DNA of 64,000 nucleotides. It comes from Chelydra serpentina. Its lineage: Eukaryota; Chordata; Testudines; Chelydridae. The DNA lies in the NCBI GenBank assembly GCA_037349315.1, contig JBAIAC010000020.1, positions 2,294,001-2,358,000 of the forward strand, in the 5' to 3' direction. Shown here piece by piece: positions 1 through 64,000 of the stretch (the first letter of the stretch is position 1; each line of letters begins with the position of its first letter). The position numbers and the translations under genes were made by a program. The notes under the pieces were generated by a model that ran no database searches, was not told where the DNA came from, and worked only from the letters and a program-made list of their open reading frames with translations.

Positions 1-1000
1 TACACTTCATTTAGTAGAGTTTATGCTCCTTTCTATTTTCCTCACTAGGATTTAACTTCCACTTTTTAGGATGCCTTTTTACCTCTCAGTGCTTCTTTCA
101 TTTTGTTGTTTAGCCACAGTGGCACTTTTTGGATTCTCTTACTATGTTTTTTAATTTGGGGTATACATTTAAGTAGAGCCTCTATTATGGTGTCTTTAAA
201 AAGTTTCCATGCAGCTTGCAAGGATGTCACTTTCGGCACTGTACCTTTTAATTTCTGTTTGACTAACTTCCTCATTTTTGTGTAGTCCCCCTTTCTGAAA
301 TTAACTGCTACAGTGTTGGGTCACTATGGTGTTTTCCCCGCCACAGGGATATTAAATTTAATTATATTATGGTCACTATTACCAAGCGGTCCAGCTATAT
401 TCACATCTTGGACCTGATTCTGTGCTCCAGTTAGGACTAAATCAAGAATTGCCTCTCCTCTTGTGTGTTCCAGGACTAGCTGCTCCAGGAAACAGTGATT
501 TAGAGTGTCCAAAAACACTATCTCTGCATCCCGTCCTGAGGTGACATGTACCCAGTCAATGTGGGGATCGGTGAAATCCCCCATTATTATTGAGGTTTTT
601 TTTATTTTTATAGCCTCTCTAATCAACCTGTGCATTTCACAGTCACTATCACCATCTTGGTCAGGTGGTTGGTAATATATTCCTACTGCTATATTTTTAT
701 TATTAGAGCATGGAATTATTATCCATGGAGATTCTATGGCACAATTTGGTTCATTTAAGATTTTTACTTCATTTAATTCTATGCTTTCTTTCATATATGG
801 TGCCACTCTCCCACGACCGGTTCTGTCCTTCCAAAATATTTTATATGCTGGTATTACTGCGTAATACTGTACTGTAATCCCATTGATTATCCTCATTCCA
901 CCAAGTTTCTGTGATGCCTATTATATCAATATCCTCATTTAATATGAGGCACTCCAGTTTACCCAACTTCTAGCGTTTGTATATAAGCACTTTAAAAACT
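1..1000 (-). pseudogene. CR1-like LINE ORF2 relic, endonuclease part
   Basis: Reading the minus strand from about 896 down to 324 gives a 190-residue frame that resembles the apurinic endonuclease domain of CR1/L3-type non-LTR retrotransposons. Visible landmarks are I-I-M-G-D-F in the middle (the family has M-G-D-F-N-x-P), a T-R-G-E-A-I-L-D-L-V-L block, and N-S-D-H-N near the end, the usual G-x-S-D-H catalytic region. A second piece at 275-66 corresponds to the linker before reverse transcriptase (P-L-W-L-N-N-K-M-K). The two pieces are in different frames, so the copy is dead. It belongs with the ORF1 relic at 1480-2450, which lies upstream in the same direction. Family identity is from memory. 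Confidence 0.75.
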
Positions 1001-1061
1001 TGTCACTTTTTAGCTGTCTGCCATTACATGATGTGATTGAATGGGACTCTTTCATTTGACT

Positions 1062-1211
1062 GAAAGAAATACTTGTGGCACCTTAGAGACTAACAAATTT
1101 ATTTCAGCATAAGCTTTTGTGGGTTAGAACCTGATGAAGTGGGTTCTAACCCACGAAAGCTTATGCTGAAATAAATTTGTTAGTCTCTAAGGTGCCACAA
1201 GTATTTCTTTC
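1062..1211. repeat. Near-perfect 70-bp inverted repeat (hairpin)
   Basis: Positions 1062-1131 are the reverse complement of 1142-1211 with a single mismatch, separated by a 10-nt loop. The arms carry the sequence of a dispersed repeat also seen at 8122-8380 and 16601-16686 (phrases such as 'cataagcttt' and 'actaaca'), probably the tail of a Penelope-like element. Two copies in opposite directions have met head to head inside the old CR1. The text 'agactaacacggctac' just after the right arm (1226-1256) continues the right-hand copy. Confidence 0.9.
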
Positions 1212-1349
1212 GTTCTTATTTTCTTTTTGCTGACACAGACTAACACGGCTACTACACTGTAACCTTTCATTTGACTGTTTCTCATCAGATCCTACCTGTA
1301 TTTTATCATCCTCCATCCTCTCTTCCTTACTAGGATATAGAGGATCTCC

Positions 1350-1429
1350 ATTAATAAATCCTCCCCTAAGGAATGTTTCTGTCAGAACCACATCAGACAG
1401 AGACATTCCTTAGGGGAGGATCTATTAAT
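1350..1429. repeat. Second hairpin, 34-bp arms
   Basis: Positions 1350-1383 are the reverse complement of 1396-1429 with two mismatches and a 12-nt loop. The sequence is unrelated to the first hairpin 140 bp away and lies inside the old CR1 copy between its ORF2 and ORF1 parts. Confidence 0.85.
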
Positions 1430-1478
1430 CCTTCACACCAGTCAGCTTTCCCCCAGCCCTTAGTTTAAAAACTGCTCC

Positions 1479-2450
1479 ATGACTTTTTTCATTTTAAGTG
1501 CCAGCAATCTGGTTCCATTTTGGTTTAGGTGGAGCCCATTCTTCCTGTATACGCTTCCTCTTTCCCAAAAGTTTCCCCAGTTCCTAATAAATCTAAACCC
1601 CTCCTCCCTAAACCATCATCTCATCCACGCATTGAGACCCAGCAGTTCTACCTGTCTAAATGTCCCTGTGCTTGGAACTGGAGGCATTTCAGAGAATGCT
1701 ACCTTGGAGGTCCTGGACTTCAATCTCTTACCTAGCAGCCTAAATTTGGCCTCCAGAACTTTTCTCCTATCCTTCCCTACGTCATTAATACCTACATGTA
1801 CCTCCTCCCCAGCACTACACATATGTCTATCTAGATGTCTTGAGAGATCCTCAACCTTCGCATCAGGCAGGCAAGTCACCATGCAGGTATCCCAGTCATT
1901 GCAAACCCAGCTATCTATGTTTCTAATGATCAAATCCCCCATTAATATTACCTGTCTCTTCCTAATAACTGAAGTGCCCTCTCCCTGAGAGGTATCCTCA
2001 GTGCGAGAGGATACTGCGACATCATCTGGAAGGAGGGTCCCAACTATGGGATAGTTTCCCTCTGTTCTATTTGGATGTTCTCCTTCCCTGAGACTTTCAT
2101 CCTCCTCAACAGCATGGGGTGGGACCATTCTATTGTGTTCCAGAAAGTCTCAACTACGTACCTCTCTGTCTCCCTTAGCTCCCCCAGTTCAGCCACACTA
2201 GTCTCCAAAGTCTGTACATGGTCTCTGAAGGCCAGGAGCTCCTTTCACTGAATGTACACATATGCCACCTGCCCATCAGACAGGTAATCATACATGCTGC
2301 ATTGGGTGCAATAAACTGGATAGCCCCCACTCTGTTGCTGGGTTTCTGCCTGCATTCTCTTTTTACTCCTCAAGCTCATTCCTTTGTTGATGCTTTTATC
2401 AGGGGAGTGTTTTGGGTTTTAAGTTTAAAGCAGTTTAAAGACTGTTAAGT
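1479..2450 (-). pseudogene. CR1-like LINE ORF1 relic, esterase (SGNH) domain
   Basis: The minus strand from 2128 to 1616 encodes 170 residues with V-I-L-M-G-D-L-I-I-R followed by W-V-C-N-D-W-D, C-L-P-D-A-K-V-E-D-L and V-H-V-G-I-N-D-V-G-K. CR1 ORF1 proteins carry an SGNH-type esterase domain with the order G-D-S-I-I-R ... C-L-P-G-A ... H-V-G-T-N-D, so this is a diverged match; the serine of the G-D-S box is replaced (G-D-L). It lies upstream of the endonuclease relic at 1-1000 in the same orientation, as expected for ORF1 then ORF2. About 320 further bases to 2450 look like its 5' part but have no frame I can follow. Confidence 0.65.
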
Positions 2451-3943
2451 GTAATTAGACCCCCCTCACAACTCACTCACAAAACTCCCTTGCAAAACTC
2501 CCCTGTAAGCCGCTCCTGTTCGCTAGCTCCTCTGGTGGCTTAGGAGCAGGCTTTTTAAAGCCCTGGCCTTCCTGAGTAGTCCCGCCCCCTGGTTAAAGGG
2601 TTGATAGGTGCTAAAGGTCTTAGAGATCAAAGCACTTTGACTGCAGCAAAGGGCTGCAGCAAAGGATTTAAGTTTGCAGGACATGTGTCTACCCCACACC
2701 CAGTCCCACAAATCAACCATCAGCATCATTCCACAGATTACTATGAACATTGTTTTTCCTGCTCATAAATAAAAATGTAATTTGACTGATGGATTAAAGC
2801 CCAGCACTGGACTTCACTAACAAGTCATGTGACCCAGCATTCTAGATTCTGTACATTCTATGTAACTCTCTCAGGGTATGTCTACACTAGAGCCAGAAGG
2901 TGTAATTCCCAGTTTGGGAATACATGCCCACACTGGTTGAGATTAAGCTAGTGTACTAGAAATAAAAGAGTAACCATGGAAGCGACAGCAGTGGCGGGGG
3001 GGGGGGGGGACTATCCACCCAAAATACGATCCCATCTGAAACACTAGGTATGTGCTAGAGACAGGTAGCCCATCCTTCTACCCTTGAAGATGTCACTACA
3101 CTGCTAAATTTGGTATGATCATTGGTGAAAATGTTAAGTCGAGCAGGGCTAAAAAACAATCCCTGTGGGACCACACTAGAAACACACCCACTCTATGAGG
3201 ATTCCATGTTTACAGTTACATTTGGAGACCTATGAGTTAGTCAGCTTTAAATTCACTTAATGTGTGTTATGTTAATTTTATATTGATCTAGTATTTTAAT
3301 CCAAATAGCATGCACTAAGAAGTCAAACGCCATACAGAAGTCTATTATATCAACACTATTACCTTTATCAAACAAACATGTATAGAAGAGGAGGCAGGGA
3401 CATGCCATCCCCTTCCAGGGGTGGAAGGAGAAATCTAGACAACATGAGGGATTTTATACAATACAAGTGATTATTTTTAAGGTGCTTGGATACATTAAGC
3501 ATCAGTATGTTATATATGTGTAGACAGACAAACTGATACAATATGGCAAATCATTACAGAAAAAGTAAAAAATTAAAATGTATGAATCTATAATTCAAGT
3601 ACATTAAGTAGGGAAACAGATTTGTATTACATCCTTAAAATATTTGTTCAGGTCTTACCCAGGTAGAAGTGTGGATGTGAATGGATGTTCTATGTGACTA
3701 ACGACTTACAAAATTATGTATTTGGCCAATTATCTTCAAAGCAACTATTTATGTGGAGAAGGATACCTCACGTAACTCAGAGTTTGCAGAATTGGACACA
3801 TACTGAGTAGCATCTTTTTTTTAAAAGCTCTGCTACATAATGGATAATTTAGGGACTTCTGTTTAGACTTAGAAATATAGGATATACAGTTGAGTAAAAA
3901 GAAAAATCTCAGTGAACCTGCTTAGAAAACAGAGCTAACTTAC
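2451..3943. other. Intronic stretch duplicated at 13380-14900
   Basis: No gene is visible here. About 2690-3480 is a diverged copy of 13390-14250: both run through the same phrases ('catcattcc.cag.ttact', 'gccagcactggactt', 'tgtaactctctca', 'tagtgtactagaaataaa'). A run of 14 G lies at 2996-3009. I read it as intron of the minus-strand heptad-exon gene, 3' of its last visible exon at 3944-3964. Confidence 0.6.
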
Positions 3944-3964
3944 CGTTTTCACGCTGGACTTGGT
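3944..3964 (-). CDS. 21-nt heptad exon, type A
   Basis: Flanked on the minus strand by an acceptor (cttttacag) and a donor (gtaagtta). Phase 1 reading gives Q-V-Q-R-E-N between the split codons. This is the most 3' exon found. It pairs with the type B exon about 1.0 kb upstream in gene order at 4968. Confidence 0.7.
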
Positions 3965-4967
3965 CTGTAAAAGAATAAACTTGATCAAGATTTGCATTTT
4001 GTCTTTGTTATTGAAAATTAGGTTCTCATTAGTATTCTTAACTTCTGGAATAGCAAAAATTGGGATTTGGAAGAACTTCCATTGGATTAGATGGGCTTCG
4101 AATCAGCCCCAAAGTTTCTCAAAACTGTCCAATGTATTTTGGAAAGACCATTTTTGATATTGAGACTGGAAGAACGAATCAGTATTTTTTTTTTAAATGT
4201 CATAGAAGCAGCCTTACTTGGAGCTTATCACATGCTGCAAAAAATTGTTTCATGGTCAAGCCAATGGCACACTTTTGTGACTGGCGGGAGGAAGGGAATT
4301 ATTCAGGAAACGGATGGAAAAACTTTCTCAGACAGTTGTCAATTTGAGTGGAAGTGCTGAAAAGGCAACTTTGATTTACAGATTATCTGCTGCTAGAGAG
4401 TGGTTGAAAAAGAAAAGTTGAAATAACACATTCAGTGTTATTCTCTAAATGAGGCAGAGAATGTCATTTGTTTTTTTAACTTAAGGATCTCCCAAATTAT
4501 CAGACACATCATAGCAATAGAAAACTTTGTTTTATTTCTTGCCAGAAAAACAAATTGAGAGTTAAACCTGATTGCATTTAATATTGTACAATGGGATTCA
4601 GATATGAAGATTTGTCTGCTCAATCTCAGTTCTATGCAGTCTCACCGTAAGCTGTCTCTCTCCTCTGCCTGATAAAAAGATTACAATAAATCATTTTACA
4701 CTTTTCCAGTGCCTTCCATAGCTTGGTTGCAAAGGAATGAAACACATTTGAAGTAACTACATATTTGCCCTATTGTGTAAACCAGTCATCACAGTAGTCC
4801 CCCAGTAAATAACGGTCAATCTGTCCTGTTCCAGGTGGGGGAACCTCCTGGACTTCCCTTTATGCACAAATGATCAGATCTCTCATTATCACCCTCTTAA
4901 AGAAATTCACTAAGAAGGTAATACTTGACCATCCTCCTCCAAACCCTAGAAATCAGAGCAAACTTAC

Positions 4968-4988
4968 TGTTTTCCACCTGGAGCCGGT
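4968..4988 (-). CDS. 21-nt heptad exon, type B
   Basis: Acceptor is a poly-T tract ending in cag; donor is gtaagttt. Phase 1 reading gives R-L-Q-V-E-N. It is nearly identical to the exons at 6953 and 16306, and each has a type A exon about 1.0-1.4 kb to its left. Confidence 0.7.
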
Positions 4989-5848
4989 CTGAAAAAAAAT
5001 CACAATATTGTCAATAAATGCACTTTCTTTTCATATTTGGGATCCAGTCCTGTCCCACTGACATCAGTGAGACTCCTGCCATTGATTTCCCTGAGAGAAG
5101 GAACAGGCTCAAAGTAACCAACTATTCTCACTTTTTATATTATCATCTGGCCAAACTGACACCATTCCAGCATCCAACACAGCTACCAAACCTCTTTGAT
5201 CTTCCCCCAATGATAAATGCCCAATCCCCACTGATACCCATAGGCGGAACATATCCAGATTAACATGGGAGAAATGCACTCAAACCAACTCAGAAACACT
5301 CAGAATCCCACTTTTGCCAGTACTAGGTGATTCACATGCAAAAGTCTCTCCCAAACACTAGAAAAGCTCCTTATCCCTACGCAATTTAAGAAACTCTCCC
5401 CCCACCCCATGTTGCCCAAATAAACCATTAATGGTATGACTACCAATAAGGCAAATTATTAAAGAAAAAGTTAAGTAATTTATGAATTTATAAATGTATG
5501 CATTTATAAATCAAGTATATTAAGTACAAGACAGCTTTGGGTTGCATCCTTAAAATATTTATTTGGTTCTTATTAAGGTAGAAGTGGGGATATGAACGCA
5601 CATTTTATGTTACTAAAATCTGAGAAAATTTTGTATATGCCCAACTATCTTCAAAGGGACTGTTTATGTGGGGAAGGATAACTCAAAGTTTGCAGATTTA
5701 CACACAAACAGCACAGTATCTTTTCTTAAATTCTGCTTGCACAATGGATCATTTGAGGGCTTTTATTAGGACTTAGAAACATAGGATGCACAGCTGAGTT
5801 AACAAGAAAAATCTCAATGCACCTGCTTAGAAATCGGAGCAAACTCAC

Positions 5849-5869
5849 CGTTTTCATGCTGGAGTTGTT
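5849..5869 (-). CDS. 21-nt heptad exon, type A
   Basis: Acceptor cttttgcag, donor gtgagttt. Phase 1 reading gives Q-L-Q-H-E-N. It differs from the exon at 14902 by one base, and the surrounding introns are clearly duplicated. Confidence 0.72.
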
Positions 5870-6375
5870 CTGCAAAAGAAAATAATTAATCAAGATTTGC
5901 ATATTTTTTGTTATTGAAAATTAGGTTCTCAATACTATTAAGTATGTCAACTTCTGGAATAGCAAGAATTACCTACATTCAGTGAATAAATTAGGCCCTG
6001 TGAGATTATACCTTGGATTTGATGGGCTTTGAATCAGCCCCAAAGTTTCTCAAAACAGTCCCTTGTATTTTGGAAAGACCTTTTTTGCTTTTGAGAATGG
6101 ATGAACAAATGAGTAGATTTTTAAAAAGTGTCTCAGAATAGAAGCAGCCTTACTCAGATCCTATAATATGCTAAATTAAGATGGTGTACAGCCAGGCCCA
6201 TGGCACACATCTGTGACGGAAGGACAAAGGACATTATTCAGAAAATAGAAGGAAAAACTTTCTCGCAGACAGTTGTTGACTTGAATGGAAGTGCTGAAGA
6301 GGCAACTATGATTTATAGATTATCTGAGGGAGAGTCAGTGAAAAAGAAATATTGAAATAGCCCATTCAGAGTTCT

Positions 6376-6420
6376 TAGAATCATAGAATCTCAGGGTTGG
6401 AAGGGACCTCAGGACGTCAT
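6376..6420 (-). repeat. Very short CR1 3' end
   Basis: About 45 bp of the CR1 terminus (catagaat-type tail, then 'ggttggaagggacctcagga') in minus orientation, in the intron between the exons at 5849 and 6953. The paralogous intron at 4440 lacks it, so it arrived after the duplication. Confidence 0.8.
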
Positions 6421-6952
6421 TCTTTTCTAAATGAAACAGAATTTAATTTGTTTTTAACTAAAGGATCTCCTAAATTACCAGATGCATCAAGGAACAGAAA
6501 TCTTTCTGCTTTCTGTTTTGCTTGAAAAAGAAACCGAGTGTTAAATGAGATTGCATTAGATATTGTACAGTGGGAGTCAGATGTGAAGTTTTGCCTACTT
6601 AATCTCAGTTTTAATGCAGTCTCGTCGTAAATATCTTTTTCCTTTACTTGAGAAGAAGAGTAACAAAAAAAATCAATGTACACTTTTTCAGTGCCATAAG
6701 TATCTTGGGTGCAAAGGAATGACACACATTTGAGTAACTACATATTTTGTCCTCTTGTGTAAACCAGTCATCTCAAAGATCCCCAAGGAAATAATGCTCA
6801 ATCTGTCCTGTCCCAGGAGGGAGAACCCCCTCAACTCCCCTTCATGGACAACTGAGAAGATCTTTCATCACCAGCCGCTTAAAGAAATTCAACAAGAGGG
6901 CAACATTTGACACCCCCCTCCCCCGCAACCCTACAAATCAGAGCAAACTTAC

Positions 6953-6973
6953 GGCTTTCCACCTGGAGCTGTC
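6953..6973 (-). CDS. 21-nt heptad exon, type B
   Basis: Acceptor gtttttcag, donor gtaagttt. Phase 1 reading gives Q-L-Q-V-E-S. Final base is C rather than A, so the split codon with the next exon differs from the other type B copies. Confidence 0.7.
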
Positions 6974-7056
6974 CTGAAAAACAAAACAAACCAATATTGT
7001 CAATAAATGCACTCTCTTTTCATACGGGGGACCCAGTCCTGCTCCTTGACATCAGT

Positions 7057-7970
7057 GTAGTGATCAATGGCTCAATGTCAAGTTGGCAGCTGGTATTAAG
7101 CGGAGTGCCCCAGGAGTCGGTCCTGGGGCCGATTTTGTTCAACATAGAATCATAGAGTCATAGAATCTCAGGGTTGGAAGGGACCTCAGGAGGTCATCTA
7201 GTCCAACCCCCTGCTCAAAGCAGGACCAACCCCAACTTCTTTATCAATGACCTGGATGATGGGATGGATTGCACCCTCAGCAAGTGCACAGATGACACTA
7301 AGCTGGGGGGAGAGGTAGATACACTGGAGGGTAGGGATAGGGTCCAGAGGGACCTAGACAAACTGGAGGATTGGGCCAAAAGAAATCTGATGAGGTTCAA
7401 CAAGGACAAGTGCAGAGTCCTGCACTTAGGATGGAAGAATCCCATGCACTGCAAGAGGCTGGGGACTGACTGGTTAAGCACCAGTTCTGCATAAAAGGAC
7501 CTGGGGATTACAGTGGATGAGAAGCTGGATATGAGTCAAGAGTGTGCCTTTGCTGCCAAGAAGGCCAATCGCATATTGGGCTGTATTAGTAGGAGTATTG
7601 CCAGCAGATCGAGGGACGTGATTATTCCCCTCTATTCGGCACTGGTGAGGCCACACCCTGAAGTACTGCGTCTAGTTTTGGGGCCCCCACTACAGAAAGG
7701 ATGTGGACAAATTGCAGAGAGTCGAGCGGAGGGCAACGAAAATGATTAGGGGACTGGGGCACATGACTTACGAGGAGAGGCTGAGGGAACTGGGCTTATT
7801 TAGTCTGCAGAAGTGAAGAGTGAGGGCGGGATTTGATAACAGCCTTCAACTACCTGAAGGGGGGTCCAAAGAGAATGGAGCTCAGCTGTTTTCAGTGGTG
7901 CCAGATGAAAGAACAAGGAGTAATGGTCTCAAGTTGCAGTGGGGGAGGTCTACGTTGGATATTAGGAAAC
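7057..7970 (+). pseudogene. CR1 reverse transcriptase fragment, plus strand
   Basis: The plus strand reads through CR1 RT blocks [16 protein letters not shown]-x-S-V-L-G-P, then [10 protein letters not shown], and further on K-K-A-N-R-I-L-G-C-I-S-R. The catalytic F-A-D-D is changed to C-T-D-D near 7288, so activity would be lost even without the other damage. An 88-bp CR1 3' end in the opposite direction (7144-7231) sits inside it, and several frameshifts follow (about 7490, 7650, 7815). It stops abruptly at 7970. Confidence 0.85.
7144..7231 (-). mobile_element. CR1 3' end inserted inside the CR1 fragment
   Basis: The usual terminal sequence ('catagaatctcagggttgg' to 'aggaccaacccc') interrupts the plus-strand CR1 between 'ttgttcaaca' and 'ttctttatcaa'. 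Other CR1 copies in this window have 'gttcaatatcttcatcaa' here without interruption. Confidence 0.85.
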
Positions 7971-8121
7971 AAGTGTGACGCTCTGTACCTCCATGTTCAT
8001 ATTTATAAAATGATTGTGTGATATCCAATGCAAAGTTTGTCATGTTGGATGTCTTCGGAAGGCTCATGATTCACTGAGCATGGTTGTTACAGTGATGTTA
8101 TAGTCATTGTTACAGTAATCA
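7971..8121. repeat. Possible LTR-type fragment
   Basis: The segment starts TGTGACGCTCTGTACC and is AT-rich. It resembles the 5' part of LTRs that begin TGTGAC, such as those at 31490 and 40674, but no partner LTR, primer site or frame is present. I cannot place it in a family. Confidence 0.25.
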
Positions 8122-8385
8122 AGTATCAGAGGGGTAGCCATGTTAGTATGGATCTTTAGAAGCGACAAAGAGTTCTGTGGCACCTTATAGACTAACAGAC
8201 GTATTGGAGCATAAGCTTTTGTGGGTGAATACCCACTTCATCGGATGCATGCAGTGGAAATATCCAGTGGCAGGTATAAATATGCAGGCAAGAGTCAGGC
8301 TAGAGATAACGAGGTTAGTTCAATCAGGGAGGATGAGGCTCTCTTCTAGCAATTGAGGTGTGAACACCAAGGGAGGAGAAACTAA
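8122..8385 (-). repeat. Dispersed retroelement tail, probably Penelope-like
   Basis: The segment carries 'gtatcagaggggtagcca', 'gtggcaccttatagact', 'cataagcttttgtgggtg' and 'agggaggagaaact', a block common in turtle and crocodilian DNA that I associate with the end of Penelope-like elements. No reverse transcriptase or GIY-YIG domain is present here, so the family name is a recollection, not a demonstration. Related pieces are at 1062-1256 and 16601-16686. Confidence 0.5.
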
Positions 8386-8399
8386 AAGCAGTCACAACT

Positions 8400-10854
8400 A
8401 GGAGGGTGGTGAAGCCACTTCCTGGAGCAATGCGGGGGCAGTGGAAGGCAGGCAGGCAGCCTGCCCTGCCTCCGGTGCACGTCGGGGCGGCCCCAGGCCC
8501 CCGAACCCCTCCTGTAGCCGAAGCCCCTGCCCTGAGCCCCCTGCCACACCCCTCCTGCACCCTGACCCCCTTCCCTGAATCTCCTGCCGTACCCTGCACC
8601 CTGACCCCCTGCCCTAACCCCCCTGCTGAACCCCTCCCACTCCTGCACCCGACCCCCTGCCCTGAGTCCCCTGCCACACCCCGCACCCCTCCTGCACCCT
8701 GACCCTCTGCCCTGACCACCCTGCAGCACCCCGCACCACTCCTGCACCCTGACCCCCTTCCCTGAGTCCCCGCCACACCCCGCACCCCAACCCCCTGCCC
8801 TGACCCCCCTGCTGAACCCCTCACCCCTCCTGCACCTTGACCCACTGCCCTGAGTCCCCTGCTGCATCCCACACCCCTCCTGCACCCCAACCCCCTGCGC
8901 TGAGCCCCCTGCCACACCCCGCACCCCTCCTGCACCCCGACCCCCTGCCCTGACCACCCTGCTGCACCCCGCACCACTCCTGCACCCCGACCCCCTTCCC
9001 TGAGTCCCCTGCCACACCCTGCACCCCGACCCCCTGCCCTGACGCCCCTGCTGAACCCCTCACCCCTCCTGCACCATGACCCCCTGCTCAGAGTCCCCTG
9101 CCGCACCCTGCACCCCTCCTGCACCCTGACCGCCCTGCCCTGAGCCCCCTGCTGCATCCTGCACCCCTCCTGCACCCGACCCTCTCCCCTGATCCTCCAT
9201 GCCGCACCCTGACCCCCTGCCCTGACCCCCAAGCTGAACCATGCACCCCTCCTGCACCCCGACCCCCTACCCTGAGTCCGCTGCCACACCCTGCACCCTC
9301 CTGCACCCTGACCCCCTTCCCTGAGCCCCCTGACACACCCCGCACCCCTCCTGCACCCCGACCCCCTGCCCTGAGCCCCCTGCCACACCCCGCACCCCTC
9401 CTGCACCCTGACCCCCTTCCCTGAGTCCCCTGCCACACCCTGCACCCCGACCCCCTGCCCTGACGCCCCTGCTGAACCCCTCACCCCTCCTGCACCCTGA
9501 CCCCCTGCTCAGAGTCCCCTGCCGCACCCTGCACCCCTCCTGCACCCTGACCGCCCTGCCCTGAGCCCCCTGCTGCATCCTGCACCCCTCCTGCACCCGA
9601 CCCTCTCCCCTGATCCTCCATGCCGCACCCTGACCCCCTGCCCTGACCCCCAAGCTGAACCATGCACCCCTCCTGCACCCCGACCCCCTGCCCTGAGTCC
9701 GCTGCCGCGCCCTGCACCCTCCTTCACCCTGACCCCCTTCCCTGAGCCCCCTGCCACACCCCGCACCCCTCCTGCACCCCGACCCCCTGCCCTGAGCCCC
9801 CTGCCACACCCCGCACCCCTCCTGCACCCCGACCCCCTGCCCTGAGCCCCCTGCCACACCCCGCACCCCTCCTGCACCCCGACCCTCTGCCCTGACCACC
9901 CTGCCGCACCCCGTACCACTCCTGCACCCTGACCCCCTTCCCTGAGTCCCCTGCCACACCCTGCACCCCAACCCCCTGCCCTGACCCCCCTGCTGAACCC
10001 CTCACCCCTCCTGCACCCTGACCCACTGCCCTGAGTCCCCTGCTGCATCCCGCACCCCTCCTGCATCCCAACCCCCTGCGCTGAGCCCCCTGCCACACCC
10101 CACACCCCTCCTGCACCCCGACCCCCTGCCTTGACCACCCTGCTGCACCCCGCACCACTCCTGCACCCCAACCCCCTTCCCTGAGTCCCCTGCCACACCC
10201 TGCACCCCGACCCCCTGCCCTGACCCCCCTGCCGAACCCCTCACCCCTCCTGCACCCTGACCCCCTGCTCAGAGTCCCCTGCCACACCCCGCACCCCTCC
10301 TGCACCCTGACCCCCTTCCCTGAGCCCCCTGCCGCACCCCTCCTGCATCCCGACCCCCTGCCCTGAGTCCCCTGCTGCATCCTGCACCCCGACCCCCTGC
10401 CCTGACCCCGCTGCCGCACTCCGCACCTCTCCTGTACCTCCACCCCCAACCCTGAGTTCCCTACTGCATCCCGCACCCTTCCTGCACCCTGACCCCCTGC
10501 CCTGAGCCCCCTGCCACACCCTACACCCCGACCCCCTCCTCTGACCCCCCTGCCGCACCCCGCACTCCGACTCCCTGCCACACCTCTCACCCCTCCTGCA
10601 GCCCACACCCTAACTCCCTTCCCTGAGCCCCCACCACACCCCACACACCCCCTGTCCCCCCTGGTGATTTCAGGGAAGGGGTTGGAATGAGGGCAGGAAA
10701 AAGGTGGGAAAAGGCGGGGCAGGGGCGGGGCCTCATGGAAGGGGTGGAGTGGCGGCGGGGCTGAGGGTGTTGGTGGGGAGGTGTCATTAATGCAGCCCTC
10801 GGGCCAATGTAGTAGTCCTCATGTGGCCCTTGTGGTCAGTTGAATTTGAGACCC
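8400..10854 (-). mobile_element. hAT-type non-autonomous element swollen by a minisatellite
   Basis: The right end, read on the minus strand, begins CAGGGGTCTCAAATTCAA and continues colinearly with the hAT copy at 12571 ('gggccacatgagga', 'ttggcccgagggc', 'ccttccatgagg'). The inner part of that copy has short repeats of 'gcaggaggggtgcgggg' type; here they have grown into about 2.1 kb of tandem repeat. The left end keeps the 'aggcagggcaggc' motif but loses the terminal inverted repeat, so the copy is truncated near 8400. The right flank 'gacttgat' has no left partner. Confidence 0.75.
8500..10640. repeat. GC-rich minisatellite with higher-order repeats
   Basis: Short units of the form 'cctgcaccctgaccccctgc' and 'cctgagccccctgccacacc' alternate to give a basic period near 50 bp. 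Larger blocks are also repeated: the text at about 9042-9300 recurs about 421 bp later, and that at about 8784 recurs near 9965. Because there are few stops in this biased sequence, long shadow frames of Gly/Arg/Cys/Val appear on the minus strand. They are not genes. Confidence 0.9.
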
Positions 10855-10855
10855 C

Positions 10856-10902
10856 TGGACTTGATGACCTCCTGAGGTCTCTTCCAACCCTAATATTCTA
10901 TT
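10856..10902 (+). repeat. CR1/SINE 3' tail flanking the hAT copy
   Basis: 'gacttgatgacctcctgagg' to 'ccaaccctaatattctatt' is the shared CR1/Cry I SINE tail. The hAT element at 8400-10854 evidently inserted into it; the head of the SINE is gone. Confidence 0.75.
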
Positions 10903-11612
10903 ATCAGTGGAACTCCAGCCATTGATTTAACTGAAAACAAGAACAGGCTTAAAGTAAACAACTATTTTCACTTTTTATATTAACATATGCCCAACCTGAC
11001 ACCATTTCAACCTCTGACACAGCTACAAAGCCCTCCCCCATTGATAAACACCCAAACCTCATTGACTCCCCTCAGCAGAAAATACACAGATTCCCCAAGG
11101 GAGAAATACACTCAACCCCACTCAGAATCCCACTTTTACCCAGTACTAAGTCACTTAGGGGTGTCACTCCCTCCCAATCACTGTGAAAAACTCCCTTTCT
11201 CTAAGCGATTCCAGACACATACAACCCCTGCCTGCTCCCCCTTTGCTGCATGAAAGAAATCCTTCAAGGTATGTCTACACTTGAGCTTAGGGTGTTCTCT
11301 GTTTGAATGAAAGGGAGCAGAAACCATGTAGAAAGACTAAATTTCCCTCTGCAGTATCATTGAAAAGAAATGAATGCTGAAATATCAAATATGTAGATTC
11401 TCTTCCACAACAGGCAAAGACTGTTTTATCAAATAAAGATGTTATTACATTATGAAGGCTGATAGCCTATCCCTCCCTCCTTTGCTGCTTTTAATATCGC
11501 TTTCTGTCTTCCCCCCTGCAAGCAACGTTTAGAAATATGGACATACATTTCTATTAAAAACGCATATACAAAGATACAAAATTGGAGGGATTACTTAAAA
11601 ATACAAGTTTAC
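10903..11612. other. Intronic stretch, paralogue of 5050-5400 and 16380-16590
   Basis: No gene is seen. From 10905 the text follows the intron downstream of type B exons ('ccattgattt', 'acaggct.aaagt', 'actatt.tcactttttatatt', 'cattgataaa'), so it was once linked to the type B exon at 6953 and pushed away by the insertions at 7057-10902. Confidence 0.55.
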
Positions 11613-11633
11613 CAACTTCATTCTCAAATTGGC
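11613..11633 (-). pseudogene. Decayed 21-nt heptad exon, type C
   Basis: The donor gtaaactt is present and the phase 1 reading Q-F-E-N-E-V is open, but the bases at the acceptor position are tttttgcc instead of tgcag. Compared with the intact type C exon at 59267, the 'ctgc' next to the exon on the plus strand is missing. The copy at 19896 has the same loss, so both derive from one damaged ancestor. Confidence 0.55.
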
Positions 11634-12142
11634 AAAAATATATTTGATCAAGATTTATGTCTATATTTTTGGAACACGTGGTTAATATTGCAGTTGCCCT
11701 ACTTGATTTATTAACCTCATTCATGAGCAGTAGTATGAATCAGGCATATTCATACAGACTCATTCAGTGAGATAAATATTTTGAGCCATAACTTGTGCTA
11801 ACTGTATATTCAACCACCATTCCATTCCCTCTCCTTCTCTCAGTCTGTCATCATGACATCACTGTTTTACTGCTAGAAAAATTATCCTCATACTTTTGCA
11901 ATGTAAGGCAGCTACTGAATGCACAGGTTCTCACACCAGATTCAGGGTGTATTGGAAATCTGGTCTCAACAAGATAACATTCTAAATAAAGATTATCCCA
12001 CTCCTATCCTGCACATTAATCCATTTCCTGGGAATTAAACAAACAATATTGTTTTAAAAGGAGTTTTCATCAAAGCCTACTTTTTCCCTTGTGTAACTCC
12101 ACTGACATTAGAGGAATTACAGACAGGCTGTATTTGGCCTCT

Positions 12143-12328
12143 GATAGAATCACAGAATATCAGGGTTGGAAGGGACCTTAGTAGGTCATCTAGTCCAACC
12201 CCCTGCTCAAAGCAGGACCAATCCCCAATTTTTACCCCAGATCCCCCCAAATGGCCCCCTCAAGGACTGAACTCACAACCCTGGGTTTAGCAGGCCAATG
12301 CTCAAACCACTGAGCTATCCCTCCCCCC
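12143..12328 (-). mobile_element. Cry I-type SINE, minus orientation
   Basis: Read on the minus strand: a tRNA-like head with A box (tagctcagtgg) and B box (gttgtgagttcagtcc), then the linker 'gggggccatttggggg', then the CR1-like tail ending in 'gattctatc'. This is the turtle Pol III SINE structure. The copy at 54673 is a close relative. Confidence 0.9.
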
Positions 12329-12500
12329 CAACTTTGTTTAAATGAAAGGGAGCAGAAACCATGTAGAAAGACTAAATTTGGGTAGTATACTATTTCAAGA
12401 TGATGTGTGGCCAAGACAACTACAAGTACATGCAATTTAATCAGATCCTCTATCCCTCCCCTGCTTCAGAAGAAAGTTATAGAGATCAATACAAACTTAC

Positions 12501-12521
12501 CACATTTCTCTCGCAGTTCCT
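12501..12521 (-). CDS. 21-nt heptad exon, type D variant
   Basis: Acceptor catttgcag, donor gtaagttt. Phase 1 reading gives E-L-R-E-K-C. The left flank 'agagatcaatacaaacttac' is shared by other type D exons. The usual first Gln is Glu here. Confidence 0.68.
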
Positions 12522-12570
12522 CTGCAAATGAAAGACATACATTTGAATAAAATACATGTATTCTCTAGAT

Positions 12571-13278
12571 CAGGGGTCTCAAACTCAAATGACCACGAGG
12601 GCCACATGAGGATTAGTACATTGGCCCGAGGGCCGCATTATAGACACCTACCCCCGTTCCCGCCGCCCTCGGCCCTGCCCCCACTCCACCCCTTCCATGA
12701 GGTCCGCCTCTTCCCCAAAATCCCCACCCCAACTCTGCCCCCTCCCTGCCCCCAAGGGGTGCAGGTGGGGTGTGGTGGGGCTCAGGGCAGGGAGTTGGGG
12801 TGTGGGGTGCAGGAGGGGTGCGGGGCGCAGCAGGGGGTCAGGGTGCAGGGTGCGGCAGGGGGCTCAGGGCAAGGTGTCGGGTGCAACAGGGGGCTCAGGG
12901 TGTGGCAGGGGGCTCAGGGCAGGGGGTCAGGGTGCAGGAGGGGTGCGGGCTCTGACCTGGCATGCACTGGGGGCAGGTTCCCTGCCTGCCTCCCTTGCAC
13001 TGTCCTGCACCGCCCCCGCCCCGCTCCCATTGGCCGCGGTTCCCCGTTCCTGGCCAATAGGAACGTCTGGGGGCGGTGTCTGGACGCAACAGTGACACAG
13101 ACCCCTGTGCCCCTCCTCCCCCAGTTCCAAGAGCTTGCTGGAGCGCAGGGTGGCCAGGCAGGAGCCTGCCCTGCCCCCAGTGCGCGCTGGATCAAAGCCA
13201 CTGTACATAAACGCGGGGCTGCAGAAAACAACTCCGGGGGCCGCATATGGCCCACGGGCTGCGTGTTTGAGACCCCTG
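12571..13278. mobile_element. hAT non-autonomous element with perfect 8-bp target duplication
   Basis: The left end CAGGGGTCTCAAAC and the right end GTTTGAGACCCCTG are inverted copies. The element is flanked by CTCTAGAT at 12563-12570 and 13279-13286, an exact 8-bp duplication as expected for hAT. It is 708 bp, GC-rich, has no transposase frame and holds a short internal repeat that is the seed of the minisatellite at 8500-10640. Confidence 0.92.
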
Positions 13279-13286
13279 CTCTAGAT

Positions 13287-14251
13287 AGTATGAACTAATG
13301 TTTTCTATACAGGGAGACAGGATAAGGAGCTTTTTAGCCTGTTATAGCAAGACTGCAGCAAAGTATGCCTGTGTGAAAAACAATAGAGTGTAAGGAATTA
13401 TGTCTACTTCACACAAATCAACAATCATCATTCCGCAGGTTACTAAGAGAATTATTTTCCTTCTTATTAATAAGAATGTATTTAACAGATGGATTAAAGG
13501 CCAGCACTGGACTTGACTAGCCAGTCATATGATCTAGTATTTTAGGTCCTGTACATCCTATGTAACTCTCTCATGATATGTATACACTAGAGTTGGAGGT
13601 GTAAATCGCAGCTCAGGTGGACATGTCTGCACTAGTTTTGATTCCGTTAGTGTACTAGAAATAAAGGTGTAACCACAGCAGTGACAACAGTGTGAGATGC
13701 TAGCTGCAAAAAGTATGATCTCATCTGAAAAACTAGCTAAGTACTTGGGGCAGCTTGCCCAACCTGCTGCCCATGCAGACATGACTACACTACTAATTCT
13801 GGCATCCTAGGTCAATCAGAACTAGCGTGGTTACATCTATCCAAGTTGGAAACTACACCCCTTGCTCCAGTGTAGATGTACCATTAGTGAAGGTGAAGCA
13901 TCTTTGTGGACAGGAAGGGTGATCATCTTCCTATCTTCCAGGTCATTGATAAAAATGTTAAATAGAGTAATGTGGTCTGTGGGACTACAGTAGAAACATA
14001 TCCATTCTGTGAGGATTGCCTGATAGTTACATTTTGAAACCTAACAGTCAGTAATCTTTTAATCCATTTATTGTATGTCATGTTAATTTTATATTCATTT
14101 TGTTTTTAATACAAATATCATTTGGTACCATACCAAATGCCTTATAGACATCTATTACACCAACACTATTACATCTATCAATCACATTTATAAAGAGGAG
14201 GAGGAAGGGATGCACCAGATCCCTCAAGGAGTGAAAGGAGAAATCTAGACA
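13287..14251. other. Intronic stretch, paralogue of 2690-3480
   Basis: No gene is visible. The segment is the second copy of the intron block at 2690-3480 and leads, as there, toward a type A exon (14902). The two copies differ by many substitutions and small indels, so the duplication is not recent. Confidence 0.6.
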
Positions 14252-14525
14252 TAGAATCATAGAATATCAGGGTTGGAAGGGACATCAGGAGGTCATCTAG
14301 TTCAACCCCCTGCTCAAAGCAGGATCTAATCCCCAACTAAATCATCTCAGCCAGGGCTTTGTCAAGCCTGACCTTAAAAAACCTCTAAGGAAGGAGATTT
14401 CACCACCTCCCTAGGTAACCCATTCCAGTGCTTCACCACCCTCCTAGTGAAAAAGTTTTTCCTAATATCCAACCTCCCCCTCTGCAACTTGAGACCATTA
14501 CTCCTTGTTCTGTCAAGGAGGTCTA
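14252..14525 (-). mobile_element. CR1 3' end, minus orientation
   Basis: The copy runs from the terminal 'catagaatcatagaatatc' to 'gaccattactccttgttctg', the last 270 bp of CR1 ORF2 and its 3' end. The paralogous intron at 3430 lacks it, so it post-dates the duplication. Confidence 0.9.
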
Positions 14526-14901
14526 GTAAATAGGATGTCTAGTAAACATGATGTCTAGTAAATAAAAGTGATAAATGTTAAGGTGTTTGGATATTCTAAG
14601 CATAACTATTTTTTATATTTCTAGACAGAGAAATTGATAGAATAAAGCATTACTGAAGAAAAATTGAGAAAATTCTGTATTTAGCCAACTATCTGCAAAG
14701 GGACTATTTATATGGGAAAGGATAACCAACGTAATTCAGAGTCTGAGGAACTGGAGAGCTATAGCACAGTATCTGTTCTTAAACTCTGAGACACAATGGC
14801 TCAGTTAGAGAATTTTGTTTAGATTTAGAAATAGAGAATGTACAGTTGACTTAAAAAGAAAAAAACTCAGTGTACCTGCTTAGAAATCAGAGTAAACTTA
14901 C

Positions 14902-14922
14902 CATTTTCATGCTGGAGTTGTT
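14902..14922 (-). CDS. 21-nt heptad exon, type A
   Basis: Acceptor cttttgcag, donor gtaagttt. Phase 1 reading gives Q-L-Q-H-E-N, identical in protein to the exon at 5849. The following intron is interrupted by the hAT at 14999. Confidence 0.72.
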
Positions 14923-14998
14923 CTGCAAAAGAGTAAATTTGATCAAGATTTGTAATTTTTGTTATTGAAAATTAGGTTCTCAATACCATTGACTATGT

Positions 14999-15350
14999 CA
15001 GTGGTCCCCAACATGGTGCCCGTGGGCGCCATGGCACCCGCCGGGGCATTTATGTGCACCCGCCTACTAACAAGGGAGCGCTTCCGCCGGACAACCCGCC
15101 GCTGAGGAGCGCAGCCTCCGGACAACCAGCTGCCGAAATACTGCAATGCCAAGAAGCTTTGCCGCTGCTTCTCGGCAGCATTTCGGCAGTGACGCTTCTC
15201 GATGACGCCGCTTCTTGGTGGCATTTTGGCGGCGATGCTTCTCGATGACGCCACTTCTCGGTGGCATTTCGGCAACTGGTCGTTCGGCGCCCATCACTCT
15301 CTTCTGGGAACATGAATATGCTATTGCAACAGAAAGGTTGGGGACCACTG
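14999..15350. mobile_element. Short hAT element with perfect 8-bp target duplication
   Basis: Ends CAGTGGTCCCCAAC and GTTGGGGACCACTG are inverted copies, and GACTATGT flanks both sides (14991-14998, 15351-15358). It is 352 bp and GC-rich, with no transposase. Its family differs from that of the copy at 12571. Confidence 0.92.
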
Positions 15351-16305
15351 GACTATGTCAATACTTAACTCTGGAATAGCAAGAATTACCTACATGCAGT
15401 GAACAAAGACTATCCATTGCATTTGGTGGGCTTTAAATTAACCCCAAAGTTTCTCAAAACAGTCCCTTGTATTTTGGAAAGACCACTTTTTATATTGAAA
15501 CTGGAAGAACAAATGAATAGAGGTTGTTGTTGTTTTCAATGTCACAGAATAGAAGCAGTCTTACTCAGAGCCTAGCATATGCTGAATTAAGATTTTGTAC
15601 AGACAAGACAAGGACACACTTTTGTGGTCAGCAGAATAAAGAGCATCATTAAGGAAGAACTGAAAAATTTTCTCACAGACAGTTGTCGATTTGAGTGTAA
15701 GTACTAAAAAGGCAACTTTGACTTACGGATTATTGGCTGGAGAATTGCTGAAAAAGAAAATTTGAAAAAACTCATTCACAATTTTTCTCCAAATGATGCA
15801 GTGAATGTAACTTTTTAAATAAAGGATCTTCTAAATTATCAGATACATAATAGCATCAAAAACTTTTCTGCTTTTTTTCCTGCCAGAAAAACAAATTGAG
15901 GATGAAGTGAGATTGTATTTACTATTGTACAATGGGAGTCGTATGTGAAGTTTTGTCTGCTTAATCTCACATTCAATGCACTCTCATTGTAAACTTCCTC
16001 TCACCTCTGGGTGATAAGAAGAGTGCAAAAAAACAATTTACATTTTCCTAGTGCCTTCTGTAGCTTGGTTGCAAAGGAATTACATGCATTATAGTAACTA
16101 CACGTTTTGCCTTGTTGGGTAAACTTTCTCAATGGTCCCCAAGGAAATAATGCTCAGTCTGTTCTGTCTCAGGTGAGGGAACCTCCTTGATTCTCCTTCA
16201 TGTATAACTGAGAATCTCTCTCATTATGACCCTTTTAAAGAAATTAACCAATAGGGCAATATTTGACCTTCTGCTTCAATACCGTAGAAATCAGAGCAAA
16301 CTTAC

Positions 16306-16326
16306 TGTTTTCCACCTGGAGCCAGC
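16306..16326 (-). CDS. 21-nt heptad exon, type B
   Basis: Acceptor is a T-rich tract ending in ccag; donor gtaagttt. Phase 1 reading gives W-L-Q-V-E-N; Trp replaces the usual Arg or Gln because of one base change (TGG). Confidence 0.7.
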
Positions 16327-16600
16327 CTGGAAAAAAAACCAATATTGCCAATAAATGCACTTTTCATATTCTTGATCCAATCCTACCCCATTGGCATCAA
16401 TGGGACTCCTGCTACTGATTTCACTGACAGCAGGAACAGGCTCCAAGTTAACAACTATTCTCACTCTTTATATTGACATATGGCCAGTCTGACAGCATTT
16501 CAGCCTCCAACATAGCTATCAAACCCCTTTGGCCCTTCTCTATTGATAAATGCCCAACCCCCACTGATACCCAGCAGCAGAAATTACTAGGGAAATTACA

Positions 16601-16686
16601 ACTAGGAGTCCTGTGGCACTTTAAAGGCTAAAAAAAATTATTTGAGCATAAGCTTTTGTGGGCTAGAGCCCACTTCGTCAGATGCA
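16601..16686 (-). mobile_element. Penelope-like tail with 12-bp target duplication
   Basis: The 86-bp piece carries 'gtggcactttaaaggct', 'cataagcttttgtgggct' and 'cccacttcgtcagatgca'. It is flanked by the same 12 bases, AGGGAAATTACA, at 16589-16600 and 16687-16698. It is therefore a genuine short insertion at the border between host intron and DIRS. Confidence 0.65.
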
Positions 16687-16698
16687 AGGGAAATTACA

Positions 16699-17058
16699 GA
16701 ATTTGATGTTGACGTGATCACTGCTGGTGATGGAGCTGCACTGTGGCCTGACTCAGGTCTAGTAGCGGCTGGTGCCTTAGGCTTAAAAGTGGGAGATTGT
16801 CCTCTGTCTGGTCTGTTCTTTTTCTCCAGCACCAGGGCTTGAGAGTGGTGCCTGCTCCTATGGTGCCATGAGTCCTTGTCTTTACTCGGTGCTGTTCACG
16901 CTGACAGTGCTGGAGCACTCCACACCGAGGAAGAGGTACTTGGTGCAGGGTTCGTCGACCTGGGATTGGACTGGGGCTGAAGTGCAGCATCCATTAGTAA
17001 GACCTTCAGGCGCTGATCTCTATCTTTTAAAGTCCGAGGCGGAAAGGTCGATCCTTCA
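16699..17058 (-). pseudogene. DIRS gag fragment, left of CR1 insertion
   Basis: The minus strand carries gag-like low-complexity coding sequence with stretches such as R-R-T-L-H-Q-V-P and K-P-K-A-P-A-A-T-R-P, like the long Ser/Arg/Pro-rich gag of the DIRS at 45653. It is separated from its start (19493) by the CR1 at 17059-19389. The reverse transcriptase and recombinase parts are absent. Confidence 0.65.
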
Positions 17059-19389
17059 TCATAGAATCATAGAATCTCAGGGTTGGAAGGGACCTCAGGA
17101 GGTCATCTAGTCCAACCCCCTGCTCAAAGCAGGACCAACCCCAACTAGATCATCCCAGCCAGGGCTTTGTCAAGCCTGACCTTAAAAACCTCCAAGGAAG
17201 GAGACTCCACCACCTCCCTAGGTAACCCATTCCAGTGCTTCACCACCCTACTAGTGAAAAAGTTTTTCCTAATATCCAACCTAAACCTCCCCCTCTGCAA
17301 CTTGAGACCATTACTCCTTGTTCTGTCATCTTCTACCACTGAGAACAGTCTAGATCCATCCTCTTTGGAACCCCCTTTTAGGTAGTTGAAAGCAGCTATC
17401 AAATCCCCCCTCACTCTTCTCTTCTGCAGGCTAAACAATCTCAGTTCCCTCAGCCTCTCCTCATAAGTCATGTGCTCCAGCCCCCTAATCATTTTTGTTG
17501 CCCTCCGTTGGACTCTTTCCAATTTATCCACATCCTTCTTGTAGTGTGGGGCCCAAAACTGGACACAGTACTCCAAATGAGGCCTCACCAGTGCCGAATA
17601 GAGGGGAATAATCACGTCCCTCGATCTGCTGGAAATGCCCCTACTTATACAGCCCAAAATGCCGTTAGCCTTCTTGGCAACAAGGGCACACTGTTGACTC
17701 ATATTCAGCTTTTCGTCCACTGTAACCCCTAGGTCCTTTTCTGCAGAACTGCTGCCCAGCCATTCAGTCCCTAGTCTGTAGCAGTGCATGGGATTCTTCC
17801 GTCCTAAGTGCAGGACTCTGCACTTGTCCTTGTTGAACCTCATCAGATTTCTTTTGGCCCAATCCTCTAATTTGTCTAGGTCCCTCTGTATCCTATCCCT
17901 ACCCTCCAGCGTATCAACCACTCCTCCCAGTTTAGTGTCATCTGCAAACTTGCTAAGGGTGCAGTCCACACCATTCTCCAGGTCGTTGATGAAGATATTG
18001 AACAAAACCGGCCCCAGCACCGACCCTTGGGGCACTCCACTTGATACCGGCTGCCAACTAGACATGGAGCCATTGATCACTACCCGTTGAGCCTGACCAT
18101 CTAGCCAGTTTTCTATCCACCTTACCGTCCATTCATCCAGCCCATACTTCTTTAACTTGCTGGCAAGAACGCTGTGCGAGACTGTATCAAAAGCTTTGCT
18201 AAAGTCAAGAAATAGCACATCCACTGCTTTCCCCTCATCCACAGAGCCAGTTATCTCATCATAGAAGGCAATTAGGTTAGTCAGGCATGACTTGCCCTTG
18301 GTGAATCCATGCTGACTGTTTCTGATCACTTTCCCCTCCTTTAAGTGGTTCAAAATTGATTCCTTGAGGACCTGTTCCATGATTTTTCCAGGGATTGAGG
18401 TGAGACTGACTGGCCTGTAGTTCCCCGGATCTTCCTTCTTCCCTTTTTTAAAGATGGGCACTACATTCGCTTTTTTCCAGTCATCTGGGACCTCCCCCGA
18501 TTGCCATGATTTGTCAAAGACAATGGCCAATGGCTCTGCAATCACATCGGCCAACTCCTTTAGCACCCTCGGATGCAGTGCATCCGGCCCCATGGACTTG
18601 TGTTCGTCCAGCTTTTCTAAATAGTCCCGAACTACTTCTTTCTCCACAGAGGGCTGGTCACCTCCTCCCCATACCGTGCTGCGGAGTGCAGACGCCTGGG
18701 AGCTGCCCTTGTCTGTGAAGACAGAGGCAAAAAAAGCATTGAGTACACTAGCTTTCTCCACATCCTCTGTCACAAGGTTCCCTCCCTCATTCAGCAAGGG
18801 GCCCACACGTTCCTTGACTTTCTTCTTGTTGCTAACATACCTGAAGAAACCCTTCTTGTTACTCCTAACATCTCCAGCTAGCTGCAACTCCAAGTGTGAT
18901 TTGGCCTTCCTAATTTCACTCCTGCATGCCTGAACAATACTTTTATACTCCTCCCTGGTCATTTGTCCAATCTTCCACTTCTTGTAAGCTGCTTTTTTGT
19001 GTTTAAGACGAGCAAGGATTTCACTGTTAAGCCAAGCTGGTCGCCTGCCATATTTACTTTTCTTTCTACACATCGGGATGGTTTGTTCCTGCAACCTCAA
19101 TAAGGTTTCTTTAAAATACAGCCAGCTTTCCTCGACTCCTTTCCCCCTCATGTTATTCTCCCAGGGGACCTTGCCCATCAGTTCCCTGAGGGAGTCAAAG
19201 TCTGCTTTTCTGAAGTCCAGGCTCTGTATTCTACTGTTCTCCTTTCTTCCTTGTGTCAGGATCCTGAACTCGACCATCTCATGGTCACTGCCTCCCAGGT
19301 TCCCATCCACTATTGCTTCCTCTACTATTTCTTCCCTGTTTGTGAGCAGCAGGTCAAGAAGAGCTTTTCCCCTAGTTGGTTCCTCCTTC
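17059..19389 (-). mobile_element. CR1 LINE, 5'-truncated
   Basis: The 3' end is the 'catagaatcatagaatctc' tail at 17059 and the body reads leftward-to-3' on the minus strand. The 5' truncation lies in the endonuclease at 'accaactaggggaaaag'. It inserted into a DIRS element whose parts remain at 16699-17058 and 19390-19830. Confidence 0.92.
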
Positions 19390-19493
19390 TGATGGCTCTC
19401 TCCTAAACACTTCAAACAAGAAGTGTGAGGATCCCTTCTGGGCATACACTTGCTGCAGGTTTCACAGGTTTTGAAGCCTGGAGACTTAGGCAT
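17145..19493 (-). CDS. Chimeric frame: DIRS gag start fused to CR1 ORF2
   Basis: This 782-codon open frame starts at the DIRS gag ATG (19493). About 38 residues with C-x2-C and C-x2-C pairs come from DIRS (start M-P-K-S-P-G-F-K). At about [10 protein letters not shown] it passes in frame into CR1 ORF2: end of the endonuclease with G-G-S-D-H-E, then a full reverse transcriptase with [27 protein letters not shown] and the catalytic F-A-D-D near residue 515, then the C-terminal region ending L-D-K-A-L-A-G-M-I. The RT is intact but the endonuclease lacks its N-terminal two-thirds, so it cannot retrotranspose alone. The fusion looks accidental; whether it is expressed is unknown. Confidence 0.85.
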
Positions 19494-19830
19494 GTCTGGG
19501 TGTCAAGAAAGCGTGGGAGGGGAACCACCCCCCCCCAAGGGAACTTAATCTAACTGGAACACTACTAACTACTACTAATTAACACTATAAGAACTATGAA
19601 TAGACTGCTGCTGTGCTTGGCGGAACAAGAGCACAGGGAAGTTCCAGCTAAGTGTAACTGGCAGTAAGAAGGAACTCATGGGGTGGTGGGTTGGCAGGAC
19701 TTTTTATTGGGCGCCATGAAGGGGGCACCCTGGCCAACTCTATGGCTAGCTGCTAAGGGAAAAATCTTCCAGTGACCATGCATGTGCGCGCGCACACACC
19801 TGATTGGAACTGACATGAACAAGCACTCAA
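19390..19830 (-). mobile_element. DIRS 5' terminal region
   Basis: It holds the gag start and the terminal inverted repeat. The text 'ggcagtaagaaggaactca', 'tttttattgggcgcc' and 'gtgcgcgcgcacacacctg' aligns with the right terminus of the DIRS at 51870-52054. It ends at 'aacaagcactc' next to host intron. Confidence 0.75.
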
Positions 19831-19895
19831 ATAAATAATATAGATAACTTTTTAATAAAAATGCATATAAGGATTACTTAAAAATGCAAATTTAC

Positions 19896-19916
19896 CAATT
19901 TCATTTTGAAATTGGC
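19896..19916 (-). pseudogene. Decayed 21-nt heptad exon, type C
   Basis: Donor gtaaattt is present and the phase 1 reading is Q-F-Q-N-E-I, but the acceptor AG is lost through the same 4-base loss as in the copy at 11613. The flanks 19840-20085 and 11540-11780 are duplicates. Confidence 0.55.
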
Positions 19917-20092
19917 AAAACATCTATTTGATTAATATTTATGTCTTTTTTGGAACTTATTTTTAACTTGTGGTTAACATTGCAATTGGCTATCTGATTT
20001 GTTAACTTTATTCATGAGCAGCAGTATGCTTCAGCCATATTCATACAAGCTCATATTCAGTGAGATAGATATTTGTCCTACCTAATTAAATG

Positions 20093-20377
20093 TTAAAGCA
20101 TTTCTAACATCCAGAGTATGTAATTTAACTTCTTCACCCTGAGTATGAGGTTATAGATTGGTTTATATGAAATTCTGAGACCACTTTTGGTAAAATCTTT
20201 GGATGTGTATGAAGAACCACCTTGTCCTCCTGAAAAATCAGTAAATGCCAGATCAGCCATTAATGCATACAGTTCACTTACGTGCCTTTCAGCATTAATG
20301 GCTATTAAAAACACTGCTTTAGTATACAAATTAAATAAATTACAAATTCCTAAAGGCTCAAATTGATGTTTCATCAA
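20093..20377 (-). pseudogene. DIRS tyrosine recombinase relic, N-terminal catalytic part
   Basis: The frame includes A-V-F-L-I-A-I-N-A-E-R-H-V-S-E-L, matching the first catalytic arginine region of the younger copy (A-R-H-I-S-E-I-R-A-L). The H-x-x-R and Tyr motifs are absent, so the domain is truncated at the left end of the element. Confidence 0.55.
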
Positions 20378-21849
20378 TTGTGAGAGCTGTATGTTTAAAT
20401 TCCAAGATGGTTTTATTGGAGGGTATAAATTATTAAGGCCTTTTAAGAACCTTTTAATGATATTACTAGTAAAAAATATTTTTCACTCCACAGGTATGGT
20501 GATTATGGTGAAAATCTTAAACTTTACTGAAGACAGAGAGAGCTCTGCTTTTTGGGATACAATAAATACTGTAAAACATAACTAATGAGTGCTGTATATG
20601 GATCTATACTGTACATGGCAATCCACAGTAAAAATATTTTACATTTATGATGGTAACATTTTCGTGTGGACTCTTTTCTGGAATATAACAATACATTTTT
20701 CATCTCTAAAGTATAGCTTTTCTCTAGCGCTCCCAGAGTCTTACTCTCCGCACTGTTAGATGGACAGACTTCGAAGGTCCGGGTGATAAACCACCTCATG
20801 TTGTTGTAACACCAAGTCAGTGGCAGAAGCTCCATTAGTCCTCTTGACAGGTGAATTAAATATGGATAGCATTGTTGTCTGGGCCATGCAGGCACTATTA
20901 TGATTACCTTGGCCTTCTCCTGTCTTATCTTATCACTCTCTGAATGAGGGGAAATTTCAGAAAGCATACATTAAGTCCTGATCCCAGTGTATTAGAAAGG
21001 CATCCAGTATTGATTCCTTGTCTTTTTATGCCCTTGAGCAAAATCTCCTTCCTGTTGCTGCTAGATGCAAAGATGTCTATTGTCACATTCCCCAATAAAA
21101 TGAAGAGATGTTTTGCTATTTCGTCTTTCAGAAACCATTTGTGCTTCTGACAAGTTGACCTGCTCAGGCAAACTGCAAGTGTGTTCTGCTCCCCTGCTAC
21201 ATTAATTGTTATTGGACAAACCTTGGGACTTATTCACCAATTTCAAAAGGTCATTGCCTCCCTGCATAATGTAGGGAATGAGTCTCATCTTGCTTGTTCA
21301 GATAATATAACACCATCATTTTTGTGCATTACCACCTGAACTGCTGTGCATCTGACCTGAAGTAGAAATGACTTTAACACCAGTCTGACTGAGTTCAGCT
21401 CTAACATGTTGATATGAAGAATCTTTTTTGGAGGAGGGGGGTAGAGGGGATAACAACTTGTTCAAATGTGTGGATGCTTTGGGGGTAAGTATTAATGACA
21501 GTAGGGGGGAGTTGAAAGGCATACTTTTCACAACATTTTGAACATTTGTCCACATATTAATGATGCCAACACCTGCTATGTAATTACTAATTTTATTATA
21601 CATATTGTCTAAAACTGGTCTGTAATGTATTGCTAACCAGTTCTGCAGATCTCTCAGTGAAGACTGATGCATATAGCCGCCACCAATAAGTCCAACAACC
21701 ACAGAAAACAACTATGGGTTTCTGAGGGATTGAAAAAAGAGATTTATAGACATTTTTATCTTTATAAATTTCTCTTCTGGAAGGAAATCTTTTGTCATAG
21801 TTGAATCTAGTATTGCCCCAATAAAGGGCAAAAATGCTCTTACTAGTCA

Positions 21850-22279
21850 ATCATCCAGGTATGGATACATGAACATCTCCTTCCTTCTTAGGTGGATTGC
21901 TATGACAGAGGGATTTTGTCAATATTCTGGGTTCTGTAGACAAACCAAAAGGGAGGACCTTGTGCTGGAAATGGTCCTCTCCCATCATAAAATGTAGGTA
22001 TTTCCAATGACAAAATATTATTGATACATGGAAATATGTATCTTTTAAATCCAGAGCAGCAATCCCAAAATGAGAATAAACAATATCCAACTGAACTGGT
22101 TTGCTTCTCCAAGTCCTCCAAATCTGAGACCTTTTAGGAATTACAAATGACAAAGCTGTGGACTTCTTCCCCTTATTATTACCCAGCTTATAAGACTTAT
22201 TCCTCTGCTGTTGATGTTGAGAGGCATGGAATTGAAGCAAAGGATAATAATTCCTCTTCTTATGCTGGTAAGGAATCAA
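21850..22279 (-). pseudogene. DIRS reverse transcriptase relic
   Basis: About 140 residues with motif A (L-D-L-K-D-T-Y-F-H-V-S-I) and the motif B region (V-L-P-F-G-L-S-T-E-P-R). The alternative frame at 21850 gives Y-P-Y-L-D-D, so a frameshift separates motif B from the catalytic Y-L-D-D. Confidence 0.75.
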
Positions 22280-24250
22280 TGAAGATGAAAATATTATCTT
22301 TGATATCTAAACATTGGATCTGTACACAAACTCTTAGGATAGTAAAGAAACCCAGAGACCCACCTGTAGATCTCACATTTTTCATCTTGATGTACACTAA
22401 ACAGACATTCCCCTTCAAAGGGAAATTCTTCAGTCTCAATCTTACTCTTGTGAGTTAAGTCTATTGGCATAAGACATGCATGCCTTCTCAAAGAGTTGGC
22501 TGAAGCTATTGCCCTAGCAAAAGCATCTGAGAGTGAAATGCTACTCTCAATTGATGTTTAGCAACATTCTGTCCTCCTGCTAATAGACCAACTGCTAATC
22601 CCTGATTTTCCTCAGGTAAAGCATTGATAAAAGATAGCATTCCCCTCCCCCTCCCCCGGCATAGTTGGTTCAGGTAACTATGACAGCCTCATAATTTGAA
22701 ATTTGCATTGCTAAAATGGTAGAAGAAAGTGTCTTTTTACCAATGACATCTACACTTTTCCCTCCTTTACCAGAGGGAGTTGACTGTGATTGAGCACTTT
22801 TTGATCTCTGAAAAGCCACCTTTGCAACCAGTGAATTGGGATATAGATGGGTGTGGAACATCACCAAACTTTCTGAGGAAACTGGAAGTTTGTCAGCCTT
22901 TTTCAATTAGAGTTGACAAGATGAGGGATTGTTCCAGACCCACCCAAATCTCAATTCATTGGTTTTAAAGGGAGATTTACAGAGATCAAAATGTGCACAA
23001 TCCTTACAATAAGGGAAGTGTAATCCTTTGTCTAACAGCTGCTCCCAGTACATCAAACACAGGATGAGAGGACACCTCAGCTAAAACGAAGGAATATCCA
23101 ATGTCATTTCCATATGATCCACTAACTCATGGGATGCCATCGTATCTTCTGAAGGTGCTGAGGCTGACTTGGCCCCTACATTATCATCTGGTAATATAAT
23201 TTCTCAAGAGTCTGGATCTGACTCCTGCAGTTCCATTAATTCCTCTTCTTCTGATAAAAACCCCTCATGTTGTAGGAGATTTAACAGGGCTTATGTGTTC
23301 TGTTGGATCTATAACTTTCAGATCCAGGATTTGCTTATCTCTATGCCTCGCTGGAGAAAACCTATTCCCATACATAGGGAATTCATGGTAAGTTACTGGA
23401 GAAGACCATTGTGACCATCAGATCCAAGGCGGTAATTGCCAGTTTTCCCAGAAACCCACATTTGGGTCCGTGTGACTATATCCATGCTCAGATGGGTCTG
23501 AGGTATATAGGTGTCTGTGTCCATAATATTCTCTTTTTGTGAAGCCGGTCCACAATACATATTCCTTCTCTGATGTGAGAATATTCTTGATTCAGATGGA
23601 ATCAGAGACAGCAGTACTGTTGGCTGAACAAGATAAATCGGGGAAGGGGGATTTCTCTGGAAAACCAGAAGGTGGTTTAAGTGGTGGAAGGAGAGAAGAA
23701 AATCTAAATTCCTCTACATGACCTCCCCTTGCTGGAGAAACATTTATTAGAGACTTTTTCAATGCATCCTCTTCCTGTTCCATTGTCTAACTGACTCAGT
23801 CTTTAGTGGAGTTGGAGACAGCTCCAATCTATGCACCCGTGTCTCACTTACTGTCTGCTGCAGTACAACACTGCAGTATCAGTCTCTGGCTCCATAGTAT
23901 TCCCTGGCTTCACTGATTCCTTAATCCTCCTTTTTTGACCGACACATGCAGATTGGAGAGTACTGGATGTGAACAGGAATGTCTCCTCACCTTCCCATGA
24001 GGAAATACATCAGTGCTCAGCTCATTAAATAAATCTGATTTAGAAGAGATTTTCCCTGTGGATTGGCTTTTGTCAGAAAGGCCAACACCACTTCAGGCTG
24101 AATCCACATACCTGCCTTGCCCTTCCAGTCTTTATTAAAAGGATTTTCTCTTGACATCGATTAGCTCATAGATTTCCCAGCAGATGTACCAAATATGGTA
24201 ACAAGCTGTAGCTTCCTGTGACCATCTAACACTCCCAACGCAGCACAAAT

Positions 24251-24850
24251 TACACACTCCCAACAACCCAACAAACGAATAATGAGCAATGTAACCTAAG
24301 TACCAACTGTAATAAACTTCTCAAATCTCCATGCAGTTCACCACTGCTGCTTTTTATTACTTCAAAAAGAATACATGCATTTCTAGCCAATACCCACTCT
24401 CCCTTCAGGAGTAGAAGCTACACAACTTGGTGCTAACTTACCCCTTTGCCTCTGAAGCTGGTCTGTAAAAGAACAAAAAACATTAGAGTAATTACATAAT
24501 TTTTGCCCTTTTTTCAAACATCTTTTAAATTGCTTTCTTAATACCCTTCTGATTATTAAGAACAAAGTAGGCCTGATGGACAGAAGCACCGTACTGAATT
24601 TGACAGTGACTCGCTAGGTCCTTCTGGACAATTCACTGTTGCTGGACATTCAAATACTTACAGATCCTAAATTCCTTCTCAATTCTGCACATGGCTAGGA
24701 GGCTGCTCGATGGATAATACAATACATTTTCCCTTCTATAAACATCTGAATACAAATGCAGAAAAAATATGTTGGAGTTTTCCAAAAATCCTAGGGGATA
24801 ATTTACGCAAATGTAACTAAACTGACATCACTGTAGTTACAGAAGAGATT
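24251..24850. repeat. Duplicated unit around a type D exon (copy 1)
   Basis: This segment is a diverged copy of 28697-29335. Both contain 'aatgtaacctaagtacca', 'gtaataaacttctcaaatct', the type D exon, 'catcttttaaattgctttct' and 'gactcgctaggtccttctgg'. Confidence 0.8.
24442..24462 (-). CDS. 21-nt heptad exon, type D
   Basis: Acceptor cttttacag, donor gtaagtta. Phase 1 reading gives Q-L-Q-R-Q-R. It differs from the exon at 28892 by one base within a duplicated unit. Confidence 0.7.
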
Positions 24851-25219
24851 AATTTAGACAGGAACACAGGTCACTGAGACTCCATGACCCTACTGCTGCT
24901 CTCATTACATTGAATAGCAAGTCAGAATCAAGCTCTGGGACCTCACCTTTATATCATTCCTGACTGTGAACTCAAGAAACCTAGGATACCTAGAATAAAC
25001 CTTCCTTGGGAAATAAGGAAATGTCATTGATCTCCTGAGAGGTGGGGCTTTCTCAGCAGCTTCCATTATAGAAAGAAGATGCCTTCTGAAGGAGTTGGGA
25101 ATAGCCTCTGATTTCATGACTTCCATAGCAAGTTAAAAACATGGTCTCTTAACCTGGGTTTCCAACAGCCACAACAAAATACATGAACATAGCAGGATAG
25201 CAGAAGTAGGGAATGAGCA

Positions 25220-25337
<118 letters not shown>

Positions 25338-25520
25338 GACTTTATAGGAGTGATCATTTGCAAGGATATCAGATACACTGGCATGAAATACAAAAAGTAT
25401 TTAGGTAAATGTGACAGATTAGGTAGCTAGATTAATTGGACAGCTAAGTAAACTAGGATATACATTTCTGAAATAGACAAAAATCTGAGAGCAACTGCTT
25501 AGAAAACATTGCAAATTTAT

Positions 25521-25541
25521 TGTAGTCATTGCGGGATTGGT
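25521..25541 (-). pseudogene. 21-nt heptad exon, type C, donor lost
   Basis: Acceptor ctattgcag is present and phase 1 reading gives Q-S-R-N-D-Y, but the donor starts AT instead of GT. The paralogue at 55295 is the same exon with an intact gtaagttt donor. Confidence 0.65.
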
Positions 25542-25611
25542 CTGCAATAGATTAAATCAGTTCAAAATTGGAAATTTGGTTAATTGTAAATTTGGTTAAC
25601 ATTGTAAATTT

Positions 25612-25830
25612 GGGGGAGGGATAGCTCAGTGGTTTGAGCATTGGCCTGCTAAACCCAGGGTTGTGAGTTCAATCCTTGAGGGGGCCATTTAGGGATCTGG
25701 GGCAAAAATCTGTCAGGGGACAGTACTTGGTCCTGCTAGTGAAGGCAGGGGACTGGACTCGATGACCTTTCAAGGTCCTTCCAGTGCTAGGAGATTGGCA
25801 TATCTCCATTTATTTATTTTTCTTTGGTGG
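25612..25830 (+). mobile_element. Cry I-type SINE with variant tail
   Basis: The tRNA-like head with A and B boxes is standard, but the tail after 'ctggggcaaaaatc' differs: 'ggtcctgctagtgaaggca', 'tcgatgacctttcaaggtcc', 'cagtgctaggaga'. This suggests another subfamily than the neighbour. Confidence 0.85.
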
Positions 25831-25833
25831 GAA

Positions 25834-26018
25834 GGGATAGCTCAGTGGTTTGAGCATTGGCCTGCTAAACCCAGGGTTGTGAGTTCAATCCTTGAGGGGG
25901 CCATTTAGGGATCTGGGGCAAAAATTGGGGATTGGTCCTGCTTTGAGCAGGGGTTTGGACTAGATGACCTCCTAAGGTTCCTTCCAACCCTGATATTCTA
26001 TGATTCTATGATTCTACA
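25834..26018 (+). mobile_element. Cry I-type SINE
   Basis: A full copy with tRNA-like head, 'ggggccatttagggatctgg' linker, CR1-like tail and terminal 'ctatgattctatgattct'. It inserted directly behind the SINE at 25612; the duplicated intron at 55380 has neither. Confidence 0.92.
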
Positions 26019-26563
26019 ATTGGCTGATTGAATTGTTAACTTAATGAATGACATGAATCAGCCTTGTTTAATGAGCCACATATGACGGAGTATTTAATCT
26101 TTAATACTTGTGTAAAAGTTATACATATATAACCACTATTTCACTCTCTCACTATCTCTGGTACCATCAAGTAAAATAAAAGTAACTCTTCACAGTGTGG
26201 GATCACTGTTTTCATAAGATCTTCATCTAGGTTCATGCTGTATGTGAAATCTGTCTCCTATCATATCAAGTGCTATGCAAAGGATAGCTAAAATCCTTTT
26301 TATAGGAATAATTACATTACATTTGTTCCAATACGAATATCCAAAATACCCTGAAAAAATCCTGCAACCTAAACTTTCTCTGTTCTAACTGTACTGACTT
26401 TATTGGAATTACAATAGAGATGAATTTCGCCGGTGCAGTACAGTGAACTAGACTGAGAGAAAGTTGTGCTCTTGTCACTAAATATATAGTACACACAGTC
26501 CCGTCAGATGTTCCATTTAACGTTTGCCTGATTAGAAGGCTACACAAATCAATACTAAAGTAC

Positions 26564-26584
26564 TTCGTTCCCTATGCATTTGAT
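26564..26584 (-). CDS. 21-nt heptad exon, type D
   Basis: Acceptor ccattgcag, donor gtactt (GT kept, the usual A-A-G weakened to A-C-T). Phase 1 reading gives Q-M-H-R-E-R. The duplicate exon at 55947 has a stronger donor. Confidence 0.6.
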
Positions 26585-27369
26585 CTGCAATGGAAAGGCA
26601 CGGAATTGAATAAATACATATTTTTGCTTTTTCCTGTAAAAATGTATTCTGTAGGGTGGGCAATTTGGCATATGTAATGGTTAGGTGTGAACTTAAAGGG
26701 TGTGAACTTAAAGAAGACTGAAGAAAAGCCAGTCACAGAGAGCTCATGACCTTGGTACTTCATATTGGCACCCCATAAAATCCTGAGGCAAATTCAATAT
26801 CAAGGCTTACCTTTAAGGACATTTTTGATATGTACACAAGATGAAAAAGAATACATTTCTCTACCCTACAGCAAGATCTCTTTTGAGGACTCCCAGATGA
26901 ACCATGAAATGGTCAGCCACACCTGTTGAACTTGTGAGAGCAGCAGATGAGGCTCCCCAGTAGCTCTAAAAAGACTGGGTAGTTGCTTCTGAAACAGGCA
27001 AGAAGGCCTCAGATCTCACTGGTTCCAGAGCAAATGTAGCTTTCCAACAGCCACAACACAGAGAAAGGAGAGAAGGAAAAAAAGATGCGCAAAAAATATG
27101 TTTTCAAAAAAGAAAGAGTTAGATTTAGGTAGTTTATGTTGATAGCTTTGTGTGTCACTGCCTGCTTCTGTGAGTTACTGAGCACCCTCAACTCACATTT
27201 GGCCAAATCCATAAGTCTTATTCAGGTGTAACTCAGGCAAAATTCTCAAAATCGTGGATAGTTCTGTGTAAACATCTGCTCAATGGGCATCAGCAGTCAA
27301 AAAAGCTAACAGAATGTTAGGAACCGTAAAAAAGAGAGAGAGAAGAAGACAGAAAATAATATAATGCCA

Positions 27370-27593
27370 CTATATAAAGCCCTCCCCTTCTTGGAGAAAA
27401 CATATTTGAGGCTTTTTCAGCACATTCTCTTCCTATTCCGTTGTCTAACTGACTCAGTCTTTCATGGAGTCGGGGACATCTCCAATCTATGCACTCACTT
27501 ATTGTCTGTTGCAGTACAACACTGCAGTATCAGTCTCTGGCACCATAGTATTCCCCAGCTTCACTGATTCCTCAATCCTCCTTTTTTGACCCA
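27370..27593 (-). pseudogene. Fragment of the old DIRS family
   Basis: This matches 23735-23940 in the old DIRS ('tctaactgactcagtctt', 'cagtacaacactgcagtat', 'cactgattcct.aatcctcc'). Because the flanking units at 24251 and 28697 are duplicates, the DIRS was probably present before the duplication and was mostly lost here. Confidence 0.65.
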
Positions 27594-28696
27594 AGCTTAC
27601 TTCTAATGTATTTGTAGACTGTTTTCTTGTTACCCTTTCCTTCTTTAGCTATTTTGATCTCATTTTGTGCTTTGGCCTTTCTAATTTTGTCCCTATATAC
27701 TTGTGTTATTTATTATATTCATCCTTTGTAATTTGATGTAGTTCCACTGTTTATAGGACTCTTGTTTTTTTATTTTTAGATCAGTCTATATCTCCTGGTT
27801 AAGCTTGGGTGGTCTCTTGCCATACTTCCCATCTTTCCTACACAGTGAAATAGTTTGCTCTTGTGCCCTTAATAATGTCTCTGAAAAACCATTAACTGTC
27901 TTCTATTGTTTTTCCCCCTAGAGTTGCTTTCCATGGGAGCTTGCCCACCAACTCCCTGAGTTTGCTAAAGTCTGCCTTCTTGAAATCCATTGTCTTTATT
28001 TTGCTGTTCTCACTTGTACCATTCCTTAGAATCATTAACTCTACCATTTCATGATCACTTTCACCCAAGCTGCCTTCCACTTTTAAGTTCTCAGCTAGTT
28101 CTTCCCTATTTGTCAAAATCCAGTCTAGAACAGCCTCTCCCCAGTAGCGGTCTCCAACTTTTGAAATAAAAAAATGTTTCCAATGGATAATCTGTGCCCT
28201 GCTCTATTATTTTCCCAACAGATGTCTGGGTAGTTGAAGTCCCCCATCACCACCAAGTCCTGTGCTTTGGATGATTTTGTCAGCTGTTTGAAAAAAGCAC
28301 CATCCACCTCTTCTTGGTTAGGTGGTCTGTAGTAGACCCCCTACCTTGACATCACCCTTGGGGTTTTTTTACCCTTTTTGTCCTTATCCAGAAACTTTCA
28401 ACAAGTCTGTCTCCTATTTCCATCTCAACCTCAGTCCAAGTGTATACATTTTTAATATATAAGGCAACACCGCCTTTTCCCTTTTCCCCTTCCTATCCTT
28501 CCTGAGCAAGTTGTACCCTTCTATGCCAATATTCCAGTCATGAGAATTATCCCACCAAGTCTCTGTGATGTCCACTATGTCATAGTTGTGTTTATTTACT
28601 AGCTTTATAAGTTCTTCCTGCTTATTCCCCGTACTTCTTGCATTAGTATACAGACATGTAAAATACTGATTTGATCCCTCCCCAGTTCCCCCCAAA
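27594..28696 (-). pseudogene. CR1-like LINE, endonuclease region
   Basis: Minus-strand frames at 28875-28414 (I-T-E-T-W-W-D-N-S-H-D-W), 28307-28125 ([13 protein letters not shown]) and 28116-27892 (G-E-S-D-H-E-M-V-E) are consecutive parts of a CR1 endonuclease in different frames. RT is missing on the left. It is a diverged CR1 lineage. Confidence 0.8.
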
Positions 28697-29335
28697 TGAC
28701 AGACACTTCCAACAACCCCCCAAATGAATAATAAGCAATGTAACCTAAGTACCAGCTGTAATAAACTTCTCAAATCTACATGCAGTTCATCACTGCTGCC
28801 CTTGGTTACTTCACAAATAATACAGGCATTTCTAGCCAATACCCATTCTCCCCTCAAGAATAGAAGGCTACACAACTTGGTGCTAACTTACCCATTTGCC
28901 TCTGAAGCTGGTCTGTAAAAGAACAAAACACATTTGAGTAATTATATAATTTTTGCCCTTTTTTCAAACATCTTTTAAATTGCTTTCTTAACACCCTTCT
29001 GATTATTAAGAATGAAGTAGGATTGACGGACAGAAGCACCGTACTGAATTTGACAATGACTCGCTAGGTCCTTCTGGACAATTCACTGTTGTTGGGCATT
29101 CAAATATATACAGCTTCTAAAAATTCTTTCTAAAATCTGTGGATGGCTAGGAGGCTGTCCAATGGATATGGGCAATATTGCGTATATGACTAATGAAATA
29201 CATTTCCCTTTCTGTAAACACCTGTATAGAAATGCAGGAAAATATATCTTGGAGCTTTTCAAAAATCCTAGGATATAATTTACCCAAGTGTAATTAAACT
29301 GACATCACTGTAGTTAAAAAAGAGATCAATTTAAC
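28697..29335. repeat. Duplicated unit around a type D exon (copy 2)
   Basis: Partner of 24251-24850; see shared phrases there. The duplicates are about nine-tenths alike by eye. Confidence 0.8.
28892..28912 (-). CDS. 21-nt heptad exon, type D
   Basis: Acceptor cttttacag, donor gtaagtta. Phase 1 reading gives Q-L-Q-R-Q-M. Confidence 0.7.
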
Positions 29336-29471
29336 CACTTCTGTGCAGTGGAATATTTTCAGAGAGAACAGATTTCTAAACAACAAATACATAGCACCCA
29401 CAATTCCACCATATAGCCTCTCTTTTTTCCTTTGCATGAGAAGAAGGCTACATAAAACAATGAAAAGCTAC

Positions 29472-29492
29472 TCATTTTTCTCTGTTATTTGT
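29472..29492 (-). pseudogene. 21-nt exon with in-frame stop
   Basis: Acceptor cttttgcag and donor gtagcttt are usable and the length is 21, but phase 1 reading gives K, then TAA, then Q-R-K-M. Inclusion would terminate the protein. A single C-to-T change at the Gln codon (CAA) explains it. Confidence 0.6.
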
Positions 29493-29842
29493 CTGCAAAA
29501 GAATGACAATTATTTGAATATGAAAATAATTTCCCTCTTCTTCAAACAAATATTTTCTATGGAGATTGAGAAGGGGTATATGTCTGTTAGGTGTGAGTCA
29601 CAAAAAGACAGCAACTTTTTAATTTTTTTCCAGAGAGGACTAATTCATGGCTGGGGCTTGGATCACTGTAAAACTGCACTAGAAGCTCTGCATTTTCAGC
29701 AGAGATGGGTCTGGCCACTGCTGTGCAGCAGATTGTTCTGGCGGGGGGGTGTTCCGTTCAGCAAATATAAAGCACATGTACATCCCATCATAAGCTCCAT
29801 GGAAGCTTCAATGGAAGACTGCAGAAATCACTTCAAACTTAC

Positions 29843-29863
29843 CCATTTCCCCCCATAGTTGGG
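29843..29863 (-). CDS. 21-nt heptad exon, type D
   Basis: Acceptor ctttgcag, donor gtaagttt. Phase 1 reading gives Q-L-W-G-E-M. The Gypsy element at 29890 inserted only 26 bp beyond its acceptor side, so the polypyrimidine tract and branch region of this exon may be altered. Confidence 0.62.
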
Positions 29864-29889
29864 CTGCAAAGAAACAAGACACATCTGAG

Positions 29890-31048
29890 TGTAAGAGGGG
29901 GAATAGTCCCGCTATTGTGGGGAACTTTCCTCATCTCTGCACTACCCCGGTGAAATGGGCTAGCGGAAGGATCTCAGTCCTCGCTCCCACCTCCTTTACC
30001 CCAGAGGCCTCCCTGCCCTCGAGGACTCCCCTTGCACTCTCCTGTCTGGCAGAGTCCTCGTAACCCCAAAAAGGCTGGGCCCAGGATTCCTGGGGGGCTC
30101 GACCCCCAACCTTGCTGTGGTCACTTAGGTCAGGGGCTAGGGTGTCCCCACTCCGGGGTACTCTCTCTGAACAGGATGCTTCCCTGACCCACTGATCACT
30201 GCATACAATTCAAAGCAAATGCAAATTATTTAATTAACAATTAATTTGTAACAGGAATAAGGAAAAATGGGAAAGGCTAATGAAAACACATCACCCCGCT
30301 CTGTTGCAGGGACCATCACAACAGTGTCTCTGCAATGTCAGGGCAGTTCAGTCTGTTCCTGTGTAAGTCCCAGGCTCATTCTCAGGCCCTGGCTGTGCTG
30401 CAGGGACGCTGTGGCTTGGACACTTGCTCCGGCGGTGGCCACACGCTCGCAGGCTCTGGGTGGCAGGACCCTTCTTCCCAGCGTCGCCCCCGCCCTGTCG
30501 GGGTTTAGATCCCCCTGCAAGTCTGGCCTGCAGGGCCTCCTGGCTGAGGCGTCTCCCTGTGCTGGGCCCACTGCCCAGGGTCCCCCTCGCTCTCCCCAAC
30601 TGCTCACCGAACCCGGCTCCGGACTGCTCCAGCCCCAGCTCCACCGCTCTGCCTCAGCACGGCTGCTGCTGCTCTGCCTCCAGCTCCCTGGGCTGCTGCC
30701 CTGGCTCCTCTGGCTCGGGCTGCTGCAGCTTCTCCCCCAGAGCAGGTCTGTGTCTCTGGGCTGCACCTCTGCTCCCAGGGCAGGTCTGTGTCTCTGGGCT
30801 GCTTTTCTGGCCCCTCCAGATCTGGCCCAGCTCAGCTCAGCTCTGGCCTCTGCCCTCTCCTCAGCTCGGCCCCACTCACTCTGACTCAGGCAACTTCAGC
30901 TCACACGGAGGACGGGATTCACCCCTGACCTCCTGACTCCCTGATTCGCCTGCCCGCCCTGTCAATCAGAGCTGACCTGGAGCATTGGCCTCTCCCCATT
31001 GCCCCTGAGAGCTCTGAATGTTAGTAAGGGGATAACAGTCCCCTTACA
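29890..31048 (-). repeat. 3' LTR of the outer Gypsy element
   Basis: 1159 bp. It is colinear with 39336-40487, with scattered substitutions and indels, for example extra 'gaggactc' near 30020. The GC-rich middle produces long meaningless frames on both strands. Confidence 0.93.
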
Positions 31049-31224
31049 TTCCCCCTTGCTAAAATTCTGCCACAACCACAAGGTTTACACTAATACCTCC
31101 GGACCCATTATTAACAACATATACCCACATCATATCAAACCCATTAACATCAAAAGAACATTTAACATATTAAACATTTCACATCTACTTCTTCATACTA
31201 TACATAATAATATTAATTAAAACA

Positions 31225-31489
31225 CTACATAGAAACAATAACATAATCATCTCTAAATTTAACAGGCAGTACACACTTATTAGCCCTCTGGGATCTTCTT
31301 AAATCTGGGGGTTCATTACCCATATTTTCTATTTCCCTGTCCTCGGGTAATACTGGGTCAGCTTGAGGGATCTGGCCATTCTCATTAGGGTTTGGGTTTG
31401 CCCCACTCTGTTCCCCTCTGTATTCAGTTTGTGAGACTAGAACCATCCCCCAATCGGTTTCTCTCTCCTCAGGGTGTGCTGATGTACGC
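31225..31489 (-). pseudogene. C-terminal tail of outer Gypsy pol, cut off by nested insertion
   Basis: The frame ends L-R-R-S-Q-R-A-N-K-C-V ... D-D-Y-V, the typical end of Gypsy pol. Without the nested element it would continue the frame that now stops at 36761; the 5-bp duplication TACGC marks the break. Confidence 0.7.
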
Positions 31490-32622
31490 TGTGACGGTGT
31501 TCCCCATAAAACTTTATGGGGAGATGCTTATAAATGTATATATGTAACTAAAATATGTTTTATGCTACATGTGCCATGTAACATATCTCTGTGAAAGTTA
31601 TGACCTACTGAATTTACTCCTCCTGTTTGTATGCATGTGTCATTGTTGTAGTTGGAGTTATGAAGATTGGTTTTATATTTGCTGGTTTTGTACATAGCCT
31701 TTGTAAGTGCATGGGATCATCTTTGGAGCAAAGAATGCCTGTTAAATGCGAGCACTTGACAGACAAAAGACTTTGCAGACCCCAATCCACATTGGGGCCA
31801 GGTCTGGAATGCAACTGGTTAGACTGGTTAGGGCGCATGGGCAGGTGACTTGCCCATGTGATCCCAAAACTCCAGGGCAACTGGATCCTACACAGGGAGA
31901 GGAAGAGAGGCTATAAAAGCCCTTGCAAGACCCTTCCATTTTGTCTTCAGCTGGCTAAAGGGAGAGGCTCTCCACCCCCCCAGGGACATTCCTGAGGGGA
32001 ACTGAACAAAGGACAAAGGGGTGTGAGAATCTGGTGGACTCAGCTGGGCCCAGGCTGATTCTACAGCCTGTAAAAAGGAAAATATCCGAATCTGGTGAGG
32101 CTTTTATGTGTGTTAACTTTGAATAGACATAGATGTGCGCATTTTATTTTATTTTATTAAGTAACTGGCTTTGTTCTGTTTGTCACTTATTGAACTCACT
32201 TAAATGCTATTTTCTGTACTTATTAAAATCACTTTTTACTTAAGTTTCCTTGAGTACGAGTTAGTGCAAAGGGAGAGCAAACAGGTGTGCATACTTTCTA
32301 TCTTTGCAATAGAAAGCGAACGATTTATGAGTTTACCCTGTATAAGCTTTATACAGGGTAAAACGGATTTATTAAGGGTTTGAACCTCCTTGGAGTTGAG
32401 CAGCTGGGTGTCAAAGGCAAGAGCGCTTCCAGGGGCCTTACAGGGGTGAGTGGACTTGGTTCGGACCTGGGTCTGTGTTTGCAGCAGATCAGTGGAATCT
32501 GGCTCAAAACAGACAGGATTCGGGAGTCCCAAGCTGGAAAAGGCCTGGAAGCAGGGGCAGAAGTAGCCTTGGCACACCAGGTGGCAGCACCAAGCAGGTC
32601 TCTGTGGCCCCAACCCGTCACA
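31490..32622 (+). repeat. 5' LTR of nested Gypsy element
   Basis: 1133 bp, exact offset of 4143 bp to the other LTR at both ends. Confidence 0.95.
31912..31918 (+). promoter_or_regulatory. TATA box in 5' LTR
   Basis: 'ggctataaaagcccttgc' is a strong TATA element in the middle of the LTR. Transcription would start near 31945, leaving about 680 bp of R-U5 before the primer site. The second copy lies at 36055-36061. Confidence 0.6.
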
Positions 32623-32642
32623 GTGGCGTAGTCGAGCAGGAT
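32623..32642 (+). other. Primer binding site of nested element
   Basis: GTGGCGTAGTCGAGCAGGAT follows the LTR end immediately; TGG at the second base fits complementarity to a tRNA CCA end. The tRNA was not identified. Confidence 0.6.
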
Positions 32643-32914
32643 CTGTGCACAGCTGATTGCTTTGACGTACTGGTAGTGATTTTAAGTGAGTTTTAAGTGT
32701 GGTGGCTGGAAAACAGACAAAGTGGTTACTGGTTTGTTATTTTCTGTTTGCTTATTTCGGGTAAGGGAAGTAGGGACAGAAAAGGAAATCAAATAAGTAA
32801 GAGTGAAGATCAGGGAAGCTGGGAAAGTCCCTTAACTGAAGAGCTCCTGATCTGAGTGCAGTCCAGTTTCAGTGAACTGCAGAGGGGCGTGGCCCAGCAC
32901 CAGACAGCAATAAG

Positions 32915-35737
32915 ATGTCTGTAAGCGAGGCCACGGTAAAACTGGACCTTGCCAGACTCGAAATAACAGAGAAAGAAAACGAACATCGGAGACGAATCGA
33001 ATTACGTACGCTGGAAATTAGTGCAGAGACAGAAGCCCACAAGAGAGCTGAGGAGGCCCACAAGAGAGCTATGGAAGCAGAAAGAATCAGGGAGGAGGCG
33101 GCCCACAAGAGAGCTATGGAAGCAGAGGAGCTGGCCCACAAGAGAGCTATGGAAGCAGAAAGAATCAGGGAGGAGGCGGCCCACAAGAGAGCTATGGAAG
33201 CAGAGGAGGCGGCCCACAAGAGAGCTATGGAGGCCCAGAAGCATGAACTGGCTGTTGCAGAGTTGAAGAGTCGCAACCCTTCAGCGTCCGGCTCCGCTTC
33301 CCCAAAAATCCCCAAATGGGAGCGTCTATGCCCCCAGTATGATGAATCCAAGGATATAGCCGAATATTTTATCACCTTCGAGAGACTGTGCTCCCTCCAT
33401 GCGATCCCTGAAGATCAAAAAATGACCACCTTGATAGCCAAATTGACTGGCAGAGCTCTGGACATATTCAATAAGATGCCCATTGGGGATGCCTCCAATT
33501 ATGGTAAATTTAAGGAACTGGTTTTGAAACAGTTTCAGGTTACACCTGAAACCTACAGGGTTAAATTCAGGAGTCTTAAGAGGGGAGATGGGTTAAGTTA
33601 CCTGGCTTATGCAAATGAAATGACAGTTCTGGTAGACAAGTGGGTGAGGGGAAAAGACATTACAAGCTTTGAAGGGATGTGTGATTTGGTTGCTCAGGAA
33701 CAATTCCTGAATATGTGCAGTGATGATGTAAAACAGTACTTGTGGGACAAACAGGTAAAAGCCGTTAGTGAATTAGCTGGGTTTGCAGACTCTTATGAGC
33801 AGGCGCAAGCTGCAATTAAGCATAAACCACTGGCAGAGGGGTACAGGGTCGAAGGAAAACAGAGTCACCGTGTTACCCCTGGGAAGAAGGAGGCTGGGCG
33901 CTCACCTCCCCATTCTCCTAGTACTCGTCCCAAATTCCCTGTACAATCAGAGGAGCCCAGGAGGTGCTATCAATGTAAGTCCACCGAGCACCTGAGAGAT
34001 AAGTGTCCCCTGCTGAGTGAAAACAGGCATCAAGCGGCCCATGAAGCTGCTGCCTCTTTCCACACAGGGTTTGTGAAGTTGACTTCTACACCACCAAGCA
34101 GTGAGCATGTGCATGCGGTTAGACTGAATGGGAAGGTAATCACTGGGTTGAGAGATACAGGTGCTGAAATTTCTATAGTCAGGAGGGACCTGATCCAAGA
34201 GAAGGATTGGTTGCCGGGTAAAGTGGCAGAATTGGAGCTGGTGGGTGGCTACAAAGTCATTGCACCTCTGGCAAAAGTACACATGCAAACGGAAAACTTG
34301 CAGGCTAAGCTAACTGTGGCAACAGTGTCACACAATTTTGCACCGTTTCTACTGGGAAATGATTTCTTTGCTGTGGCAGAATCTGTCCCAGGGCTGGGTG
34401 GCAGCAAGCAGGAACCTGGTGCTGAAAACCCCAGAGGGGGGGGTGAAGTCACAGGGACTGCAGCTGTGGCCAGTTCCTGTCCTGTAATCATCTCCCCGGG
34501 GGAGGGGAATGTTCTACCTCATAGCAAGGGGGGAATTTTCCGGGCCACTGAAGGGTCTATATTAGCTTGCAGCTGTGAGCCCACAGCTGGACCAGGGTCA
34601 CCTTCTCTTCAGGGGGACACGGGAGTGTCTGGCCCAGAGGGAGGCCCAGGAAGGGAAGGAGAGGGGGGGCCGGAGAGCCCGCCCACCTTTTGGCAGGAGG
34701 ATCTTGCCCAGGAGGAGGGTGAAAAGTCTGCATTTCAGATGCCAGACCCCTCTCCTGTGGATCAGGTTAGAAGGGGAAGCTGGGGGTCAGACCTCCCGGA
34801 CGGGGGAGTCCATCCAGCTGACCTGTTGGGGACAGATACTGGGGTGTCCAAGAAAGAGGTTGTTCTTGCTACACGGGTAGGAGGCAAACCTCTCTCTTCA
34901 AAGCAGAAGGGAGCGAGTCTCTGCATGGGTGAAGCCACACAAGGGGATGGGAACCAGCCCAGAGAAATTCCAGAGGGAAGGGCCGAGGGCAGGCCGGGTT
35001 GCAGTACACCCTTTCCTTGCCAGAGCCTCAAACGCATGCCTGATTCAGGAGCCTGCTCCAAAGAGGCAGAAGAATCTGCATCAGAGTGCCTACCAGGGTA
35101 CACAGACGGGCGGGTAATCCTGTGTCTTTCCCTACTTCATCTGTGGGTTATAACAAAGGAGTTAACACTGAGGGTCAACCCTTTCAAGATGGGGAACATA
35201 CCTGATTGGTGGGAAAAACTGTTGTACATGCTTGGGATGGTGACCTCACGGTCGTACAAACATGTTACCTGTCGGCCTATATCGGGTAACCGGCTGGAAG
35301 CTTGGCACAACAGCAAAAGCATAACAGGCCCAGGCTGCTGTGTGAAAGGGGAAACTGAGGCACGCCGCCTCATGGCACTGAGAGCTAAATGCCGAGGTTC
35401 CTACGCCTTAACAGGTATTGCTATCTGTATCCTGTTAGCAATATTACACCCCAACCCATTTTCAGGCGCCCGGGGACCAGGAACCTCGCATTTTGCTAAA
35501 ACCATTACGAACGACACCATGTGGGGTGCCAGTACTGAAAAGGGGTGTGACCAAAGACAAACAGGGGCTTTATGTGTACTGCCTCCGCCATGGACAGTGT
35601 CCAAGTCTCTGGCAGTAAGTTCAGGAGGAGGGTGTGACGGTGTTCCCCATAAAACTTTATGGGGAGATGCTTATAAATGTATATATGTAACTAAAATATG
35701 TTTTATGCTACATGTGCCATGTAACATATCTCTGTGA
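32915..35737 (+). CDS. Gag-protease frame of nested Gypsy element, SCAN-like capsid
   Basis: This is a 940-codon open frame. Residues 1-40 are charged. About 40-112 are six imperfect repeats around A-H-K-R-A-M-E-A-E, a predicted coiled coil. About 130-310 resemble the retroviral/SCAN-type capsid, with F-R-S-L-K-R, then V-A-Q-E-Q-F-L-N and the A-x-F-A-D-S-Y-E-Q-A end. Near 350 is a zinc knuckle C-Y-Q-C-x4-H-x4-C. Near 414 is the protease-type D-T-G-A-E-I-S-I-V. After about 500 the sequence is Gly/Pro/Glu-rich. Beyond residue 740 it is probably former non-coding sequence; the frame ends 105 bases inside the 3' LTR. The SCAN domain of vertebrate transcription factors is known to derive from Gmr1-like Gypsy gag, so a Gmr1-like origin is a reasonable guess. 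The ATG at 32915 is the first in frame after the primer site. Confidence 0.85.
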   Translation: MSVSEATVKLDLARLEITEKENEHRRRIELRTLEISAETEAHKRAEEAHKRAMEAERIREEAAHKRAMEAEELAHKRAMEAERIREEAAHKRAMEAEEAAHKRAMEAQKHELAVAELKSRNPSASGSASPKIPKWERLCPQYDESKDIAEYFITFERLCSLHAIPEDQKMTTLIAKLTGRALDIFNKMPIGDASNYGKFKELVLKQFQVTPETYRVKFRSLKRGDGLSYLAYANEMTVLVDKWVRGKDITSFEGMCDLVAQEQFLNMCSDDVKQYLWDKQVKAVSELAGFADSYEQAQAAIKHKPLAEGYRVEGKQSHRVTPGKKEAGRSPPHSPSTRPKFPVQSEEPRRCYQCKSTEHLRDKCPLLSENRHQAAHEAAASFHTGFVKLTSTPPSSEHVHAVRLNGKVITGLRDTGAEISIVRRDLIQEKDWLPGKVAELELVGGYKVIAPLAKVHMQTENLQAKLTVATVSHNFAPFLLGNDFFAVAESVPGLGGSKQEPGAENPRGGGEVTGTAAVASSCPVIISPGEGNVLPHSKGGIFRATEGSILACSCEPTAGPGSPSLQGDTGVSGPEGGPGREGEGGPESPPTFWQEDLAQEEGEKSAFQMPDPSPVDQVRRGSWGSDLPDGGVHPADLLGTDTGVSKKEVVLATRVGGKPLSSKQKGASLCMGEATQGDGNQPREIPEGRAEGRPGCSTPFPCQSLKRMPDSGACSKEAEESASECLPGYTDGRVILCLSLLHLWVITKELTLRVNPFKMGNIPDWWEKLLYMLGMVTSRSYKHVTCRPISGNRLEAWHNSKSITGPGCCVKGETEARRLMALRAKCRGSYALTGIAICILLAILHPNPFSGARGPGTSHFAKTITNDTMWGASTEKGCDQRQTGALCVLPPPWTVSKSLAVSSGGGCDGVPHKTLWGDAYKCIYVTKICFMLHVPCNISL

Positions 35738-36765
35738 AAGTTATGACCTACTGAATTTACTCCTCCTGTTTGTATGCATGTGTCATTGTTGTAGTTGGAG
35801 TTATGAAGATTGGTTTTATATTTGCTGGTTTTGTACATAGCCTTTGTAAGTGCATGGGATCATCTTTGGAGCAAAGAATGCCTGTTAAATGCGAGCACTT
35901 GACAGACAAAAGACTTTGCAGACCCCAATCCACATTGGGGCCAGGTCTGGAATGCAACTGGTTAGACTGGTTAGGGCGCATGGGCAGGTGACTTGCCCAT
36001 GTGATCCCAAAACTCCAGGGCAACTGGATCCTACACAGGGAGAGGAAGAGAGGCTATAAAAGCCCTTGCAAGACCCTTCCATTTTGTCTTCAGCTGGCTA
36101 AAGGGAGAGGCTCTCCACCCCCCCAGGGACATTCCTGAGGGGAACTGAACAAAGGACAAAGGGGTGTGAGAATCTGGTGGACTCAGCTGGGCCCAGGCTG
36201 ATTCTACAGCCTGTAAAAAGGAAAATATCCGAATCTGGTGAGGCTTTTATGTGTGTTAACTTTGAATAGACATAGATGTGCGCATTTTATTTTATTTTAT
36301 TAAGTAACTGGCTTTGTTCTGTTTGTCACTTATTGAACTCACTTAAATGCTATTTTCTGTACTTATTAAAATCACTTTTTACTTAAGTTTCCTTGAGTAC
36401 GAGTTAGTGCAAAGGGAGAGCAAACAGGTGTGCATACTTTCTATCTTTGCAATAGAAAGCGAACGATTTATGAGTTTACCCTGTATAAGCTTTATACAGG
36501 GTAAAACGGATTTATTAAGGGTTTGAACCTCCTTGGAGTTGAGCAGCTGGGTGTCAAAGGCAAGAGCGCTTCCAGGGGCCTTACAGGGGTGAGTGGACTT
36601 GGTTCGGACCTGGGTCTGTGTTTGCAGCAGATCAGTGGAATCTGGCTCAAAACAGACAGGATTCGGGAGTCCCAAGCTGGAAAAGGCCTGGAAGCAGGGG
36701 CAGAAGTAGCCTTGGCACACCAGGTGGCAGCACCAAGCAGGTCTCTGTGGCCCCAACCCGTCACA
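35633..36765 (+). repeat. 3' LTR of nested Gypsy element
   Basis: Same sequence as 31490-32622 in all stretches compared, including the TATA box and the A/T-rich 'cgcattttattttatttta' segment. Confidence 0.95.
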
Positions 36766-39235
36766 TACGCCTCCTATGGTCCCTGACTGGACTAAGAGTG
36801 CAATGTTTTAGTTGATCCCTATGTACTAGTCTCTGAGGGCCTCCTCGCTCAGGCCGGATGGTGTAAACTGGTAGCTCGGGATTGTTGTGAGCAACTACAA
36901 TGTGGGGATTTGACTCCCACTTGTCCTGTATTTTATTACGCCCCTGTTGTCCATGGTTACAAACTCGTACATGGTCACCAGGCCTGATGAGAGCCCCACT
37001 GGACTTGTGATCATAAGTCTTTTTCCTACTTTGGGCTGTGTCTTTAGCTGTACGGAGAGCAACTTTGCTGGTTGTCTTTGGCCTGTAATGGACACCTTGG
37101 ACCCAGTCATCAAAACTGGTCACCTCATCATTAGAAAAGGCTTCTTGATGCTTCTCTGGCAACACCCTTAAGTTAGCCACCTGTGCAGGAATCAGCCCTT
37201 GGCATGCCGCTTGAACTGGAACTGGCAGTCTGCCACCACATCTTTTTTGAGGAAAGGTAACTTGTTCTCCCTTCTCCCCAAATGTTACCTTCACCTGAGG
37301 GATCGCCTCCTCAGGCTGCAACTCCATAGCCTTCACACTTGGGTTGAAAAGACTCACTGGTACTCTTCCTTTGATGGCACCAGTCAATACATTGGCTGAC
37401 TGAAGTCCCTTAGGTAGGCTTGACCCAGATGTAGGCTCTACCAGCACTCGATATTCATTGGTATTTCCTGGCATCCAGCAGCGTTCATGAAGGATCTTCT
37501 CTCTCCAAGGAGAAATAATGGTCTTCCGGTTTCTGCCGATTTTAACATTTCCAATCCACTTTGTGGGGCCCAGGGAATGACTCTGCGTCTCCGCTCGAGC
37601 CAGTACTCCACTCAGCACAGCATTCTTCTTAGCATGCCCATGACGGTTCATCCTCCTGGTTTCTTTTACTGGCAACTGTAGCTCTTTCAGCTCACTAATG
37701 ATGTTCATCCCTAGAATCCCTGGGACTCCTTCTCCTATATGGCTCCCTTCAGAGGCCTTGTCTTTCAGGATGAAGATGCATTTCCCTGGCAGTGTCTGGC
37801 CCATGTAGTCGATGTCTGCTTCGAGGCATCCCATCACTGGGATTGCCAGTCCATTAACTGCTGTTAGATGTACAAACTGTGTGTTGTGCATGGTCAGCTC
37901 TTTGTCTTTCAAATATTTTTGAAAATGTGATTCAGTAATGGTGGTGACTTCTGAGCCAGTATCTAACAAACATCTGGTTTTTACCCCTGCTATACATACT
38001 TCAGCAGTTAGACAGTCTCCAAATGCTCGCTTACAGAAGTCACTAGATATGCTGGTGCTGCCCATGTTCCTCTCAACACTGTATGCAGAGTGATTTTCCA
38101 CCAAGGACAGGCCTAGGAATCCTTCTGCCACTGCTTGGCCTTTTACTGTAGATGGACCACTCGCTCCTGGTGCCCCATCGATTTCGAGTGCCTGGGACTC
38201 TGGTCTCCTTCTCAGTGTACAATCTCGGCTAGTATGTCCTGGCCTTTCACAGGTGTAACAAATGTACCTCCCTAGCTCATCCTTCAGTGGAGATCTTCGG
38301 GATCCTGGAGCTCTTGGATATTTTGGCACATTAGTGGAGGTATTTCCTTTCATCACCTCAGTCATCACTTTCATCATCTCCCCCTGTTGAACATCCAGTT
38401 TTTGGACAGCTTCACTTAGGCTTTCCAATGTTAGCTGTGTTTGGGGCAGGGCCTTTTCGCCAGCAGCTGCATTCACTAGGCCCCCACTTTGTGTATGGGG
38501 GTCAGGCTTGGCCCTCTCTGCCCCAGGAACTTCCTCTTCTTCTGACCACATAATGGCAGCCTGCATGAGTTCATGGAACTTTTTACTGGGCTCTTCCTTA
38601 AACCTCCTTTTCATTTCACGTCGGAGGGAGTCGTCCCGGAGCCCCAACACCAACTGCTCTTTTAGAAACATATCTGGGTCTGGAACTCGTTGAGAATCTC
38701 GCCGCTCCACTTTGCTCATTCTCTCCTGAAGATCATATGCGTATGCCTGGATAGTTTCACCGGGCTCCTGCTTTCTCTCAAAGAACTCCTTTAGTCGAGT
38801 TCCAATAGGTACCTTGTCTCCGTACACTTCCAGGAGGAGTTCAAACACCTTTTTCACATCTTTCTTGTCTGCCATTGCCATGAACTTTACTGTGGCCTTC
38901 GCCTGGTCCTTGAGGTGTTCCTCTATGAAGTCCACATGGTCTTCCTCGGGTACTCTTAGCACACGCAGAGCCGTCTTCACAGACTTGACCCACTCCTCTA
39001 CTGTAATGTCTCCTGCTCTGGTCGGGAAGCCACCAAACTCTGTGACTTTCTGCTCCCGTGGGACATAAATAGTAGGGGGTTTCTTAGCTTCTGCTGCCTG
39101 TTGGTCTATTACAGCCTTAGCCAGTGATAAGGCTTCTCTCTGTTCTGTTCTAGCTTGTTGTAATGCCTCAGCTTGGTCTGACAATCTGCGCTGAAGTTCA
39201 GCAACCTGGGCTTGTAGTTGTTCAATTCGAGCCAT
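36761..39235 (-). CDS. Outer Gypsy Gag-Pro-integrase-tail fusion frame
   Basis: This is an 824-codon open frame. Residues 1-55 form a coiled-coil start (A-R-I-E-Q-L-Q-A-Q-V-A-E-L-Q). About 70-240 are a capsid-like region with K-E-F-F-E-R-K-Q-E-P-G-E-T-I-Q-A-Y. C-Y-T-C-x4-H-x4-C near 325 is the zinc knuckle, and L-L-D-T-G-S-E-V-T-T-I near 420 is the protease active site. Then comes a spacer found between protease and RT in Gypsy elements (G-N-T-N-E-Y-R-V-L-V-E-P). RT, RNase H and the integrase core are missing. From about 700 the sequence is the integrase C-terminus (Y-D-H-K, R-P-G-D-H-V, D-K-W-E-S-N-P-H-I-V-V, L-V-H-R-D-Q-L-K). The deletion kept the frame. The stop codon is supplied by the nested LTR at 36761. 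Confidence 0.85.
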   Translation of the reverse strand: MARIEQLQAQVAELQRRLSDQAEALQQARTEQREALSLAKAVIDQQAAEAKKPPTIYVPREQKVTEFGGFPTRAGDITVEEWVKSVKTALRVLRVPEEDHVDFIEEHLKDQAKATVKFMAMADKKDVKKVFELLLEVYGDKVPIGTRLKEFFERKQEPGETIQAYAYDLQERMSKVERRDSQRVPDPDMFLKEQLVLGLRDDSLRREMKRRFKEEPSKKFHELMQAAIMWSEEEEVPGAERAKPDPHTQSGGLVNAAAGEKALPQTQLTLESLSEAVQKLDVQQGEMMKVMTEVMKGNTSTNVPKYPRAPGSRRSPLKDELGRYICYTCERPGHTSRDCTLRRRPESQALEIDGAPGASGPSTVKGQAVAEGFLGLSLVENHSAYSVERNMGSTSISSDFCKRAFGDCLTAEVCIAGVKTRCLLDTGSEVTTITESHFQKYLKDKELTMHNTQFVHLTAVNGLAIPVMGCLEADIDYMGQTLPGKCIFILKDKASEGSHIGEGVPGILGMNIISELKELQLPVKETRRMNRHGHAKKNAVLSGVLARAETQSHSLGPTKWIGNVKIGRNRKTIISPWREKILHERCWMPGNTNEYRVLVEPTSGSSLPKGLQSANVLTGAIKGRVPVSLFNPSVKAMELQPEEAIPQVKVTFGEKGEQVTFPQKRCGGRLPVPVQAACQGLIPAQVANLRVLPEKHQEAFSNDEVTSFDDWVQGVHYRPKTTSKVALRTAKDTAQSRKKTYDHKSSGALIRPGDHVRVCNHGQQGRNKIQDKWESNPHIVVAHNNPELPVYTIRPERGGPQRLVHRDQLKHCTLSPVRDHRRRM

Positions 39236-39313
39236 GGTGGGGTTCTTGACCAGGCCTGGACAGTGCTACCAGAACTCAACCAGTAAATCAATGGGGTGGA
39301 CCCTGTGGATAGG

Positions 39314-39331
39314 ATCCTGTTCGTGATGCCA
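39314..39331 (-). other. Primer binding site of outer element
   Basis: Minus-strand TTGGCATCACGAACAGG lies four bases after the LTR end. The tRNA was not identified. Confidence 0.5.
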
Positions 39332-39335
39332 ATTA

Positions 39336-40487
39336 TGTAAGCGGGGGAATAGTCCCGCTATTGTGGGGAACTATCCTCATCTCTGCACTACCCCGGTGAA
39401 ATGGGCTAGCGGAAGGATCTCAGTCCTCGCTCCCACCTCCTTTACCCCAGAGGCCTCCCTGCCCTCCCCTTGCACTCTCCTGTCTGGCAGAGTCCTCGTA
39501 ACCCCAACAAGGCTGGGCCCAGGATTCCTGGGAGGCTCGACCCCCAACCTTGCTGTGGTCACCTAGGTCAGGGGCTAGGGTGTCCCCACTCCGGGGTACT
39601 CTCTCTGAACAGGATGCTTCCCTGACCAACTGATCACTGTATACAATTCAAAGCAAATGCAAATTATTTAATTAACAATTAATTTGTAACAGGAATAAGG
39701 AAAAATGGGAAAGGCTAATGAAAACACATCACCCCGCTCTGTGGCAGGGAACATCTCAACAGTGTCTCTGCAATGTCAGGGCAGTTCAGTCTGTTCCTTT
39801 GTAAATTCCAGGCTCCTTCTCAGGCCCTGGCTGTGCTGCAGGGACGCTGTGGCTTGGATACTTGCTCCGGCGGTGGCCACACGCTCGCAGGCTCTGAGTG
39901 GCAGGACCCTTCTTCCCAGCGTTGCCCCTGCCCTGTTGGGGTTTAGATCCCCCTGCAAGTCTGGCCTGCAGGGCCCCTTGGCTGAGGCGTCTCCCTGTGC
40001 TGGGCCCACTGCCCAGGGTCCCCCTCGCTCTCCCCAGCTGCTCACCGCACCCGGCTCCGGACTGCTCCAGCCTCAGCTCCAGCTCCTCTGCCTCAGCATG
40101 GCTGCTGCTGCTCTGCCTCCAGCTCCCTGGGCTGCTGCCCTGGCTCCTCTGGCTCTGGCTGCTGCAGCTTCTCCCCCAGAGCAGGTCTGTGTCTCTGGGC
40201 TGCACCTCTGCTCCCAGGGCAGGTCTGTGTCTCTGGGCTGCTTTTCTGGCCCCTCCAGATCTGGCCCAGCTCAGCTCAGCTCTGGCTTCTGCCCTCTCCT
40301 CAGCTCGGCCCCACTCACTCTGACTCAGGCAACCTCAGCTCACACGGAGGACGGGATTTACCCCTGACCACCTGACTCCCTGATTCGCCTGCCCGCCCTG
40401 TCAATCAGAGCTGACCTGGAGCATTGGCCTCTCCCCATTGCCCCTGAGAGCTCTGAATGTTAGTAAGGGGATAACAGTCCCCTTACA
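39336..40487 (-). repeat. 5' LTR of the outer Gypsy element
   Basis: 1152 bp, TGTAAG...CTTACA. It differs from the other LTR by several substitutions and indels, so it is older than the nested element. Confidence 0.93.
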
Positions 40488-40491
40488 TGAG

Positions 40492-40673
40492 TATCAGAAG
40501 AGTTTTGTTATATCCTGTAAACAAATGTTTTCTACATAGGATGACTTGGCAGAGGTGGCTATTAGGTGGGACCTATAAAAAGATTGCAGGAAAAGTGTAA
40601 TGGTCACAGGATGCTGATGGATAAGGAATTAGCTCCCCCTGCATCCTCATACCAGTCACCCATGAATATCACT
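40492..40673. other. Host intron, continuation of the unit broken by the Gypsy insertion
   Basis: 'atcagaagagttttgttat' directly continues the intron left at 29889. The same unit, uninterrupted, is seen at 54030-54200 ('agagtttttctcctgttctg', 'ggaattagctcctcc'). Confidence 0.65.
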
Positions 40674-42655
40674 GTGACAGATATGGCAATTTCCTAAAAC
40701 ATCTTTGGGAGATCCTACTGCACTAAATTTATGTACCATGTTTAGCCAGGGCTTACATGTAATTCCATGAAGGAGGGTGACCAGTGGTGAGCTGGAGCCG
40801 GTTTGCACTGGTTCTGAAAGGGCTTCTAAATTAAACAACCGGCCCCAGCTGTTTGGCGCGCGACAAGCCTGGGTGGGAGGTGGAGGCGGAGCGGAGGTGA
40901 GCTGGGTGGGGGGATGCAGAGAAACCGCTTTCTGCCCCAGGCACCGCTGCTTCGCTTTCCCCCCTCCCTCCCTCCCTTCCAGGCTTGCTGCGTGCCAAAC
41001 AGCTGGCATTTGGCTCACCTCCGTCCAGCTCACCTCCATCTCTGTCTCCTCCTCCTCCCCCAAGGTGCCGCCGCTCAGCTTTATCCCTCCCTCCCAGGCT
41101 TGCTGCGCGCCAAACAGCTCGCGCACAGCAAGCCTCGGAGGGAGGAAAAGCGGAGCAGCGGAGCCTCGGGAGGCGGAGCGGAGGTGAGCTGGGGCAGGGA
41201 GCAGTTTCTCTGTACCCTCCCACCCAGCTCACCTCCGTATCCGCTTCTGCCCCCTCCCCATGCGTAGCAAGCCTGGGAGAGAGGGAGGGGGGAAAAGCGG
41301 AGCAGCGCCGCCTCAGGAGGCGGAGGTGAGCTGGGTGGCGGGGCTGGTGGGGAGCTGCCGGTGGGTGCTCTGCTTCTCCCCCCTCCCTCCCAGGCTTGCA
41401 AGCCTGCGGGGGTGGGGGGGATTTGGGGAAGGGGTGGAATGAGGCCGGGGTGGAGTTGGGGCTGGGACGGGGGCGCGAGCACCCACCGCCGCCGACTAAA
41501 GTCGGCACCTATGAACTGGGGCAGGGAGCAGTTCCTCTGCACCCCACCCCCGCCAGCTCACTTCCTCCCCCTCCTTCCAGGCTTGCCGGAATCAGCTGTT
41601 TGGCACACAGCAAGCCTGGGAGGGAGGGAGAAAGGAAGGGAGGGAGGGGGAGAGAAGTGGAGTAGCGGTGCCTCGGGAGAGGATGCGGAGGTGAGCTGGG
41701 CGGGGTCGGGGGGCTGGTTGGGAGCTGCCTGGGTGCTCTGCTTCTCCCCCTCCCTCCCAGGCTTGCAAGCCTCGGGGGGGGGGGGGTGGAGGGGAAATGC
41801 AGCGCACCCAGGGAAGGAGGAGGAGATTTGGGGAAGGGGTGAAATGGGGGCGGGGCCAGGGGTGAAGTGGGAGGGCGCAACCCCCTCGTGGGGTGAGGAG
41901 GGAACTGGTTGTTAAAATTTTGGCAGCTCATCACTGAGGGTAACCATACCCCATCAGGAACTAAGAACAGTGGGGCATGATCAGGCATATTCACTCAAAT
42001 TGTAACACCTCCCAAGAGGGCCATCTCCTGGAGAGGTTCGCATATACTGGTTCAAACTGGATTCTCCAGGGACCAACAGACAAAAATGGACTTTTGCATA
42101 AATAGCCCTGAGTTGAAACTGACTCAGGACCTTCCTTCTGATCCAGCAAACAGACGGGGGGAGCCCAATCTTCTGTGCAGGGAGAGCCCAATCCTTCCCA
42201 GGAAGGGTTGGAAGGACTTGGATCTATGGAGGACTCATATGACTGATAGGTGATCTTTTAGCGTGAGTATAGGAACTTTTACTGTTTTTGTTTGTTTGTT
42301 TCTGTTTTCGCCGTAATGCTTTCACCTTGGGAAGAATTGTGTTTGCATATATAAAGCTACGTGGTAACTGGTGCCTGCTGGCAATTCCAGCTGCACAGTC
42401 TTTGAAGAAAAAGCAAAGCACAGCTGCAGGCCTGTTTTGGCAGTCTGGCTTGCTGGGGATATCACAGTGCAGCCAGGGAACTGAGCAGCCTGGACAAACC
42501 CCCATCAGGAGGGAGAGAGAAACAGATCTCTGCCCAAGAGAGGTGATGGCTGATGAACTCTCAAGGGACCACAGAGGGGGAATACAGGGAGAGTTGCCCT
42601 GAATTGTGATAATCATGCCACCATTTTCAAAATTCATAGCAAGTGAATAACCCGT
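40674..42655. repeat. Probable old LTR fragment interrupted by hAT
   Basis: The sequence starts TGTGACAGATATGGCAATTT and after the hAT continues with 'ggttcaaactggattctcc' and 'gggaccaacagacaaaaatgg', phrases I associate with turtle LTR elements. There is no partner LTR, coding region or target duplication. Past about 42230 I recognise nothing. Confidence 0.35.
40782..41936. mobile_element. hAT-type element, 1155 bp, with 8-bp target duplication
   Basis: Left end CAGTGGTGAGCTG and right end CAGCTCATCACTG are inverted copies with one mismatch. AGGGTGAC (40774-40781) and AGGGTAAC (41937-41944) flank it with one difference. The inside is GC-rich and made of repeated blocks ('caagcctgggaggga', 'gcggaggtgagctggg'). 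No transposase is present; open frames on both strands are composition artefacts. Confidence 0.85.
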
Positions 42656-42955
42656 TAATTAACCTGGCTTTCCCACAGCTGCAAAAAGGAAAACAAAGAG
42701 AGAAGTAGGAAATTTGCAAAAAAAAATGTTGAATAATTATTGCCTGGTATCTTCCAGGAAGCATGTAGACAATATGAGACCCTTTATCAAAGTGATGATT
42801 TGTACAGTGATCAGACACTCTAGAAATGAAACTGCTGGACATTTTGAGGTGAATGAGACAGAGTTGGTAAGCAGAAAGGCTAGAAATATAGATATACATT
42901 GCAAAGCAGAAAAAAAAATCTGAATATCACTACTTACAAACCAGTGCAAATTTAC

Positions 42956-42976
42956 CACAGTCATTTCGGAATTGGA
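42956..42976 (-). CDS. 21-nt heptad exon, type C
   Basis: Acceptor ctgttgcag, donor gtaaattt. Phase 1 reading gives Q-F-R-N-D-C. The flank 'ggactgcaacagattaaat' matches that of the exons at 55295 and 59267. Confidence 0.68.
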
Positions 42977-43628
42977 CTGCAACAGATTAAATTAGATTAA
43001 TATGATTATTTTGAGTTCTTGAAAATGTGATTAACAATATAATTAGCCGACTGCATTTTTAACCTTGTGAATAACACCAATCACCAATCAATTTATTTAA
43101 TGACCCAGATAGGGCCGAATGTCTTGTGCTATGTATATATTTTATCACCATCCTGGTGTAACTGCTGCTCCCAGCCGGTCATTGCTGGTTCTTTCTCATG
43201 CTTGAAGGCAAATCTAAAATAATTCTTTCACAGTACAAGATGGTCACTGCATTTATTAGATCTCACACCTGTTATTAAATTTGCTTCCATTATGATCAAA
43301 GGTTAGCAGATTATGCAAAGATTAGCAGAAATCTACTCTACAGATTAGCCCTCTTGCTAACAGGAGTTTCACAAAAAACTGTCACCTAATTCATCCTTGG
43401 TGTAATTGCACTGAATCCCAACACGGATGAATTTGGCCATTCCTGTGTAGTGGGCTCCACTGAGATGGAGCAGCATTCTGGACAATAAATACATATCACA
43501 TAAAATTCCTTCACGCAATGCCACAGCTGCAATCAGCACAAAATCTGAGGCTAAATCTCTGTAATATAAAGGAGAGTTGCTGGTGGCAGAGTGCTCCATG
43601 TGAAGTTTCTAAGGCTTTGGAATACTCT

Positions 43629-45652
43629 CATAGAATTATAGAATCAGAAGATTAGGGTTGGAAGAGACCTCAGGAGGTCATCTAGTCCAATCCCCTAGTG
43701 AAAGCAGGACCAACACTAACTAAATCATCCCAGCCAGGGCTTTGTCAAGCTGTGCCTTAGAAAACTCTAAGGATGGAGATTCCACCATCTCCCTAGGTAA
43801 CCCATTCCAAGTGCTTCACCACCCTACTAGTGAAATAGTGTTTCCTAATATCCACCCAAGACCTCCCACACCACAACTTGAGACCATTGATCTGCCACCA
43901 CTGCGAACAGCCAAGATCCATCTTCTTTGGAACCCCCCTTCAGGTAGTTGAAGACTGTTATCAAATCCCCCCCTCACTCTTCTCTTCTGCAGACTAAATA
44001 AGCCCAGTTCCCTCAGCCTCTCCTCGTAAGGCATGTGCCCCAGCACCCTAATAATCTTTGTTGCTCTACTCTGGACTCTCTCCAATTTGTTTACATCCTT
44101 TCTGTAGTGGGAGAACCAAAACTGGATTCAATACTCCAGGTGTGGCCTCACCAGTGCCGAATTGAGGGGAATAATCACTTCCCTCGATCTGCTGGCAATG
44201 CTCCTACTAATACAGCCCAATATGCCGTTGGCCTTCTTGGTAACAAGGGCACACTCTTGACTCATATCCAGCTTCTCATCCACTGTAATCCCCGGGTCCT
44301 TTTCTGCAGAACTGCTGCTTAGCCAGTTGGTCCCCAGCCTGTAGCGGTGCATGGTATTCTTCTGTTCTAAATGCAGGACTCTGCACTTGTACTTGTTGAA
44401 CTTCATCAGATTTCTTTTGGTCCAATCCTCCAATTTGTCTAGGTCCCTTTGGACCCTATCCCTACACTCCAGGTATCTACCTCTCCCCCCAGTTTAGTGT
44501 CATTTGCAAACTTGCTGAGGGTGCAATCCATCCCATCATCCAGATCATGAATAAAGATGTTGAACAAAACTGGCCCCAGGACCGACCCCTGGAGCACTCA
44601 GCTTGATACCGACTGCCAACTAGACATCGAGCCATTGATCACTACCCATTGAGCCAGACAATGTAGACACCTTTTTATCCACCTTATAGTCCATTCATCC
44701 AGCCCATACTTCTTTAACTTGTTGGCAAGAACACTGTAGGAGACTGTATCAAAAGCTTTGCTAAAGTCAAGATATATCACATCTACCACTTTTCCCATAT
44801 CCACAGAGCCAGTTTCTCATCATAGAAGGCAATCAGGTTGGTCAGGCATAGTTTGCCCTTGGTGAATCCATGTTGGCTGTTCTTGATCACCTTCCTCCCT
44901 TCCAAGTGCTTCAAACTGGATTCCTTGAGGACCTGCTCCATGATTTTTCCGGGGACTGAGGTGAAGCTGTAGTTCCCTGGGTTCTCTTTCTTCCCTTTTT
45001 AAGTATGGGCACTATATTTGCTTTTTTCCAATTCTCTGGGACCTCCCCTGATCACCATGAGTTTTCAAAGATAATGGCCAATGGCTCTGCAATCACATCA
45101 GCCAACTCCCTCAGCATTCTTGGATGCATTAGATCTGGACCCATGGACTTGTTCATGTCCAGTTTTTCTAAATAATCCTTAACCTGTTCTTTCACCACTG
45201 AGGGCTGCTCACCTCCTCCCATACTGTGTTGCCCAGTGCATCAGTATGGGAGCTGACCTTGTCTGTGAAGACTGAGGCAAAAAAAAGCATTGAGTACTTC
45301 AGCTTTTTCCACATCATCTGTCACTAGGTTGCCTCCCCCATGCAGTAAGGGTCCCACACTTTCCCTGACCTTCTTCTTCTTGCTAATATACCCGTAGAAA
45401 ACCTTCTTGTTACCCTTCACATCGCTTGCTAGCTGCAACTCCAATTGTGTTTTGGCCTTCCTGATTACACCCCTGCATGCTCGAGCAATATTTTTATACT
45501 CCTCCTTAGTCATCTGTCCAATTTTCCACTTCTTGTAAGCTTCCTTTTTGAGTTTAAGATCACCGAAGATTTCACTGTTAAGCAAAGCTGGTCATCTGAC
45601 ATATTTGCTATTCTTTCTGCACATCGGGATGTTTTGTTCCTGCACCCTCAAT
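43629..45652 (-). pseudogene. CR1 LINE, 3' half (RT), left of the DIRS insertion
   Basis: Frames from 45585 down to 43816 follow CR1 ORF2: [25 protein letters not shown], then [12 protein letters not shown] and the end. Several frameshifts and stops break it. It is continued at 52055. Confidence 0.88.
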
Positions 45653-45961
45653 AAAAGATGGTTACTCACCATTGTAACTGTTGTTCTTTGAGATGTGTTG
45701 CTCATATCTATTCCAATTAGGTGTGTGTGCGCCGCGTGCACGATCGTCGGAAAATGTTTACCCTAGCAACACTTGGTAGGATGGCTGGCACCCTCTGGAG
45801 TGGCACCGTTGCGGCGCTGAATAAATACCCAAGATGGTCCAGCGCCCTCTCAGTTCCTTCTTGCCGGCTACTCCGACAGTGGGGAAGGAGGGCAGGTTTG
45901 GAACACATATGAGCAACACATCTCAAAGAACAACAGTTACAATGGTGAGTAACCATCTTTT
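45653..45961. repeat. Perfect 55-bp inverted repeat in the DIRS left terminus
   Basis: 45653-45707 is the exact reverse complement of 45907-45961, with 199 bp between. Beyond it, 'ctttgagtgattgctcata' (45965-45985) repeats the outer terminus, as an internal complementary region should for circle formation in DIRS replication. Confidence 0.9.
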
Positions 45962-46015
45962 CTTCTTTGAGTGATTGCTCATATCAATTCCAATTAGGTG
46001 ACTCCCAAGCCCTAC

Positions 46016-46976
46016 CTAGGCGGTGGGGTCAGAGTGAGATACCACAGAATGGAGAACTGCTGAACCAAAAGCAGCATCCTCTCTGGAATGCTGGACTATG
46101 GCATAGTGAGTGGCAAAGGTGTGCACCGATGACCAGGTTGCTGCCCTACATATCTCCTGTATTGGCACGTGCACCAGGGAGGCGGAGGACGAGGCTTGAG
46201 CTCGGGTGGAGTGGGCAGTGAGGTGTGTGGTAGGAACACCAGCTAAGTCATAGCACACACGGATGCACGAAGTGATCCAGGACAAGATGCGCTGGGAGGA
46301 GACCGGGAGGCTCTTCATCCGGTCTGCCAGAGCAACAAACAGTTGAGTCATTTTCTGAAAGGGCTTCGTCTGCTTGATGTGAAAGGTGAGGGCCCTTGCA
46401 GACGTCCAAGGAGTGGAGTTGTTGCTCCCTTGGAGAGGCGTGCGGCTTCGGATAGAAGACCGGCAGAAAGATGTCCTGGTTGACATGAAAGGCCGACACT
46501 ACTTTGGGAAGGAAGGCCGGGTGCGGTCGCAGCTGTACCTTGTCCTTATGGAACACCGTGTAAGGAGGTTCCGAAGTGAGCGCTCTGATTTCAGATATGT
46601 GCCTTGCCAAGGTGATGGTTACCAGGAAGGCAGTCTTCCAGGAGAGGTACAGGAGCGAGCAGGTGGCCATAGGCTCAAATGGGGCCCCCATGAGCCTGGT
46701 TATCACGCGGTTGAGGTCCCATGTAGGGACCGGATGACGGACTAGTGGGTACAGTCGCTCTAACCCCTTGAGGAACCTGCTGACCATGGGGTTGGAATAG
46801 ATCGAGCCCCCACTGTCACCGGGGTGAAAAGCCGAGATCGCCACCAGGTGGACTTCCAAAGACGAGATTACCAGGCCTTGCTGTTTCAGGGACAAGAGGA
46901 GTCCAGGATGATAGGTACTGGCGCCTGCGAGGGGGCGGTACCACGTGGGGCACACCAGCAGGAAAAACGTTTCCAC
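46016..46976 (-). pseudogene. DIRS tyrosine recombinase, two frames
   Basis: The first frame (46976-46248) holds the core start and T-L-A-R-H-I-S-E-I-R-A-L with the first catalytic arginine. The second frame (46486-46016) holds H-S-T-R (the H-x-x-R motif) and A-T-W-S-S-V-H-T-F-A-T-H-Y with the likely catalytic tyrosine. One frameshift near 46400-46480 separates them; otherwise all catalytic residues are visible. This enzyme would integrate the circular DNA intermediate. Confidence 0.85.
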
Positions 46977-47064
46977 TTGGCCAAGTAGGTGGATCTGGTA
47001 GAGGGCTTCCTACTACCCAGAAGGACCTGTTGAACCGGGCTGGAACAACGTAACTCAGACTGGT

Positions 47065-48180
47065 TCAGCCATGCAGCAGCCATGCCATGAGATGGAGAGA
47101 TTGCAGGTCGGGGTGGCAAAGGCTGCCGTGCTCCTGAGTAATCAGGTCCGGCCACAACGGGAGAGTGATTGGGGTGGCCACCGAAAGCACTTGGAGAGTG
47201 GTGTACCAGTGCTGCCTGGGCCAAGCCGGGGCGATCAGGATTAGGCGGGCTCTGTCCCTGCGCAGCTTGAGCAGGACCATGTGGACCAGCGGAAATGGGG
47301 GAAAGGCATAGGACAGGTGTTCCGTCCAAGGCAGGAGAAAAGCGTCCGTCAGGGAGCCTGGGGAGCGTCCCTGGAACGAGCAGAACACATGGCACTTCCG
47401 GTTCTCACGAGTCGTGAATAGATCTATGCGGGGAAATCCCCAGCTCTGGAAGACAGAGTGGATAACGTCCCGGTGAATGGCCCACTCGTGCGCTTGGAAG
47501 GACCTGCCGAGTCGGTCCGCCAAGGTGTTCTGAACCCCTGGGAGAAAGGAGGCCACCAGGTGGATGGAGTGGGCTATGCAGAACTCCCACAATCATATGG
47601 CCTCTTGGCAGAGGGGGGACGAACGTGCTCCCCCTTGCTTGTTGATATAAAACATGGCCGTTGTGTTGTGCATAAGGACTGCAACGCAACAACCCTGAAG
47701 CTGCTTGGAAAAGGCTTGGCAGGCAAGGCGCACTGCCCGCAGCTCCCTCACGTTGATGTGTAGGGTTAACTCTTGAACCGACCAAAGGCCTTGTGTTTGA
47801 AGATCTGCCAGGTGGGCCCCCCAACCGAGAGATGACACATCTGTGGTCAGGGCCAAAGAGGGCTGTGGGGTATGGAATGGCACCCCTTCTAGCACCATCT
47901 TGGGGTCCAGCCACCAGTCTAGGGAGGCTAGGACTTCTGTTGCCACCTTCAGTACCACGTCCATGTTGTCCCTGCATGGGTGATATGCTGACGAGAGCCA
48001 TGCCTGGAATGGACAGAGGCGTAATCTGGTGTGTTTGGTCACGAATGTGCAGGATGCCATGTGACCGAGTAGACTCAAGCAGTTTCATGCTGTTGAGGTT
48101 GGGAAGCTCTGCAGGCCACGGATGATGGTCGCTAGGGCCTGGAAGCGTGCCTCTGGCAGAAACGCTCGAGCGAGAGCCGA
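47065..48180 (-). pseudogene. DIRS RNase H and linker
   Basis: The frame at 48078-47593 has T-D-V-S-S-L-G-W-G-A-H-L and N-V-R-E-L-R-A-V-R-L-A, the RNase H D-x-S and E residues. It passes to 47592-47065 with R-I-D-L-F-T-T-R-E-N-R and L-I-L-I-A-P-A-W-P-R-Q, the conserved region before the recombinase. At least one frame change lies near 47590. Confidence 0.8.
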
Positions 48181-48185
48181 GTCTA

Positions 48186-48283
48186 GGACTGGGGATTGGT
48201 CCTGCTTTGAGCAGGGGGTTGGACTAGATGACCTCCTAAGGTCCCTTCCAACCCTGATATTCTATGATTCTATGATTCTATGA
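48186..48283 (+). mobile_element. SINE/CR1-type tail inserted in the DIRS
   Basis: 98 bp from 'ctggggattggtcctgcttt' to 'tatgattctatgattctatg', the Cry I SINE tail without its head. It splits the DIRS between RT and RNase H, so it is younger than the DIRS. Confidence 0.88.
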
Positions 48284-49160
48284 CTGCTCCTATGAAGTCT
48301 ATCCTTTGGGTTGGACTTTTCTACATTGAGGAGCAAGCCCAGCTGATTGAACATGGTCAAGGCAATCTGAACCTGCGACTGGACCTGGCTGCTGGAGCTG
48401 CCGCGGATGAGCCAGTCGTCGAGGTACGGGAACACTTGGATTCGGCATCGACGAAAATAGGCCGCTACGACGGCCATGCACTTCGTGAAAACCCTTGGTG
48501 CCGTGGAGAGGCCGAAGGGAAGGACGGTGAACTGAAAGTGCCTTTGGTCGACCACAAAGCGAAGAAAACGTCTGTGTGGTGGGTAAATAGCTATGTGGAA
48601 GTACACATCCTTCATGTCGAGGGCATCGTACCAGGATCCAGTGAAGGGATAATAGTGCCCAGGGAAACCATGCGGAACTTCAACTTTACCATGAATTTGT
48701 TGAGTCTGCGCAAGTCCAGGATAGGACGTAGCCCCCCTTTTGATTTGGGGATTAGGAAATAACGGGAGTAAAACCCCTTGCCCCTGAACTCCCTTGGAAC
48801 CTCCTCTATTGCCCCTATAGTGAGGAGCATTTGCACTTCCTGAATTAGGAGTTGCTCGTGAGAAGGGTCCCCGAAGAGGGACAGGGAGAGAGAGTGGAAG
48901 GGAGGGGAGGAAACAAATTGCAGGTGATATCCTCTTTCCACCGTGCGTAAGACCCAATGGTCTGAGGTTATGTTCGACCACACACGAAGGAAATGGGAAA
49001 GGCGGTCTCTGAAGGGTGGGGACGGATCCTGTATGGAGACTGGTGCTCCGCCCTCGGGCGTAGCTTCAAAAGTTTTGCTTGGGTCCCGCCGATGGTTTAG
49101 GGGGGCCCTGGTTCTGGCCAGTCTGATGACCCGGCTGCCTCCTTCTACCACCCTGGTCAC
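48284..49160 (-). pseudogene. DIRS reverse transcriptase
   Basis: RT landmarks are Y-F-L-I-P-K-S-K-G-G-L-R-P-I-L-D-L-R, L-D-M-K-D-V-Y-F-H-I-A-I (motif A), V-L-P-F-G-L-S-T-A-P-R-V-F-T-K (B) and F-P-Y-L-D-D-W-L-I (C, catalytic). A frameshift lies between the frame 49160-48612 and the frame 48981-48262, and the SINE tail at 48186 cuts the end. Confidence 0.88.
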
Positions 49161-51665
49161 GCCTTCTGGAGAAGTCCTGTCTAGGCCTGGGCATAGGGTA
49201 GGGGCGCTGTGCGAAGGGCCGGAAGGGCCAGCGCTGCATGGCAGGGGTATGCATCCCCAGCGACCGTATTATGGTCCGTCCGTCCTTTAGCGTCTGAAGC
49301 CTCGAGTCCGTTTTCTCGGAAAACAGGCCCTGCCCATCGAAGGGCAAGCCCTGAATCATATACTGAACCTCTGCCGGGAGGTTAGAGGACTGCAGCCAGG
49401 AGATACGCCACATAGCAACCCCTAAAGCAAGTGTTCTGGCTGCCAAGTCGGCGATGTCCAAGGAGGCCTGCAAATATGTTCTGGCCACCTTTTTGCCTTC
49501 CTCAATCAAGGCCGAATACTCCTGTCTGGACTTTTGGGGCACAAATTCCCTGAATTTCTGCATTGAGTTCCAGGTGTTATAGTTATAGTGGCTCAGAAGG
49601 GCCTGCTGGTTAGCCGCTCTGAGCTGAAGGCCCCCCCGCCCTCCCCAGAGTAGATCTTTCTACCAAACAGGTCCAGGCACCTAGCTTCCTTAGACTTAGG
49701 TGCAGGGGCCTGCTGACCGTGTCTCTCCTTCTTGTTCACAGATTGAATGACCAAGGAGCATGACTGGGGGTGAGTGTATAAGTATTCGAAGGACTTTGGG
49801 GGTGCCATATATTTTCTCTCCACCCCCCTGGCAGTGGGGGGTATTGAAGCTGGAGATTGCCAAATTGTAGTGGCGTTGGTATGGACGGTATGAACAAACG
49901 GTAGGGCTACCCTGGTAGGGGCGCCGGCTGACAGGATGTCCACCACCGGGTCCTCAAGCTCCACCACCTCCTCCACCTACAGGTTCATATTTAGGGTCAG
50001 TCTGCGAAGCAGGTCCTGGTGGTCCCGGAGGTCAATAGGTGGTGTGCCAGAAGATGATGCTCCCACCACTGCCTCATCTGGAGAGGAAGAGGATGACAAC
50101 CCTGGGACTAGCGGGTCCCGGGGAAGGTCCTGCTGTGGGAGCTCTCCCGGCTCAAGGTCCTCAGCCTCAGGGTCTCGGGCCTCAGCCGATGGATGGGCCA
50201 CTGCTTCTGAGTCCTCCGGGGGAGGGCGGGATACTGTGGCCTCTGGCACCCAGGGCTCCGAGTGTGCCGATTGGGAGGCTCTGGAATGGGCCCCTTGGGC
50301 CTGATGATATGACCATGGTGTCCAGAAAGGCCACTGCTGTGGTCCCAGGGCAGAGTCCTGCATGTCCCCCTGCCACTGGCTAGGACCCTCCACACCATGG
50401 ACCTGGTCCATGTGGTAGCCACTCTCCGCCCTGGAGGATCTAGACGCAGAGCGAGAGGGCCAAGGTGGAGTGGAATGCTCTTGCAGTCTGGTACGCGGTG
50501 CCATGCTGCGCCGTGGCGAAGGGGATTGGTGCCAGGATCTGGAGTGGTACCGGGACCTGGAGCGGTACCGACGATTGTCTCGGTACCGGAAGCCCGACCT
50601 GGACCTTGAAGGGGAATGCCTGGTCGATCGGCGGCAGGACCGGCTTTCCGGAGACCTGTGCTGTGACTGGCCCCAAGATCGGGAGCTGTGCCAGGAGCCA
50701 TAGTAGCGTCGGCCGTGCCTGGAGGTCGATCTTGAACGGCGCCGCGAGTGCGACCGGCGCCAAGATGAGGATCGGTGCCGGGACTGCGAGCGGTGCCGAG
50801 ACTGAGATCCGCACCTGGAGTGGGACTGGGATCTCGATCTAGATCTGGACCGGCGTCGACCAGCTCCTGCATGCGGTAGCGGGCACAGCATGGCAGGCTT
50901 GCCTCGGGAGGGGACGATTCTCATCGGCGGTACTGAAGGCTGATGTGGTGCTGGTTCGGTAAGCACAATCAAGTCCCTCACTGCTGAGAAGGTGTCCAGT
51001 GTGGACAGCAGCGTTAGCTCTACCTCAGTGCGTACCGCGGAGCTGACGGCCACCGAGCTCGACGGACCTTGTGGTACCGGAGTCATCGGTGCTGGAGTCT
51101 TAGCTGGGGGCCCCGAACTCAACGGTCCTTGCGGTACCGGAGTCGATGGGGTTGGTGCTGGCATCTTGGTCGGGGGCACCGAACTCGATGGACTTTGCGG
51201 TACCAGAGTCGACGGTGCTGGTGCCGGGCCAAAAGACTTGGCCGGGCGGTCCTGAACAGGCTGCGGCTGCAGCGGCATCAGTGGTGGTGCCAGCCCCAGG
51301 GTCTGTTTTCCCAACGATGGGGACAGCGAACAACGCCTCTGAGGAAACGTGGCTGGAGACGTCCGGTGCCGGGGCTCTTTACTCATGCTCGGACGCTCTG
51401 GTGCCGCTGACGCAGTGCGTGCCACCGTTGTCGGTACCGGGTCACAGTGCGGGGCCGACATCAGGCTAAGTGCTGCTTCTAACAGGAGCTGATTCAAATG
51501 AAAGTCCCGCTCCTTCTTGGTTCTAGGCTTAAAAGCCTTGCAGATCCGGCACTTATCTGCGAGATGGGATTACCCCAGGCACTTCAGACAGGAGTCATGG
51601 GGGTCCCCCGTAGGCATTGGCTTGGAGCAGGCCGAGCAAGGCTTGAATCCCGGGGAGCCAGGCAT
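49066..51665 (-). pseudogene. DIRS gag
   Basis: The start at 51665 reads M-P-G-S-P-G-F-K-P-C-S-A-C with C-x2-C pairs, then meets a TAA after 31 codons (51572-51570); the related copy at 19493 has a Glu codon there. It reopens as C-R-I-C-K-A-F-K-P-R-T and continues as a Pro-rich, then Arg/Ser-rich stretch (about 50900-50500) that looks like an SR protein but is gag. A stop at about 49977 interrupts the conserved V-E-E-V-V-E-L-E-D-P-V-V-D-I-L region, and a frameshift lies near 49600. The last part (49563-49066) has K-F-R-E-F-V-P and S-L-G-M-H-T-P-A. Confidence 0.8.
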
Positions 51666-52054
51666 CAGCCCGGTACCAGGAGGGAGAAAAGGGGAGAAGC
51701 CCCTTATCTCCCACTAGTATTTACATTAAACTTCAAACAAGAACTATCAAAACTATTAACAACTACTTAAAAGTACTTAAAACTATTAACAATGCTAAAC
51801 GAGTGCTAACTAAGCTAGGGAGGTGGAGATCAGCTACGCTATGCTCCACAGTTCCAACGATCATTATGGGCGGTAAGAAGGAACTGAGAGGGCACTGGGC
51901 CGGCTGGGGTATTTATTCAGCGCCGCAACGGCGCCACTCCAGAGGGCGCCAGCCGGCCCACCGAGTGATGCTAGGGTAAAAATTTTCCAACGATCATGCA
52001 CGCGGCGCGCGCACACCTAATTGGAATTGATAAGAGCAAGCACTCAAAGAAGAA

Positions 52055-53090
52055 GGCTTTTTTAAAATAAAGCCAGCTCTCCTGGACTCCTTTCCCCCTC
52101 ATATTAGCCTCCCAAGGGATCCTGCCCATCAATTCCCTGAGGGAATCAAAGTCTGCGTTTCTGAAGTCCAGGGTCCATATTCTGCTGCTCTCTTTTCTTC
52201 CTTTTGTCAGGATCCTGAACTCAGCCATCTCATGGCCACTGCTGCCTAGGTTGCCACCCACTTCTACTTCCCCTTCCAATTCTTCCCTGTTTGTAAGCAG
52301 CAGGTCAAGAGGACCACAGCCCCTAGTTGGTTCCTACAGCACTTGTACCAGGGAGTTGTCCCCAACACTCTCCAAAAACTTCTTGGATTGTCTGTGTACT
52401 GCTGTATTGCTCTCCCAGCAGATATCAGGGTGATTGAAGTCTCCCATTAGAACCAGGACCTGTGATCCGGAAACTTCAGTTAGTTGTCCGAAGAAAGCCT
52501 CGTCTACCTCATCCTTTTGATCTGGTGGTCTATAGCACACACCCTTGTTGCTCTCGCCTCTAAACTTAACCCAAAGACTCTCAACAGGCTTTTCTTTTCA
52601 TACTGGAGCTCTGAGAAAGCTTACTGCTTTCTTACATACAATGCATCTCCTCCACCTTTCTTCCTGTGCCTGTCCTTCCTGAACAGTTTATACCCATCCA
52701 TGACAGTGCTCCAATCATATGAACTGCCCCACCAAGTTTCTGTTATTCCAATCACATCCTTGATTGTGCCAGGACTTCCAGTTCTTCCTGCTTGTTTCCC
52801 AGGCTTCTTGCATCCATGTACATGCACCTAAGATAACTAGCCGATTGCCCTACTTTCTCAGTATGAATCAGGAGGCTTCATGTCTTGTATCCTCCTCCTT
52901 GTGTTTCCTCCTTGGTATCCCACTTTCCCATTTACCTCTGGGCTTAGGTCACCATCCCCAGCAAACCTAGTTTAAAGCCCTCCTCACTAGGTTAGCAAGC
53001 CTGCCTGCAAAGATTATCTTCCCTCTCTTTGTTAGGTGGATCCCATCTATACCTAGCAATCCTTCTTCCTAGAACAACATGCCATGCCCT
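52055..53090 (-). pseudogene. CR1 LINE, 5' half (endonuclease), right of the DIRS insertion
   Basis: The frames [13 protein letters not shown] (52540-52334), G-S-S-G-H-E (52279-51971, S-D-H altered to S-G-H) and I-T-E-T-W-W-G-S (52827-52621) are in endonuclease order and continue the CR1 at 43629-45652. About 52830-53090 resembles the ORF1-ORF2 junction. Confidence 0.82.
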
Positions 53091-53296
53091 CCTCGTCTAG
53101 GTCTGAAATAGCCTGGATTGCCAAACTTTCAGAGCATGCCACAGGACTTGCCAATATGTTGAGGTGTTATCAGACAGAAGGAGTGACATTTTTATCTGAT
53201 TTTGTATTTTTAAATAATTGGCAGGGCACTCACAGCTTACATATGGGCACATTGTACTGTTGGAACCTGTGATAAAATAAATACATTTTAACAAAT

Positions 53297-53535
53297 ATAT
53301 TCTCACTTTCTTAGAGAGACAAAGTGGGTGAGGTAATATCTTTGTATTGGACCAAATTATGTGGGTGAAAGAGACAAACTTTTAAGCTCACACAGGGCTA
53401 TTCTGCAGGTACTATTTCTAGGTCTACAGAAGAGCTCTCTGTAAGCTCAAAAGCTTGTCTCTTTCACCAACAGAAGTTGGTCCAATGAAAGATATCACTT
53501 ACCCACCTGGTCTCTCTAATATCCTGGGACCAAGC
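53297..53535. repeat. Dispersed repeat with internal inverted phrases
   Basis: 'agagagacaaagtgggtgag', 'taatatctttgtattggacc', 'agctctctgtaagctcaaaa' and 'accaacagaagttggtccaa' belong to a repeat common in turtle DNA. A piece of the same family is at 62063-62190. I cannot name the family with certainty; Penelope-like is possible. Confidence 0.55.
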
Positions 53536-53601
53536 AGCTTCAAAACTTTTCCCTTTCTTGGTAGTTCGAGTAGAAGCCTACAGAAATCAATGTAAACTTA
53601 C

Positions 53602-53622
53602 CCCATTCCCTTTGCAGTTGAT
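53602..53622 (-). CDS. 21-nt heptad exon, type D
   Basis: Acceptor ctttttag, donor gtaagttt. Phase 1 reading gives Q-L-Q-R-E-W. Left flank 'cagaaatcaatgtaaactta' is the type D signature. Confidence 0.7.
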
Positions 53623-53989
53623 CTAAAAAGAAAGTACATAATTTTAATTGTTAGTAAACAAATGATTTAAATGGGAGGAGGGTGACAGTTGGGATAGGGG
53701 TTTGTTAGCTGTGATTATAAAAGGATTGCTGAAAAAAATGTAGTTTTTAAAAAACCTCATAAGACTTATAGGTGATCATTTAGCCTGGGTATAGGAACTT
53801 TTATGTTTTTTATGTTTTCTTGGACATTACTGAAGTTACAGCAGGGACGGATTTGGCCACAGCTGTGCAGTAGATTGTTCTGTAAGGGAGCAGTGCTTTG
53901 GACAGCAAATATAAAGCACAAGTAATTCCATTATATGTTCCATACCTTTCTGCTTGAGTGGAAACCTACATAAATCAAGTCAAACATAC

Positions 53990-54010
53990 CCATTTCCAGC
54001 CGTAGTCGGT
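53990..54010 (-). CDS. 21-nt heptad exon, type D
   Basis: Acceptor ctttgcag, donor gtatgttt. Phase 1 reading gives R-L-R-L-E-M. It is only 367 bp from the exon at 53602, the shortest spacing in the array. Confidence 0.68.
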
Positions 54011-54672
54011 CTGCAAAGGAATGACACACATTTGAATAATGAAAGAGTTTTTCTCCTGTTCTGTAAACAAATAATTTCAGTGCAGACATGTCTGCTAGGA
54101 GGGAGCTATAACAAGATAGCAGGAAATGTGCAATGACTGCAGGATTCTGGGTAGTAAGGAATTAGCTCCTCCTCCATCTCCCACTCACCATCATTTCACA
54201 GTTTTCAAAATGCTTTAGTTATTAAATAAAAAGTAGTAATAAAAAGCCTATTATTATTAAAAATGAAGAAGGGTCCAGCACTGGACTCAATTGCCAAGTG
54301 AATTTGTAGTCTACAGCTCCTTCTGGATTCTTAACTGTTGCTGAACACTCCTGTATGTGCAGCTCCTAAAACTCCTTGCTATACCTGGGGCTGACTTGCT
54401 GTCCGCACTCTATTGTGTCAGATGATGACTGTGTTACAATGAATTATATTTTCATGAAGTCTAGGAAGAGCTGTATGAGTGCTCAAGTTAATGTTGCAAC
54501 TGTCATCTTATCCAGAAGACAGATGCCTGTTTCCTGAGGAACACTGGCCACTGAGAGTTCATGGCTCTATTGCTACTCTCATTATATTGAATACTGAGTC
54601 AGAATCAACCTCTGGGCCCTCACCTTTATATCATTCCTGACAGTGAACTCAAGACACCTAGAAGAAACCTAT

Positions 54673-54862
54673 CTGGGGGAGGGATAGCTCAGTGGTTTGA
54701 GCATTGGCCTGCTAAACCCAGGGTTGTGAGTTCAATCCTTGAGGGGGCCATTTGGGGATATGGGGCAAAAAAAAAATTGGGGATTGGTCCTGCTTTGAGC
54801 AGGGGGTTGGACTAGATGACTTCCTAAGGTCCCTTCCAACCCTGATATTCTATGATTCTATG
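54673..54862 (+). mobile_element. Cry I-type SINE
   Basis: tRNA-like head with A box tagctcagtgg and B box gttgtgagttcaatcc, then the CR1-like tail ending 'attctatgattctatga'. An internal A-run of ten bases interrupts the linker. Absent from the duplicate at about 24990. Confidence 0.92.
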
Positions 54863-55294
54863 ATCTCTTTGACAGCATGATCCCCCTTGACAATCACCTT
54901 CCTTGGGAACTAGGGAAAAGTCATTGATCTAATGAGAGATGGGGCTTTCTCAGCAGGTGCCATTATAGAAAGAAGCTGCCTTCTGAAGGAGCTGGGAACA
55001 GCCTCTGATTTCACCACTTCAATAGCAAGTTAAAAACACGGTTTCCAACAGCCACAACAAAATGCAGGATAGCTGAAGTAGGGAATGAGTAATTTTAATA
55101 TATATCTATCACGCTATATATGGGACTTTATAGAAGTGATCACTTGTAAGGAAATCAGATATTCTAGCATAAAATGCTAAAAGTATTTAGGTAAATGTGA
55201 CAGATCAGGTAGCTAGATTAATTAGACACTTCAGCAAAGTAGGATATACATTTCTGAAAGAGAAAAAATCTAGAGCAACTGCTTAGAAACTTAC

Positions 55295-55315
55295 CATAGT
55301 CATTGCGGGATTGGT
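55295..55315 (-). CDS. 21-nt heptad exon, type C
   Basis: Acceptor ctgttgcag, donor gtaagttt. Phase 1 reading gives Q-S-R-N-D-Y, identical in protein to the donor-less duplicate at 25521. Confidence 0.7.
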
Positions 55316-55946
55316 CTGCAACAGATTAAATCAGTACAAAATATACATTTTGTTACTGGAAATTTGGTTAACATTACAATTGGCTGATTGAATTGTTAAC
55401 TTAATGAAAGGCATGAATCAGCCTTATTTAATAGGCCAGACATGATGGTGTATTTAATCTTTAATACTTGTATTATGTTATACATATATAACCACTATTT
55501 TACTCACTCTCTCTCACTATCTCTTATACCATCAAGCAAAATTAATTTAGTTATTCACAGTGTAGGATTATTGTTTTCAGAAGATCTCCATCCAGGTTCA
55601 TGCTGTATTTGAAATCTGTCTCCTCTCATATCAAGTGTTATGCAAAGGTTAGGTGAAATCTACCCTTAATGGTTATCCTCTTTCTGGAAATTAATCACAT
55701 TATATTTGTTCCAATAGGAATATCCAAAATACCCTGAAAAAATCCTGCAACATAATCCTTCCCTGTTCTAACTGTACTGACTTTATTGGAATTACAATAG
55801 GGATGAATTCCACCAGTGCAGTACAGTGGACTAGACTGAGAGAGAGCTGCGCTCTTCTCACTAAATATATAGTACACACAGTTCCATCAGATGTTCCATT
55901 TAACGTTGGCCTGATTAGAAGGCTACACAAATCAACACTAACTTAC

Positions 55947-55967
55947 CTCTTTCCCTAAGCATTTGAT
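55947..55967 (-). CDS. 21-nt heptad exon, type D
   Basis: Acceptor ccattgcag, donor gtaagtta. Phase 1 reading gives Q-M-L-R-E-R; the duplicate at 26564 has His for Leu. Confidence 0.7.
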
Positions 55968-56929
55968 CTGCAATGGAAAGAAACTGAGTTGAATAAATAC
56001 ATATTTTTGCCCAGAAAACAAGTATTCTGTAGGGTAGGCAGCTTGGGATAGGTAATGGTTAGGTGTGATCTTGAAGAAGACTGAAGCAAAGCCATTCACT
56101 GAGGGTTCATGACCTTGATACTTCACATTGTCACCCCATAAAATCCTGAGGCAAATTCAAGATCAAGGCTTATTTTTAAGGGCATTTTTTATATGTACAG
56201 AAGATGAGAAAGAATACATTTGTCTACCTTGGAGAAAGATCTCTTTTGAGGGCTCCCAGATAAACCGTGAAATGGTCAGCCACACCTGTTGAACTTGTGA
56301 GAGCAGCAGATGAGGCTCCCCAGTAGCTGTAAAAAGACTGAGTAGCTGCCTCTGAAGCAGGCAAGAAGGCCTCAGATCTCACCAGTTCCAAAGGAAATGT
56401 AGCTTTCCCACAGCCACAACACAGAGAAAGGAGAGGAGGAGAAAAAGATGTGCAAAAATATTTTTGCCAAAAAGAAAGAGTTAGATTTAGGTAGGTAGCT
56501 TATGTTGACAGCTTTGTGTGTCACTGCCTACTTCTGTGAGGTACTGAGCACCCTCAACTCACATTTGGCCGAATCCATAAGTCTAACTAAGGTAAAGTTC
56601 TCAAAATCATGGGTAGTTCTCTGAAAACACCTGCTCAGTGGGCATCAGCAGTCAAAAAAGCTAACAGAATGTTAGGAACCATTAGGAAAGTGATAGCTAG
56701 TAAGATAGAAAATAACATAATGCCACTACATAAATCCATGGTATGGCCACACCTTGAATACTGTGTGCAGTTCTGGTCACCCATCTCAAAAAAATATATG
56801 TTAGAATTGGAAAAAGTACCGAGAAGGGCAATAAAAATGATATGATAAAAATGAAGGGGAAAAAAACAGCTCCTATACGAGAAGAGGTTAAAAAGACTAG
56901 GACTGTTTAGCTTGGAAAAGAGATTCATA

Positions 56930-58487
56930 GATTCATAGATTCTAGGGCTGGAAGGGACCTCGAGAGGTCATCGAGTCCAGCCCCCTGCCCTCATGGCGGG
57001 ACCAATTACTGTCTAGACCATCCCTGATAGACATTTATCTAACCTACTCTTAAATATCTCCAGAGACGGAGATTCCACAACCGCCCTGGGCAGTTTATTC
57101 CAGTGTTTAACCACCCTGACAGTTAGGAACTTTTTCCTAATGTTCAACCTAAACCTCCCTTGCTGCAGTTTAAGCCCATTGCTTCTTGTTCTATCCTCAG
57201 ATGCTAAGATGAACAAGTTTTCTCCCTCCTCCTTATGACACCCTTTTAGATACCTGAAGACTGCTATCATGTCCCCTCTCAGTCTTCTCTTTTCCAAACT
57301 AAACAAACCCAATTCCTTCAGCCTTCCTTCATAGGTCATGTTCTCTAGACCCTTAATCATTCTTGTTGCTCTTCTCTGGACCCTCTCCAATTTCTCCACA
57401 TCTTTCTTGAAATGCGGTGCCCAGAATTGGACACAATACTCCAGTTGAGGCCTAACCAGCGCAGAGTAGAGAGGAAGAATGACTTCTCGTGTCTTGCTCA
57501 CCACACACCTGTTAATGCAGCCCAGAATCATGTTTGCTTTTTTTGCAACAGCATCACACTGTTGACTCATATTTAGCTTGTGGTCCACTATAACCCCTAG
57601 ATCCCTTTCTGCCGTACTCCTTCCTAGACAGTCTCCTCCCATTCTGTATGTGTGAAACTGATTGTTCCTACCTAAGTGGAGCACTTTGCATTTGTCCTTA
57701 TTAAACTTCATCCTGTTTACCTCTGACCATTTCTCCAATTTGTCCAGATCATTTTGAATTAGGACCCTATCCTCCAAAGCAGTTGCAATCCCTCCCAGTT
57801 TGGTATCATCTGCAAACTTAATAAGCGTACTTTCTATGCCAATATCCAAGTCATTGATGAAGATATTGAACAGAGCCGGTCCCAAAACAGACCCTTGCGG
57901 AACCCCACTCGTTATACCTTTCCAGCAGGATTGGGAACCATTTATAACTACTCTCTGAGTACGGTTATCCAGCCAGTTGCGCACCCACCTTATAGTAGCC
58001 CCATCTAAGTTGTATTTCCCTAGTTTATTGATAAGAATATCATGCGAGACCGTGTCAAATGCCTTACTAAAGTCTAGGTATACCACATCCACCGCTTCTC
58101 CCTTATCCACAAGACTCATTATCCTATCAAAGAAAGCTATCAGATTGGTTTGACATGATTTGTTCTTTACAAATCCATGCTGGTTATTCCCTATCACCTT
58201 ACCACCTTCCAAGTGTTTGCAGATGATTTCCTTAATTACTTACTCCATTATTTTCCCGGGCACAGAAGGTAAACTAACTGGTCTGTAGTTTCCTGGGTTG
58301 TTTTTATTTCCCTTTTTATAGAGGGGCACTATATTTGCCCTTTTCCAGTCTTCTGGAATCTCTCCTGTCTCCCATGATTTACCAAAGATAATAGCTAAAG
58401 GCTCAGATACCTGCTCTATTAGGTCCTTGAGTATTCTAGGATGCATTTCATTAGGTCCTGGTGACTTGCAGGCATCTAACTTATGAC
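56930..58487 (-). mobile_element. CR1 LINE inserted in the older CR1
   Basis: The 3' end is 'agattcatagattctaggg' at 56930; the 5' end is truncated in RT near 58487. It carries the frame described at 57013-58446. Confidence 0.88.
57013..58446 (-). pseudogene. CR1 reverse transcriptase, C-terminal two-thirds, one stop
   Basis: Frame 58446-58240 begins in RT ([17 protein letters not shown]) and ends at a single TAA where Gln is expected after I-M-E. The next 399 residues (58212-57013) continue in the same register with [22 protein letters not shown], catalytic F-A-D-D and a complete C-terminus ending C-L-S-G-M-V. Confidence 0.88.
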
Positions 58488-59266
58488 AAAGGAGGTATAT
58501 GAAAGAGGTCTATAAAATCATGAATGGTGTGGAGAAAGAGAAAAGGGAAATGTTATTTACCCCTTCGCATAACACAAGAACAAGGGGTCACCTAATTAAA
58601 TTAATAGGCAGCAGGTTTAAACCAAACAAAAGGAAGTACTTTTCACACAACACACAGTCAACCTCTGGAACTCATTGCTAGGGGATGTTCTGAAGGCCAA
58701 AAGTATAAGTGAATTAAAAAAAATAGATAAGTTCATGGAGGACAGGTCCATCAATGGCCATTAGCCAACATGGTGAACACCCTGTCCTCTGGGTGTCTGT
58801 AAGCCTCTAAATGCCAGAAGCTGGGACTGGATAATAGGGGATGCTAATAAATTGCCATGGTCTTTTCATTCCCTTTGGCACCAGACATTATAGGAAGACA
58901 GGACAGTGGGTTAGATGGACCATTGATCTGACCCAATATGGCCGTTCTTATGTTCTTAATGTTTAAAAAAAAAGACTTTTGCGTCAATTAGGACTAAGTA
59001 AAACCAGTATTTGGTCCAAATAATCCAATGGACTATTCATGTGGGTAAAATGAGCTTTCACCCAACTAAACATTTGCAAAATCTGAGCCCTACAGTGAAA
59101 GGGTTTGGGGGTTTGATTGTTTGTTTTTTAGTGCCTACTACATAGTGGATTATTGAGCAAATAGTGTGGAGAATTGAAATGATAGGAAATACATTTTTTT
59201 AATAAACCAAATAGAAAATGAAAACAAAATCTGAGTGCAACTGCTTAGTAAAGAGGTCAAACTCAC

Positions 59267-59287
59267 CAATCACATTCTGGAACTGGC
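59267..59287 (-). CDS. 21-nt heptad exon, type C
   Basis: Acceptor cttttgcag, donor gtgagttt. Phase 1 reading gives Q-F-Q-N-V-I. This is the best-preserved type C exon and the reference for the decayed copies at 11613 and 19896. Confidence 0.7.
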
Positions 59288-59760
59288 CTGCAAAAGATTA
59301 AATTAGATCAATATACTTAGTGCATGTTAAAATTCACCAATTGTATATTAAACATCTTGAACATCATTAATTAGCTGCCTTCAGTGATGTGCATATGGAC
59401 AAATATTTGGATCCAGTATTTTTCTATCAGTAAATTTGACCAGGATTGTGTTCTCTCTGCTGCTCTCAGTCAGCTTCTTCATTGTTTCTTTCAAGGAAAA
59501 TTAACCTCTTTCACTTGCAATGTAAGAGGTTACTGCTTTTATAGGTTTGTGTAAGAAGTTAAATGAATCAACTTTTGTTCCAATAGATGCCTATTTTTCC
59601 TTGTGTAACTGCACATATTTCACTGCAGTTATTCATGTGTAATGAACGATTTCGAACATGAGCAATTCTCTGAACAACAAGGATAAACCCTTTGCAATTC
59701 CATCATATGTTCCAAGTCCATGCTAGTATGGGAGTCTGCATAAATCAATACAAACTTAAC

Positions 59761-59779
59761 GTTGCCCTGCATAGCTTAT
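59761..59779 (-). pseudogene. 19-nt variant of a heptad exon
   Basis: The acceptor cttttgcag and flank 'gcataaatcaatacaaactt' are typical of type D, but the only donor in place (gttaagtt) leaves 19 nt. Inclusion would shift the frame. An inserted A beside the donor is the likely cause. Confidence 0.5.
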
Positions 59780-60491
59780 CTGCAAAAGAACAACAAAGAT
59801 TTCAGTAACTGAATACTTTTGCCCTCTTCTATAACAAACATTTTCTTTGGGAGGTAACTTGGAAGTTTTGTTTGACTTAAGCCTATAGAATGTGGTCCAC
59901 ATATTCTAAATGTATTTTAAATAATGTAAAAAGAATTTTGCTGGAATTGGAGGTAAAAATGTGGTCAACCTGAAATAATAAAACTAAGCTTATATGTAAT
60001 TTAGACTCATTTGCTTTATTTCAAAGAATTTAAATGGCATTGACTCTGACTCAACAAGAAGACAGATATGACACTGCAAGATGGTTTTAAGCGCAGGCTG
60101 TTACTTGCATCAATGCAACTCAAAATACAGGTTTAAACCCATCCTTTAATCTCTCTGGCAATAAATGGTCTAATGCTTGCTTATACCTCACCCACATAAG
60201 GCAGACACGACCCTAGGGCAGGCAACACTTAGCTTTCTCCCATGTCAAAAACAACAAACTAACTAGGATTTCAGCACCATTACCGAACCCCCTCCACTCT
60301 TTACTTCATACGAGGAAACTGTACCCCTCTTTAGCCAAGACACTTGGACTGGCCTTGGGCCTGCAAGAGATACCAGTAACTAGCCTGGCCACCCCTCACT
60401 CCCACCAATATGGCGGGTTGACAAAAACTGAAGGATACCCACCTGAAGCTCAGTTACAAACATGTCAGGTCCCCTGTATGGCAGGTTTTTC

Positions 60492-60715
60492 ATTGATTAC
60501 AAGGCCAAAAGGGACCATTGTGATCATCTAGTCTGACCACCTGTAGAACACAGGCCAGAGGACTGCCCCAAAATAATTCTTACAGCAGCGTTTTTAGAAA
60601 AACATCCAATCTTGATTTAGAAATTCTCAGTGATGGAGAATTCACTGCAACCCTTGGTAAATTGTTCCAATGATTAATTAACCTTACTCTTAAAAATTTA
60701 CTCTATCTGTAAGTT
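60492..60715 (-). mobile_element. Old CR1 3' end next to the TM exon
   Basis: 'ccattgtgatcatctagtct' and 'gaattcactgcaaccctt' belong to an old CR1 3' end in minus orientation. It ends only about 17 bp from the donor of the transmembrane exon. Confidence 0.65.
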
Positions 60716-60732
60716 AAAAAAAATTAACTTAC

Positions 60733-60837
60733 TTTTGCATTTGCCAAATGAATGGTCGATGGTCACAGCAATAAACAGCAATAAACAGATTAAGAAATCT
60801 ACTGAAAGATAGAACGTTACTGTCACCACAACGTAGC
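60733..60837 (-). CDS. Transmembrane-type exon, 105 nt, phase 1-1
   Basis: Acceptor catgtttgag (weak tract), donor gtaagtta. The phase 1 reading is 34 full codons, starting Y-V-V-V-T-V-T-F-Y-L, then a hydrophobic run including F-L-I-C-L-L-L-F-I-A-V-T-I, and ending F-G-K-C-K, a basic end typical of the cytoplasmic side. The length and both phases fit the 21-nt exons exactly. In BTN/BG genes such an exon follows the Ig exons and precedes the heptad exons. One Asp interrupts the hydrophobic run. No Ig-like exon was found in the next 1.2 kb. Confidence 0.6.
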
Positions 60838-62062
60838 CTCAAACATGGGAGGTATTTCTAGGTGTTATGGTTTTGGACCTAAACAATGATGGACTTTTTT
60901 CTCATTCTCTCAAGTACTGTTGTCTTTACACTTTGATAGAGAATGAGAGAGCATATCTTTCATATGGAATAACATAGAACCCTTCCTTCAGAGTCTCAGG
61001 GAATTACAGCAACATCCAAAATACATGTACTTATTTTTCTGTTGCTAATTGTTCTATCAAACTACACTGTGAACATTTACCTTAAGCTTATAAATGAGCT
61101 AAACAGCCAATCCCAGAATTTTTTTCCCTTCACACACAACTGCATTCCCAATCTTACTGTATTCTAATAATCTCTGATTCACTTCATAGTGGATCAACTC
61201 ATCTAGAATATTTATCATTCTTCTGGTTTTCTGTGAGACCTGGCTCTCATGATGGAGAGCATCTCTTCCAAAAGTCTGTAGCCACGAAGCTTGTCTTTAG
61301 GCTAGGAAGGATTCAATTTTTACTGGTAAATGTCAGTAAACATCAGTTTAACGATCCACAAACAAACTGAGGGAAAACATTTCTACCAATAATAATCAAA
61401 ATTTATAAATAGGCAAAGTAAGAAAAATGCTGCTTCCGTATTTATTAGAGTCTGAATTAAGAATATTTTACTTTGTGTATTTTGACATACAATGTTCACA
61501 ATTTGTGTTTTAATGGTTAAAAAGTTTTACCTTTTTGAATCTCAACATCTATTGTCATTAAATAATTGCTGTCTGACAAACCCTGTTGTCTGAACCCACC
61601 ATAATTTTCTCTAACTATAAAAATTTAAATTGGAAATCATCTAAAAATACCTTAAAACCAATAATTTTGCATAACTATGAAAATTTTAATGATAAAAGTT
61701 AAAATCAATGCTTAAAAATAAATATTGATATTATCCATCAAAATTGTAAAATAATAAAAATCTAATTCTGCAAGGCCTACTTGTCTTTGGTACTATGATG
61801 GGCTAGCACTAAAGATGAGTGAATTGTGAAAAAAATTCCAGATATATTTATTTAAATTTAAAAACTATTTTGGATTTGGCCATGATCTCAACCCTCTCAT
61901 GTATCCTTTCTGAAAATGTTCAAGCTGGTATGAATACTCATAAAAAACAACTTTAAAACCTGAATGCTCTTATATCTATTATAAAGTGTGTTTGGAATTA
62001 TAGAAACACTTGTCATATTCAAAATACACCCTATGCTGGTTACTTTACAAAAATTATCTATG
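60838..62062. other. AT-rich stretch without recognised gene
   Basis: I checked the minus strand for an Ig V or C exon (W, Y-x-C) and saw none. At about 61215-61310 the phrases 'gtgagacctggctctcatga' and 'agtctgtagccacgaagctt' could be repeat-derived. Confidence 0.5.
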
Positions 62063-62190
62063 CGGTGTTGTTGCTGTGTTGGTCCCAGGATATTAGAGAG
62101 ACAAGGTGGTAATATCTTTTAGTGGAACGACATTTGTTCTGAGGAAGAGCTCTATGGAGAAGATGGTCCAATAAAAGTGTATCCCCCAGG
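62063..62190. repeat. Dispersed repeat, same family as 53297-53535
   Basis: 'gttggtcccaggatattaga', 'agagacaaggtggtaatat' and 'gatggtccaataaaa' match phrases of the repeat at 53297-53535, in the opposite sense at its right end. Confidence 0.55.
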
Positions 62191-62377
62191 GATCTTACCT
62201 AGGCTCCTGAGGTTCTGGGTGCTGGTAACTCGGGGAGGCACTGTCCCTGCCAAGGGCAGATTCAGAGTCTGTTGGCAGCCCAGAGGGAGACACTATTTAG
62301 AGTGACAGGAGCACTGTCAGCTTGGGGAGAGTAGCAGGTTTGCCTACTCAGAGGAGTGTCTGAGAGAAAGGAGGGGG

Positions 62378-64000
62378 CAAAGTCAAATGATCTAACAGAA
62401 GTTGCTAGATCACAGGCCCTGGTTCTCATGGGTGACTTTAATCACCCCGATATCTGCTGGGAGAGCAATACAGCGGTGCACAGACAATCCAGGAAGTTTT
62501 TGGAAAGTGAAGTGGACAATTTCCTGGTGCAAGTGCTGGAGGAAACAACTAGGGGAAAAGCTCTTCTTGACCTGCTGCTCACAAACAGGGAAGAAATAGT
62601 AGAGGAAGCAATAGTGGATGGGAACCTGGGAGGCAGTGACCATGAGATGGTCCAGTTCAGGATCCTGACACAAGGAAGAAAGGAGAGCAGTAGAACAGAG
62701 ACCTTGGACTTCAGAAAGGCAGAATTCGACTCCCTCAGGGAACTGATGGGCAAGGTCCCCTGGGAGAATAACATGACGGGGAAAGGAGTCGAGGAAAGCT
62801 GGCTGTATTTTAAAGAATCCTTAATGAGGTTGCAGGAACAAACCATCCTGATGTGTAGGAAGAAAAGCAAATATGGCAGGCGACCAGCTTGGCTTAACAG
62901 TGAAATCCTTGCTCGTCTTAAACAAAAAAAAGCAGCTTACAAGAAGTGGAAGATTGGACTAATGACCAGGGAGGAGTATAAAAGTATTGCTCAGGCATGC
63001 AGGAGTGAAATTAGGAAGGCCAAATCACACTTGGAGTTGCAGCTAGCTGGAGATGTTAGGAGTAACAAGAAGGGTTTCTTCAGGTATGTTAGCAACAAGA
63101 AGAAAGTCAAGGAAAGTGTGGGCCCCTTGCTGAATGAGGGAGGGAACCTAGTGACAGAGGATGTGGAGAAAGCTAGTGTACTCAATGCTTTTTTTGCCTC
63201 TGTCTTCACAGACAAGGTCAGCTCCCAGGAGGCTGCACTCCGCAGCACGGTATGGGGAGGAGGTGACCAGCCCTCTGTGGAGGAAGAAATAGTTCGGGAC
63301 TATTTAGAAAAGCTGGACGAGCACAAGTCCATGGGGCCGGATGCACTGCATCCAAGGGTGCTAAAGGAGTTGGCCGATGAAATTGCAGAGCCATTGGCCA
63401 TTATCTTTGAAAAATCATGGCAATCGGGGGAGGTCCCGGATGACTGGAAAAAAGCTAATGTAGTGCCCATCTTTAAAAAAGGGAAGAAGGAAGATCCGGG
63501 GAACTACAGGCCAGTCAGTCTCACCTCAGTCCCTGGAAAAATCAAGGAACAGGTCCTCAAGGAATCAATTCTGAACCACTTAAAGGAGGGGAAAGTGATC
63601 AGGAACAGTCAGCATGGATTCACCAAGGGCAAGTCATGCCTGACTAACCTAATTGCCTTCTATGATGAGATAACTGGCTCTGTGGATGAGGGGAAAGCAG
63701 TGGATGTGCTATTTCTTGACTTTAGCAAAGCTTTTGATACAGTCTCTCACAGTGTTCTTGCCAGCAAGTTAAAGAAGTATGGGCTGGATGAATGGACGGT
63801 AAGGTGGATAGAAAACTGGCTAGATGGTCAGGCTCAATGGGTAGTGATCAATGGCTCCATGTCTAGTTGGCTGCCGGTATCAAGTGGAGTGCCCCAAGGG
63901 TCGGTGCTGGGGCCGGTTTTGTTCAATATCTTCATCAACGATCTGGAGGATGGTGTGGACTGCAACCTTAGCAAGTTTGCAGATGACACTAAACTGGGAG
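62378..64000 (+). CDS. CR1 ORF2, open to the window edge
   Basis: The frame containing 62401-62403 is free of stops from 62335 to 64000, over 550 codons. It encodes the end of the endonuclease ([19 protein letters not shown]) and RT up to the catalytic F-A-D-D at about 63979. The last in-frame stop is TAG at 62332. CR1 similarity begins near 62378, so the N-terminal endonuclease is missing (5' truncation) but nothing else seen is damaged. It is close to the copy at 17059. The rest of the RT lies outside the window. Confidence 0.88.

Follow-up and report, generated by a model that had tools for sequence, protein, structure and literature searches.

The 64,000-nucleotide stretch of the Chelydra serpentina genome analysed here (the window) carries a long series of 21-nt exons on its minus strand, far apart and each long enough for only one heptad. 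This raises the question of whether they belong to a spliced coding region and, if so, to which gene.

Heptad exons in the window

The window contains 18 intact 21-nt exons on the minus strand, each flanked by AG and GT, in phase 1 and encoding one heptad, which is the count, splicing pattern and strand given in the initial annotation. Detection relied on a weight matrix covering 20 nt upstream, the exon and 8 nt downstream, built from 16 seeds chosen by eye. On the minus strand 23 sites exceeded 9 bits (leave-one-out scores of 16.9–53.3), while no site on the plus strand of the window exceeded 3 bits; in 20 first-order Markov sequences of the same length, the top score was 13.0 and the second 7.5. 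Splice dinucleotides AG and GT are both present, with the phase-1 frame open, at 17 of the 23 sites, and the other six are decayed. Decayed copies had been noted before, but as four. The eighteenth intact exon (15727-15747, ILQPII) was missed by the matrix and has counterparts in relatives. Because the definition of an intact exon required AG, GT and the absence of a stop, it accounts in part for the open internal codons. No Rfam family matched within the window at gathering scores.

The readings quoted earlier are all present, namely QLQHEN (14902, 5849), RLQVEN (4968), QFRNDC (42956) and QLQREW (53602). Of the limits once given for the array, 3944..59779, the upper one coincides with the border of a decayed first copy (59759-59779), and the array runs on below the window. 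Downstream, 17 further matrix sites and one exon from a wider scan were recovered, which brings the array to 32 intact heptad exons over 116 kb. We excluded from the gene a good 21-nt site at C20:2405954 (16.8 bits), which lies upstream of the signal-anchor exon, and weak matrix sites of 8–10 bits on either strand.

Table 1. Exons and decayed exon copies in the window, listed along the minus strand.
Feature	Position	Strand	Basis and remarks
Transmembrane exon, 69 nt, phase 1-1, VDFLICLLLFIAVTIDHSFGKCK	60733..60801	-	tttcag/.../gtaagt; 80-84% identity to TM of turtle homologs P0121/P0122
Decayed 21-nt copy KLCRAT, donor lost	59759..59779	-	matrix
Heptad exon 1 QFQNVI	59267..59287	-	matrix; also first post-TM heptad in Mauremys
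Heptad exon QMLRER	55947..55967	-	matrix
Heptad exon QSRNDY	55295..55315	-	matrix
Heptad exon RLRLEM	53990..54010	-	matrix
Heptad exon QLQREW	53602..53622	-	matrix
Heptad exon QFRNDC	42956..42976	-	matrix
Heptad exon QLWGEM	29843..29863	-	matrix
Decayed copy, stop codon inside (K*QRKM)	29472..29492	-	matrix
Heptad exon QLQRQM	28892..28912	-	matrix
Heptad exon QMHRER	26564..26584	-	matrix; pair of 55947 exon, 18/21 bases, flank identity 0.89
Decayed copy QSRNDY, donor AT	25521..25541	-	matrix
Heptad exon QLQRQR	24442..24462	-	matrix
Heptad exon WLQVEN	16306..16326	-	matrix
Decayed copy KLQKAL, without AG or GT	16048..16068	-	matrix
Heptad exon ILQPII	15727..15747	-	not by matrix; TLQPII in Mauremys
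Heptad exon QLQHEN	14902..14922	-	matrix
Heptad exon ELREKC	12501..12521	-	matrix; same ELREKC in Mauremys
Heptad exon QLQVES	6953..6973	-	matrix
Decayed copy KILMAL, without AG or GT	6688..6708	-	matrix
Heptad exon QLQHEN	5849..5869	-	matrix
Heptad exon RLQVEN	4968..4988	-	matrix
Decayed copy KLWKAL, without AG or GT	4706..4726	-	matrix
Heptad exon QVQREN; more array below window coordinate 1	3944..3964	-	matrix

The probable gene and its predicted protein

Judged from its sequence, the array very probably forms the cytoplasmic-tail part of a single minus-strand turtle butyrophilin-family gene. The predicted gene spans about 176 kb of contig C20, from 2,388,276 down to 2,211,728, with its exons, all in phase 1, in the order signal-anchor, V, C, V, C, transmembrane (TM), 32 heptad exons, a 27-nt exon encoding EWRRARNNS, and a B30.2 (PRY-SPRY) exon that lies outside the window (C20:2211728-2212254). 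For this last exon an earlier acceptor in another phase was dropped, as relatives showed the likely start. Joined together, the exons yield a conceptual protein of 897 residues with type I membrane topology, including a stop-free heptad tail of 224 residues. A hydrophobic residue occupies position 3 in 97% of the heptad exons and position 7 in 44%, and codon 4 in 6%. The locus also holds an extra Ig-C exon, which contains a stop codon.

Pfam V-set scored 36 and 42 bits on the two V exons, C2-set_3, the butyrophilin Ig-C family, scored 79 and 55 bits on the two C exons, and PRY (61 bits) and SPRY (89 bits) matched the last exon. Among solved structures (PDB), the best match to the B30.2 domain was BTN3A3/BTN3A1 (~148 bits); for the first V-C pair it was CD276, ahead of the butyrophilins, of which BTN1A1 came next. 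The signal-anchor, Ig and TM exons are collinear with the turtle proteins P0121, P0122 and P0126, the signal-anchor match being weak (E 0.009). The gene has these features of the butyrophilin family: Ig-V and butyrophilin-type Ig-C domains, a single TM exon followed by heptads, and a C-terminal B30.2 domain. The proposal of a butyrophilin-family coding region with BG-like architecture is borne out by Pfam, exon alignment and turtle homologs. The kinship suggested with butyrophilin and BG genes was right in kind, but four Ig domains and a B30.2 domain set the gene apart from BG itself.

Relatives in other turtles

Of 13 homologs fetched, 11 tails, from eight genera, were compared, and all of them scored better than every one of 200 shuffles of heptad order, at 46-79% identity. 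The predicted proteins of other turtles keep the same domain order, with some skipping an Ig exon. Six of the fetched homologs (P0133-P0137 and P0142, from four turtle genera) combine Ig domains, a tail of 168-249 residues (24-36 heptad lengths) and a full B30.2 domain in one model. Close relatives that share the domain order and a collinear tail, at 47-79% identity in the tail, are two proteins of Pelodiscus sinensis, the “SKINT5-like” P0135 (914 aa) and LOC112547760 (P0134), together with Natator P0133, Caretta P0137, Lepidochelys P0136/P0142, and Mauremys LOC123350389 (P0121) and “BTNL2” (P0130). There are differences: the second V domain is missing from P0121 and P0134, the Caretta tail contains a non-heptad stretch, and both fetched Mauremys models, whose tails are one heptad apart, stop just inside B30.2. 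Mauremys and Platysternon also have longer tail exons (KKQEHSEEE...), for which no counterpart was recovered at this locus.

When the tail was compared with proteins, three of eight matches were salmonid C-type lectins, so that heptad composition alone can give part of such scores. With a mean pLDDT of 46 and a pTM of 0.24, the AlphaFold model of P0135 is of low confidence, and its helical tail therefore lends weak support.

The expectation that gene finders would miss the array did not hold, as it turns up in protein predictions for Mauremys, Pelodiscus, Natator, Caretta and others. The relatives carry differing database names, and none of those compared is characterised. The suggestion that such an array may be undescribed is uncontradicted for the printed record, in that no published description of the gene was found among the matches listed in literature searches, but not for databases, which hold gene models from other turtles.

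Alternative readings of the locus

It is extremely improbable that the 21-nt blocks are pieces of a dispersed repeat carrying chance splice-like signals. The flanks of several copies do resemble each other, but this is because blocks have duplicated locally, and heptad order is kept across turtles. A genome-wide pattern search, which allowed three mismatches, skipped very common words and recovered 21 of the 32 intact exons of the locus, gave 52 matches on four contigs (one with the reversed pattern as control), and all 52 lie upstream of SPRY (B30.2) exons on the same strand. At this sensitivity there are no copies away from B30.2 loci, whereas the initial annotation had named genome-wide copies outside BTN/BG-type loci as grounds for refutation, and the repeat was rejected. 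A merger of two or more adjacent genes, such as one with Ig domains and tail but without B30.2 and another with tail and B30.2, is quite unlikely. Gene models of both kinds exist, P0121, P0122, P0125, P0126, P0130 and P0140 having Ig domains and tail without a full B30.2 domain and P0123 having tail and B30.2 without Ig; against this stand the six single-chain models described above, and a scan of the open frames from the array to B30.2 for Ig motifs alone returned no convincing Ig exon.

The possibility that the locus is a decaying, non-functional copy, its exons being remnants and the full-length protein absent in this animal, appears quite unlikely. It would fit with the decay of 10 of the 42 heptad copies known at the locus and with the stop codon of the extra Ig-C exon. 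Divergence between haplotypes is no lower in exons (3 mismatches in 545 bases) than in introns (55 in 11,846; P = 0.74), although these differences are too few for a selection test. Comparison of paralogous copies gave a mixed picture overall. Those of the RLQVEN type agree at 98 of 126 bases, with flanks at 0.78, and are thus conserved no better than their flanks. The intact QLQHEN type, however, agrees at 108 of 126 bases over six pairs that are not independent, whereas the dead KLQKAL type reaches 93 of 126, with similar flanks (0.76 and 0.78). Opposing decay, an open frame in a single phase, with splice signals, runs through all six coding exons upstream of the array and on through the 32 heptad exons, the 27-nt exon and B30.2, and other turtles keep the tail order. 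The single butyrophilin-family gene is the preferred reading.

A possible role for the long tail

Taking a rise of 0.1485 nm per residue, the tails of two chains could pair as a coiled coil ~33 nm long, which would set chain pairing and keep B30.2 well away from the membrane. By analogy with the short juxtamembrane coil of human BTN3A, the tail might link sensing or binding by B30.2 to the ectodomain; the juxtamembrane regions of BTN3A, modelled as coiled coils, are described as controlling pairing and phosphoantigen sensing (PMC10665462). Since each heptad exon is a frame-neutral cassette, exon skipping, decay or block duplication would shift tail length in steps of seven residues with the frame intact, so that tail length might vary between transcripts, alleles and species. 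One heptad exon whose donor is dead on C20 has a GT donor on contig C44.

More tentatively, and with considerable doubt, we suggest that turtles keep an undescribed receptor class, in which one gene unites a V-C-V-C ectodomain and B30.2 with a coiled-coil tail as long as that of BG. Such a gene might resemble the ancestor of both chicken BG, which would have lost Ig-C and B30.2, and mammalian butyrophilins, which would have lost most heptads, and its tail length could act as a ruler tunable through cassette exons and through polymorphism at splice sites. The cited account (PMC8813856) calls it unclear whether BG tails are bound by orphan B30.2 domains; the relation of BG to butyrophilins, and the working of a BG tail with B30.2, become testable through a turtle gene with both in one chain. 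The turtle genes also offer coils of naturally differing length in which to study how signals pass between B30.2 and ectodomain through a cytoplasmic coil. For annotation, the locus is probably a single gene of ~176 kb, whose relatives carry several unrelated database names.

Comparison with BG genes and other butyrophilins

Chicken BG genes are described as having many 21-nt exons, one heptad each, with the first codon split after base 1, and 13-36 such exons per gene in the B12 haplotype (PMC5938342, PMC4046983). The 32 intact phase-1 heptad exons of the turtle gene form a similarly long array, with BG compared by description. The hydrophobic codons of BG heptad exons are given as the fourth and the last (PMC5938342), whereas those of the turtle gene are the third and seventh. 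BG is further described as having one Ig-V domain and neither Ig-C nor B30.2 (PMC4046983, PMC8813856), unlike the turtle gene with its V-C-V-C ectodomain and B30.2 exon. As to linkage with MHC class I, a trait of BG, none of the 40 MHC_I matches in the genome lies on C20 or C44, contigs of only 2.8 and 4.3 Mb.

Like BTN1A1, BTN2A and BTN3A as described, the turtle gene has V and C2 Ig domains, a TM segment, heptads and B30.2 (PMC8813856), but it has two V-C pairs, and the tails of mammalian butyrophilins are reported to have few heptads compared with its 32 (PMC5938342, PMC4046983). The four-domain ectodomain is shared with BTNL2-type butyrophilin-like molecules, given as V-C2-V-C2 (PMC8813856), from which the very long heptad tail distinguishes it. 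Squamate butyrophilins likewise have V and C domains, a TM segment, heptads in varying number and B30.2, but the cited account describes one V and one C domain and no array as long as that of the turtle (PMC12841164). The turtle gene combines a tail of BG length with a butyrophilin end.

Extent of the heptad-exon array

The initial annotation had proposed 18 minus-strand exons, each 21 nt long, in phase 1 and coding seven residues. They were borne out by searching both strands for AG-21nt-GT units and by an iterated weight matrix. Sixteen sites picked by eye served as seeds for the matrix, and scoring was therefore by leave-one-out. In the window, 23 minus-strand sites scored above 9 bits (lowest leave-one-out score, 16.9 bits); no plus-strand site passed 3 bits, and the peak in twenty simulated windows was 13.0 bits. 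Seventeen of the 23 retain AG and GT and lack a stop codon, and six are decayed. The eighteenth intact exon (15727-15747, reading ILQPII) was missed by the matrix; it is present in the AG-21nt-GT list and has counterparts in relatives.

The window lies at C20:2294001-2358000 (C20, contig JBAIAC010000020.1) within a 2.28-Gb genome. Across the surrounding 264 kb, 41 minus-strand sites and no plus-strand site exceed 10 bits. One of these lies far upstream and was excluded from the array, leaving 30 intact and 10 decayed sites. Together with the ILQPII exon and one further exon (see table), the array comprises 32 intact exons across 116 kb; the introns between them range from 367 to 13,092 nt, with a median of 2,216.

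Anatomy of the predicted gene

A B30.2 exon with Pfam PRY and SPRY matches follows the array on the same strand. Its nearest relatives are turtle 'butyrophilin subfamily 1 member A1-like' proteins (top identity among the matches listed 89%, Chelydra serpentina), and the closest solved structures are BTN3A3/BTN3A1. Before it lies a 27-nt exon (EWRRARNNS), as in its B30.2 relatives. The 5' half of the gene was located by aligning turtle proteins back to C20, and every predicted exon boundary is in phase 1. Pfam assigns V-set to both V exons and C2-set_3, the butyrophilin Ig-C model, to both C exons; against solved structures, the V1-C1 pair scores best with CD276, then BTN1A1.

Features of the predicted gene located on C20
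Feature	Position	Strand	Evidence
Signal-anchor exon	C20:2388201-2388276	minus	turtle-protein alignment, weak match
V1 exon	C20:2384848-2385183	minus	turtle-protein alignment; Pfam V-set
C1 exon	C20:2383349-2383633	minus	turtle-protein alignment; Pfam C2-set_3
V2 exon	C20:2382183-2382608	minus	turtle-protein alignment; Pfam V-set
C2 exon	C20:2372092-2372367	minus	turtle-protein alignment; Pfam C2-set_3
TM exon	C20:2354733-2354801 (window 60733-60801)	minus	turtle-protein alignment
Additional intact heptad exon	C20:2244084		outside the matrix-site set

A decayed additional Ig-C exon with a stop codon is present at C20:2377314-2377670 (-), and a similar, stop-free domain occurs in the Chelonoidis model P0140. 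Outside the gene, an Ig-like open frame at C20:2196580-2196903 (+; V-set, 41 bits) and an Ig-C-like match, 25% identical, at C20:2420816-2421115 (-) probably belong to neighbouring genes.

Other features were noted in the window. Two 300-nt stretches in 31490-35932, 4,143 nt apart and 100% identical, enclose a 953-aa open frame (32876-35737, +) with what we take to be a zinc-knuckle-like motif; the whole resembles a recently inserted LTR retroelement and is nested inside a second pair of mutually similar stretches, 30026-30946 and 39464-40385 (97-98% in the two 300-nt pieces reported). Within an intron of the butyrophilin gene, a 785-aa open frame (17145-19502, -) presumably encodes a CR1-type reverse transcriptase. 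A GC-rich tandem repeat with a period of ~50 nt occupies 8524-10579 (37 units at 8593-10390; higher-order periods up to 421 nt), and (TA)n with 56.5 perfect units lies at 25223-25335.

Genomic distribution and putative haplotypes

Copies away from butyrophilin loci would have marked the 21-nt blocks as a dispersed repeat, a possibility raised in the initial annotation. A genome search with a 35-place pattern (up to 3 mismatches, very common words skipped), which recovers 21 of the 32 intact exons, gave 52 matches, as against one for the reversed pattern, and all lie upstream of a SPRY exon, on its strand and within ~138 kb; at this sensitivity the dispersed-repeat reading is disfavoured. The matches fall on C20 (22) and on three other contigs of the assembly, C44 (23), C46 (4) and C217 (3). 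C44 looks like a second haplotype of the C20 locus, because all 20 C44 stretches that were fetched are 97.7-100% identical to C20. One heptad exon has a dead donor (AT) at C20:2285333-2285353 and GT at C44:3806225-3806259, an apparent splice-site polymorphism between the putative haplotypes. The seven matches on C46 and C217 lie near other B30.2 exons, which suggests further heptad-bearing genes there.

Conservation of the tail across turtles

Joined, the 32 exons would encode a stop-free tail of 224 residues; open internal codons were a criterion in choosing the exons, and the split codons were no part of that criterion. At heptad position 3, 97% of exons code a hydrophobic residue; 72% have an acidic residue at position 6 and 44% a hydrophobic one at position 7. 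A protein search with 30 joined exons plus the 27-nt exon returned eight proteins, five from turtles and three salmonid C-type lectins, the latter taken as coiled-coil resemblance. The top match, Mauremys mutica LOC123350389 (P0121), is 57% identical across the entire tail. When its tail was used as query, all 20 proteins found (query included) were from turtles, of both suborders (Emydura, Pleurodira; Pelodiscus, Cryptodira).

Thirteen proteins were fetched, a set that leaves out seven further Mauremys-tail matches, and 11 tails were compared, omitting P0125 (near-identical to another turtle model, P0126) and P0140 (72-residue tail). In 11 of 11 the alignment score exceeded all 200 heptad-order shuffles (identity 46-79%), the tails being non-independent: they represent eight genera, with P0121/P0130 from one Mauremys species and P0134/P0135 from one Pelodiscus species. 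In six fetched turtle models, a single chain combines Ig domains with a tail of 168-249 residues and a full B30.2. Both fetched Mauremys models terminate within B30.2, P0134 is without the second V, and the Caretta tail (P0137) contains one non-heptad-like stretch. The longer tail exons of some turtle relatives were not found at the C20 locus. Two butyrophilin-type proteins of Platysternon megacephalum (P0122, P0022) are named 'class I histocompatibility antigen' and 'coagulation factor X' in the database, an apparent misannotation.

Duplication and possible constraint

Local block duplications are visible in the flanking introns, and four blocks have in common a QLQHEN exon, a dead KLQKAL exon (without GT in 4 of 4 copies) and an RLQVEN exon, one copy of which has a dead donor on C20. 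Over six non-independent paralog pairs per type, QLQHEN exons keep 108 of 126 bases (flanks 0.76), dead KLQKAL exons 93 of 126 (flanks 0.78) and RLQVEN exons 98 of 126 (flanks 0.78). The QLQHEN type is thus better kept than its flanks and the RLQVEN type is not, which at best hints at constraint. Haplotype mismatches (exon 3/545, intron 55/11,846) are too few for power.

Proposed function and comparison with known systems

At the level of sequence, the exons follow one another in a single phase, homologues are collinear and the heptads are coiled-coil-like. The chains may dimerise via a tail coil ~33 nm long that would position B30.2 at its end, and frame-neutral cassette exons could make tail length adjustable. 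An AlphaFold model of the Pelodiscus homologue, with long helices across the tail at a mean pLDDT of 46, lends weak support to a helical tail. In human BTN3A, chain pairing and phosphoantigen sensing are governed by a juxtamembrane region for which a coiled coil has been modelled (PMC10665462); by analogy, the turtle tail coil might work likewise.

Among the matches listed from the open-licence literature, no paper describes a long-tailed turtle butyrophilin; heptad number varies in squamate butyrophilins, as an excerpt of PMC12841164 has it. Chicken BG genes are reported to have one Ig-V and a TM, followed by heptad exons that number 13-36 in the B12 haplotype, without B30.2, and mammalian butyrophilins combine few heptads with B30.2. 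Hydrophobic residues occupy heptad positions 3 and 7 in the turtle, in contrast to the reported 4 and 7 in chicken BG. The predicted turtle gene unites four Ig domains, 32 heptads and B30.2, which makes it a butyrophilin whose tail resembles that of BG rather than a member of the BG genes.
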